Below are positions 1 to 41,971 of a DNA stretch of 41,971 bases, one piece after another (the first letter of the stretch is position 1; every line of letters begins with the position of its first letter). The stretch comes from an uncultured Oscillospiraceae bacterium (GTDB taxonomy: Bacteria; Bacillota; Clostridia; Oscillospirales; Oscillospiraceae): assembly GCA_947626905.1 (NCBI GenBank), contig CANQUE010000016.1, positions 1-41,971 of the forward strand, written 5' to 3'. The notes under the pieces were generated by a model. The model did not search any database, was not told the DNA's origin, and saw nothing but the letters and a program-made list of their open reading frames with translations. A program made the translations under genes and the position numbers.

Positions 1-371
1 TTATACTCTATTTCCCAAATCGATATTGTAGCACGATCAACGCCAATATGTTCAGCAAACCTTTTCTGTGACATACAAAGGGCTTTTCTGATTGTGCGTA
101 TTCTTTCCCCATAACCTGGGGCAGTAAATCTTGTATAGTCATCAAGAAGAACGTCAATGTCAATTTTTAGGGCTGTTGCTATTTTCTCAGCATCCTCATA
201 ATACAGAGTAGAAAACTGTGTTTCAAAATTCTGTATCTCCATCTTGTCCATCCCGACCAATGCTCCCAAATCCTTGTGGCTATACCCTCTCAATTCTCGA
301 TAATGTCGTAACTGTTCCCACGGTGGAGCCAACGGGTCGATGTGTGATAAGTCAAAGGCAAGGTGGATCAA
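1..371 (-). CDS. XRE-family regulator with two HTH modules, 3' end off the window
   Basis: Reading leftwards, an open frame runs off the window edge without a stop. It encodes two successive XRE-type helix-turn-helix modules. The first contains LRHYRELRGYSHKDLGALVG followed by MDKMEIQNFE, and the second contains IRTIRKALCMSQKRFAEHIG followed by VDRATISIWE. The linker is acidic and rich in isoleucine. Such tandem-HTH proteins are DNA-binding regulators, often carried by mobile elements; that is family knowledge. The start is unclear: a TTG at 369-371 gives the longest plausible product, while the first ATG (249-251) would cut the first HTH. The frame stays open further upstream into the macro-domain fragment, so the true start may have been lost. 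The stretch is clearly richer in A+T than the flanking chromosome, and it abuts a truncated gene, which suggests acquisition by insertion or deletion. Confidence 0.6.
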   Translation of the reverse strand, partial: MIHLAFDLSHIDPLAPPWEQLRHYRELRGYSHKDLGALVGMDKMEIQNFETQFSTLYYEDAEKIATALKIDIDVLLDDYTRFTAPGYGERIRTIRKALCMSQKRFAEHIGVDRATISIWEIEY

Positions 372-781
372 GACTTTGCTGTGCTTGATATAGAATATAC
401 TTGTGTGATTGAGAATGGTATCTCGTTGTCGATACAGTTGTGGCAGGGTATGTAACAGCCGGTCATGCCCTCGTTGGCGGCGTTCACGATCGCGTCCACC
501 GCCAGGGCGGTGATATCCCCCCGCCACAGGTACAGCCCCGGCTCCGCGGGGGCCAGATCCGCCAGCCGCGTTATCCCTTTTTCCACCGTTTCCGCCTTAA
601 GATACTCGTCCTGCACCGCCAGAAACGCCCCGTCTATGGCGCCGGGCCGGCGCACGTTCATCAGCGCCCGCAGCAGATTTTTCTGTTCCTCCGCCTCCCG
701 GGGCATCGGCGTATCCCGGTACTGGGGCCGCTCCCGCAGGAGCCGGCCGATAAGGTATCCTCTTCTCTCCTCCTGGGTCAT
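368..781 (-). pseudogene. Truncated macro-domain protein-ADP-ribose hydrolase
   Basis: The first ~120 residues look like the zinc-dependent macro-domain protein-ADP-ribose hydrolases found in Firmicutes. There is an alpha-helical N-terminus, then GLYLWRGDITALAVDAIVNA, then GMTGCYIPCHNCIDN, which carries the Cys/His residues of the metal site. Intact members are roughly 260 residues; this frame stops at 137. Family members continue after CIDN into a His-Thr-Phe-Ala-Gly stretch, but here the sequence changes abruptly at about 418-424 into unrelated AT-rich DNA that encodes the XRE protein in another frame. The 5' end looks healthy: ATG at 781, a GGAAGGGAG ribosome-binding site and an upstream promoter. 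The 3' two thirds of the gene, including most of the ADP-ribose pocket, are gone, so the product is probably inactive. Confidence 0.72.
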
Positions 782-841
782 AACGGCTCCCTTCCGACTT
801 TACGATCTCTGTGCGGCCCGCACAGGTTTTCTGTATCGTGT

Positions 842-870
842 ATAATATATGATTTTCCCATTTTACGCAA
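842..870 (-). promoter_or_regulatory. Predicted sigma-70/A promoter of the macro-domain gene
   Basis: On the minus strand TTGCGT (870-865) and TATTAT (847-842) are separated by 17 bases and lie about 60 bases upstream of the ATG at 781. Confidence 0.5.
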
Positions 871-942
871 GTATATATTCCCGCGGCCTGTATTTTTCAG
901 CGGTTCTGATCCGTCTTTATATCCCCGATCATACTAATACTT

Positions 943-955
943 AATTGTAACAATT
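943..955. promoter_or_regulatory. Perfect 13-bp palindrome beside the glycan-operon promoter
   Basis: AATTGTAACAATT is a perfect inverted repeat around a central A. It ends six bases upstream of the -35 hexamer of the polysaccharide operon. A repressor or activator site is plausible, and the AT-rich run could also act as an UP element. The binding protein is unknown. Confidence 0.35.
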
Positions 956-960
956 TTGTA

Positions 961-989
961 TTGACAGCCTCCCCCCGCAAAGTTATAAT
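961..989 (+). promoter_or_regulatory. Consensus promoter of the polysaccharide operon, with a C6 run in the spacer
   Basis: TTGACA at 961-966 and TATAAT at 984-989 both match the consensus perfectly and are 17 bases apart. It is the best promoter in the window and lies 57 bases upstream of the first gene's ATG at 1046. The spacer holds six consecutive C residues (971-976). A change in their number would move the spacing away from the optimum. Confidence 0.85.
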
Positions 990-1045
990 TTTTACGTTGT
1001 GGAATGACCGAAACGTTGCTTATAGCTAAGGAGGGTCCGCGCGGC

Positions 1046-1783
1046 ATGCAAACGATGCGCTTTACATACGACGGGTATAAATATCTCATCTCCCTTTTGC
1101 GGGAGCACGGATATGCCATCGAGAATTACCACACTTACCAAAACAGTCCCCGCTGCGTGATCCTGCGTCACGACATCGATACCGACCCGGAGTATGCCGT
1201 CCGTCTGGCGGAGCTGGAGCATGGACTGGGCGTTCGCTCCACCTATTTTGTCCTGCTCCGCACCGAGTTTTACAACGTGGCGGCCGCCTCGGTCCAGGCC
1301 CGCCTGCGGCGCATTCTGGAGCTGGGCCATGAGATCGGCCTGCATTTCGACGAAACGATCCTGGGGCCGGACGTGGCCCCGGAAGCATGCATCGAACCCA
1401 TCATAAAGGAGTGCGGACTTTTGTCCGCACTCCTGGATACGCGCGTATCCAGCGTTTCCATGCACCGGCCATCTCACGCGATGCTGGACGCGGACATCCG
1501 TATCCCGGGGATCGTCAACTCTTATGGCCGTACATTTTTCCATGATTTCAAGTATCTCTCCGACAGCCGTCATAACTGGCGTGAGCCTGTGCTGGATATC
1601 ATCCGTTCGGAAAAATATGACCGCCTGCACATTTTGACCCACGCATTCTGTTACCGCGAACAGGAGTTCACCCTCTCCGAAAAGATCAAGGAATTCGTCC
1701 TCTCGGCCAACCGGGAGCGGTATCTCCACTTCAAGGACAACATCACGGACCTGCAATCACTTATGAAGGAGGATGAAGTATGA
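1046..1783 (+). CDS. Polysaccharide-deacetylase-like protein, first gene of the glycan operon
   Basis: The 245-residue product resembles the divergent NodB-type deacetylases often found in surface-glycan loci. Near residue 40 it has CVILRHDIDTDPEYAVRLAE, whose HDID part matches the metal-binding aspartates of the family. Further on come STYFVLL and GHEIGLHFDE, the strand-plus-histidine motif, and later SMHRPSH. The expected role is removal of an acetyl group from a sugar or lipid-linked intermediate; this is inferred. I chose the ATG at 1046 because AAGGAGGG lies ten bases before it; an in-frame ATG at 1004 lacks such a site and lies close to the promoter. The stop overlaps the next start as ATGA, so the two genes are translationally coupled. 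No signal peptide is seen, so it probably acts in the cytoplasm. Confidence 0.65.
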   Translation: MQTMRFTYDGYKYLISLLREHGYAIENYHTYQNSPRCVILRHDIDTDPEYAVRLAELEHGLGVRSTYFVLLRTEFYNVAAASVQARLRRILELGHEIGLHFDETILGPDVAPEACIEPIIKECGLLSALLDTRVSSVSMHRPSHAMLDADIRIPGIVNSYGRTFFHDFKYLSDSRHNWREPVLDIIRSEKYDRLHILTHAFCYREQEFTLSEKIKEFVLSANRERYLHFKDNITDLQSLMKEDEV

Positions 1784-2676
1784 TCCACATTTCCGATCTT
1801 TTGGCTTTCCTGGAGAGCGAAAACATCCCCTTCTCTTTCACCGGGGACCCGTCCGTCCCCCTGGACCGGTTCTCCTCTCTGAGCCATTACAGAGAGGGCT
1901 CCTTCACCTGGGTCAAAAAACCGGCCAGCATCCCGGAGGGCTTCGACCTGTCCCGGATCACGCTGGCCATCGTGGCCGAGGAGGTGTCCGGCCCCTTCCA
2001 GAACTGCGTCCGCACTCCCCAGTCCAAACACGCCTTTTTCTCCGCCATCGAGCATTTTTACAGCGTACAGGAGGACCGGCCGCCCATCGGCCAGTTCACG
2101 TATATCTCCCCCAAAGTAAAGCTGGGCAAGAACGTCCGCATCGGCCACAACTGCACCCTGGACGGGGACATCACCGTCGGCGACGGCACGGTGATCTGGA
2201 ACAATGTGACCATCATCAACCGGGTGAACATCGGCAAAAACTGCGACATCCATTCCGGCGTGGTCATCGGCCACGACGGCTTTGGGGCCACCGAGGACGA
2301 GAATCACAAAAAGACCATGATCAAGCACTTCGGCGGCGTGACCATCGGGGATGACGTGTATATCGGCGATCTGTCCTATGTTGAGCGCGGAACGCTGGAC
2401 GACACGGTCATCGGCTCGGGGACCAAGATAGACGGTCTTTGCATCGTCGGCCACAACAGCATTCTTGCCGAAGACGTCACCATGGTGACGGGAACGCTTC
2501 TGCTCGGCTCTGTCAAGATCGAGAGGAACGGCTATCTTGCCTGCGCCCTTGTCCGCAACCAGTGTACCGTCGGCGAGGGCGCCTTTATCGGCCTGGGCGC
2601 CGTGGTGGTAAAAGACGTGCCCGCCGGAGAGACCGTCGTGGGCAATCCGGCGAGGCCATTCAGAAAGAAGGAATAA
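1780..2676 (+). CDS. Left-handed beta-helix sugar N-acyltransferase (LpxD/WbpD-like)
   Basis: A 298-residue protein. Its first ~95 residues resemble the small N-terminal uridine-binding domain of LpxD, and the remainder is a hexapeptide-repeat left-handed beta-helix (repeats such as VKLGKNVRIGHNCTLDGDIT and VTIGDDVYIGD). HSGVVIGHDGFG is the LpxD-type catalytic-histidine region. In this operon, next to a WbpE-like aminotransferase, the natural role is acylation of the amino group at C3 of the UDP-sugar (the WbpD step). WbpD itself is shorter and lacks the LpxD-like N-terminal domain, so the donor could be acyl-ACP rather than acetyl-CoA. That would fit the ACP and acyl genes of the convergent operon. 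The start is the ATG at 1780, which overlaps the upstream stop by four bases. Confidence 0.78.
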   Translation: MIHISDLLAFLESENIPFSFTGDPSVPLDRFSSLSHYREGSFTWVKKPASIPEGFDLSRITLAIVAEEVSGPFQNCVRTPQSKHAFFSAIEHFYSVQEDRPPIGQFTYISPKVKLGKNVRIGHNCTLDGDITVGDGTVIWNNVTIINRVNIGKNCDIHSGVVIGHDGFGATEDENHKKTMIKHFGGVTIGDDVYIGDLSYVERGTLDDTVIGSGTKIDGLCIVGHNSILAEDVTMVTGTLLLGSVKIERNGYLACALVRNQCTVGEGAFIGLGAVVVKDVPAGETVVGNPARPFRKKE

Positions 2677-2681
2677 CACAC

Positions 2682-3809
2682 ATGCAATTCATCGACCTGA
2701 AAGCGCAGTACAAAGCGCTGAAACCAGAGATCGACGCCAACATCCAGGCTGTTCTGGATTCCGCCCAGTTCATCGGCGGGCCCCAGGTGAAGGAACTGGA
2801 GCAAAAGCTGGCGGACGCCACCGGCAGAAAGCACTGCATCAGCTGCGCCAACGGCACGGACGCCCTCCAGCTGGCCTACATGGTCCTGGGCGTGGGCAGC
2901 GGGGACGCGGTGTTCTGCTCGGACATCACCTTTATCTCCTCCACGGAGCCGGCCAAGATGTTCGGCGCCACGCCCGTGTTCTGCGATATCGACCCGAAGA
3001 CCTACGATCTCTGCCCGGAAAGCCTGGAGCGGCAGATAAAAGCCGTGCTGGCGGAGGGAAAGCTGACCCCCCGGGCCGTGGTGGCCGTGGACATTCTGGG
3101 CAACCCCTGCGATTTTGACGCCATCGTCCCCATCTGCGAAAAATACGGCCTGCCCCTGATCGAGGACGCGGCCCAGAGCTTCGGGGCTTCGTATCACGGC
3201 CGGCCCTGCGGCAGCTTCGGCGCCCTGGCCATCACCTCCTTCTTCCCCGCCAAGCCCCTGGGCTGCTATGGCGACGGAGGCGCCATCTTTACCGATGACG
3301 ATGAGATGGACAAGCTTTGCCGCTCCATTTGCGTCCATGGCAAGGGCCCCGGCGGAAAATACGACAACGTCCGGGTCGGCATGAACTCCCGGCTGGATAC
3401 CATCCAGGCGGCGGTGCTGCTGCCCAAGCTGAAGGCCCTGCAGGAATATGAGGTGGACCGCCGCCAGGAAGTGGCCGCCCGCTATAACGCCGCTTTCGCG
3501 GGGCGGTTCGTCACCCCCTATGTGGCGGAGAACTGCGTTTGCGTCTATGCCCAATACGCCCTGCTGGCCGCGGACCAGGATCAGCGGGACCGGATCGTCG
3601 CCCACCTGAAGGACGCCGGCATCCCCAACATGATCTACTACCCCACCCCCCAGCACGCCCTGCCGGTGTTCCGGCATGAACCCGTCTATGGCGAAACGTT
3701 CCGCCATGCCAATGATTACTGCGCCCGGACCTTCTCTCTGCCCATGCATCCCTACCTGGACCCGGCAGACCAGCAGAAGGTCATCGACGCGGTCCTGGAA
3801 GCGATATGA
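2682..3809 (+). CDS. DegT/DnrJ/EryC1 PLP-dependent sugar aminotransferase (WbpE-like)
   Basis: The 375-residue product has the full layout of sugar aminotransferases: an N-terminal FIDLKAQYKALKPEI, the substrate/PLP segment CANGTDALQLA, LIEDAAQSFGASYHGRPCG and the Schiff-base lysine in SFFPAKPLGCYGDGGA. In the Wbp pathway WbpE transfers an amino group from glutamate to C3 of a UDP-3-keto-GlcNAcA. The presence of the 6-dehydrogenase, the 3-dehydrogenase, an N-acyltransferase and the 2-epimerase in the same operon supports this assignment. The ATG at 2682 is the natural start, because the protein begins exactly where the family begins; the frame is open further upstream without homology. It lies five bases after the previous stop. 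Confidence 0.88.
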   Translation: MQFIDLKAQYKALKPEIDANIQAVLDSAQFIGGPQVKELEQKLADATGRKHCISCANGTDALQLAYMVLGVGSGDAVFCSDITFISSTEPAKMFGATPVFCDIDPKTYDLCPESLERQIKAVLAEGKLTPRAVVAVDILGNPCDFDAIVPICEKYGLPLIEDAAQSFGASYHGRPCGSFGALAITSFFPAKPLGCYGDGGAIFTDDDEMDKLCRSICVHGKGPGGKYDNVRVGMNSRLDTIQAAVLLPKLKALQEYEVDRRQEVAARYNAAFAGRFVTPYVAENCVCVYAQYALLAADQDQRDRIVAHLKDAGIPNMIYYPTPQHALPVFRHEPVYGETFRHANDYCARTFSLPMHPYLDPADQQKVIDAVLEAI

Positions 3810-3849
3810 CCCCTGAAAATATATAGTACACAAAGGAAACCGGATATTT

Positions 3850-5169
3850 ATGAGCATCAAAGAAGAGCTGGTAAAAAAGATCAACGACCGGACCCTGACC
3901 ATGGGGGTCTGTGGTCTGGGCTACGTGGGACTGCCTCTGGCGGTAGACAAGGCGAAGCACGGATTCCGCACCATCGGATTCGATGTACAGCAGGAAAAGG
4001 TGGACATGGTCAACGCCGGTCATAACTACATCGGCGACGTGGTAGACGCGGATCTGCAGGAGCTGGTATCCTCCGGGATGCTCCGCGCCACCTCCGATTT
4101 CAGTTTCGTCCGGGACGTGGATTTCATCGCCATATGCGTGCCCACCCCCCTGGACGCTCACCAGCAGCCGGACATCAGCTATGTCCGCTCCTCCACGGAG
4201 GCCATTTCCAAATACCTCACCCGGGGGACCATGGTGGTCCTGGAGTCCACCACGTATCCCGGCACCACGGAGGAGCTGATCAAGCCCATCCTGGAAAAAG
4301 GTTCCGGCCTGAAATGCGGGGAGGACTTTTATGTGGGCTTCTCTCCCGAGCGCATCGACCCGGGCAACAAGATCTACAAGACCAGCAACACCCCCAAGGT
4401 GGTGGGCGCCATCGGCAAAGACGCCACGGAAGTCATCGCCATGGTCTACTCCGCCATCCTGGACGGGGACGTGCATACCGTATCCTCCCCCGCCGTGGCG
4501 GAGATGGAAAAGATCCTGGAAAATACCTACCGCAACGTGAACATCGGCCTTGTCAACGAGCTCGCCATACTGTGCAACCGTATGGGCATCAACATCTGGG
4601 AAGTGATCGACGCGGCCAAGACCAAGCCCTACGGCTTCCAGCCCTTCTATCCCGGCCCCGGTCTGGGCGGGCACTGCATTCCCCTGGACCCCTACTATCT
4701 GAGCTGGAAGGCCCGGGAATATGGCTTCCACACCTCCATGATCGAATCGTCTATGATGATCAACGACCGCATGCCCGAGTACACCGTGGAGCGGGCCGGC
4801 AAGGTCCTGAACCGGCATAAAAAGGCGCTGAACGGCTCCCGGGTACTGGTGCTGGGCGTGGCCTATAAGCAGGACATCGACGATTACCGGGAGAGTCCCG
4901 CCATCCAGGTCATCGAGCAGTTCCGCAGGACCGGCGCGGAAACGGTCTTCTACGATCCGTACGTGCCGAAATACCGCTATAACGGCCAGTGGCACCAGGG
5001 GCTGACCGCCATCTCCCCCGACGTTATACGGCAATTTGATCTGGTCATCATCACCACGGCGCATACCAACGTGGACTATGCGATGGTGGCCTCCGTGGGC
5101 GTGCCGGTGTTCGACTGCAAAAACGTCACCAAGGGCCTTCCAAACCGCGGGAATATCGAAGTGCTGTAA
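3850..5169 (+). CDS. UDP-N-acetylglucosamine 6-dehydrogenase (WbpA/WecC family)
   Basis: A 439-residue nucleotide-sugar dehydrogenase. The N-terminal Rossmann motif is MGVCGLGYVGLPLA. LESTTYPGTTEE and GFSPERIDPGN are typical of the family. The catalytic cysteine lies in GPGLGGHCIPLDPYYLSWKA, and the C-terminal UDP-binding domain follows, with VLVLGVAYKQDIDDYRESP. Enzymes of this group oxidise UDP-GlcNAc (or UDP-ManNAc) twice at C6 to give the uronic acid and two NADH. With WbpB-, WbpE- and WbpI-like genes around it, it probably starts the path to a diamino-mannuronic acid. It sits 40 bases after the aminotransferase gene. Substrate choice between GlcNAc and other hexoses cannot be read from sequence alone. 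Confidence 0.9.
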   Translation: MSIKEELVKKINDRTLTMGVCGLGYVGLPLAVDKAKHGFRTIGFDVQQEKVDMVNAGHNYIGDVVDADLQELVSSGMLRATSDFSFVRDVDFIAICVPTPLDAHQQPDISYVRSSTEAISKYLTRGTMVVLESTTYPGTTEELIKPILEKGSGLKCGEDFYVGFSPERIDPGNKIYKTSNTPKVVGAIGKDATEVIAMVYSAILDGDVHTVSSPAVAEMEKILENTYRNVNIGLVNELAILCNRMGINIWEVIDAAKTKPYGFQPFYPGPGLGGHCIPLDPYYLSWKAREYGFHTSMIESSMMINDRMPEYTVERAGKVLNRHKKALNGSRVLVLGVAYKQDIDDYRESPAIQVIEQFRRTGAETVFYDPYVPKYRYNGQWHQGLTAISPDVIRQFDLVIITTAHTNVDYAMVASVGVPVFDCKNVTKGLPNRGNIEVL

Positions 5170-5206
5170 CTGCCCTGTCCCTACTTTTCACAACTTGGAG
5201 TCTATT

Positions 5207-6289
5207 ATGAAGAAGATATGCACCGTCGTCGGCGCCCGGCCGCAGTTTATCAAACTGGCTGTCGTTTCCCGGGTGCTGCGGACCCGTTTTCAGGAAGTTC
5301 TTATCCATACCGGGCAGCACTATGACTACAATATGTCCGACGTGTTTTTCCGCGAAATGGATATCCCCCATCCCGATTACAATTTAGGCATATCCGGCGG
5401 CACCCACGGGAAGATGACCGGCCAGATGATCATAGAGATCGAGGAAGTCCTCCTGAAAGAGAAGCCGGACATGGTGCTCGTTTTCGGCGACACCAACTCC
5501 ACTATGGCCGGAGCGCTGGCCGCCGTGAAGCTTCAGATCCCCGTGTGCCACATCGAATCCGGCGGCCGGATCGGAACGCTTGACAACCCGGAGGAGGTCA
5601 ATCGCATCGTCACAGACCATGTATCCTCCCTTCACTTCGTCTGCAACCCTTCCTGCATAGAGCACATGGTCAAAGAGGGCTTCACCGACTCTTACTATCT
5701 GGTCGGCGATCCCATGTATGACGCATTCCTCTACTATTCCAGCCGGCTGGACGGCTCGGAGCTGCAAAAGCTGACCGACTTTTCCGGCCGTCCGGTCTCT
5801 GTTCCCGAACGGTTTTACTACATGACCTGCCACCGGCAGGAGAATACCGATACGGATGAAAAGCTGGACCAGATCTTCCAGGCGATGGAGATGCTTCCCT
5901 ACCCTGCCATCTACCCCGTGCATCCCCGCAACCATGACCGGGCCCAACGGCTCGTCCTCGCCAATCACTACAGGAACATCATCCTCACCCAGCCTGTCGG
6001 ATACATAACATCCATCGCCCTTGTGAACCGCGCGGAAAGGATCGTAACGGATTCCGGCGGACTTCAGCGGGAAGCATTTTTCGCCAGGAAGCCCTGTGTG
6101 ACCGTTTTCAACTATGTGTGTTTCCCGGAAACGATAGCGAACAACTGCAACCAGATGGCGCGGCCGGACAAAGAGGATATCTTTACAAAGCTCAACGCCA
6201 ACGTCGTTTTTGACAACGATTATCAGCCTTTCGGCGACGGCCATTCCGCGGAAAAAATCGTAAAGAAGATCGGGGAGTTCCTGCTATGA
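5207..6289 (+). CDS. Non-hydrolysing UDP-sugar 2-epimerase (WecB/WbpI family)
   Basis: The 360-residue product begins KKICTVVGARPQFIKLAVVS and continues with HTGQHYDYNMSDVFF, VFGDTNSTMAGALAA and HIESGGRIG, all diagnostic of the GT-B-fold UDP-GlcNAc 2-epimerase family. TDSGGLQREAFFARKPCVT is the C-terminal substrate-binding segment. In the Wbp pathway WbpI inverts C2 of UDP-2,3-diacetamido-GlcA to the manno form. No NeuC-type hydrolysing features point to free ManNAc, and none of the usual nonulosonate partners lies in this operon. The start at 5207 (ATG) is where homology begins. The last codons overlap the next gene's start (ATGA at 6286-6289). Confidence 0.9.
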   Translation: MKKICTVVGARPQFIKLAVVSRVLRTRFQEVLIHTGQHYDYNMSDVFFREMDIPHPDYNLGISGGTHGKMTGQMIIEIEEVLLKEKPDMVLVFGDTNSTMAGALAAVKLQIPVCHIESGGRIGTLDNPEEVNRIVTDHVSSLHFVCNPSCIEHMVKEGFTDSYYLVGDPMYDAFLYYSSRLDGSELQKLTDFSGRPVSVPERFYYMTCHRQENTDTDEKLDQIFQAMEMLPYPAIYPVHPRNHDRAQRLVLANHYRNIILTQPVGYITSIALVNRAERIVTDSGGLQREAFFARKPCVTVFNYVCFPETIANNCNQMARPDKEDIFTKLNANVVFDNDYQPFGDGHSAEKIVKKIGEFLL

Positions 6290-7593
6290 TGAAGGTCTGC
6301 CATATGACCAGCGCGCACGGTCAGGAAGACGTGCGTATTTTCCACAAGGAGTGCCGCTCCCTCGCCCAGGCCGGCTATGAAGTCTATTTTGTTTCCCCCG
6401 GTGAAACTTACGATAAGGACGGCGTCCATATCGCAGGGGTGGAAAAGGCTTCCGGCGGACGGCTGGCGCGGGCTCTGTATACCGCCAGAAATGTATATCT
6501 GAAAGCGCTGGAACTGGATGCGGACGTTTATCACTTCCATGACCCGGAGCTGCTGCCCTACGGGCTTATGCTGAAGAGGAAAGGCAAAGCCGTTATTTTT
6601 GACAGCCATGAGCATACGGCGGAACAGATCCTGGAAGAAAAGACCTGGATCCCCAAACCCATCCGCAGGATCGCGTACCATTCCTTCTGCTGGTATCAAA
6701 AAGCCGTCTGCAAAAGGATCGACTATGTTATCACGGTCACCCCTCATGTCTATGATTATTTCCATGCCTTCCAGCCCCATACGACCATAGTCACCAATTA
6801 TCCGATCTATCGTCCTCTGGACCATTTCCCCGACTATAGCAGCAAAACGGTCGGATTTGCCGGCGGCGTTTCCGCGTTTTGGAGTCATCATAACATCATC
6901 GCCGCCCTGGAAAAGATCGACGGAGCGCGCTATATCCTCTGCGGTCCCGGAGAGGAACAGTATCTGGCAACGCTGAAAGCGCTGCCGGGCTGGAGCAAAG
7001 TGGACTTCCGCGGGCTCATCCCTCACGGCGAGGTTTCGGCCGCCATGGCCCAGTGCAGCGTCGGCGTCGCCCTTTCCGCCTACAGGGGCTGCGTCGTCAA
7101 AGGGCAGGGGACGCTTGGCAACACGAAGATCTTCGAACAGATGATGGCCGGACTGCCTGTCGTATGTACGGATTTTCTGCTCTGGAAACAGATCATAGAT
7201 GAGTATCAGTGCGGGATCTGTATCGACCCGGACAGCATCGACGACATCGTTTCCGCCCTCACGACGCTGATGAATGACCCGAAGATGGCGGAGACCATGG
7301 GTAAGAACGGGCACCGCGCCATCAAAGAAAAATACAATTGGGACACCCAAAAGGATATCCTATTGGATGTCTATAACACGATGCACAACCCCCCCCCACA
7401 AGCTTACCTTCTCTGTTTGGCTGCTCTCCGGCCTCACCGCGGGCGCCACATCCCTGGGACGGCTGTATCTGCGTGTGCGAAAGGCCCTGTCCAAGAAGTA
7501 GTATTTGTTTCCCTTTGCCCTCTCCTGCATAGCGCCGTCCTGATAGCGGCGATATGGCAGCTGGATCATACGGATGCGAGGTGTCCGCTATGA
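6286..7593 (+). CDS. GT4 glycosyltransferase with a C9 tract that sets its C-terminal tail
   Basis: A cytoplasmic GT-B glycosyltransferase of family 4. VYHFHDPELLPYGLMLKRKG and VIFDSHE lie in the N-terminal half, and KIFEQMMAGLPVVCTDF near residue 290 is the nucleotide-sugar site. The conserved fold ends at about residue 367 (LLDVYNTMHN), exactly where nine C residues begin. In the present frame the protein reads through to a stop that overlaps the next start (ATGA, 7590-7593), giving 435 residues. With one C fewer it would end at 7501 with a 34-residue hydrophobic then basic tail whose codons have the G/C third bases typical of real genes here. With one C more it would end at 7532. Its 5' end is a close duplicate of the next gene. 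The sugar transferred is unknown. Confidence 0.85.
   Translation: MMKVCHMTSAHGQEDVRIFHKECRSLAQAGYEVYFVSPGETYDKDGVHIAGVEKASGGRLARALYTARNVYLKALELDADVYHFHDPELLPYGLMLKRKGKAVIFDSHEHTAEQILEEKTWIPKPIRRIAYHSFCWYQKAVCKRIDYVITVTPHVYDYFHAFQPHTTIVTNYPIYRPLDHFPDYSSKTVGFAGGVSAFWSHHNIIAALEKIDGARYILCGPGEEQYLATLKALPGWSKVDFRGLIPHGEVSAAMAQCSVGVALSAYRGCVVKGQGTLGNTKIFEQMMAGLPVVCTDFLLWKQIIDEYQCGICIDPDSIDDIVSALTTLMNDPKMAETMGKNGHRAIKEKYNWDTQKDILLDVYNTMHNPPPQAYLLCLAALRPHRGRHIPGTAVSACAKGPVQEVVFVSLCPLLHSAVLIAAIWQLDHTDARCPL
7389..7397 (+). repeat. C9 homopolymer at the end of the GT4 gene
   Basis: Nine consecutive C residues lie within codons 368-371 of the first glycosyltransferase. Length changes would swap the C-terminal tail and could alter translational coupling to the next gene. 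Confidence 0.95.
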
Positions 7594-8702
7594 TTAAAGT
7601 CTGCCATATGACCAGCGCACACCGTCAGGAAGATGTGCGTATTTTCCATAAGGAGTGCTGCTCCCTCGCCCAGGCCGGCTATGAAGTCTATCTGGTCTCT
7701 CCCGGTGAAACCTACGACAAAAACGGCGTCCATATCATCGGCATCCAAAAAGGCGCCAACCGCCTGGACCGGATCCTGCACGCCTCAAAGCGGGCCTATC
7801 AGGCCGCCCTGGCTCTGGACGCGGACGTCTATCACTTCCATGACCCGGAGCTGCTGCCCTACGGTCTGAAGCTGAAGAGAAAAGGGAAAAAAGTCATTTT
7901 TGACAGCCACGAATGCTATACGCTCCAGTTCCGGCATAAACCTTATCTTCCCGGCTGGTGCTCCCGCATATTGGCCTGGGCATACGGATACTACGAGCAT
8001 TATGTGGTCCGCCGGCTGGATGGGCTGGTGGTCCCCAGTCTGATCCAGGGGAAGAATCCTCTGGAAGGGGTATGCAAGCGCAGGGCGTTCGTCAACAACG
8101 TCCCAAAGCTGGAAGCATTTTACGATCGATATGACCCCGCCGTGCCGAAGTACCCCCGCAGCATCTGTTATACCGGCTCTCTGACATACGCCCGGGGCAT
8201 AACCCATCTGGTGAAGGCCGCCGCGAAGGCAGACTGCACCCTCTACCTCGCCGGATGGTTCGCCCCGGCAGAGTATCAGCAGCAAGTGCAGGCCCTTCCC
8301 GAGTTCTCTCATGCCGTATACCTGGGGCCGCTCTCCCGGGAGCAGATCCTGGACACGCTCCAGCACTGCCAGATCGGCATGGCCACGCTCCTGGACGTGG
8401 GCCAATACAGCCGGGCCTGCAATCTGGCCACAAAGTCATACGAATATATGTCCGTCGGACTGCCCGTGATCATGACCAGCTCCCCCTACAACGAAACCGT
8501 CTGTGAAAAATACCGGTTCGGCCTGTGCGTCGCGCCGGACGATATCGAGGGGATCGCCTCCGCGATCCGGCGCCTTCTGGACGACCCCGACGCCGCCAGG
8601 CAGATGGGCGAGAACGGACGGCGCGCGGTGAAGGAAGAATTCAACTGGAGCATCGAGGAGAAGAATCTCCTGAAATTGTACGAAGACATCTTGAACGACT
8701 GA
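7590..8702 (+). CDS. GT4 glycosyltransferase, tandem duplicate of the preceding gene
   Basis: This 370-residue GT-B glycosyltransferase begins almost identically to its neighbour (MIKVCHMTSAHRQEDVRIFH), also at the DNA level, but diverges after VIFDSHE. CYTGSLTYARGITHLVKAA starts the second Rossmann domain, and YEYMSVGLPVIMT is the donor-sugar region. It ends normally with LLKLYEDILND and has no long repeat. Two related transferases with conserved N-terminal (acceptor) halves and different C-terminal (donor) halves suggest that they act on similar lipid-linked acceptors with different sugars; this is inference. I placed the start at the ATG at 7590, which overlaps the upstream stop and follows GAGGTG by six bases. 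Confidence 0.85.
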   Translation: MIKVCHMTSAHRQEDVRIFHKECCSLAQAGYEVYLVSPGETYDKNGVHIIGIQKGANRLDRILHASKRAYQAALALDADVYHFHDPELLPYGLKLKRKGKKVIFDSHECYTLQFRHKPYLPGWCSRILAWAYGYYEHYVVRRLDGLVVPSLIQGKNPLEGVCKRRAFVNNVPKLEAFYDRYDPAVPKYPRSICYTGSLTYARGITHLVKAAAKADCTLYLAGWFAPAEYQQQVQALPEFSHAVYLGPLSREQILDTLQHCQIGMATLLDVGQYSRACNLATKSYEYMSVGLPVIMTSSPYNETVCEKYRFGLCVAPDDIEGIASAIRRLLDDPDAARQMGENGRRAVKEEFNWSIEEKNLLKLYEDILND

Positions 8703-8709
8703 GGAAGCT

Positions 8710-9780
8710 ATGGATTACGCTCTTATCGGCTGCGGGATGATCTCCCCCAACCACATCAACGCGGCGCTGGAAAGCGGCCTGCATATCGTGGCCCTTTGCG
8801 ACCTTGTGGAAGAAAACCGCCGGCGGGCGCTGGAGCTGATCCCCCCCGAGCTCCGGGGACAGGTCAGGCTCTATGGCGACTATACCCGGATGCTGTCCGA
8901 GCTGCACCCCCAGCTCGTGGCCATCGCCCTGGGAAGCGGACTGAAAAAGACTCTCTCCATCGACTGTATGCGAGCCGGGGCGAACGTGATCGTGGAAAAA
9001 CCCATCGCCCTGTCCCTGGCCGACGCGGACGCGATGATCGCCGAGGCGAAAAAATGCGGCGTCCGCCTTTGCGTCAACCACCAGCTCCGTTTCGGCCCTA
9101 CCGTCCGGGCCCTGAAGGCAGAGGCAGACGCCGGCCATTTCGGCAAGCTCCTCCACGGCACGGTACAGATCCGCCGCAACCGCAACAAGGCGTATTACGA
9201 TGCCGGCAAATGGCGGGGGACCTGGGCCCAGGACGGGGGCACGCTGATGAACCAGTGTATCCACTACACAGATCTCCTCCAGTGGTTCATGGGCTGCGAC
9301 GCCGAAGAGGTGTTCGCCTACACGGACCGGCTCGTCCACCCTTACATCGAGGCGGAGGACATGGCCCTGGCCCTGGTCAAGTTCCAAAACGGCGCCTACG
9401 CCATGATCGAGGGCACCGTGAACACCTATCCCCGCAACCTCAGCGACAGCCTGGCCCTGTTTGGGCAGACCGGCACCGTTTCCCTGTCCGGCAAAGCGCT
9501 GGATGAGGTGCAGGCCTGGGCCTTTGCCGCCGGACCCCAGAGCCGGGACGAGGCGCTGCGCCATTTCTCCGTCCATGACCTGGGAAAGGGCCACGTGCCG
9601 GTATACCGGGACATGATCGACGCCATCGAGACCGGCGGCCCGCTCCTCTGCCCCGCCGGGGACGGGAGGAAAGCGCTGGAGCTCGTGCTCGCGATCTATC
9701 GGTCCGCCGCCATCGGGCAGCCGGTGAAGCTGCCTCTGGGCGAAGCGGCCTGTTCCGATTTCATCGGAAGATTTGATTAA
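8710..9780 (+). CDS. Gfo/Idh/MocA NAD-dependent sugar dehydrogenase (WbpB/WlbA-like)
   Basis: A 356-residue protein with an N-terminal nucleotide-binding motif (MDYALIGCGMISPNHINAAL), the EKPIALSLADAD signature carrying the family's catalytic lysine, LCVNHQLRFGPTVRALK, and GGTLMNQCIHYTDLLQWFMG, with the histidine expected at the active site. WbpB/WlbA enzymes oxidise C3 of UDP-GlcNAcA before transamination by WbpE, and both partners are in this operon. It therefore completes the WbpA-B-E-D-I set, although it lies apart from the other four genes. A C7 run at 8841-8847 is inside the gene but in frame. The last ~60 codons have a decayed copy at 11388-11470, showing that this gene was part of a tandem duplication. 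Confidence 0.85.
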   Translation: MDYALIGCGMISPNHINAALESGLHIVALCDLVEENRRRALELIPPELRGQVRLYGDYTRMLSELHPQLVAIALGSGLKKTLSIDCMRAGANVIVEKPIALSLADADAMIAEAKKCGVRLCVNHQLRFGPTVRALKAEADAGHFGKLLHGTVQIRRNRNKAYYDAGKWRGTWAQDGGTLMNQCIHYTDLLQWFMGCDAEEVFAYTDRLVHPYIEAEDMALALVKFQNGAYAMIEGTVNTYPRNLSDSLALFGQTGTVSLSGKALDEVQAWAFAAGPQSRDEALRHFSVHDLGKGHVPVYRDMIDAIETGGPLLCPAGDGRKALELVLAIYRSAAIGQPVKLPLGEAACSDFIGRFD

Positions 9781-9798
9781 GACGAAGGGACCCTATCT

Positions 9799-11299
9799 AT
9801 GGAAACATTGGTCTATGATTTCGACGAAGCCGTTTCGGCCTATGCCATTGCTGACGCTCCCGTCGACCGGTTCAAAAACCACCTGCCCGTGGCCGACGGG
9901 AAGCTGGTGATAAGCTATACCACCGCCACCCAGGTCCATACCGCTCAGGCTATGGCCGGAGGCATGCCGCGGGAAGTCGCCGTCATCGGCATCTGCGTGG
10001 ACTCCCACAAAAAGCATGACGACCAGCCGGAGCAGGCCGCTTCCTATCTCGCCGGTCTGGACAAGAGCGACGTGGGATCTGTTTACCGCGCCTCCCGCCG
10101 CTTCGCCGGGCGCTTCATCGTCTTTTACCGGCTGGGGGACGCGATGTATCTGTTCGGTGACGCATACGGTATGCTCCAGATCAATTACGCCCGGATCGGC
10201 GGGCATTTTTGCGCCGCGGTCACCGACAAGCTGGTGGGAGATCACTTCGGTCTGGAACCTTCGCCGGAGTCCCTGGAGATCCAGTACAGCGGCGGCCTGG
10301 AACGGCCCATGCCCTACGACATGACCATGTACGACGGCGTCAAAGCGCTGCTCGCCGACCATTATCTCGACCTGTCGTCCATGGAGGCCTCCCGGATCAA
10401 ACTCCAATTCGCTCTTCAGGACACGCCGGAAAAGCAGCGGGCGGTGATCGACCGGACCGTGACCCTGGTGGACAACATCCTGGATAACTATCTCGCCATG
10501 GCCCCCATTGCCTGCCCATTGACCGGCGGGCACGACAGCCGGGTGGTATTCGCGTTCTTAAAACGCCTGGAAAAAGAGCTCAAATGCTATACTTTTCATC
10601 ACGCCGGTTTCACGGAAGACCATTACGATCTCGCCATACCCCGGGCGATAGCCAAAGATTACGATCTGGATTATTCTGTTTATAACATTTTAACCCCCCC
10701 CCCGAGAGTATTTTGACGCTATATCTGACATGGTCGGTCCCTGGCATTCCCCCACTTCCCTGTCCCTCGCGTACACGATAAAAGCACACCTTCCGGGGTA
10801 TATCATCCCGCCAAGCGATATTCTGGATCAGCTGGGGAAGTGCGAGTTCAACCACAATCTGCCGGAATGCTTTGCCACGGCGTCGTTTTTTAACGCAAGG
10901 CTCCACAAATACTCCCCCAAGGCCCTGCCCGAAATGAAAAAATTCGTGGCCGACTGCAGGTCCAATGGGGAGACCATCAGCAAATTTGAGCTTTACGATC
11001 TGGAGATCGACGGCTCCCGCTGGGTCGCGCAGGGAAGCGCCCTCAGCGCCCTTATGGGCCTCACCGCGCTCAATCCCTTTGACTGCGGCGAGTTGATCGA
11101 TCTATGGCTGGGCCTGCCCCGCAAGATCCGCACAAAGCTGTTCATCCACGATTCCGTCCTTGAACGTTTCGATCCGGCCTTGAGGGATTATCCGATAAAT
11201 CCCGGCAAACCGTATGCCAAGCTGCAGGAGCACGCCGGTCTTTATCTGTTAGGGACCTACGCCATGTTTTATCTGAGGAAGTTCAAAATACTGCGATGA
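9799..11299 (+). CDS. Asparagine-synthetase-like amidotransferase 1, phase-variable, currently frameshifted (OFF)
   Basis: Translation from the ATG at 9799 reaches a C10 tract near residue 298, shifts out of frame and stops at 10714-10716 after 305 residues. The second half continues in another frame from the tract to 11299. It matches the paralogue at 11532-13018 directly after the tract (REYFDAISDMV against PEYVQAVFDIV). With nine C residues the two halves join into 499 residues. The protein has a degenerate Ntn-like N-terminal domain (RFAGRFIVFYRLGDAMYLFGD) without the usual Cys2, then the ATP-pyrophosphatase motif PLTGGHDSRVVFAF. Related proteins in glycan loci convert uronic acids to uronamides, which would fit the mannuronic acid made here; the substrate is inferred. 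Only assembly error competes with phase variation as an explanation. Confidence 0.85.
10694..10703 (+). repeat. C10 homopolymer that breaks amidotransferase gene 1
   Basis: Ten C residues mark the exact point of the frameshift. Nine (or twelve) would restore the full frame. The paralogue codes the same Pro-Pro with CCG codons and has no tract. Confidence 0.96.
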
Positions 11300-11387
11300 T
11301 CCTGCTCCCTGTGTCCGGAAGCCGGGAAAAACCCACACGGAGGGCTGGGCCGCAGCATTTTGGCAGTCACGATCACAGTTTCAGCTA

Positions 11388-11470
11388 TGAGGAGGGCGCT
11401 GGAGCTCGTGCTCGCGATCTATCGGCCCGCCGCCCGGTCCAGGGGCGAGGACCTGCCGCTTGAACAGAGC
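11388..11470 (+). pseudogene. Decayed copy of the 3' end of the 8710-9780 dehydrogenase gene
   Basis: Bases 11396-11425 are identical to 9673-9702 inside the Gfo/Idh gene. The surrounding translation (RALELVLAIYRPAA against KALELVLAIYRSAA, then a similar LPL segment) shows that this is a remnant. It lies just upstream of the second asparagine-synthetase-like gene, as the intact version lies upstream of the first. The unit dehydrogenase-tail plus amidotransferase was therefore duplicated in tandem. Apart from this remnant I see only a ribosome-binding site in 11300-11531. Confidence 0.8.
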
Positions 11471-11531
11471 AGGTCGGCCTGCCGTTCATACATTTTCCGG
11501 ACATTTTTATTTGAGAAGGAGCTTTTTGATC

Positions 11532-13018
11532 ATGTGTCCCGATTTTTCCTTGGACAACGCTGTGTTCACATACATTGCCGCCAGGCAGCCCGTTGCGCTG
11601 TTCTCCCAGCACCGCCCGATATTCGGCGGACGCCTGACCGTCAGTCACACGTCAAAGACCGACGTCCTATCCGCCGTATCCGGGGACAGGGAGGCCGTCA
11701 TCATTGGCTTCTGCATCGACTCCCATGGCGAGATCCCCCGCGAGCGGATCGCGGAGCACTTGGTTTCCTATTCTGTGGAGAGAGAGAGAGAGAGAGAGAG
11801 GATCTTGTCACTTTAAATCGTGTATGTGATCGTTTCGCAGGCAAATATGTCATTCTATACCGCGTTGGAGAGGACCTGTACGCTTGGGGCGACGCCTCCT
11901 GTTCCATGCAGGTGAACTATTCTTTCTGGAAAGATGAGCTGTGCATCAGCTCTATCGATAACCTGATCGCAAAATACCACGGCCTATCTATTTCAGACTA
12001 TTCCATGCAGATCCGTCAAGGTTCGTCCCTGACCCAGGCGATGCCAAACGACCTGACCATGTTTGACGAGGTAAAGGCCCTGCTGCCCGACCATTACCTG
12101 GATGTTTCCCGAAAGAAAGCCGTCCGGATCCATTTGGGCGTAACGGAGTCCAAGCAAGCTGATCTGGACGCCATCTGTGACCGTTCCATCGCCCTTCTCT
12201 CCCAGATCGCAGCGGAATATACAAAGGCCTACCCGTTCGCCTGTCCCCTCAGCTCCGGATATGACAGCCGGTTGGTGTACGCATTTCTTTCCGCCGCCGT
12301 TCCCGATCTGCAGTGTTACACCTTTCGCCATCCAAACTTTACGGAAAAAACAGGCGACCTGTGGGTCCCGGTCAAGATATGCGCAGACCAGGGCACAAAA
12401 CACACGCTCATCCCCGATATCAAAGCGCCGCCGGAATACGTTCAGGCAGTTTTTGATATCGTCGGCGATTATCATGCCGTCAGCACGGTCGATCTGGTCT
12501 GGACATACAAGTCTGTCTTCTCCGGGTACGCAAACTCGACCGGTGATATTTATGGCCAGATCATGCAGAACGCCCTGGCAAGCACCGTTCCCGCCTCTCT
12601 GGCCGGCGCGGCGTATCTGGTCTGCAAGACACACAACTACGCGCCCGGGGCAAAAGAGGAGATCGCCTCTTGGGTAGAAGATCTCCGCGCCTGTGGCGAG
12701 GGTGCCTCCATTACCGACCTCTTCGCCCTGGAATACCGGTGCGGCCGCTGGGCCAGCCAGGGCTCCGCCATATCCTCCGTTTGCGGGCTCGCCAGTCTGT
12801 TGACCGCCAACTGCCGGGAACTGATCCTGTTGTGGATGCAAGTACCCAGGAAACTGCGTTCCCGGCAGAAAATACATCGCACCATCCTGGGAAAAGCGAA
12901 CCCTGACCTGTTAAAGTATCCGTTCAACCCCGGTTCCTATTTGGATAAGACTAACCGCTTTTGGCCCGCGTACTATGCCGCGACCTTTATAAAGTACCAT
13001 CTGGGCAGGCCCCGATGA
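11532..13018 (+). CDS. Asparagine-synthetase-like amidotransferase 2, phase-variable, currently frameshifted (OFF)
   Basis: The natural start is the ATG at 11532, preceded by AGAAGGAG. Translation gives a good N-terminal domain until a (GA)11G tract at codon ~83, then shifts and stops at 11814-11816 after 94 residues. The remaining four fifths, from DLVTLNRVCDRFAGKYVILY onward, lie in another frame and run to 13018. Losing one GA unit, or gaining two, joins them into about 494 residues. The paralogue 9799-11299 aligns across the joint. The ATP-pyrophosphatase motif is PLSSGYDSRLVYAF. The N-terminal domain lacks an N-terminal catalytic cysteine, so ammonia may come from elsewhere. The expected role is amidation of a uronic acid in the glycan (inferred from family use in O-antigen loci). 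Both copies are OFF in this sequence. Confidence 0.85.
11778..11800 (+). repeat. (GA)11G dinucleotide repeat inside amidotransferase gene 2
   Basis: Twenty-three bases of alternating G and A encode an Arg-Glu run. The number of units decides whether the downstream frame is read; the present number puts it out of frame. Confidence 0.96.
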
Positions 13019-13094
13019 TATATATATCCATCCATATGTATGTTTTTTATACGCCGGCGATCATTGCATGCTGTTTTCCAAAGGAGAGATCCAT

Positions 13095-14771
13095 ATGAAC
13101 CAGATCCGAAAATACATAACGCCCCGGCGGACCGATCTGCTCGCGCCGCTGGTTGTCGTCTTCTCTACGCTGGTGAACATAGCGTTTTATTATCTTGGCC
13201 TGGCCTATGTTGAGACCACGGCCAGGTCCTACGGTTTTATCGTGGCCAACGTCCTGTTCGCCGTAGTATGCGGCCTTGCCCTGCTCGCCTACCTTCGGCA
13301 ATTCCATTTCCCGGTCATCACATGGATCCTGCTGGGCGCCGTGCCGGTGCTGTTCGCGGTCTGGTTTTTGATCGGACTGTCCAGGTATGGCCTTCATCCG
13401 TCTGTCGTCGATTATCTGGAACAGTTTATCGTCTTCTGCCTGCCGGCGTTCTTTTGCGGCATTTTGATGGCGTTCCGCCGCGCGGACGCCTGCTTCTTCC
13501 AAAAACTGGAATCCATCAGCTTTTTCGCCCTGCCGGCAGGCGTCATCTATCTCAACGGCATGCTGTTCAGAGGCCTTCCTGACGTCTTCAACTATGGCAC
13601 GTCCCTGGGCACCCTCAATTACATGACCCTGGCGTACACCTTCATGCCGTTCCTCTTTGCCCATTTCATCTGCTTCATCGAAAAAGAGCCCTTGGCCGTT
13701 CCCCTGGTCGGAAGATCCTTCCGCCATCCCCAGGCCGTCCGTTTCTGCATGGCCGCCGTCTATTGGCTCGATATCATCGCAACGGGGACCCGGGGCGCTT
13801 ACGTCTGTGTCCTCGGTTTTATCGCCCTCGTTTTTCTGTCCAGGCTCATTTGCCGGGAGCCGGTCCGGCAGCCGTTGAAGATCTTTACGCCCCTGATATT
13901 GATATTCCTGTTCTTGCTGTTTATATATACCCCCCCCCAGTTGGAACGCATCCATCGGCTTGATGTGTTTCTCAGCGGCCTTCAGGAGGGGACGATCACC
14001 ACTACCACAGGTGGCGCCGGCGATTCCGAGGTCCTCGACGAGCTGGTGACCATCGACGTCCCGCTGGTAGGGGAGGCCACCGCCACGCCCGCACCCACGC
14101 CTGCCGCAGTCGAAGATACCCCCGCTGTGGCCGAAAACACCCCTGCCGAGGACGAAAACACCCCTGCCGAAGGCGAAAATACCCCTGCCGAGGGCGAAAA
14201 TGCTCCCGCCGGGGACACCGCCGTTACGCCTGACGCCGGCCTTGCGGCCGCCGAGCCGACCGCCGAGCCGACCGCCGAGCCAGCCCCTGCCACTCTTGAA
14301 CCGGCCCCTACCCCCGTTCCGGAAAATGACGCCGCGGCCGGCGAGAGCGCATTGCCGGACATCTCGCAGGAAGAGTATCATATCTCAGACCGGGGCACGC
14401 TGTTTTCTCTGGCGCTCAAGGAATTCAAAAAATCTCCCTGGACCGGCATGGGTCCGATGGGCTATACAATCAAATACGGCGGATACCCGCACAATCTATT
14501 CCTGGAGATGCTGTGCGAACTGGGTCTGGCCGGCTCCATCCCTATGGTGCTCATCATCTGCCTCGCCATGTGGAACATCCTGCGCGCCGCGTGGAAGGAC
14601 AAAGCCGCCAGATATATGGTCGCCTTTTTGGGCGCGTATGTGCTCCAGACATGCATTTCCGGCAGCTTTTGGACAGACAAGATGTTCCTGTTTGCCCTGG
14701 GCTATGGATTGGCGCTTCCAAGAAAAAGGCCTCCCGCCCAGACGCCGGTCTGCCGTATACCGAAAGAATAG
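13095..14771 (+). CDS. O-antigen ligase/Wzy-type membrane protein with C9 tract (in frame, ON)
   Basis: A 558-residue polytopic membrane protein. About eight hydrophobic segments precede a long extracytoplasmic region, followed by the ligase/polymerase signature YPHNLFLEMLCELGLAGSIP and two or three last segments. This is the Wzy_C/WaaL-type layout: a periplasm- or surface-exposed loop that joins undecaprenyl-linked glycan units or transfers them to an acceptor. The loop (about residues 295-420) is unusual, being a Pro/Glu/Thr/Ala-rich low-complexity stretch with in-frame repeats. A C9 tract at codons 279-281 is in frame here. One more C would stop translation after about ten codons, and one fewer would stop it later, still before the signature. 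AAGGAGAG before 13095 supports this start. Confidence 0.8.
   Translation: MNQIRKYITPRRTDLLAPLVVVFSTLVNIAFYYLGLAYVETTARSYGFIVANVLFAVVCGLALLAYLRQFHFPVITWILLGAVPVLFAVWFLIGLSRYGLHPSVVDYLEQFIVFCLPAFFCGILMAFRRADACFFQKLESISFFALPAGVIYLNGMLFRGLPDVFNYGTSLGTLNYMTLAYTFMPFLFAHFICFIEKEPLAVPLVGRSFRHPQAVRFCMAAVYWLDIIATGTRGAYVCVLGFIALVFLSRLICREPVRQPLKIFTPLILIFLFLLFIYTPPQLERIHRLDVFLSGLQEGTITTTTGGAGDSEVLDELVTIDVPLVGEATATPAPTPAAVEDTPAVAENTPAEDENTPAEGENTPAEGENAPAGDTAVTPDAGLAAAEPTAEPTAEPAPATLEPAPTPVPENDAAAGESALPDISQEEYHISDRGTLFSLALKEFKKSPWTGMGPMGYTIKYGGYPHNLFLEMLCELGLAGSIPMVLIICLAMWNILRAAWKDKAARYMVAFLGAYVLQTCISGSFWTDKMFLFALGYGLALPRKRPPAQTPVCRIPKE
13930..13938 (+). repeat. C9 homopolymer in the ligase/polymerase gene
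   Basis: Nine C residues encode Thr-Pro-Pro at the end of a membrane segment. Nine keeps the frame open; eight or ten leads to a premature stop. Confidence 0.95.
14133..14281 (+). repeat. In-frame minisatellites in the exposed loop of the ligase/polymerase
   Basis: Four imperfect 21-base units (14133-14216) encode ENTPAED, ENTPAEG, ENTPAEG and ENAPAGD. After a short gap, 12-base units (14250-14281) encode repeated AEPT. Both keep the reading frame, so copy-number change would only lengthen or shorten the loop. Confidence 0.85.
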
Positions 14772-14860
14772 CTCTTTTCCTATGGACCTCATGCCCTCTT
14801 TGGGAACAACGCTGTGTTTCCTCCTTCACGGGATAACGCAGAAATACATCACAAGGAGGT

Positions 14861-16192
14861 ATGACATTGAGGTCCATACGTTCTATATCCAGCCGGTTGT
14901 CCAACTGGGCGCCGGTGAAATGGTCCGCGCGGCATCCGTATCGCGCGAACGTCATCCTGACCCTCCTCTACCGGCTGTGCCTGGATCTTGTATATCGGTT
15001 CGCCGTTTCTCCGCTGTACAATTATTCCGGCCTGACCGTGTCCTGGAACCCGGCGGCATGGTTTTCCTCTCTGCTGGCGGTCATCGTCTTTGCGCCGGCG
15101 GTCGTCAAGACCAACCGTCCCGCTTCCTCCTCGTCTATCCTTATAACGTTGCTGAATCACCTCTACTTCATCCCATTGACCTCCTATTATGGCTGCAAGG
15201 GGACATGCGACGTTAAGTTTTTTATCATAGCCCTGGTCTTTTGGGCCCTTCTCCTGCTCTGGCAGAGGGTCCTCCCCGCCGTACAGCTCAAGCCCATCCC
15301 GGCGCATTATACCCACATAAGCATGTGCGTGCTCACGGCGCTGTCCTGCGTGTTCGTGTTGTACATGTCCGGCCGCTATACCCACTTCCGCTTCACGCTG
15401 GAGATCATCGACGTGTATGGGATACGCAGCGAAGCGGCCACCTATCAGATCCCCGTTGTCTTCCGGTACCTGATATCCATGATGCCCGTGATGCTGTCCG
15501 TGGAGCTGCTCTACTGGCTGAGGAAGAAAAAGTATATCCTCGTAGCCGTGCTCATCGTTGTCTATCTCTTCCTGTTTTCTTTTGCCGCGCTGAAGGGCGT
15601 ATTCTTCTTCCTGGCCATCACCGTCGCCTGCTACTATTTCTATCGGGAGTGGATGATGAAATGGTTTCCCGGCAACATGGCCGTCGGGAGCCTGTTCGTG
15701 CTTGCTGTCAGTAAAATAGAAAAGCTCCGGGTCATCCTCAGCCTGACCTTTGTTCGGACAGTGTATACTCCTATCCAGGCCTCCTCGCAATACATGGGAT
15801 TTTTCCATGACAACCCGCTGAACCTTTCCAGGGACGGCATTATGGGCAAGTTTTCCTTCCAGCCGGTTTATCCGGTGGACCTGCCAAGTGTGCTCGGTGA
15901 ATACCGGGGACATTTCGGTGAACACGCGAACAATGGGATGCTGGGCCCTCTGTTTTCCGACTTCCCCCTCCCCCTCGGCCTGTTGCTGCTGCCCCTTATC
16001 CTCGTGATCTGTTTTCGTCTTCTGGACATGGTTTCCGCCAGGCACAAGGAAAAGATCCTCATGCCCTTTTGCATCTACTTTGCTGTCGCGTACATGAACG
16101 GTACATGGAGCGGCATTCTTTTGTCACACGGCCTGCTCGTCGCCGCGCTTCTGGTGTATCTCTTCCCCCGAGAGGAGGAGGTGTCCGTATGA
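14861..16192 (+). CDS. wzy: Wzy-type oligosaccharide repeat-unit polymerase
   Basis: The ~440-residue protein has ten to twelve hydrophobic segments and a central loop. Near residue 350 it carries EHANNGMLGPLFSDFPLPLG, which resembles the Asn-Gly-Phe/Leu-Gly motif of oligosaccharide repeat-unit polymerases. Such proteins link undecaprenyl-PP-bound repeat units on the outer face of the membrane. Next to a Wzz-like protein and a MurJ/Wzx-type flippase, it makes a Wzx/Wzy-dependent assembly line. The start is uncertain: AAGGAGG ends one base before the ATG at 14861, too close for efficient use. A TTG at 14867 is better spaced and may be the true start. The stop overlaps the next ATG. No long repeat is seen in it. 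Confidence 0.75.
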   Translation: MTLRSIRSISSRLSNWAPVKWSARHPYRANVILTLLYRLCLDLVYRFAVSPLYNYSGLTVSWNPAAWFSSLLAVIVFAPAVVKTNRPASSSSILITLLNHLYFIPLTSYYGCKGTCDVKFFIIALVFWALLLLWQRVLPAVQLKPIPAHYTHISMCVLTALSCVFVLYMSGRYTHFRFTLEIIDVYGIRSEAATYQIPVVFRYLISMMPVMLSVELLYWLRKKKYILVAVLIVVYLFLFSFAALKGVFFFLAITVACYYFYREWMMKWFPGNMAVGSLFVLAVSKIEKLRVILSLTFVRTVYTPIQASSQYMGFFHDNPLNLSRDGIMGKFSFQPVYPVDLPSVLGEYRGHFGEHANNGMLGPLFSDFPLPLGLLLLPLILVICFRLLDMVSARHKEKILMPFCIYFAVAYMNGTWSGILLSHGLLVAALLVYLFPREEEVSV

Positions 16193-16950
16193 AGTGCTAT
16201 GAGATCACGTTCCGCACGTTTTACGACGCGCTGCGCCATCAGTGGCGGATGTACGTTTTGATCGTTCTGCTGTTTGCCGCCCTTGGCGTGGCCTCCGGCG
16301 CCATATGGGCCCAGCGGCTGTCCGCTCCCGCCGCGGGAGAGGCGGACAGCATCGGCCGCGTCGACTTCTCCCCACTCTCTTTTGATCCGGAATACTACGC
16401 CTCCTGTTACCTGGAGCTGCAGACCGCCAAGGAAAAAACGGAAACGTATATCCAAACCCTGTCCGCCGAGAGCACGCTGACCGAAGCGCAGCAGGCCCAG
16501 GTGGCGGAGTTCGCCGCAGCCTTTGACGAATACGTCCGGGAGCAGTTTCTCCCCCTTCAGGACGTCTTCACCAACGCTCCGGCCGCGAACTACACCCCTG
16601 CCGAATTCCTGATCCCCTATATCTGGACGACCGGTCAGACCGACGCGGCGGAGCAGAGCCGCCATACCGGGGCGCTCATCGACGCCGCCGCGGTGGCCCA
16701 GAACCAGCTGGCCGAGCGCCTGGATGCGCTTGCCGGCGAGATCGCGGTGGAAAACCATCTTCTGGTCCGCGTCAGCGCCGATCCGGTATCCGTCCTGATC
16801 TACCATACCCACAGAGCCGTATCCGCCCGGGAAAATTTCCTGGTCCTGACTTTGTTCTGCACGCTGACGGGCGTCTGCGCCGGCGCATATCTCTGCCTGT
16901 GCCGGGAGGCGAAAAACCGTCTGGCACAGGCGAAGCCGGAAAATACCTGA
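16189..16950 (+). CDS. Wzz-like chain-length regulator (two-transmembrane protein)
   Basis: A 253-residue protein with one membrane segment near residues 22-42 (MYVLIVLLFAALGVASGAIW) and a second near 220-240 (LTLFCTLTGVCAGAYLCLC). Between them lies a hydrophilic, mostly helical extracytoplasmic domain. This is the layout of Wzz/CapA-type polysaccharide co-polymerases that set chain length with Wzy. No tyrosine-kinase domain follows, and sequence identity to known Wzz proteins is low to the eye, so the call rests on topology and context. It is coupled to the polymerase gene through ATGA at 16189-16192 and follows AGGAGGAGG. Confidence 0.6.
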   Translation: MKCYEITFRTFYDALRHQWRMYVLIVLLFAALGVASGAIWAQRLSAPAAGEADSIGRVDFSPLSFDPEYYASCYLELQTAKEKTETYIQTLSAESTLTEAQQAQVAEFAAAFDEYVREQFLPLQDVFTNAPAANYTPAEFLIPYIWTTGQTDAAEQSRHTGALIDAAAVAQNQLAERLDALAGEIAVENHLLVRVSADPVSVLIYHTHRAVSARENFLVLTLFCTLTGVCAGAYLCLCREAKNRLAQAKPENT

Positions 16951-17010
16951 AGGTCCCTGGCCCCGTCGTTTTTCTCCCCTTTCATCTGATGCTGCGAGGT
17001 TGACACGTCC

Positions 17011-18528
17011 ATGCCGATATCACCCAAAAAGCACCTGCTCCGCGCCACGATCTCCGTGACGGGCGTTATCGTCATTGCAAAGATCTTCGGGTTCATAAAG
17101 CAGACCGTCGTAGCCGCCCATTTCGGTACAACGATCGAGACCGACCTTATCAACCTCTCCCAAAATTTTATCGGCGATATTCAATACGTCCTGGTCCAGG
17201 TCCTTTTGACCGCGTTCACCTCCGTCTATATCCGCACGAAACACGAAAGCGAGCCGCTGGCGAAAAAGCTGACCGGCAACGCCCTCAAAGCTTTTTCCGG
17301 GATAGCGCTCGGCATTACGCTGCTGATCCTGCTGGGCGCTCCCCTGATCGCCAGGATCATCGCCCCCAGCTATTCCGAATCGCTCTCCAAAGAACTGACC
17401 CATTATCTGCGCATCTTCTGTCCGGTCCTCGTCTGTTATATCTGGCATGCCATTTCTCACGCGCTGCTGAACGCCCACAGCCGCTTTGTTCCCGGGGAGC
17501 TTGTATCTCTGATCCAGAGCGTCATCCTCATCGCGTGCATCCTCCTTTTCCAGGCCCGTTGGGGCATCAAGGTCCTGGTCTACGGGTTCTTCTTCTACAC
17601 CATATTCAACGCAGCGCTTTTGGTCTTTCTCTGCCGGAAAGACATCTCCCTCCCCCGGGGAAACCCCTTTTCCGATCCGTCGGTCCGAATGCTGCTGCGC
17701 ATGACCGGGCCGCTGTTCTTGAGCTACGCCATGGTCTATATCAACCAGCAGGTGGATAAGATCCTGGCCTCCGGCCTGCCGGCCGGCACGGTGACGGCCA
17801 TGGGATATGCCGCGGTACTGTCCAACCTGGTCGGAACATTTATCGTTTCCTTCTGTTCGATCCTGTATACACACATCACCTCCCATATCTCCCGGCATGA
17901 GCACACGCTGGCCGCCACCCAGACGGTCCGTTCCACCTCCCTGCTGATCCTGGTCTTTCTCCCCATCAGCATCATCACGGTCCTGTGCTCGCACGATATC
18001 GTTTCCGCGGTCTTTGAGCGGGGCGCCTATACATCTGAAAGCGTGTCCGTCAGCGCCGCGGCATTGATGGGGTACGGCTTCTCTTTTATCCCGCTCATAT
18101 TTCGGGAGCAGTTCAGCCGCTTTCAATACGGCTATCAGAATTCCCGCATGCCCATGATCAACAGCGTGATCAGCATTTTTGTCAACATCGGCCTCAGCAT
18201 CCTTTTCTGCCGGTATTGGGGCGTGTTTGGCATCGCCCTGGCAAGCAGCATCGCCGCCTGCGTATGCGCCATTCTGAACGTCTTCACAGCCCGCCGGCTC
18301 AACCGCGCGCTCTCTTTGCGCCCCCTTTTGAACCAGCTCCCGTTCCTTGCCGCCGGGGGACTGGCCTGTTACTTCATCACCGGATGGGCCCTCCGCTGTT
18401 TCCAGGCCTATTCCTCTCTTGTGCGGTTCGTTCTGGTGGCCCTCTGCGCCGGAGCGGGCTATGTCCTCTTCGTCAGCCCCATCGTTTTCAAGCTGCTGAA
18501 GCAGCATCGCGCCGGCGGTCCGGTCTAG
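17011..18528 (+). CDS. MurJ/MviN-family flippase, probably the Wzx of this locus
   Basis: The 505-residue protein has about fourteen hydrophobic segments and typical MviN motifs: TGVIVIAKIFGFIKQTVVAA at the N-terminus, MTGPLFLSYAMVYINQQVDK in the middle and VFERGAYTSESV. MOP-superfamily flippases move undecaprenyl-PP-linked precursors across the membrane. The essential lipid II MurJ is usually not in a glycan cluster, so this copy most likely exports the repeat unit. It is the last gene of the plus-strand operon. The 60-base gap before it (16951-17010) holds TGCGAGGT as a possible ribosome-binding site. A bidirectional terminator follows its stop. Confidence 0.82.
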   Translation: MPISPKKHLLRATISVTGVIVIAKIFGFIKQTVVAAHFGTTIETDLINLSQNFIGDIQYVLVQVLLTAFTSVYIRTKHESEPLAKKLTGNALKAFSGIALGITLLILLGAPLIARIIAPSYSESLSKELTHYLRIFCPVLVCYIWHAISHALLNAHSRFVPGELVSLIQSVILIACILLFQARWGIKVLVYGFFFYTIFNAALLVFLCRKDISLPRGNPFSDPSVRMLLRMTGPLFLSYAMVYINQQVDKILASGLPAGTVTAMGYAAVLSNLVGTFIVSFCSILYTHITSHISRHEHTLAATQTVRSTSLLILVFLPISIITVLCSHDIVSAVFERGAYTSESVSVSAAALMGYGFSFIPLIFREQFSRFQYGYQNSRMPMINSVISIFVNIGLSILFCRYWGVFGIALASSIAACVCAILNVFTARRLNRALSLRPLLNQLPFLAAGGLACYFITGWALRCFQAYSSLVRFVLVALCAGAGYVLFVSPIVFKLLKQHRAGGPV

Positions 18529-18550
18529 CGCCGCCCAGTCCTGTCACAAA

Positions 18551-18596
18551 CGCAAAAAAGCAGGCACACGGTTTCCCGTGTTGCCTGCTTTTTGCG
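18551..18596. terminator. Bidirectional terminator between the two convergent operons
   Basis: A long stem (GCAGGCACACGG with CCCGTGTTGCCTGC, three-base loop) is flanked by A-runs on the left and T-runs on the right, so it can end transcription from both sides. Confidence 0.88.
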
Positions 18597-18618
18597 CCGG
18601 ACGGGGCGGCAGCGCAGT

Positions 18619-20973
18619 TTATATCGCCACGCGCACCGTTCTCGTCATTCTCTCCACCAGGTCATAGCCGTCCCAGATCAAGTCAAAATCCATGGTGTGT
18701 CCGATCGGTACGACCCGATCCACGCCTTTGATCCCGGATCGCAGCACCGGCCCGACCAAAGAGCCATCCCCCAGCACGCCGATCGTCTGACAGCGGACAT
18801 CGTTGCAGAGATCCCTGATCTCCAAGATGTCCTCACACTCATACTCATAAAAATATCCGCAATTGCCCCGATAATCCATGAGCCTTGGGGATGCCTCATA
18901 AACCTGGAGCCTTACCAGCCGATTGTCCGTCTTTTCCATTTCCCGCATCTTGCCCAGCCCCGCCGCACACGCCTCATATTCCAACGAGAGCTTGTCCACC
19001 GCCTGGATCTTTTGAAACGGGTATTTCTCCTTCACCAGCGCATAAAGCGCGTCCCAAAATCGCCCCTGCGCCTCTTTCCTGGCCCGTCCGGTCCATATCA
19101 CGATCCGGGGACTGGTACAGGCGTTCTGATCGGACAGGAAGGTATCGTTATAAAAGTCCGACGCGATCCGCGCCGCCGTTTTTTCGCCCTCGTCACCGGA
19201 CAAAAGCCCCATATAATGGTCGGCGTCGAGCACCGCCAGGGAGTACCTGTCCGCGAAGGTGATCTCCGTCGCCCTCGGCGGCAGGGGAGAGTTTCGCACT
19301 TCCGCTATCGTGGCGTCACCGCCCCACACGACTCTCACGTCGCACAGGGAGGACAGCACGTCATTGATCTCCCTGCTGCGCTCGTACCGCACCAACGCGA
19401 CATAGGGCGCGAGAGCCTTATGCTTTTCCAGGACCGCCCTGAGCGCGGCGTTTATGATCCCGACCTGGGGAAAATCCTTCGTCGGGACTCTGACAATGTT
19501 GGCGTTGCCGCACATCAGGCCGGAAAACAGCGAATAGGCATAGTTGACCGGCACATTGGAGGGGGCGATGTGGAAGACCACGCCCCGCCCTATCCGGGCA
19601 TTCTCTCCGTCCGCCGCAAACCGCGCCTTCAGCTTCGATACCGAAGCTCTTCTGAGCCAAAACCCCAGGGTGACCACATCAGAAAAGGACCTGGCCTCTC
19701 TGCTCCGCATCAGCTCCTTGGACAGGTCGTCCAAAAAGTCGATCATCTCCTCCGAAAAAGGAGCCAGCGGAGGCGCGGAGGGCATATCCATCACCGTCTG
19801 GATATCCCCCAGCAAAAAGCGCACCTTGTCCAGCTTGCGGGGGTCCTTCTTCTCCTCCTGGTCAGACGGCGATACAGGCAGGGCGCTGTGATCCGCGGCA
19901 AAAGTATCGCTGCATCCCCGGATCTCGGCGTTTTTCAGCCGCCCCAGGATCTTAAAGTATTTTCCCTTTCGGCCGCACGGGCAGTCATCCTCCCCCAGCA
20001 GCACCCCTTCATCCTCTGTCAGCAGAGAATGGCCGGGATACGACTCCGGGATCGTGGAAACCACCTGGAGGATCCCGGTCTTTCCGATCCCGCATTCGGA
20101 AAAATCCACCGGGTCCCGCACGATCACATCGGAAAAAGCGCTGGCATGCAGATGGCCGCACTCACATTCCATATAGATGCAGCCGGTCTGTTCGACCATG
20201 CCGTAATAATCATGGACCCTCTTCAGGCCGCACACAGACTGCAGCCTTGCGCGGAATTCTTCCGGGCTGATCGCCTCGCTGGCCAGCTTTTTCCAGCCGC
20301 CTCCATGGATAAGAACGCAGTCGGAGAGGTCAAAAACGACCCCCTCTTCCCTGAGCTTTAGCAGTTCTTTATAAAAATACTGCCATATCATGAAGGTAAA
20401 GCCGAACATAAAAACAGTCTGCCCGGAATTCTGCTTCAAAAATTCCCGCAAACCATCCACATCCAGCTTCATATCGTCATCAAAAGCGTAGATCTTCTTC
20501 GCCCCGAATATGGAAAACCCCAGTATCCCCGCGCCCCGCGCGGAAAACATCGCCCTGTTTTTCAGCACGGACGGGCAGTCCAATATGATCATAGGCATAC
20601 GGTTGGGGCCAAGGAAGTCATTGACGATCTTCACCATTGCCTTTTGCTGGTTGGAGGAAGTGACCTTGTCGAGATAGATCTTTGAAACGCGCTGGCCAGT
20701 GGTCCCGGAGGAAGTCATGGTCTTGACGATCTCGCCGTCGTCCACGCTTTTCAAAGACAGCTCCTTGAACAGCCGCACAGGCAGAAACGGGATGTCTTTA
20801 TACGACCTGACCGAGGCGGGATCGTAAGAGATCGTATCCAGAATGTCCCTATATGCTTTGCAGCTGCTCCTGTGCTTTTCGGTAAGCTGTTTCAGCCGTT
20901 CCGTCAGCATCTTTTCTTTCTCTTCTTTGTTCAGAGAATAGGGGGCTATCCCCAGGAAATCTTCAAATGTCAC
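18619..20973 (-). CDS. LuxE-LuxC fusion: acyl-protein synthetase plus acyl reductase
   Basis: A 784-residue two-domain enzyme. Residues 1-~355 are LuxE-like: FLPVRLFKE, the AMP-forming motif TMTSSGTTGQRVSK, DYYGMVEQTG and two cysteine clusters, CECGHLHAS and CPCGRKGK. Residues ~375-784 are LuxC-like, an aldehyde-dehydrogenase-fold acyl reductase with VFHIAPSNVPVNYAYSLFSG and the nucleophilic cysteine in SDQNACTSPRIVIW. In luminous bacteria LuxE activates an acyl group and LuxC reduces it to an aldehyde as separate proteins; here both activities are on one chain. No luciferase genes exist, so the aldehyde presumably feeds glycan or lipid synthesis. The start overlaps the thioesterase stop by four bases. 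It is the last gene of the minus-strand operon. Confidence 0.85.
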   Translation of the reverse strand: MTFEDFLGIAPYSLNKEEKEKMLTERLKQLTEKHRSSCKAYRDILDTISYDPASVRSYKDIPFLPVRLFKELSLKSVDDGEIVKTMTSSGTTGQRVSKIYLDKVTSSNQQKAMVKIVNDFLGPNRMPMIILDCPSVLKNRAMFSARGAGILGFSIFGAKKIYAFDDDMKLDVDGLREFLKQNSGQTVFMFGFTFMIWQYFYKELLKLREEGVVFDLSDCVLIHGGGWKKLASEAISPEEFRARLQSVCGLKRVHDYYGMVEQTGCIYMECECGHLHASAFSDVIVRDPVDFSECGIGKTGILQVVSTIPESYPGHSLLTEDEGVLLGEDDCPCGRKGKYFKILGRLKNAEIRGCSDTFAADHSALPVSPSDQEEKKDPRKLDKVRFLLGDIQTVMDMPSAPPLAPFSEEMIDFLDDLSKELMRSREARSFSDVVTLGFWLRRASVSKLKARFAADGENARIGRGVVFHIAPSNVPVNYAYSLFSGLMCGNANIVRVPTKDFPQVGIINAALRAVLEKHKALAPYVALVRYERSREINDVLSSLCDVRVVWGGDATIAEVRNSPLPPRATEITFADRYSLAVLDADHYMGLLSGDEGEKTAARIASDFYNDTFLSDQNACTSPRIVIWTGRARKEAQGRFWDALYALVKEKYPFQKIQAVDKLSLEYEACAAGLGKMREMEKTDNRLVRLQVYEASPRLMDYRGNCGYFYEYECEDILEIRDLCNDVRCQTIGVLGDGSLVGPVLRSGIKGVDRVVPIGHTMDFDLIWDGYDLVERMTRTVRVAI

Positions 20974-21668
20974 GCCGTCACCCCCAGTTTTTTCATGATA
21001 AGGTCCCCCATCTGCTCACAATGCTCATTTATAAAAAAATGGGAGCCGCTGTATTCAACGAACTCGCAGCTTTTATGGAAATACTCGGTCCACGCGTCCA
21101 TATCGGCCCTTGGGGTATCCTCCTGCGAATAAAATACGACGGCGGGAACGTCCGTTGAAAAACGCAGGGATCGGAAATCATACCTGCCGATCATCTGATA
21201 ATCCGCCTTATACAGCGGCAAATATACCCTCCAGAAGCTGCGGTTTTCTATCAGACCCTCCGGAACGCCCCCGAAGCGCACGGTCCTCTGTTTCACATAT
21301 TCATCCAGGTCGTCTTCTGTCAGCCGCCCGATATCAACGACGGCCTTGGGCGCGTGGGCGGACAGGAAAACCATCTTCGGCAAAGGGATCTCCCCCTTGA
21401 CCAATATGGTCCGCAGGACCTCTGTCGCGGCGATGCTTCCCATGCTGTAGCCCAGGAGGGCATAGCCGCTCCCATCCAGATCTTCCTTTATTTTCAAATA
21501 CAGATCCGCGGCGATCTGCTGAAAAGAGGAGCACAGGGGTTCTTTTCTTCGCCGGCCGTGTCCAGGGTATTCCAGCTTCACAAAGTCGATCCGGCCCTTA
21601 CAGCAGTCTTCCAGTTTGTCGAAAAATGCCGCCGTTCCACCCGCGATCGTAAAGCAAAACAGCTGCAT
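20970..21668 (-). CDS. Type II (GrsT/SrfAD-like) thioesterase
   Basis: The 232-residue alpha/beta hydrolase has LEYPGHGRRRKEP, the nucleophile elbow GYSMGS and the late catalytic histidine in YSGSHFFIN. This is the pattern of external thioesterases that serve non-ribosomal and polyketide assembly lines by freeing acyl groups from carrier proteins. Here the natural partner is the single ACP encoded 1.5 kb upstream in the operon. With the downstream LuxE-LuxC it reproduces the thioesterase, synthetase and reductase trio of bacterial fatty-acid reductase systems, although LuxD is a different hydrolase. It starts 18 bases after the acyl ligase stop. Confidence 0.85.
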   Translation of the reverse strand: MQLFCFTIAGGTAAFFDKLEDCCKGRIDFVKLEYPGHGRRRKEPLCSSFQQIAADLYLKIKEDLDGSGYALLGYSMGSIAATEVLRTILVKGEIPLPKMVFLSAHAPKAVVDIGRLTEDDLDEYVKQRTVRFGGVPEGLIENRSFWRVYLPLYKADYQMIGRYDFRSLRFSTDVPAVVFYSQEDTPRADMDAWTEYFHKSCEFVEYSGSHFFINEHCEQMGDLIMKKLGVTA

Positions 21669-21686
21669 AACAAACCTCCGGGTCCC

Positions 21687-23102
21687 TCAGGACCGCTGAA
21701 AATAGCGCGCCAATTCCTTATACAACGTCTTCCCCGCGTCATTTTTGGGGATCTCATCGATCACAACGATCTCAAACGCCGCCGGATTCAGCCCGGTCTT
21801 TCCCACCACATAATCCTTGACGCCGGACGCGAGAGAAGGATCGGTGATAAAAATATACATATGGTCGTCTATCCCGGAGCTGGCGCAGTCGATCTGGCCG
21901 AACTTCCCCTTGAGCAGCCGGTCGATCTCATCCAGGTTGACCCTGTTCCCGTATATCTTCAGAAATCTCTTTTTTCTTCCGACGATGTAATAATACCCGC
22001 TCTCGTCAAACTGCGCGATATCTCCCGTCTGGAGGACGCCCTTCCTCTCGTCCCCTTTTTGCAGATCGTCCACATTCTCGGCGTATCCCAAGGTCACATT
22101 CGGCCCTTCGTATACCAGCTCTCCCGGCGTATAAGGCTCCGAGATCTCCTGGCCCTCGTCGTCTATGAGCCGGAATTTTCCCCCGGGAATGGCGATCCCC
22201 ATGGACCCGCATTTTTCGACGGATCTCTCCGCCGGCAGGTATCCCATGCGGGCCGTCGCCTCGCACTGGCCGTACATCACGACAAAGTCCCTGCCTTTTT
22301 TCCGGGCGTCCTCGGCAAATTTTTTGTGCAGCTCCGGGGTGAGCTTCCCCCCCGCCTGGGTCATATAGCGCAGGGAGGGCAGATCCATCCTGTAAAAGCG
22401 CAGCCTGTCGAGCATTTCGTACGTGTAGGGCACCCCCCCAAAGGAGGTGGCCTTTTGCTCCCTAAAAAAGGACCAGAATTCCTTTTGCATCAGCCCTTTT
22501 TCCGTCAGCAGCAGCGTGGCGCCCACGAAGAGATGGCTGTTGATGATGGAAAGGCCATAGGTATAGTTCATGGGGAGCGTGGTGATCGGGCGCTCCGTTT
22601 CATCCAGACGCAGATATTCCACGATGGATCTCGCATTGGATTCCACGTTTTTATAGCTCTGCCTGACGAATTTGGGACTTCCCGTAGACCCGGAAGTGGT
22701 CAGCAGCAGGCATAGCTGAGGATTCAGTTCGTACCGATCGGAGTAACCCGTTTTCAGCAGCTTATAACCGTACGATCCATAGACGCTCTCGGCGGCCGGA
22801 AAAGTCCCCGCCATCTCCTCAGGCACCCACAGAAAAGACGGATGGTATTGTTCGATCAGACTGTCCAGCGATCCCCTCTCCAAATGCGCGTTGAGCAGAA
22901 GGGGCACGATGCCATTGTCGATCAGCGACGCATATCCCGCGACCGCGCCAATGGTATTTTGGCAGAGCACAAAGACCAGGCACCGCTTCCCGATGTGTCC
23001 CGCGATCCGCTCTTCCTCCGAAGCCAGCTGGGCATATGTCACCGACCTGCCGAATTCGTCCAATAAAGCCGTATTACTTCCGAACGAACTTATATCCCAC
23101 AT
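21687..23102 (-). CDS. ANL-superfamily acyl/amino acid-AMP ligase
   Basis: A 471-residue adenylate-forming enzyme. The phosphate loop is LLTTSGSTGSPKFVRQS; later come YGQCEATARMGY, TGDIAQFDESGYYYIVGRKK and the C-terminal catalytic lysine region KNDAGKTLYKELARY. It activates a carboxylic acid as acyl-AMP and most likely loads it on the ACP encoded immediately upstream, 15 bases away. The acid cannot be predicted by eye. Two C7 runs on the plus strand (22347-22353 and 22433-22439) fall inside the gene but are in frame and short. Confidence 0.88.
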   Translation of the reverse strand: MWDISSFGSNTALLDEFGRSVTYAQLASEEERIAGHIGKRCLVFVLCQNTIGAVAGYASLIDNGIVPLLLNAHLERGSLDSLIEQYHPSFLWVPEEMAGTFPAAESVYGSYGYKLLKTGYSDRYELNPQLCLLLTTSGSTGSPKFVRQSYKNVESNARSIVEYLRLDETERPITTLPMNYTYGLSIINSHLFVGATLLLTEKGLMQKEFWSFFREQKATSFGGVPYTYEMLDRLRFYRMDLPSLRYMTQAGGKLTPELHKKFAEDARKKGRDFVVMYGQCEATARMGYLPAERSVEKCGSMGIAIPGGKFRLIDDEGQEISEPYTPGELVYEGPNVTLGYAENVDDLQKGDERKGVLQTGDIAQFDESGYYYIVGRKKRFLKIYGNRVNLDEIDRLLKGKFGQIDCASSGIDDHMYIFITDPSLASGVKDYVVGKTGLNPAAFEIVVIDEIPKNDAGKTLYKELARYFQRS

Positions 23103-23117
23103 GTTCCTGCTCCCTGT

Positions 23118-23357
23118 TTAGAACTCGATGCCGTAATTCTTGCCGAGGATTTCCTTTCCCTTTTCAAAAGAGCTCAGATCGATGATATCGTCGGTGTCCA
23201 TCATGATGTCGAAGCAATCTTCGATGGCGGCGATCAGGCCCATGTGCCCCACAGAATCCCACGCCGGGATCGCCTGATATTCCAAATGCTCCGCCTCTTC
23301 GGCCGTGATCGAAAAAGTTTCCTCGAATACGTTCAAATACTTTTCATAGTTGGTCAT
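23118..23357 (-). CDS. Acyl carrier protein
   Basis: A 79-residue acidic protein with the fold and length of an ACP. The phosphopantetheine site is the serine of AWDSVGHMGLIAAIED (residue ~35), a Val-Gly variant of the usual Asp-Ser-Leu. It is a dedicated carrier rather than the housekeeping AcpP, as it sits between a NeuB-like synthase and an acyl ligase. The acyl ligase probably loads it, the FabZ-like dehydratases process the chain, and the thioesterase, LuxE-LuxC or an LpxD-like acyltransferase unloads it. Confidence 0.88.
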   Translation of the reverse strand: MTNYEKYLNVFEETFSITAEEAEHLEYQAIPAWDSVGHMGLIAAIEDCFDIMMDTDDIIDLSSFEKGKEILGKNYGIEF

Positions 23358-23389
23358 CTCATATTTCCTCTTTTCTTATTTATTCTGTT

Positions 23390-24424
23390 TCAGACCAGAT
23401 CGGATCTCATCAGTACGCGATCCGCCCCGATATCGTGCTTCGCAATGCTTCCGACGACGCTCTCCAGCTCGGCCGGCGCAATGCCTGTGCCGGGCCGTTT
23501 GACGTCCAGGTCTTCCCGCCGCAATCTCTCTCCCGCGCGGATGTCCCTTGTCGTGACCACGCTCCTGCGCATATTCTCCCGCTGTTTTATCTCCCCCGGC
23601 AGCAGGACCCGGTCTTTTGTCCCCAATGCCAGTTGGATGGTCTTGCACTTTCTCACGAGTTCACGCAGCGGCCCGGGCTCCATCGCCATTTGGTTGTCCA
23701 TCCCGATCTTGGAAGCGTCCAGCGTGATATGCTTTTCAAGCACAGCCGCTCCCAGGACCGTGGCCGCGACCGCCGCCTCGTCCCCGATCGTGTGGTCCGA
23801 AAAGCCCACCGGATACTCTGGGAACAGCTCTCGCAGGCCCAGCATATTATTGAGGTTGGCGTTTTCTATCGCAGTGGGGTAGATCGAAACGCAGTGCAGG
23901 ATGACGATGTTCTCGTTGCCCGCGGCCTTCAGGATACGGATCGCCTCTTTGACCTCCGCGAACTCGGCCATTCCTGTGGAGATGACGAGAGGAACGTTCT
24001 TTTTCGCGATATACTCTAAAAACTGAGGGTTGTTCACCTCCATGGAGGATATCTTGATAAACGGCACATCGCATTCCTCAACGAGAAAGTCGACCTCCGC
24101 TTTGGAATACGGCGTGGAGGAGAAGGAGACCCCTTTTTCTCTGCAATAGGCAGCCATCTCTTTCAGGACTTCCGGCGGCATGGACAGTTTTTTTACAAAG
24201 CGCTTCGCGATCGGGTTTTTGTCATAATATGTCCGGGAATACAACGATTCTACCGACCAGGACTGAAACTTCACGCAATCACAGCCGGCGTCGGCCGCGG
24301 CGTCGATCATCCTTTTCGCCACTTCCGGATCGCCGTTGTGGCTGCTGTTCACCTCCGCGATGATATACGGCGCGCCAAACTCGGATATGACCTTGCCATC
24401 GTTAAAACGAACTTCCTTCAACAC
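23390..24424 (-). CDS. NeuB-family PEP-condensing synthase with C-terminal SAF domain
   Basis: A 344-residue protein with the NeuB/SpsE barrel motifs IAEVNSSHNGDPEVAKRMI, CVKFQSW, FSSTPYSKAEVDFL, HCVSIYPT, GFSDHTIGDEAAVAA and EKHITLD, and a C-terminal SAF (antifreeze-like) domain with RSVVTTRDIRAGERL. Family members condense phosphoenolpyruvate with a hexosamine to give sialic, legionaminic or pseudaminic acids. Here the usual DHxxSLEP motif is changed to MDNQMAMEP, and no CMP-transferase, hydrolysing epimerase or PseB/C/G gene is present. A standard nonulosonate is therefore doubtful, and an unusual aldehyde acceptor is possible. It lies 12 bases after the TPP enzyme gene. Confidence 0.85.
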   Translation of the reverse strand: MLKEVRFNDGKVISEFGAPYIIAEVNSSHNGDPEVAKRMIDAAADAGCDCVKFQSWSVESLYSRTYYDKNPIAKRFVKKLSMPPEVLKEMAAYCREKGVSFSSTPYSKAEVDFLVEECDVPFIKISSMEVNNPQFLEYIAKKNVPLVISTGMAEFAEVKEAIRILKAAGNENIVILHCVSIYPTAIENANLNNMLGLRELFPEYPVGFSDHTIGDEAAVAATVLGAAVLEKHITLDASKIGMDNQMAMEPGPLRELVRKCKTIQLALGTKDRVLLPGEIKQRENMRRSVVTTRDIRAGERLRREDLDVKRPGTGIAPAELESVVGSIAKHDIGADRVLMRSDLV

Positions 24425-24436
24425 AGCATCCGACTC

Positions 24437-26227
24437 CTATTCTTGTATCGGTTCCACGATCATTTCTCTTAAAAACACCTCTCTGGAAATAAACGGGGAC
24501 AGGTCCTCCAATGGCCGTTTGACCAGCTTCCGCGCCTCGTTTATCGCAAAAGAAGTATGCAGGTATTTTTGCTTTTCAGCGCATACCACCTCGCAGATGC
24601 ATGCTCCATCCATTTCCAACACGCTTTTCAGACCGTCCGCCAGGCCGCCGGGACGGTCCACTTTCTTATAGGCGAACCCAAAGCATTCCGCGATCTTTTG
24701 GATATCCGGCGCCGCCAGGCCGTCCGATGGATCGTTGCCTATGGTCCTGTTTCTGAACAGGTCCTGCTGCCGCTTGCGGATGACCGCATACATGTTGTTA
24801 TTGATCACGAATATCTTGGCCGGGATATGGTTGCCCGCTATGGCAAGCAGCTCCTGCACATTCATCATAAGGGACCCATCTCCGACCACAACGGCGATGT
24901 GCCTTTTCCCGGCGTAATGTGCTCCCAAAACGGCCGGGATCGCGTATCCCATCGCCCCTTGGTTCGTTGGAAACAGGCATCTCTGTCCCCTGCCGTACCG
25001 CACGGAGGACGGGATGATCAGTTCCTCAAAACCGGCGTCCGTTATGACCGTCGCGTCCGCCGGGAGGATCTCCGATAATGTATCAGAAAAATGGTACAGG
25101 TCTATTTGTCCCTCTTGTAAATAGTCCTTTACAAATCCTTCGTTTTGAATGGAAAACATCTCTTTCCATTCGAGGCACTTGCACACCCAGCTCTCATCCG
25201 CCTGTTTGACAGGATACCGCGACAGCCGGTCGATAAACACCCGGATGTCGGACAGGATCAGCTCATCGATGGCGACCCCTTCCTTTTTGTGCTCCGCCGG
25301 ATCGATGTCGACGGCGAACACCTTCGCGCCGCGGGCAAACTGATCGGGCTGGCCCGTCGTTTGAGAGCACAGCTTGGAGCCCAGGACCAGGACCAGATCC
25401 GCGTTCTGGACCGCCATATTCCCCGCTCTGCTCCCTCCCAGACTTCCGACAGCGCCGACAGACAGACGGTTTGCCGTTCCATACACATCGGCGGCCGACG
25501 GAGAGAACACCACGGGAAAGCCGTGGTCTTCGATGAATCTCACCACTTCCTCCTGGGCTCCGGAGGATCTGACCCCGCCCCCAAGATACAGTATCGGGCG
25601 CCGGGCCCTCTGAAGCTCGTCCGCCAGGCGCTCCACAGCGCGGCAGTCCACGTCCGCGCGCTCCTCCGGGCCATCCCAGCCCTCCAGTCCTTCCGGGTCG
25701 ATCCGCGCATTTTGCAGATCCAGCGGGATATCGATCCAGACGGGGCCTTTTCTGCCTTCATTGGCAAAATAAAAGGCCTTATCCAGCTCCTTCCTGATAT
25801 CCTTCGCCTCGGTCAGCATCACCGCATACTTGGTCACAGAGGCGGCGATGCTCACGATATCGGCTTGCTGGGAGCCGTACGTCCTGATGGGAAGTCCGGT
25901 ATACCCGGTCGTTTCACGGAGCATATTTTGTCCGGAAATAAACATCACCGGCAGATTATCCTGATAAGCGCACAGAGCGGCTGTAATGGCGTTCGCCGCG
26001 GCGCATCCGGTGGATACAAGGCAGGCGCCCATTCCCTCCCCGGCGGCCGCATACGCCATGGCCGCATAGGAAGCGCCCTGCTCGTGATAAGCCGAAACGC
26101 CGGTGACCTGCTGATTTTTCGCCACCGCGTCGGTGAGGTACAGCACGCCCCGCCCGGTGATCAAGAATATATGACCAACGCCCCGCTCAACAAGGCGTTT
26201 CATTACATAATCTGCCACTCTTTCCAT
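24437..26227 (-). CDS. Thiamine-diphosphate enzyme, acetolactate-synthase-like
   Basis: The ~596-residue protein has the three domains of the acetolactate-synthase group. The catalytic glutamate is in AYHEQGASYAAMAYA; the central domain has LYLGGGVRSSGAQEE; the ThDP/Mg motif is VVGDGSLMMNVQELLAIAGN followed by NNN. Such enzymes decarboxylate a 2-oxo acid and add the two-carbon unit to an acceptor. YerE-type relatives do this on a keto-sugar to make branched sugars; that parallel is a suggestion only. No small regulatory subunit or other branched-chain amino acid gene is nearby, so a housekeeping IlvB is unlikely. I chose the ATG at 26227, whose A is also the last base of the upstream TGA; a GTG one codon earlier is possible. 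Confidence 0.87.
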   Translation of the reverse strand: MERVADYVMKRLVERGVGHIFLITGRGVLYLTDAVAKNQQVTGVSAYHEQGASYAAMAYAAAGEGMGACLVSTGCAAANAITAALCAYQDNLPVMFISGQNMLRETTGYTGLPIRTYGSQQADIVSIAASVTKYAVMLTEAKDIRKELDKAFYFANEGRKGPVWIDIPLDLQNARIDPEGLEGWDGPEERADVDCRAVERLADELQRARRPILYLGGGVRSSGAQEEVVRFIEDHGFPVVFSPSAADVYGTANRLSVGAVGSLGGSRAGNMAVQNADLVLVLGSKLCSQTTGQPDQFARGAKVFAVDIDPAEHKKEGVAIDELILSDIRVFIDRLSRYPVKQADESWVCKCLEWKEMFSIQNEGFVKDYLQEGQIDLYHFSDTLSEILPADATVITDAGFEELIIPSSVRYGRGQRCLFPTNQGAMGYAIPAVLGAHYAGKRHIAVVVGDGSLMMNVQELLAIAGNHIPAKIFVINNNMYAVIRKRQQDLFRNRTIGNDPSDGLAAPDIQKIAECFGFAYKKVDRPGGLADGLKSVLEMDGACICEVVCAEKQKYLHTSFAINEARKLVKRPLEDLSPFISREVFLREMIVEPIQE

Positions 26228-26695
26228 CACTGTTTCCCCTTAGTCGGTACAGCCATAAGAGAGGGGACGCAGACGATCAATTTGCAGCAACACGCCATCT
26301 CACCGTTCAGATAGCCTTCCACATGGCCCTTGGCGATCCCTCTTCTGAAGTAATCCAAATAGGCCTTTGTATCCAGCCTGTTTCCCGGCTTGATCATTTT
26401 GAGAAACCTCAATTCTGTGATTTGTGAATCTGCTGTTTCTACCCCCCCCCAGTTCAGGATCTGTGAGAAAGGTCATAATGAACGTTTCGATCATCGTTTC
26501 CAGTTGGATCGCCCCGGGAACATTGGGGTTATCGCTGAAATGTCCCTGAAAAAACCACTCGTTGGCCGAGAAATTCTTATATCCGTATGCGTGGTGCATC
26601 GGCTCCGCTTCTTCTATCCCGTCCAGCATCAAAAACGGATATCGGTTTTTCATACACCGCTGTATATCCAGAAGCCCTAAGTTCCTTACGGTCAT
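26227..26695 (-). CDS. FabZ-like hot-dog dehydratase B, phase-variable, currently frameshifted (OFF)
   Basis: Translation from 26695 shows a FabZ-like fold (IQRCMKNRYPFLMLDGIEEA, catalytic His in QGHFSDNPNVPGAIQLE) up to a G9 run at codon ~83, then shifts into a meaningless tail ending at 26300. In another frame the true second half continues as VETADSQITELRFLKMIKPG and YFRRGIAKGHVEGYLNGEMA to a stop at 26227, matching the two neighbouring paralogues. With eight G residues the gene reads as one 155-residue protein. The start overlaps the upstream stop as ATGA, and the true stop overlaps the TPP enzyme start. In the OFF state ribosomes leave before that overlap, which may also lower translation of the next gene. 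Confidence 0.88.
26442..26450 (-). repeat. G9 (plus-strand C9) homopolymer that breaks FabZ-like gene B
   Basis: Nine C residues on the plus strand coincide with the frame change. Eight or eleven would restore the frame. Confidence 0.96.
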
Positions 26696-27168
26696 CCGTT
26701 GCTCCTTTTTGGCAGGAAGGACTTGAAGATGTCGGGTACCGATAACAGCATCTCCGCCTCACACGCGATCTCGCCGTTTACCCGTCCGATCCCTTTGCAT
26801 TGGAACAGTCCGCGCTTTGACGATACGATCTCCGTTTCCAGATCGAATCTCTCGCCGGGCCTGACTTCCCTCCTGAACCGCACGGTATGCTTCAGCCCAT
26901 GGACCACCTTGTCCTCCAGTCCGGGCACCGTCAGAATGGCTACCGTCGCCATCTGGGCCAGGGCCTCGAGCTGCAGCGCCCCCGGCATATTTGGATCGTC
27001 CGGAAAATGGACCGGGAAAAACCATTCGTTGTTCGTAAGATTCTTATAGCCCTTTGCCGAGACCCCCGGTATAACTTCCGTCACATAGTCGATCAGAAGA
27101 AAGGGATACCGGTTGGGCTGATATTTTTGCAGCTCCAAAGAATCCAGTGAAAATGCCTTGTTTTCCAT
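26692..27168 (-). CDS. FabZ-like hot-dog dehydratase A (intact)
   Basis: A 158-residue hot-dog protein. KYQPNRYPFLLIDYVTEV opens the fold. The active-site helix VHFPDDPNMPGALQLEALAQ carries the catalytic histidine and glutamate of 3-hydroxyacyl-ACP dehydratases, and RVNGEIACEAEMLLSV ends it. It is one of three related genes in a row. In FabZ these residues remove water from 3-hydroxyacyl-ACP; three copies beside one ACP suggest chain-specific or heteromeric dehydratases. I start it at the ATG at 27168, after GGGGAGGAC, although the frame is open back to 27204. It has no long repeat, unlike both neighbours. Confidence 0.88.
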   Translation of the reverse strand: MENKAFSLDSLELQKYQPNRYPFLLIDYVTEVIPGVSAKGYKNLTNNEWFFPVHFPDDPNMPGALQLEALAQMATVAILTVPGLEDKVVHGLKHTVRFRREVRPGERFDLETEIVSSKRGLFQCKGIGRVNGEIACEAEMLLSVPDIFKSFLPKRSNG

Positions 27169-27184
27169 TTCAATGTCCTCCCCA

Positions 27185-27739
27185 TCAAGATGCCCGCAAG
27201 GCATTATTCAGTTTTCTCTGGCCTGCAAGCCCGTTATGGAAGTTGAGGATTACCCCCCCCCCGGCGCCGGACGCCGGTCTGTATTTTCTCATGATATCCG
27301 GGATCGCGATGACGAACTTTGCCTGGCAGGCAAATTCCCCGTTGACTTTCCCGACTGCCGATCCTTTGGCCAACCCACGCCGATAGGATTCCAGATCCGC
27401 CTCTATATCCAGTCTGTCCCCCGGTATGATCTTTCTCTTAAATTCAGACTCCACTTTTACAAACGCCGTTTTCCGTCCTTTGTTCCCGGGAAGCGTCAAA
27501 AACGTCATCAGAAACACTTGCGTCAGCGCTTCCATTTGGACAAAGCCCGGTACGTTTGGCTCGTCCTGGAAATGGGCCGGGAAAAACCACTCGTTGTACG
27601 AAAAATTCTTATGCCCGCGGGCCATTTTCCCCGGGATGGCTTCCGCTATATGATCCACAAAAAGCAAGGGATATCTGTTTTGCTGATATTCCTGGATCTT
27701 ATACGCGTCCAAGTCTTTGAGCACGACCGTTTCTTCCAT
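27185..27739 (-). CDS. FabZ-like hot-dog dehydratase C with a G10 tract in its tail
   Basis: The fold runs from YQQNRYPLLFVDHIAEAIPG through AHFQDEPNVPGFVQMEALTQ, with the catalytic His and Glu, to KVNGEFACQAKFVIAIPDIM. Paralogues end about ten residues later, and exactly there this gene has ten G residues (codon ~160). At present it reads on for a 24-residue tail to a stop at 27185, directly before the ribosome-binding site of the next gene. With nine G residues it would stop at 27250, giving 162 residues; with eleven it would also stop early. The tract should not affect catalysis, but it could tune coupling to dehydratase A or the stability of the tail. It starts 11 bases after the LpxD-like gene. 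Confidence 0.85.
   Translation of the reverse strand: MEETVVLKDLDAYKIQEYQQNRYPLLFVDHIAEAIPGKMARGHKNFSYNEWFFPAHFQDEPNVPGFVQMEALTQVFLMTFLTLPGNKGRKTAFVKVESEFKRKIIPGDRLDIEADLESYRRGLAKGSAVGKVNGEFACQAKFVIAIPDIMRKYRPASGAGGGVILNFHNGLAGQRKLNNALRAS
27253..27262 (-). repeat. G10 (plus-strand C10) homopolymer at the end of FabZ-like gene C
   Basis: Ten C residues on the plus strand. The length decides which of three tails the dehydratase carries and how far its stop lies from the next gene's start. Confidence 0.95.
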
Positions 27740-27749
27740 GATTCCCTCC

Positions 27750-28673
27750 TTACTTCGTCCGCATCTTATATCTGTGCCACAACAAAAACTTGTCGTTGTC
27801 GATGGCGTAGTTTCCGGCGACGCGGGAACCCTTCTTTACCCTGGTGACCACCACGGAGCCGATCGCCACGTCCGCCTTCTCCTCCACCGTCAGCCGGTTG
27901 GAAATGATGACCTGCGGCGACAGATGCGCGTTGTCCTCCACGGTCACATTGCCGCAGACCTGGCTCTGATCCAGCACCACGACATTGCTCCCGATGCGGT
28001 CGTTGTGGGACAGATCCACGCCGAATCCTACCATGCTGTGATCACCGATCGACGCGACCTCATAGGGAAACAGGCCCTTGCTGACAGCGGAATAGCTTCC
28101 TATCTGTACATAGTTGCCGATCTTCACCCGGCCGGCCGATATGAGCGGCATAAAATTGCCGTCCAGATCTCTTCCCATAAGGCAGGCGTCGTACCCGATG
28201 ATGGCCCCGACCATGATCTTCACATTGTCGCCGATCTCCACGCCCTCGCGTATGATGACGTTCTCCTGGAGGATGACGTTATCCCCGATCGTCACGTTTT
28301 GGCCGGCGATGACCGCCGTCGGATGTATGCTGCAGTTGCGCCCGATCCGGGTCTGATGGGAACTGCCGATATAGGCGGCATCCCCTTTTTCTATCAGGCT
28401 GTTATGGAGCTTATGAAACACATACTTCGGATTTTCCGCGAGAACGACGCCCTTTCCGCTGGCCAGCAGCTCGGCGTTCTCCCGCTGCGCGTAGGGAACG
28501 ATAAGCGCGGCGATATTCTTCTTTTTACACGCCAGACTGATATACCTCTCATCGTTTGCGAAACTCACACAGGAAACGTCTGTTACCGTTGTGATGTTAC
28601 AGAGAGATTCAAATTCCGCGTCTTTTAAAACCGTGACGCCGCTGTCGATGTCTTTGGCGATTCCTAATCTCAT
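27750..28673 (-). CDS. LpxD-like left-handed beta-helix acyltransferase
   Basis: A 307-residue protein with an LpxD-type N-terminal domain (TVTDVSCVSFANDERY; LASGKGVVLAENPKYVFHKL) followed by a long hexapeptide beta-helix (IGRNCSIHPTAVIAGQNVTI and GDNVILQENVIIREGVEIGD). LpxD moves a hydroxyacyl chain from ACP to a UDP-amino sugar in lipid A synthesis. This organism should not make lipid A, so the enzyme probably attaches the product of the ACP/FabZ pathway to a sugar of the glycan; that is inference. It is the first gene of the minus-strand operon. I chose the ATG at 28673 because GAGGGA precedes it at good spacing; the longer open frame upstream crosses the promoter. Confidence 0.8.
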   Translation of the reverse strand: MRLGIAKDIDSGVTVLKDAEFESLCNITTVTDVSCVSFANDERYISLACKKKNIAALIVPYAQRENAELLASGKGVVLAENPKYVFHKLHNSLIEKGDAAYIGSSHQTRIGRNCSIHPTAVIAGQNVTIGDNVILQENVIIREGVEIGDNVKIMVGAIIGYDACLMGRDLDGNFMPLISAGRVKIGNYVQIGSYSAVSKGLFPYEVASIGDHSMVGFGVDLSHNDRIGSNVVVLDQSQVCGNVTVEDNAHLSPQVIISNRLTVEEKADVAIGSVVVTRVKKGSRVAGNYAIDNDKFLLWHRYKMRTK

Positions 28674-28752
28674 ATTCTTCCCTCGTTCCGCAGCATTCAT
28701 GGACAAGCCATTCCGGCCGGCAATGCCCCCTCCGCTTATCCTGTATGATACT

Positions 28753-28781
28753 ACCATACTTTCTTCCATTTCACAAGTCAA
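28753..28781 (-). promoter_or_regulatory. Promoter of the minus-strand acyl/NeuB operon
   Basis: TTGACT (28781-28776) and TATGGT (28758-28753) are 17 bases apart on the minus strand, about 80 bases upstream of the first ATG. No other good promoter is seen before the ten-gene run. Confidence 0.65.
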
Positions 28782-28840
28782 ATCCACCAACTATTTCTCG
28801 CCTCCCCTCCGAGTCCCGGTGGAATGCCCATCTGGGCCGC

Positions 28841-28871
28841 AAAAATGCCCCGCCGCAAGATGCGGCGGGGC
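28841..28871 (-). terminator. Terminator of the MarR gene, possibly bidirectional
   Basis: An 11-bp perfect stem (GCCCCGCCGCA/TGCGGCGGGGC, three-base loop) is followed on the minus strand by ATTTTT, 20 bases after the MarR stop. A T-rich run also lies on the plus side. Confidence 0.85.
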
Positions 28872-28890
28872 TGTCGTCGTTTTTCTCTTC

Positions 28891-29634
28891 TTATTCCTCT
28901 TCTCCCGGATGGGGCGGGCGGGCGATCTCCCGCCAGGCGGCATGCAGCCTCTCCAGAAGCGACAGGAGCGTGTTTTTCTCCTCCTCGGTGAGGGCGGCGA
29001 ACATCTGCGCGGCGGCGTCCTTCTCCCGCTCCGCTCCCGCCTCCCGCCGGGCCAGGCCCGCTTCGGTCAGCCGGATATCCGCCGTACGCCGGTCTGTTTG
29101 GCTGGGGGCGCGCTGGATAAGCCCCGACCGCTCCAGTTTCCCGATCAGCTCGCTGGCGGAGCCGGGCTGGATGCCCAGCCGCTCGGTCAGCTCCCGCTGG
29201 GTCACGGCCCCGTCCTCCTTCAGCAGACGCAGCGCCCGGTTCTGCGCGCCCCGGCTGTCAAAGTGGAACCGGCTGGCGTGGCCCAGGGCCCGGATCATGG
29301 CCAGCAGCTTTCCGTCTGTATCCATGGCCTCGTATTGCTCTTTGTCCAGGCCCGGTCCCAGCGGCGGCTCCGGGTGGGGACCACGGGGCCCGCGAGGCCC
29401 ACGAGGAGGTTCCGGGTGGGGGCCATGGGGGCCATGAGGCCCATGAGGAGGCTCCGGGTGGGGACCATGGGGACCATAGGGACCGTGAGGCCCGTGAGGC
29501 CCGTGAGGCCCGTGGGGCGGCTCCGGACGATCATGCGGCCCATCGGACTCACGTGGAGGTTCCGGGCGGGGTATGCTTTCCATATCCAGCGGTCCCATCG
29601 CCTCGTCGGGACGGATGCGTTCCATATTTTCCAT
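28891..29634 (-). CDS. MarR-family regulator with Gly-Pro-His repeat N-terminus
   Basis: The 247-residue protein has two parts. Residues ~30-95 are a low-complexity region of Gly-Pro-His and Pro-Glu-Pro-Pro triplets with about fourteen histidines. Residues ~100-240 are a normal MarR winged-helix domain (VTQRELTERLGIQPGSASEL for the recognition helix region; DRRTADIRLTEAGLARREA for the wing). MarR proteins are dimeric repressors that release DNA on ligand binding. The histidine-rich arm could bind metal such as Ni or Zn; that is a suggestion. The start is the ATG at 29634, after AAAGGAG. An inverted repeat covering its promoter indicates autoregulation. No co-transcribed gene follows, so its other targets lie elsewhere. 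Confidence 0.85.
   Translation of the reverse strand: MENMERIRPDEAMGPLDMESIPRPEPPRESDGPHDRPEPPHGPHGPHGPHGPYGPHGPHPEPPHGPHGPHGPHPEPPRGPRGPRGPHPEPPLGPGLDKEQYEAMDTDGKLLAMIRALGHASRFHFDSRGAQNRALRLLKEDGAVTQRELTERLGIQPGSASELIGKLERSGLIQRAPSQTDRRTADIRLTEAGLARREAGAEREKDAAAQMFAALTEEEKNTLLSLLERLHAAWREIARPPHPGEEE
29367..29521 (-). repeat. Triplet and nonamer repeats coding Gly-Pro-His units
   Basis: Imperfect 9-base units (Gly-Pro-His) are interrupted by Pro-Glu-Pro-Pro blocks. All are multiples of three, so variation would change length without frameshift. Confidence 0.8.
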
Positions 29635-29667
29635 GATCTCGGCTCCTTTCAAATCATTATTTGTTTC

Positions 29668-29711
29668 GGTACCTTGATATTATCACAGTCCTTTTCATTT
29701 GTCAAGGTACC
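29668..29711 (-). promoter_or_regulatory. MarR promoter overlapped by a 10-bp inverted repeat operator
   Basis: GGTACCTTGA (29668-29677) and TCAAGGTACC (29702-29711) are perfect inverted arms. On the minus strand TTGACA (29705-29700) and TAATAT (29682-29677) are 17 bases apart, so one arm overlaps the -35 element and the other begins at the end of the -10. Binding at both arms would block RNA polymerase. Confidence 0.8.
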
Positions 29712-29750
29712 TTTTCAATTTTTCAGAAAATTTCTTCTCCCGGTGTTGGA

Positions 29751-29853
29751 CCAGGCAGGTCCTGGCTCAGCCGTTGAACTATATTGAGATGATCCGTCCG
29801 TGACTGCCTCGGGCAAGATCTGCCACCGGTCTTTTCAGACCGGTGGATTTTCT
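29751..29853 (+). ncRNA. Hairpin-rich segment ending in a terminator; possible small RNA
   Basis: CCAGGCAGGTCCTGG (29751-29765) forms a hairpin, GGCAGGTC can also pair with the later GACTGCC, and CCACCGGTCT/AGACCGGTGG (29823-29846) followed by ATTTTCT looks like an intrinsic terminator. No plus-strand gene precedes it, so it would end a short untranslated transcript. I found no convincing promoter for such an RNA and do not recognise a known family. Confidence 0.3.
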
Positions 29854-29872
29854 ACGTCCGATGTGCTACAAT
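29844..29872 (+). promoter_or_regulatory. Extended -10 promoter of the PPDK-domain gene
   Basis: TGCTACAAT (29864-29872) is an extended -10 with a weak TGGATT -35 seventeen bases upstream. It is 40 bases before the ATG. Confidence 0.45.
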
Positions 29873-29911
29873 CGTTCCGGGCGGCTGCGGCCGCGAAAGG
29901 GGGAGCGCACT

Positions 29912-32527
29912 ATGGCGGCGTTTGAAAAGATCGCCTCCGGCAACCCGATGATGGACCAGGCCCTGGACCACATCCGGCTGGGGGACAATGTGGTCTGGCA
30001 GGTATCGGCGCTGGACCAGTTCCGGGCCATCGCCCGGGACTTCGCCGCGCAGGCGGTACAGGACGGGCGGAACCTGCTGTATATCCGTTTTGCCGGACAC
30101 CAGCCTATACTGGAGCCCATGGAGGGACTGCGGATCATCGAGGTGGAGCTGAGTCACCGGTTCGAGACCTTCACCGCCAATATCCACGATCTGATCGAGG
30201 CGGAGGGCAAGGACGCGTTTTATGTGTTCGACTGCCTGTCCGAGCTGGAGGAGGCCTGGGCCACGGATCTGATGATGGGCAACTTTTTCCATCTGACCTG
30301 TCCCTATCTCTTCAGCCTGGACACCGTGGCCTTCTTCCCCATCATCCGGGGCCGTCACTCCTTTGACGCCATCGCCCAGATCCGGGACACCACCCAGCTG
30401 TTTTTGGACGTGTTCCCCGGCGGCGAGGAGGAAGGGGAGCTGTTCGTCCGGCCGGGGAAGGTCTGGAACCGGTATTCACAAACCATGTTCTCCCCCCACA
30501 GCTGCCGCCCGGGACAGGGCCAGTTCCGGCTGCTGACAGAGGGCGTGGAGATCAGCCGGTTCTACCGGCAGGTGAACGCCGCCGCCCAGCAGACCCAGGA
30601 TCAGAACATGGACAGCTGGGAGCGGTTTTTCCAGATGACCAAGCTGCGCCACGCCGCCGGGCTGGACGTGCGGGCGGAGTGCGGCCGCATCTGCGACATC
30701 ATGCTCACCCGGGACGCCCGGCTGCGGGAGCTGATAAAGACCTACTTTCTGCCCCAGGACTATTTCGACATCCACAGCCGCATGGTGGGCACCGGCCTCA
30801 TCGGCGGAAAGGCCTGCGGCATGCTCCTGGCCCGAAAGCTCATCGAGGCCCTGCGGCCGGACCTGTTCGCCCGGATCGAGCCCCACGACTCGTTCTATGT
30901 GGGCTCAGACGTGTTTTACGCCTACATCGTGGACAACGGCTTTTGGGATCTGAAACTGAAGCAAAAGACCGAGGAGGGCTATTTTGCCCTGGCGGGTCCT
31001 TTCTCGGACAAGATCATGGCCGGGCGGTTCTCCCCCAACATCGAGGCGGCCTTCCGGCAGCTGCTGGAATACTACGGCAACGACCCCATCATCGTCCGCT
31101 CCAGCTCCATCCTGGAGGATGGCTTCGGCAACGCCTTTGCGGGGAAGTATGAGTCCGTATTCTGCCCCGGCACGGGGACGCTGGAGCAGCGGCTGGCCAC
31201 CTTTGAACAGGCGGTGCGGACCGTCTACGCCAGCACCATGAGCATGTCCGCCCTGGACTACCGCAAGCGCCGGGGGCTGGAAAAGCTGGACGAACAGATG
31301 GGCCTTCTGGTCCAGCGGGTCTCCGGGTCCCGGCACGAGGGGTTTTTCATGCCCTGCGCCGCGGGAGTGGGCTATTCCATCAGCCCCTACCGCATGGGCG
31401 TGGAGCACCCGGAGGAGGGGATGCTCCGGCTGGTGGCCGGGCTGGGCACCGCGGCGGTGGACCGGCGCACCGGCTCCTATCCCCGGATGGTGAGCCTGGA
31501 CGCGCCCACGAAAATGGTCCTGACCTCCTCCGCCGACCGGCACCAGTATTCCCAGCGGCTCATCGACGCGGTGGCCGACGGGCCCGAGCCGGTGCGGAGC
31601 TTCAAGGCCGAGCGCATCCGCCGATCCCTGCCCCCCTACCAGCAGGCCCTGGTGTATTCCCACGACTGGGACACAGAGCGGGAATTCCGGGAGCGGGGCC
31701 AGCGGCGGGAGGTGTTCTATGTTTCCTGCGAGGGGCTGGTGAAAAACGACGCCCTCATGGAGGACATGCGCTCCATATTGCGGCTTCTGCAAAGCACTTA
31801 CGATTACCCGGTGGACATTGAGTTCACGGTGAACGCCGCCCCGGACGGCAGCTATGTGATCGATCTGCTCCAGTGCCGGCCCCTGCAGCTGACCACCGAG
31901 GGGGAGGCGGTGGCCATGCCCCCGGTGACAGACCAAACGGCCGTTCTGTTGGAAACAGAGGGCGTATCCATGGGCTTTTCCCGAAAGTTCGCCGTGGATC
32001 TGGTCGTATACATCGACGCCATCGCCTATTACAAGCTCCCCTACCGGGACAAATACCGGGTCAAGGACGCCCTGTCCGCCATCAACTGGCACTTCCGGGG
32101 CGGCAGCGAGCGGCTGGTCCTCATCACGCCGGGGCGCATCTGTACCTCCTCCCCCGAGCTGGGCGTGCCCTCCACCTTCGCCGACATCAGCCAGTTCGAC
32201 GCCATCTTCGAGGTGTCCGAGCGTCAGGCCGGCTATATGCCGGAGCTGAGCTATGGCAGCCACATCTTCCAGGACCTGGTGGAAGCGGGCATCCTCTATA
32301 CCGCTGTATTCGAGGGCAGCACCACCCATCATTTCCGGCCGGAAACGCTGCGGGCCATGCCCAATGCCCTGGCCGAGTTCGTCTCGGCGCCGGAGGGGCT
32401 GGAGGACGTGGTCTATGTCTGCCGCACAGGCGCAGCCGGGATCGGCCTGTACTACGACATGGTCACGGAGCACCTGCTCATTTTGGGCGGCCAGGCGTCC
32501 GAGGCGAAAGATCCCCCGTCCGTATAG
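29912..32527 (+). CDS. Orphan PEP/pyruvate-binding (PPDK N-terminal domain) protein
   Basis: An 871-residue protein. Residues 1-~200 look like a nucleotide-binding domain of uncertain type (LGDNVVWQVSALDQFRAIAR). A PEP/pyruvate-binding ATP-grasp region follows, with MVGTGLIGGKACGMLLARKL, PIIVRSSSILEDGFGNAFAG and SYVIDLLQCRPLQL, as in the N-terminal part of pyruvate phosphate dikinase and PEP synthase. The phospho-histidine swivelling domain and the C-terminal PEP barrel of those enzymes are absent, replaced by ~200 residues I do not recognise. It may phosphorylate an unknown acceptor with ATP, but the substrate is unknown. The ATG at 29912 follows AAAGGGGGAG. It stands alone. Confidence 0.75.
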   Translation: MAAFEKIASGNPMMDQALDHIRLGDNVVWQVSALDQFRAIARDFAAQAVQDGRNLLYIRFAGHQPILEPMEGLRIIEVELSHRFETFTANIHDLIEAEGKDAFYVFDCLSELEEAWATDLMMGNFFHLTCPYLFSLDTVAFFPIIRGRHSFDAIAQIRDTTQLFLDVFPGGEEEGELFVRPGKVWNRYSQTMFSPHSCRPGQGQFRLLTEGVEISRFYRQVNAAAQQTQDQNMDSWERFFQMTKLRHAAGLDVRAECGRICDIMLTRDARLRELIKTYFLPQDYFDIHSRMVGTGLIGGKACGMLLARKLIEALRPDLFARIEPHDSFYVGSDVFYAYIVDNGFWDLKLKQKTEEGYFALAGPFSDKIMAGRFSPNIEAAFRQLLEYYGNDPIIVRSSSILEDGFGNAFAGKYESVFCPGTGTLEQRLATFEQAVRTVYASTMSMSALDYRKRRGLEKLDEQMGLLVQRVSGSRHEGFFMPCAAGVGYSISPYRMGVEHPEEGMLRLVAGLGTAAVDRRTGSYPRMVSLDAPTKMVLTSSADRHQYSQRLIDAVADGPEPVRSFKAERIRRSLPPYQQALVYSHDWDTEREFRERGQRREVFYVSCEGLVKNDALMEDMRSILRLLQSTYDYPVDIEFTVNAAPDGSYVIDLLQCRPLQLTTEGEAVAMPPVTDQTAVLLETEGVSMGFSRKFAVDLVVYIDAIAYYKLPYRDKYRVKDALSAINWHFRGGSERLVLITPGRICTSSPELGVPSTFADISQFDAIFEVSERQAGYMPELSYGSHIFQDLVEAGILYTAVFEGSTTHHFRPETLRAMPNALAEFVSAPEGLEDVVYVCRTGAAGIGLYYDMVTEHLLILGGQASEAKDPPSV

Positions 32528-32540
32528 AGGGCGGCATCCC

Positions 32541-32579
32541 GTCTTTTTTCAAGGAAACGGCGCGGCCAAAGCCGCGCCG
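32541..32579. terminator. Hairpin between convergent genes
   Basis: CGGCGCGGC (32558-32566) pairs with GCCGCGCCG (32571-32579). It lies between the stops at 32527 and 32610 and may serve both genes, but the T-runs on either side are imperfect. Confidence 0.45.
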
Positions 32580-32609
32580 CTTCCCGTTTATTGCTGCCGG
32601 TATATCCCC

Positions 32610-33308
32610 TCATCCCAGCAGGCCATGGCCGATGACCGCCTCGATGGCCGCCGTCAGCACCGGGCGCACCGCCTGATAGCCGGCATCGTTGGGATGCAGC
32701 CCGTCGTAGGAATAGCTCTCTTCCAGCCGCCCGTCGTCCGTACACAGGGCGCTGTACACGTCCACATAGGTATAGCCGTGCTCCTCCGCCAAGGCCTCCA
32801 GCTGGCCGTTGATGGACCGGATGTGGCCCGTGACGGTGAGGTCCGGCCCCTCCGCCACCGGGTAGATGGACTGCACCAGCACCGCCGCGTCCGGGAATCG
32901 GGCCAGGGTCTCATCGACGATGGCCGTCAGGTTGGCCACGATCTGCCCGTCAGAGTATCCCAAGAACAGGTCGTTTATGCCGCCCAGCAGGATCAATATG
33001 TCCGGCTCATGGGAGAACACATCCTCCTCCAGCCGTTCCTGCATGCGGCCGGTGACGTCCCCGGAAATGCCCGCGTTCACGGCGTTGAGACCGGGGTAAT
33101 AGTATCCCAGATCGCAGAAATCCGTGATGCTGTCGCCCAGGAACACCGCGGTGCCGTCCCAGTCGGAAAAGCTCTCCGCCCCGAACAGGGCCTGGCGCAG
33201 CTGTCTGCCGCCGCCCTGCCGGAGCAGGATCTGCCCCGCTGCCAGCACGCCGGCCAGTATCACCATCCCCAGGATGATCAGCGCCGTCCGGCGCACACGC
33301 TTATCCAT
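32610..33308 (-). CDS. Membrane-anchored SGNH/GDSL-family hydrolase
   Basis: The 232-residue protein starts with a basic segment and one hydrophobic helix (TALIILGMVILAGVLAAG), so the enzyme domain is anchored outside the membrane. The four SGNH blocks are present: FLGDSITDF with the catalytic serine, NAGISGD, GGINDLF and DGLHPNDAG with the Asp-His pair. These enzymes remove acyl groups from lipids or carbohydrates. It overlaps the upstream phosphodiesterase-like gene by eight bases and is co-transcribed with it. The substrate is unknown. Confidence 0.85.
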   Translation of the reverse strand: MDKRVRRTALIILGMVILAGVLAAGQILLRQGGGRQLRQALFGAESFSDWDGTAVFLGDSITDFCDLGYYYPGLNAVNAGISGDVTGRMQERLEEDVFSHEPDILILLGGINDLFLGYSDGQIVANLTAIVDETLARFPDAAVLVQSIYPVAEGPDLTVTGHIRSINGQLEALAEEHGYTYVDVYSALCTDDGRLEESYSYDGLHPNDAGYQAVRPVLTAAIEAVIGHGLLG

Positions 33309-34350
33309 GGCGCACGCACTCCGCCCAAACGGCGTTGTGATCGCTCAGCTCCCGGCCGCCGAAGGCCGCCAGGGCCGACCCCGCCGGGGCGAAGGGCCAC
33401 GACTCGCGGCAGGTGGAGATGTTCCGGCTGGCCGCCACGTCCATCCCCCGGACCAGCAGCCAGTCCAGCCGCAGCGCCAGATGGCCGCCGCCCGGCAGCG
33501 GCTTGCGCCGGGTGGCCAGTTGGCCGCTCTGCCCATCCGGCACCGCCCGGTAGCCGTACTTCTCCGCCAGGGGCAGGCAGGGCTCATACCGGCCCACCTG
33601 CTCCAGGCACCGGCGCTGCAGCGCCGGGTCGGCGGCGATGGTCTGGATGGCGTCCTTGTCCCGGCCGTCAAAGGTGTTGGTGTTCAGATCGCCTCCCAGC
33701 AGCACCGGCATACCGGGAAACATATCCTCCGCCGCCTCCAGGACGGCGCGCAGCTGTGCCTCCCGGCCGGGGCCGTGGGTACGGTTTTCCAGGTGTATGG
33801 TCCCCACCCCCAGGCTCTCGCCGCCTATGTCCAGCTCCGCCAGGATCGCCAGGCGGCCGCCGATCCGCCTTTGGCGGTCAAAGTACCAGTTATACTGCTC
33901 CGGCAGCCGCACCACCCGGGCCTGCCGGATGGGCCAGCGAGAAAAGATGGCGTTGCCGTGATAGCCCTTGGGATCGGCGCGGTCCACCAGCTCGATGAAC
34001 TCCAGGCCGAACACACAATCCATTTTCAGCCGCTCCGCCAGAGCCTGGGCGGTATGGACGCCGCCGGAGCGGACGCATCCGTCGTCCAGCTCGTTGGCCA
34101 GGATCACGTCGAAGGGCCCCGCCTCCGGGCAGCTGTCCAAAAAGTCCCCGATCTGCGCCAGATGCACGCCCCGCTCCATGTTGAAGACCAGCGCCCGCAC
34201 CGAGGCGGGAGCCTCTGCTTCCGCCGCCGGGGCGAAGCGGAATATCTCCGCCTGGGAAAACTGGGGGATCATCCCCATGATCTCCTCCTGGCTTCGGCTC
34301 TCAAGCAGCGCGCCCAAGCGCTGGCGCTCCTCGCTGGCTATCCCTTTCAC
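33301..34350 (-). CDS. Endonuclease/exonuclease/phosphatase (EEP) family protein
   Basis: A 349-residue protein with the metal-dependent EEP fold: VFNMERGVHL, ILANELDDG with the metal-binding Glu, HGNAIFSRWPI, GTIHLEN, LLGGDLNTNTFDG and the final ELSDHNAVWAE. Such enzymes cleave phosphodiesters in DNA, phosphoinositides or sphingomyelin. No signal peptide is present, so it is likely cytoplasmic. The start is a GTG at 34350 after GGGGAGG, with a promoter at 34412-34383. It overlaps the SGNH hydrolase gene by eight bases; a shared role in lipid head-group turnover is possible but unproven. Confidence 0.82.
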   Translation of the reverse strand: MKGIASEERQRLGALLESRSQEEIMGMIPQFSQAEIFRFAPAAEAEAPASVRALVFNMERGVHLAQIGDFLDSCPEAGPFDVILANELDDGCVRSGGVHTAQALAERLKMDCVFGLEFIELVDRADPKGYHGNAIFSRWPIRQARVVRLPEQYNWYFDRQRRIGGRLAILAELDIGGESLGVGTIHLENRTHGPGREAQLRAVLEAAEDMFPGMPVLLGGDLNTNTFDGRDKDAIQTIAADPALQRRCLEQVGRYEPCLPLAEKYGYRAVPDGQSGQLATRRKPLPGGGHLALRLDWLLVRGMDVAASRNISTCRESWPFAPAGSALAAFGGRELSDHNAVWAECVRHG

Positions 34351-34382
34351 GGCTGAACCTCCCCGCCATTTTCTATCTTTTA

Positions 34383-34412
34383 TCTATACCACAGCCCCCA
34401 GAGGACCGTCAA
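34383..34412 (-). promoter_or_regulatory. Promoter of the EEP-SGNH gene pair
   Basis: TTGACG (34412-34407) and TATAGA (34388-34383), 18 bases apart, lie about 35 bases before the GTG start. Confidence 0.6.
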
Positions 34413-34455
34413 GACATATCTTCTCAACGTCGTGCCTACCGGCCGGCGCCGGGGC

Positions 34456-34487
34456 AAAAAAGAGCCGCCGCATCCCGCGGCGGCTCT
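34456..34487 (-). terminator. Terminator after the alpha-galactosidase gene
   Basis: GAGCCGCCGCGGGATGCGGCGGCTC folds into a GC-rich stem and is followed on the minus strand by TTTTTTG, 15 bases after the stop. Confidence 0.88.
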
Positions 34488-34501
34488 CGCCCTATATCCT
34501 C

Positions 34502-36100
34502 TTACCGGCCCAACAGCTTTTCCGGCAGCTCCAGGACCTCGTCCTTCCCCTCCAGGCGGTAGCAGATCCGTCCTCTGTCCAGGTCCACCCGCACATCCTC
34601 CGCCCGGCGCAGCGCCCGCAGCCGGCGATAGACGTCCCTCTTGGTCTCGTCATAGTCCGCCGGATCGTCGGAGGTGAGATATACCCCGCCCAGCAGAGCG
34701 TTGACCCGGGCCAGCAGCTGTTTTTGCTCCCAGCTCAGGCGCAGATTGTCCTCCCGCAGGAAGAACACGTCCGGGTCGCTCAGATACGCCCGGCCATTGA
34801 GCTGCCGCCGGACGATCGTATTGCCGATGGCCTGGCGGGTACTGACCCGCTCCCGGTGGGTCCGGCGGTTGCGCCATTTGTCATCCCAGTCCAAGCTCAC
34901 GTCGCAGCTCACCCGGCAGTAATCCACCCGCCCGAAGGCCGGCATCAACGGCACGCCGCAGCCCAGGATGCGCTTTCCAGCGCATACCTGGCGCAAAAAG
35001 TCCATGGCCCGGATCATCCGCCCGGCCCGGCTCTCCCTCTCGCTGCCGAAAGGGGCCGCCCCATAGAGGAAATCCAGTTTCACCAGATCGAAGCCCCACT
35101 CCCGGAACACTCGGTCAAAGACCCGCCGCAGATAGTCCGTCACTTCCGGATTGTCGATGTCCAGGGAATAAAACCCGCCCCAGTTGCTGCCGCACAGCCA
35201 GGGGCCTCCCTCCACCTGGAGCAGCCAACCCGGATGGGCCGTCATCACCTGGGAGCCCTTGCGGCACACGAACGGCGCCAGCCACAGCCCCGCCTGGAAT
35301 CCGGCGGCGTGGATCTCATCCACCAGGGGCCTCAGGCCCCGGGGGAATTTCCTCCCGTCCGGCTCCATCCAGTCCCCCACGGCGCTCTCCCAGCCGTCGT
35401 CGATCTGAAACAGATCCCCCGGCTCCAGCAGCGTTCTGCACCCGGCCAGATCCGCCTGCATGGCGGCCTGATCGATGCGCTCGTAGCGGTTATACCAGCT
35501 GGAATACCCCGCGACAGGCGGCGCGGAGGGAGCCGGCAGGCCCAGCGCGCCGAACCAGCCGTCAAAGACCTGATCCTCGCCGCCCTCGGCAAAATACAGG
35601 TCGAAGGCGTGCAGCTCTCCGCCGCAGCGCACCCCGGCGCAGTCCCTCTCCACGCGCAGCTCCCCCCTGCCCGCGTCATAGCGGAACAGGGTATACCCCG
35701 GCCCCTCGTCCAGAGAGGCGATCAGCCGGTAGCGCTCCCCCCGGCGGAAATAGCACCAGGAAAAGCCGTGGGTCAGACCGGGCTTATTGGGGTAGTCCAC
35801 GAAATGATAGTCCCCGTACCGGTCCAGGCCGTGCCGGTCCACCACGGACCGGGGCAGGCCGTGCAGGCCCCGTATCCTATCCTTTGGCCCGTACTCCGGG
35901 CAATAGGTCCAGGTCTGGTATCCGTTCATAAAAATGCGTTCGTCCGGCTCCACCGTCAGCGGCAGAGCCGCCGTCACCTGCCGAAGCGTCCCCTCCGGCA
36001 GAGAGCACACCACATGGACCGGTCCGGACAGTTCCGTCACGCTGCCCCGGACGGATACCGGTCCGTCCGGAGCGTCAGCCGTCACGGTCCACTCAAGCAT
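34502..36100 (-). CDS. Alpha-galactosidase-like glycoside hydrolase (GH36/clan D)
   Basis: The 532-residue enzyme has a beta-sandwich N-terminus (FMNGYQTWTYCPEYGPKDR) and a catalytic barrel. DLFQIDDGWESAVGDW, GFQAGLWLAPFVCRKGSQV and FDLVKLDFLYGAAPFGS follow, the last holding the expected nucleophile aspartate. SCDVSLDWDDKWRNR is the likely acid/base region. It is shorter than classical ~700-residue GH36 enzymes but keeps the core. With the overlapping sugar symporter gene upstream (eight-base overlap) it forms a small operon for import and hydrolysis of alpha-galactosides such as melibiose or raffinose. No signal peptide is seen, so it works on imported sugars. Confidence 0.82.
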   Translation of the reverse strand: MLEWTVTADAPDGPVSVRGSVTELSGPVHVVCSLPEGTLRQVTAALPLTVEPDERIFMNGYQTWTYCPEYGPKDRIRGLHGLPRSVVDRHGLDRYGDYHFVDYPNKPGLTHGFSWCYFRRGERYRLIASLDEGPGYTLFRYDAGRGELRVERDCAGVRCGGELHAFDLYFAEGGEDQVFDGWFGALGLPAPSAPPVAGYSSWYNRYERIDQAAMQADLAGCRTLLEPGDLFQIDDGWESAVGDWMEPDGRKFPRGLRPLVDEIHAAGFQAGLWLAPFVCRKGSQVMTAHPGWLLQVEGGPWLCGSNWGGFYSLDIDNPEVTDYLRRVFDRVFREWGFDLVKLDFLYGAAPFGSERESRAGRMIRAMDFLRQVCAGKRILGCGVPLMPAFGRVDYCRVSCDVSLDWDDKWRNRRTHRERVSTRQAIGNTIVRRQLNGRAYLSDPDVFFLREDNLRLSWEQKQLLARVNALLGGVYLTSDDPADYDETKRDVYRRLRALRRAEDVRVDLDRGRICYRLEGKDEVLELPEKLLGR

Positions 36101-37484
36101 GGGCGCTCTCCTCTTTTTTTGCTTTCAGCTGGTCGGCGATCTGCTGCACCCGGCTGTCGGTGAGGGTAAATTTCTTCACAAAGAAGATGAACGCCACCGT
36201 CAGCCCCAAAATCGGCAGTACGGTCATCAGCAGCCGCAGCCCCAGGATGGTGGACGCGCTCTGGGCCACCACCGCGCCGGTCTCCGAGTTGTCCCCCACC
36301 AGTCCGATCAGGTCCAGCCCGATCCCGGTGATGAACACCGCCACCCCCGACGCCGCTTTCACCACGAACGTCTGCATGGAGAAGATCACGCTCTCCTCCC
36401 GCCGGCCCGTCTTCATCTGGCCATAATCCACCGAGCTGGACAGAAACACCGTCGTCAGCACCGTCAGTATCCCGTTGGCCGCGAACACCAGCGCCCCGCA
36501 CAGGCACAGCAGGAGGATGTTGGAGCTGAAGCCCAGGAAGCAGACCACCAGGATCAGGGCATAGCCCCCCATCGCCAGGCACAGCGCCACCTTGAACAGG
36601 CTCGTGTTGCCCAGCTTCTTCCGCAGCAGCGGATACACCACCATCATCCCCAGGATCTGGCACGCGCCGCCCACCGTGGTGAACAGCGTGTAATTGCCCA
36701 TCCAGCCGGTGCCGCCAAAGTCGTATTTGAAGAAGTAGATCACCAGATTGCTCGTCAGATACAGCGCCCCGTTGATCATCAGGATCGCCAGCACCGTGAT
36801 CATGGCCTGGTCGTTGCGGAACAGCGCCTGGAACATCTGCTTGACGGTGGGCGTTTCCATCTTCCCCGCGTCATGCTCCCGCACCTTGGCGCAGCACACG
36901 ATCTCCGCCACCACGAACAGCCCCGCCACGATCAGGGCGATCCGTCCAAAGCCGGTCCGCTCGTTCCCGCGGCCCAGGGCGGCCACCGCCAGCAGCGTCC
37001 CCACCTGGATCACCGCCGAGCCGATCCCCGCGCAGGTCCGCCCTACCACCGACAGATTCTCCCGGTCCTTCGGGGTGTCCGTCACCGCCGGGATCATGGA
37101 CCAGTAGGGTATGTCCATCATGGTATAGGTCACGCCCCACAGGATGTAGACCACCCCAAAGTATACCATCAGTCCCGCTCCCTCCACGTTGGGGGCGGCA
37201 AACAGGGCGTACAGCACCGCCGCGTTCAGCACCGTGCCGCTGATGAGCCACGGCCGGAACCGGCCCCAGCGGGTCCGCGTCTTCGCCACCAGCACCCCCA
37301 TAAAGGGGTCGTTCAGCGCGTCGAACACCCGGGCGACCATCAGGATCAGCCCCACGAAGGTAGCCGACAGGCCCAATATGTCCTGATAAAAATACATCAC
37401 GTAGCTGGAGGACAGGGCATACACCATGTCCTTGCCTATGGCCCCCACGCCAAAGGCCGCCGTCTGGCTGCGCGTTAATTTCAT
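36093..37484 (-). CDS. GPH-family sugar:cation symporter (MelB-like)
   Basis: A 463-residue MFS transporter of the glycoside-pentoside-hexuronide group with twelve hydrophobic segments. FGVGAIGKDMVYALSSSYVM opens helix 1. FDALNDPFMGVLVAKTRTRW is the diagnostic loop between helices 2 and 3. PYWSMIPAVTDTPKDRE and GRREESVIFSMQTFVVKAAS are further family marks. Members import sugars such as melibiose with Na+ or H+, fitting the alpha-galactosidase next to it. I start it at the ATG at 37484, after GAGAGAGGG; the frame is open to 37652 but without family similarity. The upstream stretch 37485-37640 shows no convincing promoter, and the hairpin element beyond it may have displaced or supplied one. 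Confidence 0.87.
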   Translation of the reverse strand: MKLTRSQTAAFGVGAIGKDMVYALSSSYVMYFYQDILGLSATFVGLILMVARVFDALNDPFMGVLVAKTRTRWGRFRPWLISGTVLNAAVLYALFAAPNVEGAGLMVYFGVVYILWGVTYTMMDIPYWSMIPAVTDTPKDRENLSVVGRTCAGIGSAVIQVGTLLAVAALGRGNERTGFGRIALIVAGLFVVAEIVCCAKVREHDAGKMETPTVKQMFQALFRNDQAMITVLAILMINGALYLTSNLVIYFFKYDFGGTGWMGNYTLFTTVGGACQILGMMVVYPLLRKKLGNTSLFKVALCLAMGGYALILVVCFLGFSSNILLLCLCGALVFAANGILTVLTTVFLSSSVDYGQMKTGRREESVIFSMQTFVVKAASGVAVFITGIGLDLIGLVGDNSETGAVVAQSASTILGLRLLMTVLPILGLTVAFIFFVKKFTLTDSRVQQIADQLKAKKEESAHA

Positions 37485-37640
37485 CGTCCCTCTCTCCTCG
37501 TTCTTCATAATGGATGCAGCGCCTCCCGGACCGGTCCGGCCAAAGGCCTTTTGGAGCAATGGGCCGTCCACCGCTCCGCCGCAGCCGAAGGCCGGATTAG
37601 TCTTCAAAAACGCTGTTGCCATTATGCGCCTTTTTTCGGA

Positions 37641-37890
37641 AGTCATGACCACCAGTAAACTGGTGGCATGACGAGCCCCTAGAAGGGGCTATTACCAGCT
37701 TAGCCCCTGTAAGGGGCACTAAAAAGGTTTATCATCGCATCACACGCCCCACCACCCGTAAACGGGTCATAGCATCTATCTTGGCGTGGGTGGTAAATCT
37801 TAGTGCTCCACTCACAGGGTTTGCTTCCCTTCGGGAAGCCTCATGCTAAAGCTCTTTATTTGCCCCCGGTAGAACCGGGGGATGTTTTCC
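37641..37890. mobile_element. Hairpin-rich relic resembling an IS200/IS605-type MITE
   Basis: About 250 non-coding bases carry at least five separate hairpins: CCACCAGTAAACTGGTGG (37649-37666), AGCCCCTAGAAGGGGCT (37674-37690), GCCCCTGTAAGGGGC (37703-37717), GCTTCCCTTCGGGAAGC (37823-37839) and CCCCCGGTAGAACCGGGGG (37863-37881). Subterminal hairpins at both ends and no terminal inverted repeats fit the single-strand transposons of the IS200/IS605 group, whose ends also encode structured RNAs. No TnpA or TnpB reading frame is present. A structured RNA of another kind is the alternative. Exact borders cannot be fixed from one copy. Confidence 0.5.
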
Positions 37891-37915
37891 TCGCCTAAAG
37901 GCGCCAAAGAGCAAG

Positions 37916-37944
37916 AAAAATGTCCGCTCACGGCGGACATTTTT
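37916..37944 (-). terminator. Terminator of the EFR1 ferredoxin gene
   Basis: AAAAATGTCCGC and GCGGACATTTTT form a symmetrical stem-loop with T-runs on both strands, 70 bases after the stop. Confidence 0.85.
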
Positions 37945-38014
37945 CCGATATTTTTCCGGAAAGCCCCGCGCCGGCTCCTTCCTCCCCGCCAGCCGGATGC
38001 CGCGAAGCGGGCTC

Positions 38015-38833
38015 TCACGGCAGATACAGCGGGCTGGCCGGCGCCGTGTAATGGGCCTGCAGCATGGCCCGGTGGGACAAAAAGGCAGGATCGGTGAAGC
38101 GGCGGGCCTGGGCGGGGCATTTGCGGATGCAGGCGTGGCATTTGATGCACACCCCGTTCATCTTCCCCGGGTCCAGCCGGTCCACGCTGCCCATGGGACA
38201 CACCGCCGCGCACGTCCCGCAGCGGACGCACCTCTCCCCATCCACCGCCGGCGCCGCCTTCAAAAACCTTGCCGGCGCGCCGTCCAGCCCCAGGGGCGTA
38301 TAGTAAGGCGCCGCCGGATCGCCGGGGATGACGCCGGGGGCCAGGGCGGATACGCTCCCCTCCCTCAGCCGCTCCGCCGTCCGGACCGCGAAGGCCTCCG
38401 CCCGGGCCAGGTCCTCCTCTGTGGGCCGGCCAGGGGCCAGGGCGGGCGTGAAGGCGTGCTCCGCCGGTACCGCCGCGGCGGCGGCGACGGTGAAACCGTT
38501 TTTGCCCAGGATGTCCGCCAGCTCCGCCAGGGCGTTGTCAAAGCTCCGGTTGCCAAAGCACACCACCGGCACCGCCGGGCCCTCGCCCCGGATATGCTCC
38601 CCGATATAGGGGGCGATCTTATTGGGCGCCCGCCCGGCGTAGACCGGCGTGCCCAGAAACAGCAGGCTTTCCGCGCCAAAGACCCGATCCTCCCGCCGCC
38701 CCTCCGGCAGCGTAAAGTCCCCGTACCGGACAGGGACGGCCAGCGCCCGCCCCACCGCGCCGGCCATGGCCCGGACCAGCTTTTCCACCTTGCCGCAGGG
38801 GCTGAAATACAGTCCCCAGACCTGCTCTATCAT
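38015..38833 (-). CDS. EFR1-family ferredoxin with flavodoxin-like domain
   Basis: The 272-residue protein joins a flavodoxin-like N-terminal domain (LYFSPCGKVEKLVRAMAGAV; LLFLGTPVYAGRAPNKIAPY) to a C-terminal pair of 4Fe-4S sites (CVRCGTCAAVCP and CIKCHACIRKCP). These EFR1 proteins are common in anaerobic Firmicutes and are thought to carry electrons, although their partners are mostly undefined. It has its own promoter (38891-38863) and is divergent from the ferrous iron transporter gene, so supply of iron for its clusters could be linked; that is inference. Confidence 0.88.
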   Translation of the reverse strand: MIEQVWGLYFSPCGKVEKLVRAMAGAVGRALAVPVRYGDFTLPEGRREDRVFGAESLLFLGTPVYAGRAPNKIAPYIGEHIRGEGPAVPVVCFGNRSFDNALAELADILGKNGFTVAAAAAVPAEHAFTPALAPGRPTEEDLARAEAFAVRTAERLREGSVSALAPGVIPGDPAAPYYTPLGLDGAPARFLKAAPAVDGERCVRCGTCAAVCPMGSVDRLDPGKMNGVCIKCHACIRKCPAQARRFTDPAFLSHRAMLQAHYTAPASPLYLP

Positions 38834-38862
38834 AGGCGTCCCTCCCCGCCGTTTTTTGTTTC

Positions 38863-38891
38863 ATCATATCACGTCCGGCGGCGGGAGGCAA
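38863..38891 (-). promoter_or_regulatory. Promoter of the EFR1 gene
   Basis: TTGCCT (38891-38886) and TATGAT (38868-38863) are 17 bases apart and 30 bases upstream of the ATG. Confidence 0.55.
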
Positions 38892-38941
38892 TGCCGGACA
38901 GTCCGGAGGCCTCTGTCCGGTGGAAAATTTTACCCTATGGG

Positions 38942-38970
38942 TTGTACCGGACGCGGATATGCCGTATAAT
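38942..38970 (+). promoter_or_regulatory. Promoter of the feoAB gene
   Basis: TTGTAC (38942-38947) and a perfect TATAAT (38965-38970) are 17 bases apart. No Fur box is obvious to the eye. AAAGGACGG lies before the ATG at 39012. Confidence 0.7.
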
Positions 38971-39011
38971 AGGGCCGCGCCCGACGGGCGCGAAAGGACG
39001 GAATACAGCAC

Positions 39012-41381
39012 ATGGGCTTGACACTGAAGGATCTGCCGGTGGGAAAGACGGCCACCGTCACCACTGTGGGCGGCGAGGGCGCTCTGCGGCAGCACTTTCT
39101 GGATATGGGTCTGATCCCCCGCTCGGATATCACCCTGATAAAATACGCGCCCCTGGGAGATCCCATGGAGCTTATGATCCACGGCTACGAGCTGACTCTG
39201 CGGGTGGCGGACGCGGGCGAGATCGGCATAGAAAACGTCCGGGACCCGGACGCGCCCCCGCCCGCCGCGCCGGGCAAGACGGTCTATCCCGGCCGGAAGA
39301 TCGACCATCCGGGCCTGGGCGAACGGGGCAAATACCACGTGCGGGCCACGGAGAACCCGCTGCCCGACGGCACGGTGCTCACCTTTGCCCTGGCCGGGAA
39401 CCAAAACTCGGGGAAGACCACCCTTTTCAACCAGCTCACCGGCTCCAACCAGCATGTGGGCAACTTCCCCGGGGTCACGGTGGACCGGAAGGACGGCGTC
39501 ATCCGGGACCACGCCAACACCCGCATCACCGACCTGCCGGGCATATACTCCCTGTCCCCCTACTCCAGCGAGGAGATCATCACCCGGGCGTTCCTGCTGG
39601 AGGAGCACCCGCTGGGGATCATCAACATCGTGGACGCCTCCAACATCCAGCGCAGCCTGTATCTGACCATGCAGCTGATGGAACTGGACGTGCCCATGGT
39701 GCTGGCGCTGAATATGATGGACGAGGTCCGGGGCAACGGCGGCTCCATCCAGATCAACGAGATGGAACAGCTCTTGGGTATCCCGGTGGTGCCCATTTCC
39801 GCGGCGAAAAACGAGGGCATCGACGAACTGGTGGACCACGCCATCCATGTGACCCGTTACCAGGAGCCGCCCCGGCGCATCGACTTCTGCCGGGAGGATA
39901 AAAACGGCGGCGCCGTACATAGATGCCTGCACGCCATCATGCACCTCATAGAGGACCACGCCAGCCGGGCCAACATCCCCGTGCGCTTTGCCGCCGGGAA
40001 GCTGGCCGAAGGGGACGCCTCCATCGCCCAGGCGCTGGACCTGGACCAGAACGAGCGGGAGATGCTGGAACATATCATCCTGCAAATGGAAACGGAGAGC
40101 GGCATGGACCGGGCCGCCGCCATCGCCGAGATGCGCTATGGCTTTATCCGGGACGTGTGCGACGCCACAGTGGTCCGCCCCCGGGAGAGCCGGGAGCGGG
40201 TCCGTTCCGCCGCCATCGACCGCGTCCTCACCGGCAAATACACGGCCATCCCCTGCTTCATCGCCATCATGGCCCTGGTGTTCTATCTCACCTTTGACCT
40301 GATCGGCCCCTGGCTGCAGGGGCTGCTGGACCAGGGCATCACCGCCCTCGGCGCCTGGGTGGACATGGCGATGCGCTCCGCCAACGTGGGCCAGGTGCTC
40401 CGCTCGCTGGTGACCGACGGCATCTTTGCGGGGGTGGGGAGCGTGCTCAGCTTCCTGCCGGTGATCGTGACGCTGTTTCTGTTCCTGTCCCTGATGGAAG
40501 ACAGCGGCTACATCGCCCGGGTGGCCTTCGTGATGGATAAGCTGCTGCGAAAGATCGGCCTGTCCGGCAAGAGCATCGTGCCCATGCTGCTGGGCTTTGG
40601 ATGCACCGTGCCGGGGATCATGGCCACCCGCACCCTGTCCTCGGAGCGGGACCGGAAAATGACCATCCTTCTGACCCCCTTTATGAGCTGCAGCGCCAAG
40701 CTGCCCATCTACGGGTTCTTTACCGCCGCCTTTTTCCCCGCCCACCGGGGACTCATTATGATCGGGCTGTATCTGCTGGGCATAGCGCTGGGGATCGGGC
40801 TGGCCTTTCTGGCCAAGGGGACGGTCTTCCGGGGGGAGCCGGTGCCCTTTGTGATGGAGCTGCCCAACTACCGGATGCCCGGGGCCAAGAACGTGGGGCA
40901 CTTGCTGTGGGACAAGGCACGGGATTTCCTCCAGCGGGCCTTCTCCATCATCTTCATCGCCACCATCGTGATCTGGTTTTTGCAGACCTTCGACTTTGGG
41001 CTGGACCCGGTGAGCAGCTCCCAGCGCAGCATGCTGGCGGCTCTGGCGGGGCTGATCGCCCCGATCCTGGCCCCTCTGGGCCTGGGCGACTGGCGGATCT
41101 GCACGGCGTTGATCACCGGCTTCATGGCAAAAGAGAGCGTGGTATCCACACTGACGGTCCTGCTGGGCGGGACAGATCCGGCCGGCGTGCTCACCCCTCT
41201 GGCGGCGGCCAGCCTGCTGGTGTTCTGCCTGCTGTACACGCCCTGCGTGGCGGCCATCGCCTCCGTGCGCCGGGAGCTGGGCCGGGGCTGTGCAGCGGGC
41301 GTGGCGGCCGGGCAGTGCCTGATCGCGTGGATCGCCGCGCTGGTCGTCCGGGTGATCGGCCTGCTTTTGGGCATGGCATAG
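39012..41381 (+). CDS. feoB: FeoA-FeoB fusion ferrous iron transporter
   Basis: A 789-residue inner-membrane iron importer. Residues 1-~80 are a FeoA SH3-like domain (LTLKDLPVGKTATVTTVGGE). Next comes the FeoB G-domain, with G1 GNQNSGKTTLFNQLTG, the switch segment NFPGVTVDRKDG, G3 DLPGIYSL and G4 NMMD. From residue ~410 about ten membrane helices follow, including the Gate motifs GFGCTVPGIMATRTL and MSCSAKLPIYGFF, which carry the conserved cysteines. FeoA and FeoB are usually separate; fusions occur in Clostridia. It takes up Fe2+ under anoxic conditions. It is a single-gene unit, with its own promoter and a strong terminator. Confidence 0.94.
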   Translation: MGLTLKDLPVGKTATVTTVGGEGALRQHFLDMGLIPRSDITLIKYAPLGDPMELMIHGYELTLRVADAGEIGIENVRDPDAPPPAAPGKTVYPGRKIDHPGLGERGKYHVRATENPLPDGTVLTFALAGNQNSGKTTLFNQLTGSNQHVGNFPGVTVDRKDGVIRDHANTRITDLPGIYSLSPYSSEEIITRAFLLEEHPLGIINIVDASNIQRSLYLTMQLMELDVPMVLALNMMDEVRGNGGSIQINEMEQLLGIPVVPISAAKNEGIDELVDHAIHVTRYQEPPRRIDFCREDKNGGAVHRCLHAIMHLIEDHASRANIPVRFAAGKLAEGDASIAQALDLDQNEREMLEHIILQMETESGMDRAAAIAEMRYGFIRDVCDATVVRPRESRERVRSAAIDRVLTGKYTAIPCFIAIMALVFYLTFDLIGPWLQGLLDQGITALGAWVDMAMRSANVGQVLRSLVTDGIFAGVGSVLSFLPVIVTLFLFLSLMEDSGYIARVAFVMDKLLRKIGLSGKSIVPMLLGFGCTVPGIMATRTLSSERDRKMTILLTPFMSCSAKLPIYGFFTAAFFPAHRGLIMIGLYLLGIALGIGLAFLAKGTVFRGEPVPFVMELPNYRMPGAKNVGHLLWDKARDFLQRAFSIIFIATIVIWFLQTFDFGLDPVSSSQRSMLAALAGLIAPILAPLGLGDWRICTALITGFMAKESVVSTLTVLLGGTDPAGVLTPLAAASLLVFCLLYTPCVAAIASVRRELGRGCAAGVAAGQCLIAWIAALVVRVIGLLLGMA

Positions 41382-41396
41382 AGGCCGGCTGACAAG

Positions 41397-41430
41397 CAAA
41401 AATCCCCTGTCCTCGGACAGGGGATTTTTG
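41397..41430. terminator. Bidirectional terminator between feoB and rplQ
   Basis: AAAAATCCCCTGTCC and GGACAGGGGATTTTT form a 15-bp stem with T-runs on both strands, serving the convergent genes. Confidence 0.92.
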
Positions 41431-41455
41431 CAGGGCGCAGGGCCCCAAATGTTTT

Positions 41456-41797
41456 TTACACCAGCTCGATGACAGCCATCTCCGCCGCGTCGCCCCGGCG
41501 GGCGCCGGTGCGGGTGATGCGGGTGTAGCCGCCGTTGCGGTCGGCATACTTCACGGCCAGATCGTCAAAGACCTTCTTCGCCACATCCTCACGGGTGAGG
41601 AACTTCAGCGCCAGGCGGTAATTGGCCAGGCCCTTCTTCTTCCCCAGCGTGATGATCCGCTCGGCCAGAGGACGGACCTCCTTGGCGCGGGTGACAGTGG
41701 TCTCAATGCGGCCGGTATCCAACAGGTCGGTCACCTGCTGGCGCAGCATAGCCATGCGGGCGGCGGTGGGCTTGCCGAGCTTGCGAGTTCCGGGCAT
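41456..41797 (-). CDS. rplQ: 50S ribosomal protein L17
   Basis: The 113-residue protein matches bacterial L17 from start to end: [40 protein letters not shown] and the final [14 protein letters not shown]. It is the last gene of the alpha-operon, 36 bases downstream of rpoA, and is followed by a terminator. Its presence marks the end of the S10-spc-alpha ribosomal protein cluster and gives the window a stable chromosomal anchor. Confidence 0.97.
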
Positions 41798-41833
41798 TTT
41801 CGTTTACCTCCAATAGTGAGTGGTCGGTGGGTT

Positions 41834-41971
41834 TTACTTGCCGTCGTCGTCGCTGGCCAGGGACAGGCCCATCATCGCCAGCTTCTGGATGACTTCCTCC
41901 AGGCTCTTCCGGCCAAGGTTGCGCACCTTGATCATCTCGTCCTGGGTCTTGGACACCAGGTCCTCCACCGT
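41834..41971 (-). CDS. rpoA: RNA polymerase alpha subunit, C-terminal end (partial)
   Basis: Only the last 45 residues are inside the window. They include [20 protein letters not shown] and [17 protein letters not shown], the end of the alpha C-terminal domain that binds UP elements and activators. An acidic tail (SDDDGK) closes the protein. Gene order rpoA-rplQ is the usual one in bacteria. Confidence 0.95.

Follow-up and report, generated by a model that had tools for sequence, protein, structure and literature searches.

The 41,971-nt stretch of DNA analysed here, from an uncultured Oscillospiraceae bacterium and referred to below as the window, raises the question of whether the long simple-sequence repeats inside its glycan genes act as genetic switches. 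A preliminary description of this DNA had placed six such repeats inside two convergent glycan clusters and had noticed no run of at least nine in the other half of the window. Both points were confirmed: tract positions, gene order and strands agree (Table 1), with the two clusters delimited by gene order and strand (plus strand, about 1004-18528; minus strand, 28790-18619), and outside 7389-27262 runs of a single base reach at most 7. All of T1 to T6 lie above the working cut-offs for contingency repeats given in PMC6321876 (G/C runs of at least 7; dinucleotide repeats of at least 6 units). We consider it very probable that the window repeats are simple-sequence contingency loci operating by slipped-strand mispairing, with the switching itself predicted from sequence. 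This phase-variation reading, already put forward in the preliminary description, is supported because the tracts have lengths of 9-10, because the frame changes lie at or beside the tracts and, above all, because homologous tracts of varied length, both open and broken, occur in the genus (in other genes).

Table 1. Repeat tracts and genes of the two convergent clusters (positions in the window).
Feature	Position	Strand	Assignment or remark
T1, C9	7389-7397	+	In C-terminal tail of GT4-type glycosyltransferase (6286..7593); tail class
T2, C10	10694-10703	+	In first AsnB-like gene
T3, (GA)11 then G	11778-11799	+	In second AsnB-like gene
T4, C9	13930-13938	+	In Wzy-like gene; frame open
T5, C9 on plus strand, G9 in gene	26442-26450	-	In third FabZ-like gene
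T6, C10 on plus strand, G10 in gene	27253-27262	-	In tail of first FabZ-like gene; tail class
Hexapeptide (LpxD/NeuD-like) sugar acyltransferase, WbpD-like role	1780..2676	+	Pfam Hexapep; NCBIfam LpxD, NeuD below cut-off
DegT/DnrJ aminotransferase, WbpE-like role	2439..3809	+	PF01041 3.2e-102; 5' end overlaps the preceding gene; true start probably further downstream
Nucleotide-sugar dehydrogenase, WbpA-like role	3850..5169	+	TIGR03026 428.8 bits, over cut-off
UDP-GlcNAc 2-epimerase (WecB/WbpI-like)	5036..6289	+	TIGR00236 264.7 bits, over cut-off; 5' end overlaps the preceding gene; true start probably further downstream
GT4-type glycosyltransferase	6286..7593	+	PF00534; T1 in C-terminal tail; tail frames
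Second GT4-type glycosyltransferase, paralogous	7590..8702	+	PF00534; start inferred from similar N-terminus of first copy
Gfo/Idh/MocA oxidoreductase, WbpB-like role	8710..9780	+	PF01408, PF22725
First AsnB-like amidotransferase, putative WbpS-like role	9799..11299	+	TIGR01536 9.6e-5, far below cut-off; frame change at T2
Second AsnB-like gene, 5' start uncertain	11460..13018	+	38% to first copy (paralogue); NF033561 2e-7, below cut-off; frame change at T3
Wzy polymerase / O-antigen-ligase-like membrane protein	13068..14771	+	PF04932 1.9e-9; 8 hydrophobic segments; open across T4
Polytopic membrane protein	14861..16192	+	9 hydrophobic segments; no Pfam match
Possible Wzz-like chain-length protein	16069..16950	+	Two hydrophobic segments; PF02706 E 0.072, below cut-off
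MurJ/MOP-family flippase (Wzx-like)	17011..18528	+	PF03023 5.8e-58; 11 hydrophobic segments
LuxE-LuxC fusion (acyl-protein synthetase / acyl reductase)	18619..20973	-	PF04443, PF05893
Thioesterase	20970..21668	-	PF00975
AMP-forming acyl ligase	21687..23102	-	PF00501
NeuB-family nonulosonate synthase	23390..24424	-	PF03102; TIGR03569 below cut-off
TPP-dependent enzyme (acetolactate-synthase-like)	24437..26230	-	PF02775/PF00205/PF02776
Third FabZ-like dehydratase	26254..26695	-	PF07977; frame change at T5
Second FabZ-like dehydratase	26692..27168	-	PF07977; start ATG 27168
First FabZ-like dehydratase	27185..27739	-	PF07977; T6 in tail
Hexapeptide transferase, probable first gene of minus cluster	27750..28790	-	PF00132

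Gene content of the two clusters

By its gene families, the plus-strand cluster looks like a Wzx/Wzy pathway with the enzyme families of the UDP-di-N-acetyl-uronic-acid (Wbp) route. The MurJ/MOP flippase and Wzy_C were matched, and the Wzz candidate fell below its cut-off; no initiating transferase was found among the scanned window genes, and one Bac_transf gene lies elsewhere in the genome. The Wbp pathway of Porphyromonas gingivalis with its WbpS amidotransferase (PMC7468200) likewise brings AsnB-like genes together, in a single cluster, with genes of the dehydrogenase, oxidoreductase, aminotransferase, acyltransferase and 2-epimerase families. The present cluster differs in having two AsnB-like genes, weakly assigned and both with repeats, and its product is predicted from families. 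The first of these genes has no Pfam match, and its 3' piece matched no family in the profile search. It has no relative in the viral contigs searched; one relative, at E 1e-10, was found in 1 of 399 other family genomes drawn, at a locus without a long repeat. Within the genus, DNA relatives of the plus-strand cluster are limited to short matches, two of which are GA repeats of drafts G013 and G027.

The minus-strand cluster encodes an acyl module. Its LuxE, LuxC, AMP-ligase and acyl-processing genes near nonulosonate genes are shared with the Aeromonas group II flagellin glycosylation islands (which carry luxE, luxC, AMP-ligase and fatty-acid genes; PMC7874193). Here, however, LuxE and LuxC are fused, FabZ copies, a TPP enzyme and a thioesterase are present, and the module adjoins a Wzx/Wzy cluster. 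Flagellin glycosylation, considered for LuxE/LuxC and NeuB, was rejected, as the genome, 90.9% complete, gave 0 matches to the flagellin family PF00669. Among 80 loci of LuxE-LuxC relatives (80 of 106 relatives; some loci are short), 69 are without a G/C run of at least 8, and the repeats of this locus are therefore read as a local gain. The family matches across both clusters agree with the earlier proposal that the repeats hit different steps (glycosyl transfer, amidation, polymerisation, acyl processing), the weakest of these being amidation, as the AsnB matches are below cut-off.

Abundance and flanks of the long G/C runs

Within the window, C9 words occur 7 times; dinucleotide shuffles contain 2.84 on average, and 5 of 100 reach 7, so that the C9 excess on this null is weak; (GA)11 was found in 0 of 100 such shuffles. 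The whole genome is a better null than window shuffles. It holds 13 G/C runs of at least 9 in 2.15 Mb, and 5 of these are on this contig, that is, in 1.95% of the genome (binomial 3e-6, a post hoc value, as the window was picked for its tracts). Runs of 8, 9 and 10 number 3, 9 and 4, respectively, and none is longer; this resembles Campylobacter, where the most frequent lengths of poly-G/C tracts are 9 (53%) and 10 (26%) (PMC6321876). The remaining 8 of the 13 runs lie elsewhere in the genome, so the repeats extend past this locus: four are in or just before glycan-related genes (two FkbM methyltransferases, a sugar-transfer ATP-grasp and a phosphoglycosyltransferase), and four are in or near genes that matched no glycan-related family, a point against the contingency reading.

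The base that follows a long G run in this genome is T in 13 of 13 cases, and the next two are TA in 10 of 13, against a background of 2-7% for TA, giving a strict flank pattern, Y-G(9,10)-T(A/T). The T(A/T) flank is also strong in genus-mates and in one Selenomonadaceae-titled genome. A promoter reading, with TA as part of a -10 box, was discarded, as the hexamers behind the G runs, judged by eye, do not share it. A more far-reaching idea, which we regard as rather unlikely, is that the long poly-G tracts of several gut lineages are DNA elements of a class of their own, sharing a boundary rule, Y-G(9+)-T-A, that shorter runs do not obey. Something would then make, maintain or destabilise the tracts at a recognised site, either an enzyme or strong selection favouring a weak TpA step next to the run, and they would not be random homopolymers kept by per-gene selection. 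The boundary pattern observed here may offer a simple means of distinguishing such tracts from the ordinary runs of GC-rich genomes, and it raises a testable question of tract origin.

Reading frames at the tracts and competing explanations

In the first AsnB-like gene, the homologue L158 aligns in frame 1 to 10668 and in frame 2 from 10694, where T2 starts; in the second, it aligns in frame 3 to 11765 and in frame 2 from 11831, with T3 in between. At T5, the alignment with four of five FabZ homologues is split, its frame -1 part stopping at 26432-26456 and its frame -2 part lying beyond, whereas with the fifth, L083, the -1 part continues to 26267 and a -2 part covers the same end. The Wzy-like gene is uninterrupted across T4 (567 aa), and T1 and T6 sit behind conserved domains and alter the tail only. 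The preliminary description had counted three genes broken exactly at the repeat, one in frame and two with different tails. The last two counts hold; for the first, a frame change at or beside T2, T3 and T5 stands, in the form of homology going on in another frame, with a mixed result at T5. For the repeat-free LuxE-LuxC, AMP ligase, NeuB and TPP genes, a single frame suffices for an almost full-length alignment with relatives, L027 and L036 among them. Across the genome, the 14 repeats (13 G/C runs and the GA repeat) comprise 5 open, 4 broken, 2 tail, 2 leader or intergenic and 1 unclear.

Tracts at homologous sites were found within the genus. A run of G7-G10 occupies one of two homologous sites in ten of 14 FkbM matches, from 6 of 35 genomes (3 of the 10 are in the present genome); four of these genes are open and six are broken at the tract. 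Radical-SAM orthologues are broken with (TC)14 and open with (TC)22. Thus, related copies differ in tract length, with predicted ON and OFF frames, in FkbM and radical-SAM genes and not in the genes of T1 to T6. Two observations in the genus weigh against the contingency reading: C9 is absent from 8 of 35 genomes, and among 29 loci viewed in 27 genomes, many tracts sit at the edge of a gene or elsewhere than in a clear glycan gene.

It might be argued that the broken genes are pseudogenes and the tracts merely the site of the first frameshift, as frameshifts often fall in runs and 4 of 9 assessable repeat genes in this genome are broken. Such decay is very unlikely, given that the frame change in T2, T3 and T5 is at or beside the tract with homology continuing towards the gene end, that the homologous genus tracts are both open and broken, and that long runs are otherwise rare in the genome. 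Less credible again is an assembly or sequencing error, by which tract lengths would be off by one unit and the genes simply intact. Homopolymers are prone to error, the assembly is a draft of 87 contigs, and among the genus drafts, poly-C runs are long or clustered in G001 and G002, sometimes close to a contig end, and numerous in G003. However, the runs recur at homologous sites, one of the tracts is a dinucleotide repeat, the T(A/T) flank is kept after 13 of 13 runs, length 9 is commoner than 8, and neighbouring repeat-free genes are unbroken; moreover, the long tracts would stay even if single lengths were wrong. The least credible of the three is programmed slippage by RNA polymerase or ribosome, giving a steady product mix from unchanged DNA: runs can cause transcript slippage, and T1 and T6 yield alternative tails, but orthologues with 14 and 22 GA units in different frame states and the G7-G10 range in FkbM homologues point to change at the DNA level.

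If the tracts are slipped-strand contingency loci, mispairing during replication would alter the number of repeat units, and each unit change would shift the reading frame, so that single glycan genes would go off and on, cell by cell. T2 and T3 would decide the amidation of uronic acids, T4 the polymerisation or ligation of the chain, and T5 one FabZ-like step of the NeuB/LuxE-LuxC module, while T1 and T6 would swap C-terminal tails only. T1 and T6 may also tune translational coupling, because their present frames end next to the following start codon: at T1 the gene stop overlaps the next start (ATGA), and at T6 it is 16 nt ahead of it. We infer that tract length changes inside one population, altering the glycan. 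Known contingency systems help cells to evade glycan-recognising phages, antibodies or rivals, and we propose the same use here.

Relation to known phase-variable systems

The best reading is that the tracts are slipped-strand contingency loci, a known kind, in a host group of Clostridia-like genomes for which no description of repeat-mediated phase variation was found, by title or abstract, among the matches listed from the open-licence literature. If this is true, an uncultured genus, probably of the gut, has Campylobacter-like surface-glycan switching, in which a single locus carries six repeats. Whether a consensus genome shows such a gene as intact or broken would then be an accident of sampling, and work on strains, phages or immunity would draw wrong conclusions about these genes.

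Tracts near the 3' end that change the tail only, like T1 and T6, occur in the C-terminal phase variation of Neisseria gonorrhoeae and Helicobacter canadensis (PMC5320596), whereas here the frames end by the next start codon. In the poly-G/C phasome of Campylobacter jejuni, which covers capsule, lipooligosaccharide and flagellar glycan loci (PMC6321876 and PMC8437040), surface-glycan genes likewise contain G/C tracts of 9-10, with several tracts to a cluster and frames open or broken at the tract. The present host differs and is GC-rich; the Y-G(9,10)-T(A/T) flank is strict here, and the variation is predicted. In addition, a GA dinucleotide class recurs in the genus. Further GA repeats lie in an acyltransferase, a short-chain dehydrogenase, a GDP-mannose-dehydratase-like gene and EcoRI-type methylases.

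Repeats and reading frames in the two gene clusters

All six repeats claimed in the preliminary description were found in the window, and single-base runs outside 7389-27262 are at most 7 long. Of the three genes said to be broken at the repeat, two are AsnB-like. For each, the alignment to a homologue from a different genome of the same family (L158), which has no long repeat, is split in two: around T2 it reaches 10668 in frame 1 and resumes at 10694 in frame 2, and around T3 it reaches 11765 in frame 3 and resumes at 11831 in frame 2. The third frame change, around T5, was seen with four of the five FabZ homologues, whose alignments leave frame -1 at 26432-26456 and go on in frame -2; with the fifth (L083), the alignment in frame -1 continues past the tract and that end is also matched in frame -2. 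The claimed in-frame repeat, T4, lies inside an open 567-codon frame, and the two described as tail-changing, T1 and T6, are both 3' of conserved domains. The current T1 frame stops at 7591-7593, overlapping the next gene's start at 7590, and its alternatives end 57 and 88 nt before that. At T6, the current frame stops 16 nt short of the next start at 27168, and the alternatives 65 and 81 nt short. These tail frames may play a role in translational coupling, and both repeats fit a C-terminal phase-variation class reported in Neisseria gonorrhoeae (PMC5320596).

Features of the window and long runs elsewhere in its genome
Feature	Position	Strand	Content or state
Polysaccharide cluster (gene order and family matches)	~1004-18528	+	First gene without assigned family; hexapeptide acyltransferase and DegT aminotransferase; nucleotide-sugar dehydrogenase and UDP-GlcNAc 2-epimerase, each above NCBIfam cut-off; two paralogous GT4-type glycosyltransferases; one Gfo/Idh/MocA oxidoreductase; two AsnB-like genes (matches below cut-off); membrane genes: Wzy/ligase-like, one without family, possible Wzz, MurJ/MOP flippase
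Acyl module	28790-18619	-	Hexapeptide transferase, three FabZ-like, TPP enzyme, NeuB, AMP ligase, thioesterase, LuxE-LuxC fusion
FabZ-like genes	26254-27739		Three tandem copies, repeat in two
T1, C9	7389-7397		GT4-type gene
T2, C10	10694-10703		AsnB-like gene
T3, (GA)11	11778-11799		AsnB-like gene
T4, C9	13930-13938		Wzy-like gene
21-base tandem repeat	14096-14211		Wzy-like gene; flanked by two hydrophobic segments; copy-number change would preserve frame
T5, C9	26442-26450		FabZ-like gene
T6, C10	27253-27262		FabZ-like gene
Long G/C runs elsewhere			Eight of length 9 or more; seven have places in the rows below and one is at an unclear place
Two FkbM methyltransferase genes			Long run; one open, one broken
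Third, adjoining FkbM copy			8-run; open
Sugar-transfer ATP-grasp gene			Long run; open
HAD-domain gene			Long run; open
Membrane-like frame, 573 codons, no family match			Long run; open
Stretch 5' of phosphoglycosyltransferase domain			Long run; frame open, classed as leader
G10 upstream of lipoprotein-like gene	L204:1635-1644 (contig C64)		

The enzyme families of the plus-strand cluster match the Wbp route to a di-N-acetylated uronic acid. Because of this match, and because deletion of the AsnB-like wbpS in Porphyromonas gingivalis is reported to abolish the uronamide (PMC7468200), the two repeat-bearing AsnB-like genes would set glycan charge. On best matches per gene per locus, the order FabZ, TPP enzyme, NeuB, AMP ligase, LuxE-LuxC recurs in two loci titled Gastranaerophilales by their depositors (L083, L085) and in one titled Pseudobutyrivibrio (L036), which shares the thioesterase too. 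LuxE and LuxC are present in 4/35 genus genomes, as separate genes in the three besides the window genome. In Aeromonas flagellin islands, nonulosonate genes are described as having LuxE, LuxC and AMP ligase genes in their vicinity (PMC7874193); however, those islands serve flagellin glycosylation, whereas the window genome (2,154,006 bases in 87 contigs, 90.9% complete) gave no flagellin matches.

Repeats across the genome and the genus

The C tracts of the window are by themselves only weakly unusual on a dinucleotide-shuffle null, since its seven C9 words (shuffle mean 2.84) were equalled or exceeded in 5 of 100 shuffles. A Markov estimate from the window gives about 0.3-1.5 C runs against the 5 observed, and the GA repeat was reached in 0/100 dinucleotide shuffles. 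The whole genome is a better chance test than the window alone: it holds 13 G/C runs of at least 9, with 5 on the window contig (binomial 3e-6, post hoc). Run lengths are 8 (three), 9 (nine) and 10 (four), with none longer; at most 3 of 16 runs at exactly 8 has a probability of 3e-5 or 0.01 for a fixed per-step growth chance of 0.3 or 0.5. Campylobacter poly-G/C tracts reportedly peak at 9 (53%) and 10 (26%), with 7, 8, 11 and 12 rarer (PMC6321876). Counting the window's six, 14 repeats comprise 5 open, 4 broken, 2 tail, 2 leader or intergenic and 1 unclear; the G10 in L204 could affect transcription or a leader. The remaining two 8-runs, on contigs C2 and C72, are apparently unrelated.

FkbM gave 14 matches in 6 of the 35 genus genomes, three of them in the window genome. 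Tracts of G7-G10 occupy one site in the cofactor-binding region in 8/14 and a second, more N-terminal site in 2/14; three genes have no run of at least 8, and one (L214) carries a C9 of unplaced position. Among the ten with a tract at either site, 4 are open and 6 change frame at the tract. In FkbM genes tract sites are fixed, tract length is variable and both frame states are represented. Of two radical-SAM orthologues, that of G013 has (TC)14, with the gene's likely start out of frame with the domain, and that of G027 has (TC)22 in one open frame; these states were taken from translations, since the alignment passes straight through the short N-terminal part. The comparison of tract lengths in related genomes, proposed earlier as a check, yielded varied lengths and both states, in genes beyond the window's six.

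C9 was found in 27/35 genus genomes, with the poly-C doubtful in G001 and G002 (long or clustered) and in G003 (by count). Many tracts lie at gene edges or in genes without a clear glycan role (29 loci, L107-L135, 27 genomes), which argues against tracts being tied simply to glycan genes alone. GA repeats of at least 8 units occur in 6/35 genomes, in AsnB-like (window genome), radical-SAM, short-chain dehydrogenase, GDP-mannose-dehydratase-like, acyltransferase and EcoRI-type methylase genes, and within a 525-codon frame without family. The EcoRI-type adenine methylase at L192:1842-3460 (G015) has (AG)25 near its C-terminus, with the family match split across two frames, and that at L193:541-1009 (G014) has (AG)10 near its C-terminus; both may be phase-variable in their methylation. 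The remaining EcoRI-type methylase loci examined in the genus had no repeat listed. Three G9 runs at L130:1501, 1698 and 1900 (G031), about 200 bases apart with near-identical short surroundings, lie outside any clear long reading frame.

Relation to known systems

Repeats, frame changes and varied homologues are all present, and from them we infer slipped-strand switching within the population, together with its effect. Mono-, di- and trinucleotide repeats are reported to be strongly avoided over all phyla (PMC4060949), and repeats have already been used to call phase variation in a frame-transition survey of 1106 prokaryotic genomes (PMC3711429). Excerpts of a 2025 review bring up C. difficile in connection with invertible promoters and with CmrRST, and make no mention of a repeat phasome in Clostridia (PMC11868660). 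In the open-licence literature, mostly titles and abstracts, we found no description of repeat-mediated phase variation in such Clostridia-like hosts. The mechanism and layout are already known in kind; we therefore judge the locus a probable new instance of a known contingency system.

The boundary of long G runs

The part most worth following up is a boundary rule. Read on the G strand, all 13 runs of at least 9 in the window genome, including those at 7389, 10694, 13930, 26442 and 27253, are followed by T (TA in 10, TT in 3) and preceded by C or T; against this, T follows 15-18% and TA 2-7% of runs of 3 to 7 in fetched DNA of the same genome. In other species of the genus, T follows 37 and TA 27 of 45 runs of at least 8 (background 20% and 4.5%), in a non-random sample of loci fetched for other purposes, with L107-L110, L133 and L134 excluded as doubtful, L135 included and same-place repeats counted once. 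TA also follows 11/32 runs of at least 7 in LuxE-LuxC relatives (background 6%). In a genome titled Selenomonadaceae (G060, locus L105), TA follows 15/20 and C precedes 17/20 (20 of 22 listed runs of at least 9). Two Lachnospiraceae-titled genomes gave TA after 8/17 and 6/12 (the latter 12 of 13 listed), a Gastranaerophilales-titled genome 2/8 among the matches listed, and three further genomes 0/4 (4 of 11 listed).

Descent of a single cassette as the source of this boundary is unlikely, since the flanks compared showed no longer common sequence. The signal peaks at -1, +1 and +2, with weaker A/T-richness at -8/-7 and, in the 13 runs of the window genome, additionally at +4 and +7. L084, L087, G057 and G058, titled Candidatus Gastranaerophilales, are AT-rich, with loci of 31-32% GC; G057 and G058 contain 95 and 76 overlapping C9 words, so that each probably carries dozens of poly-G tracts.
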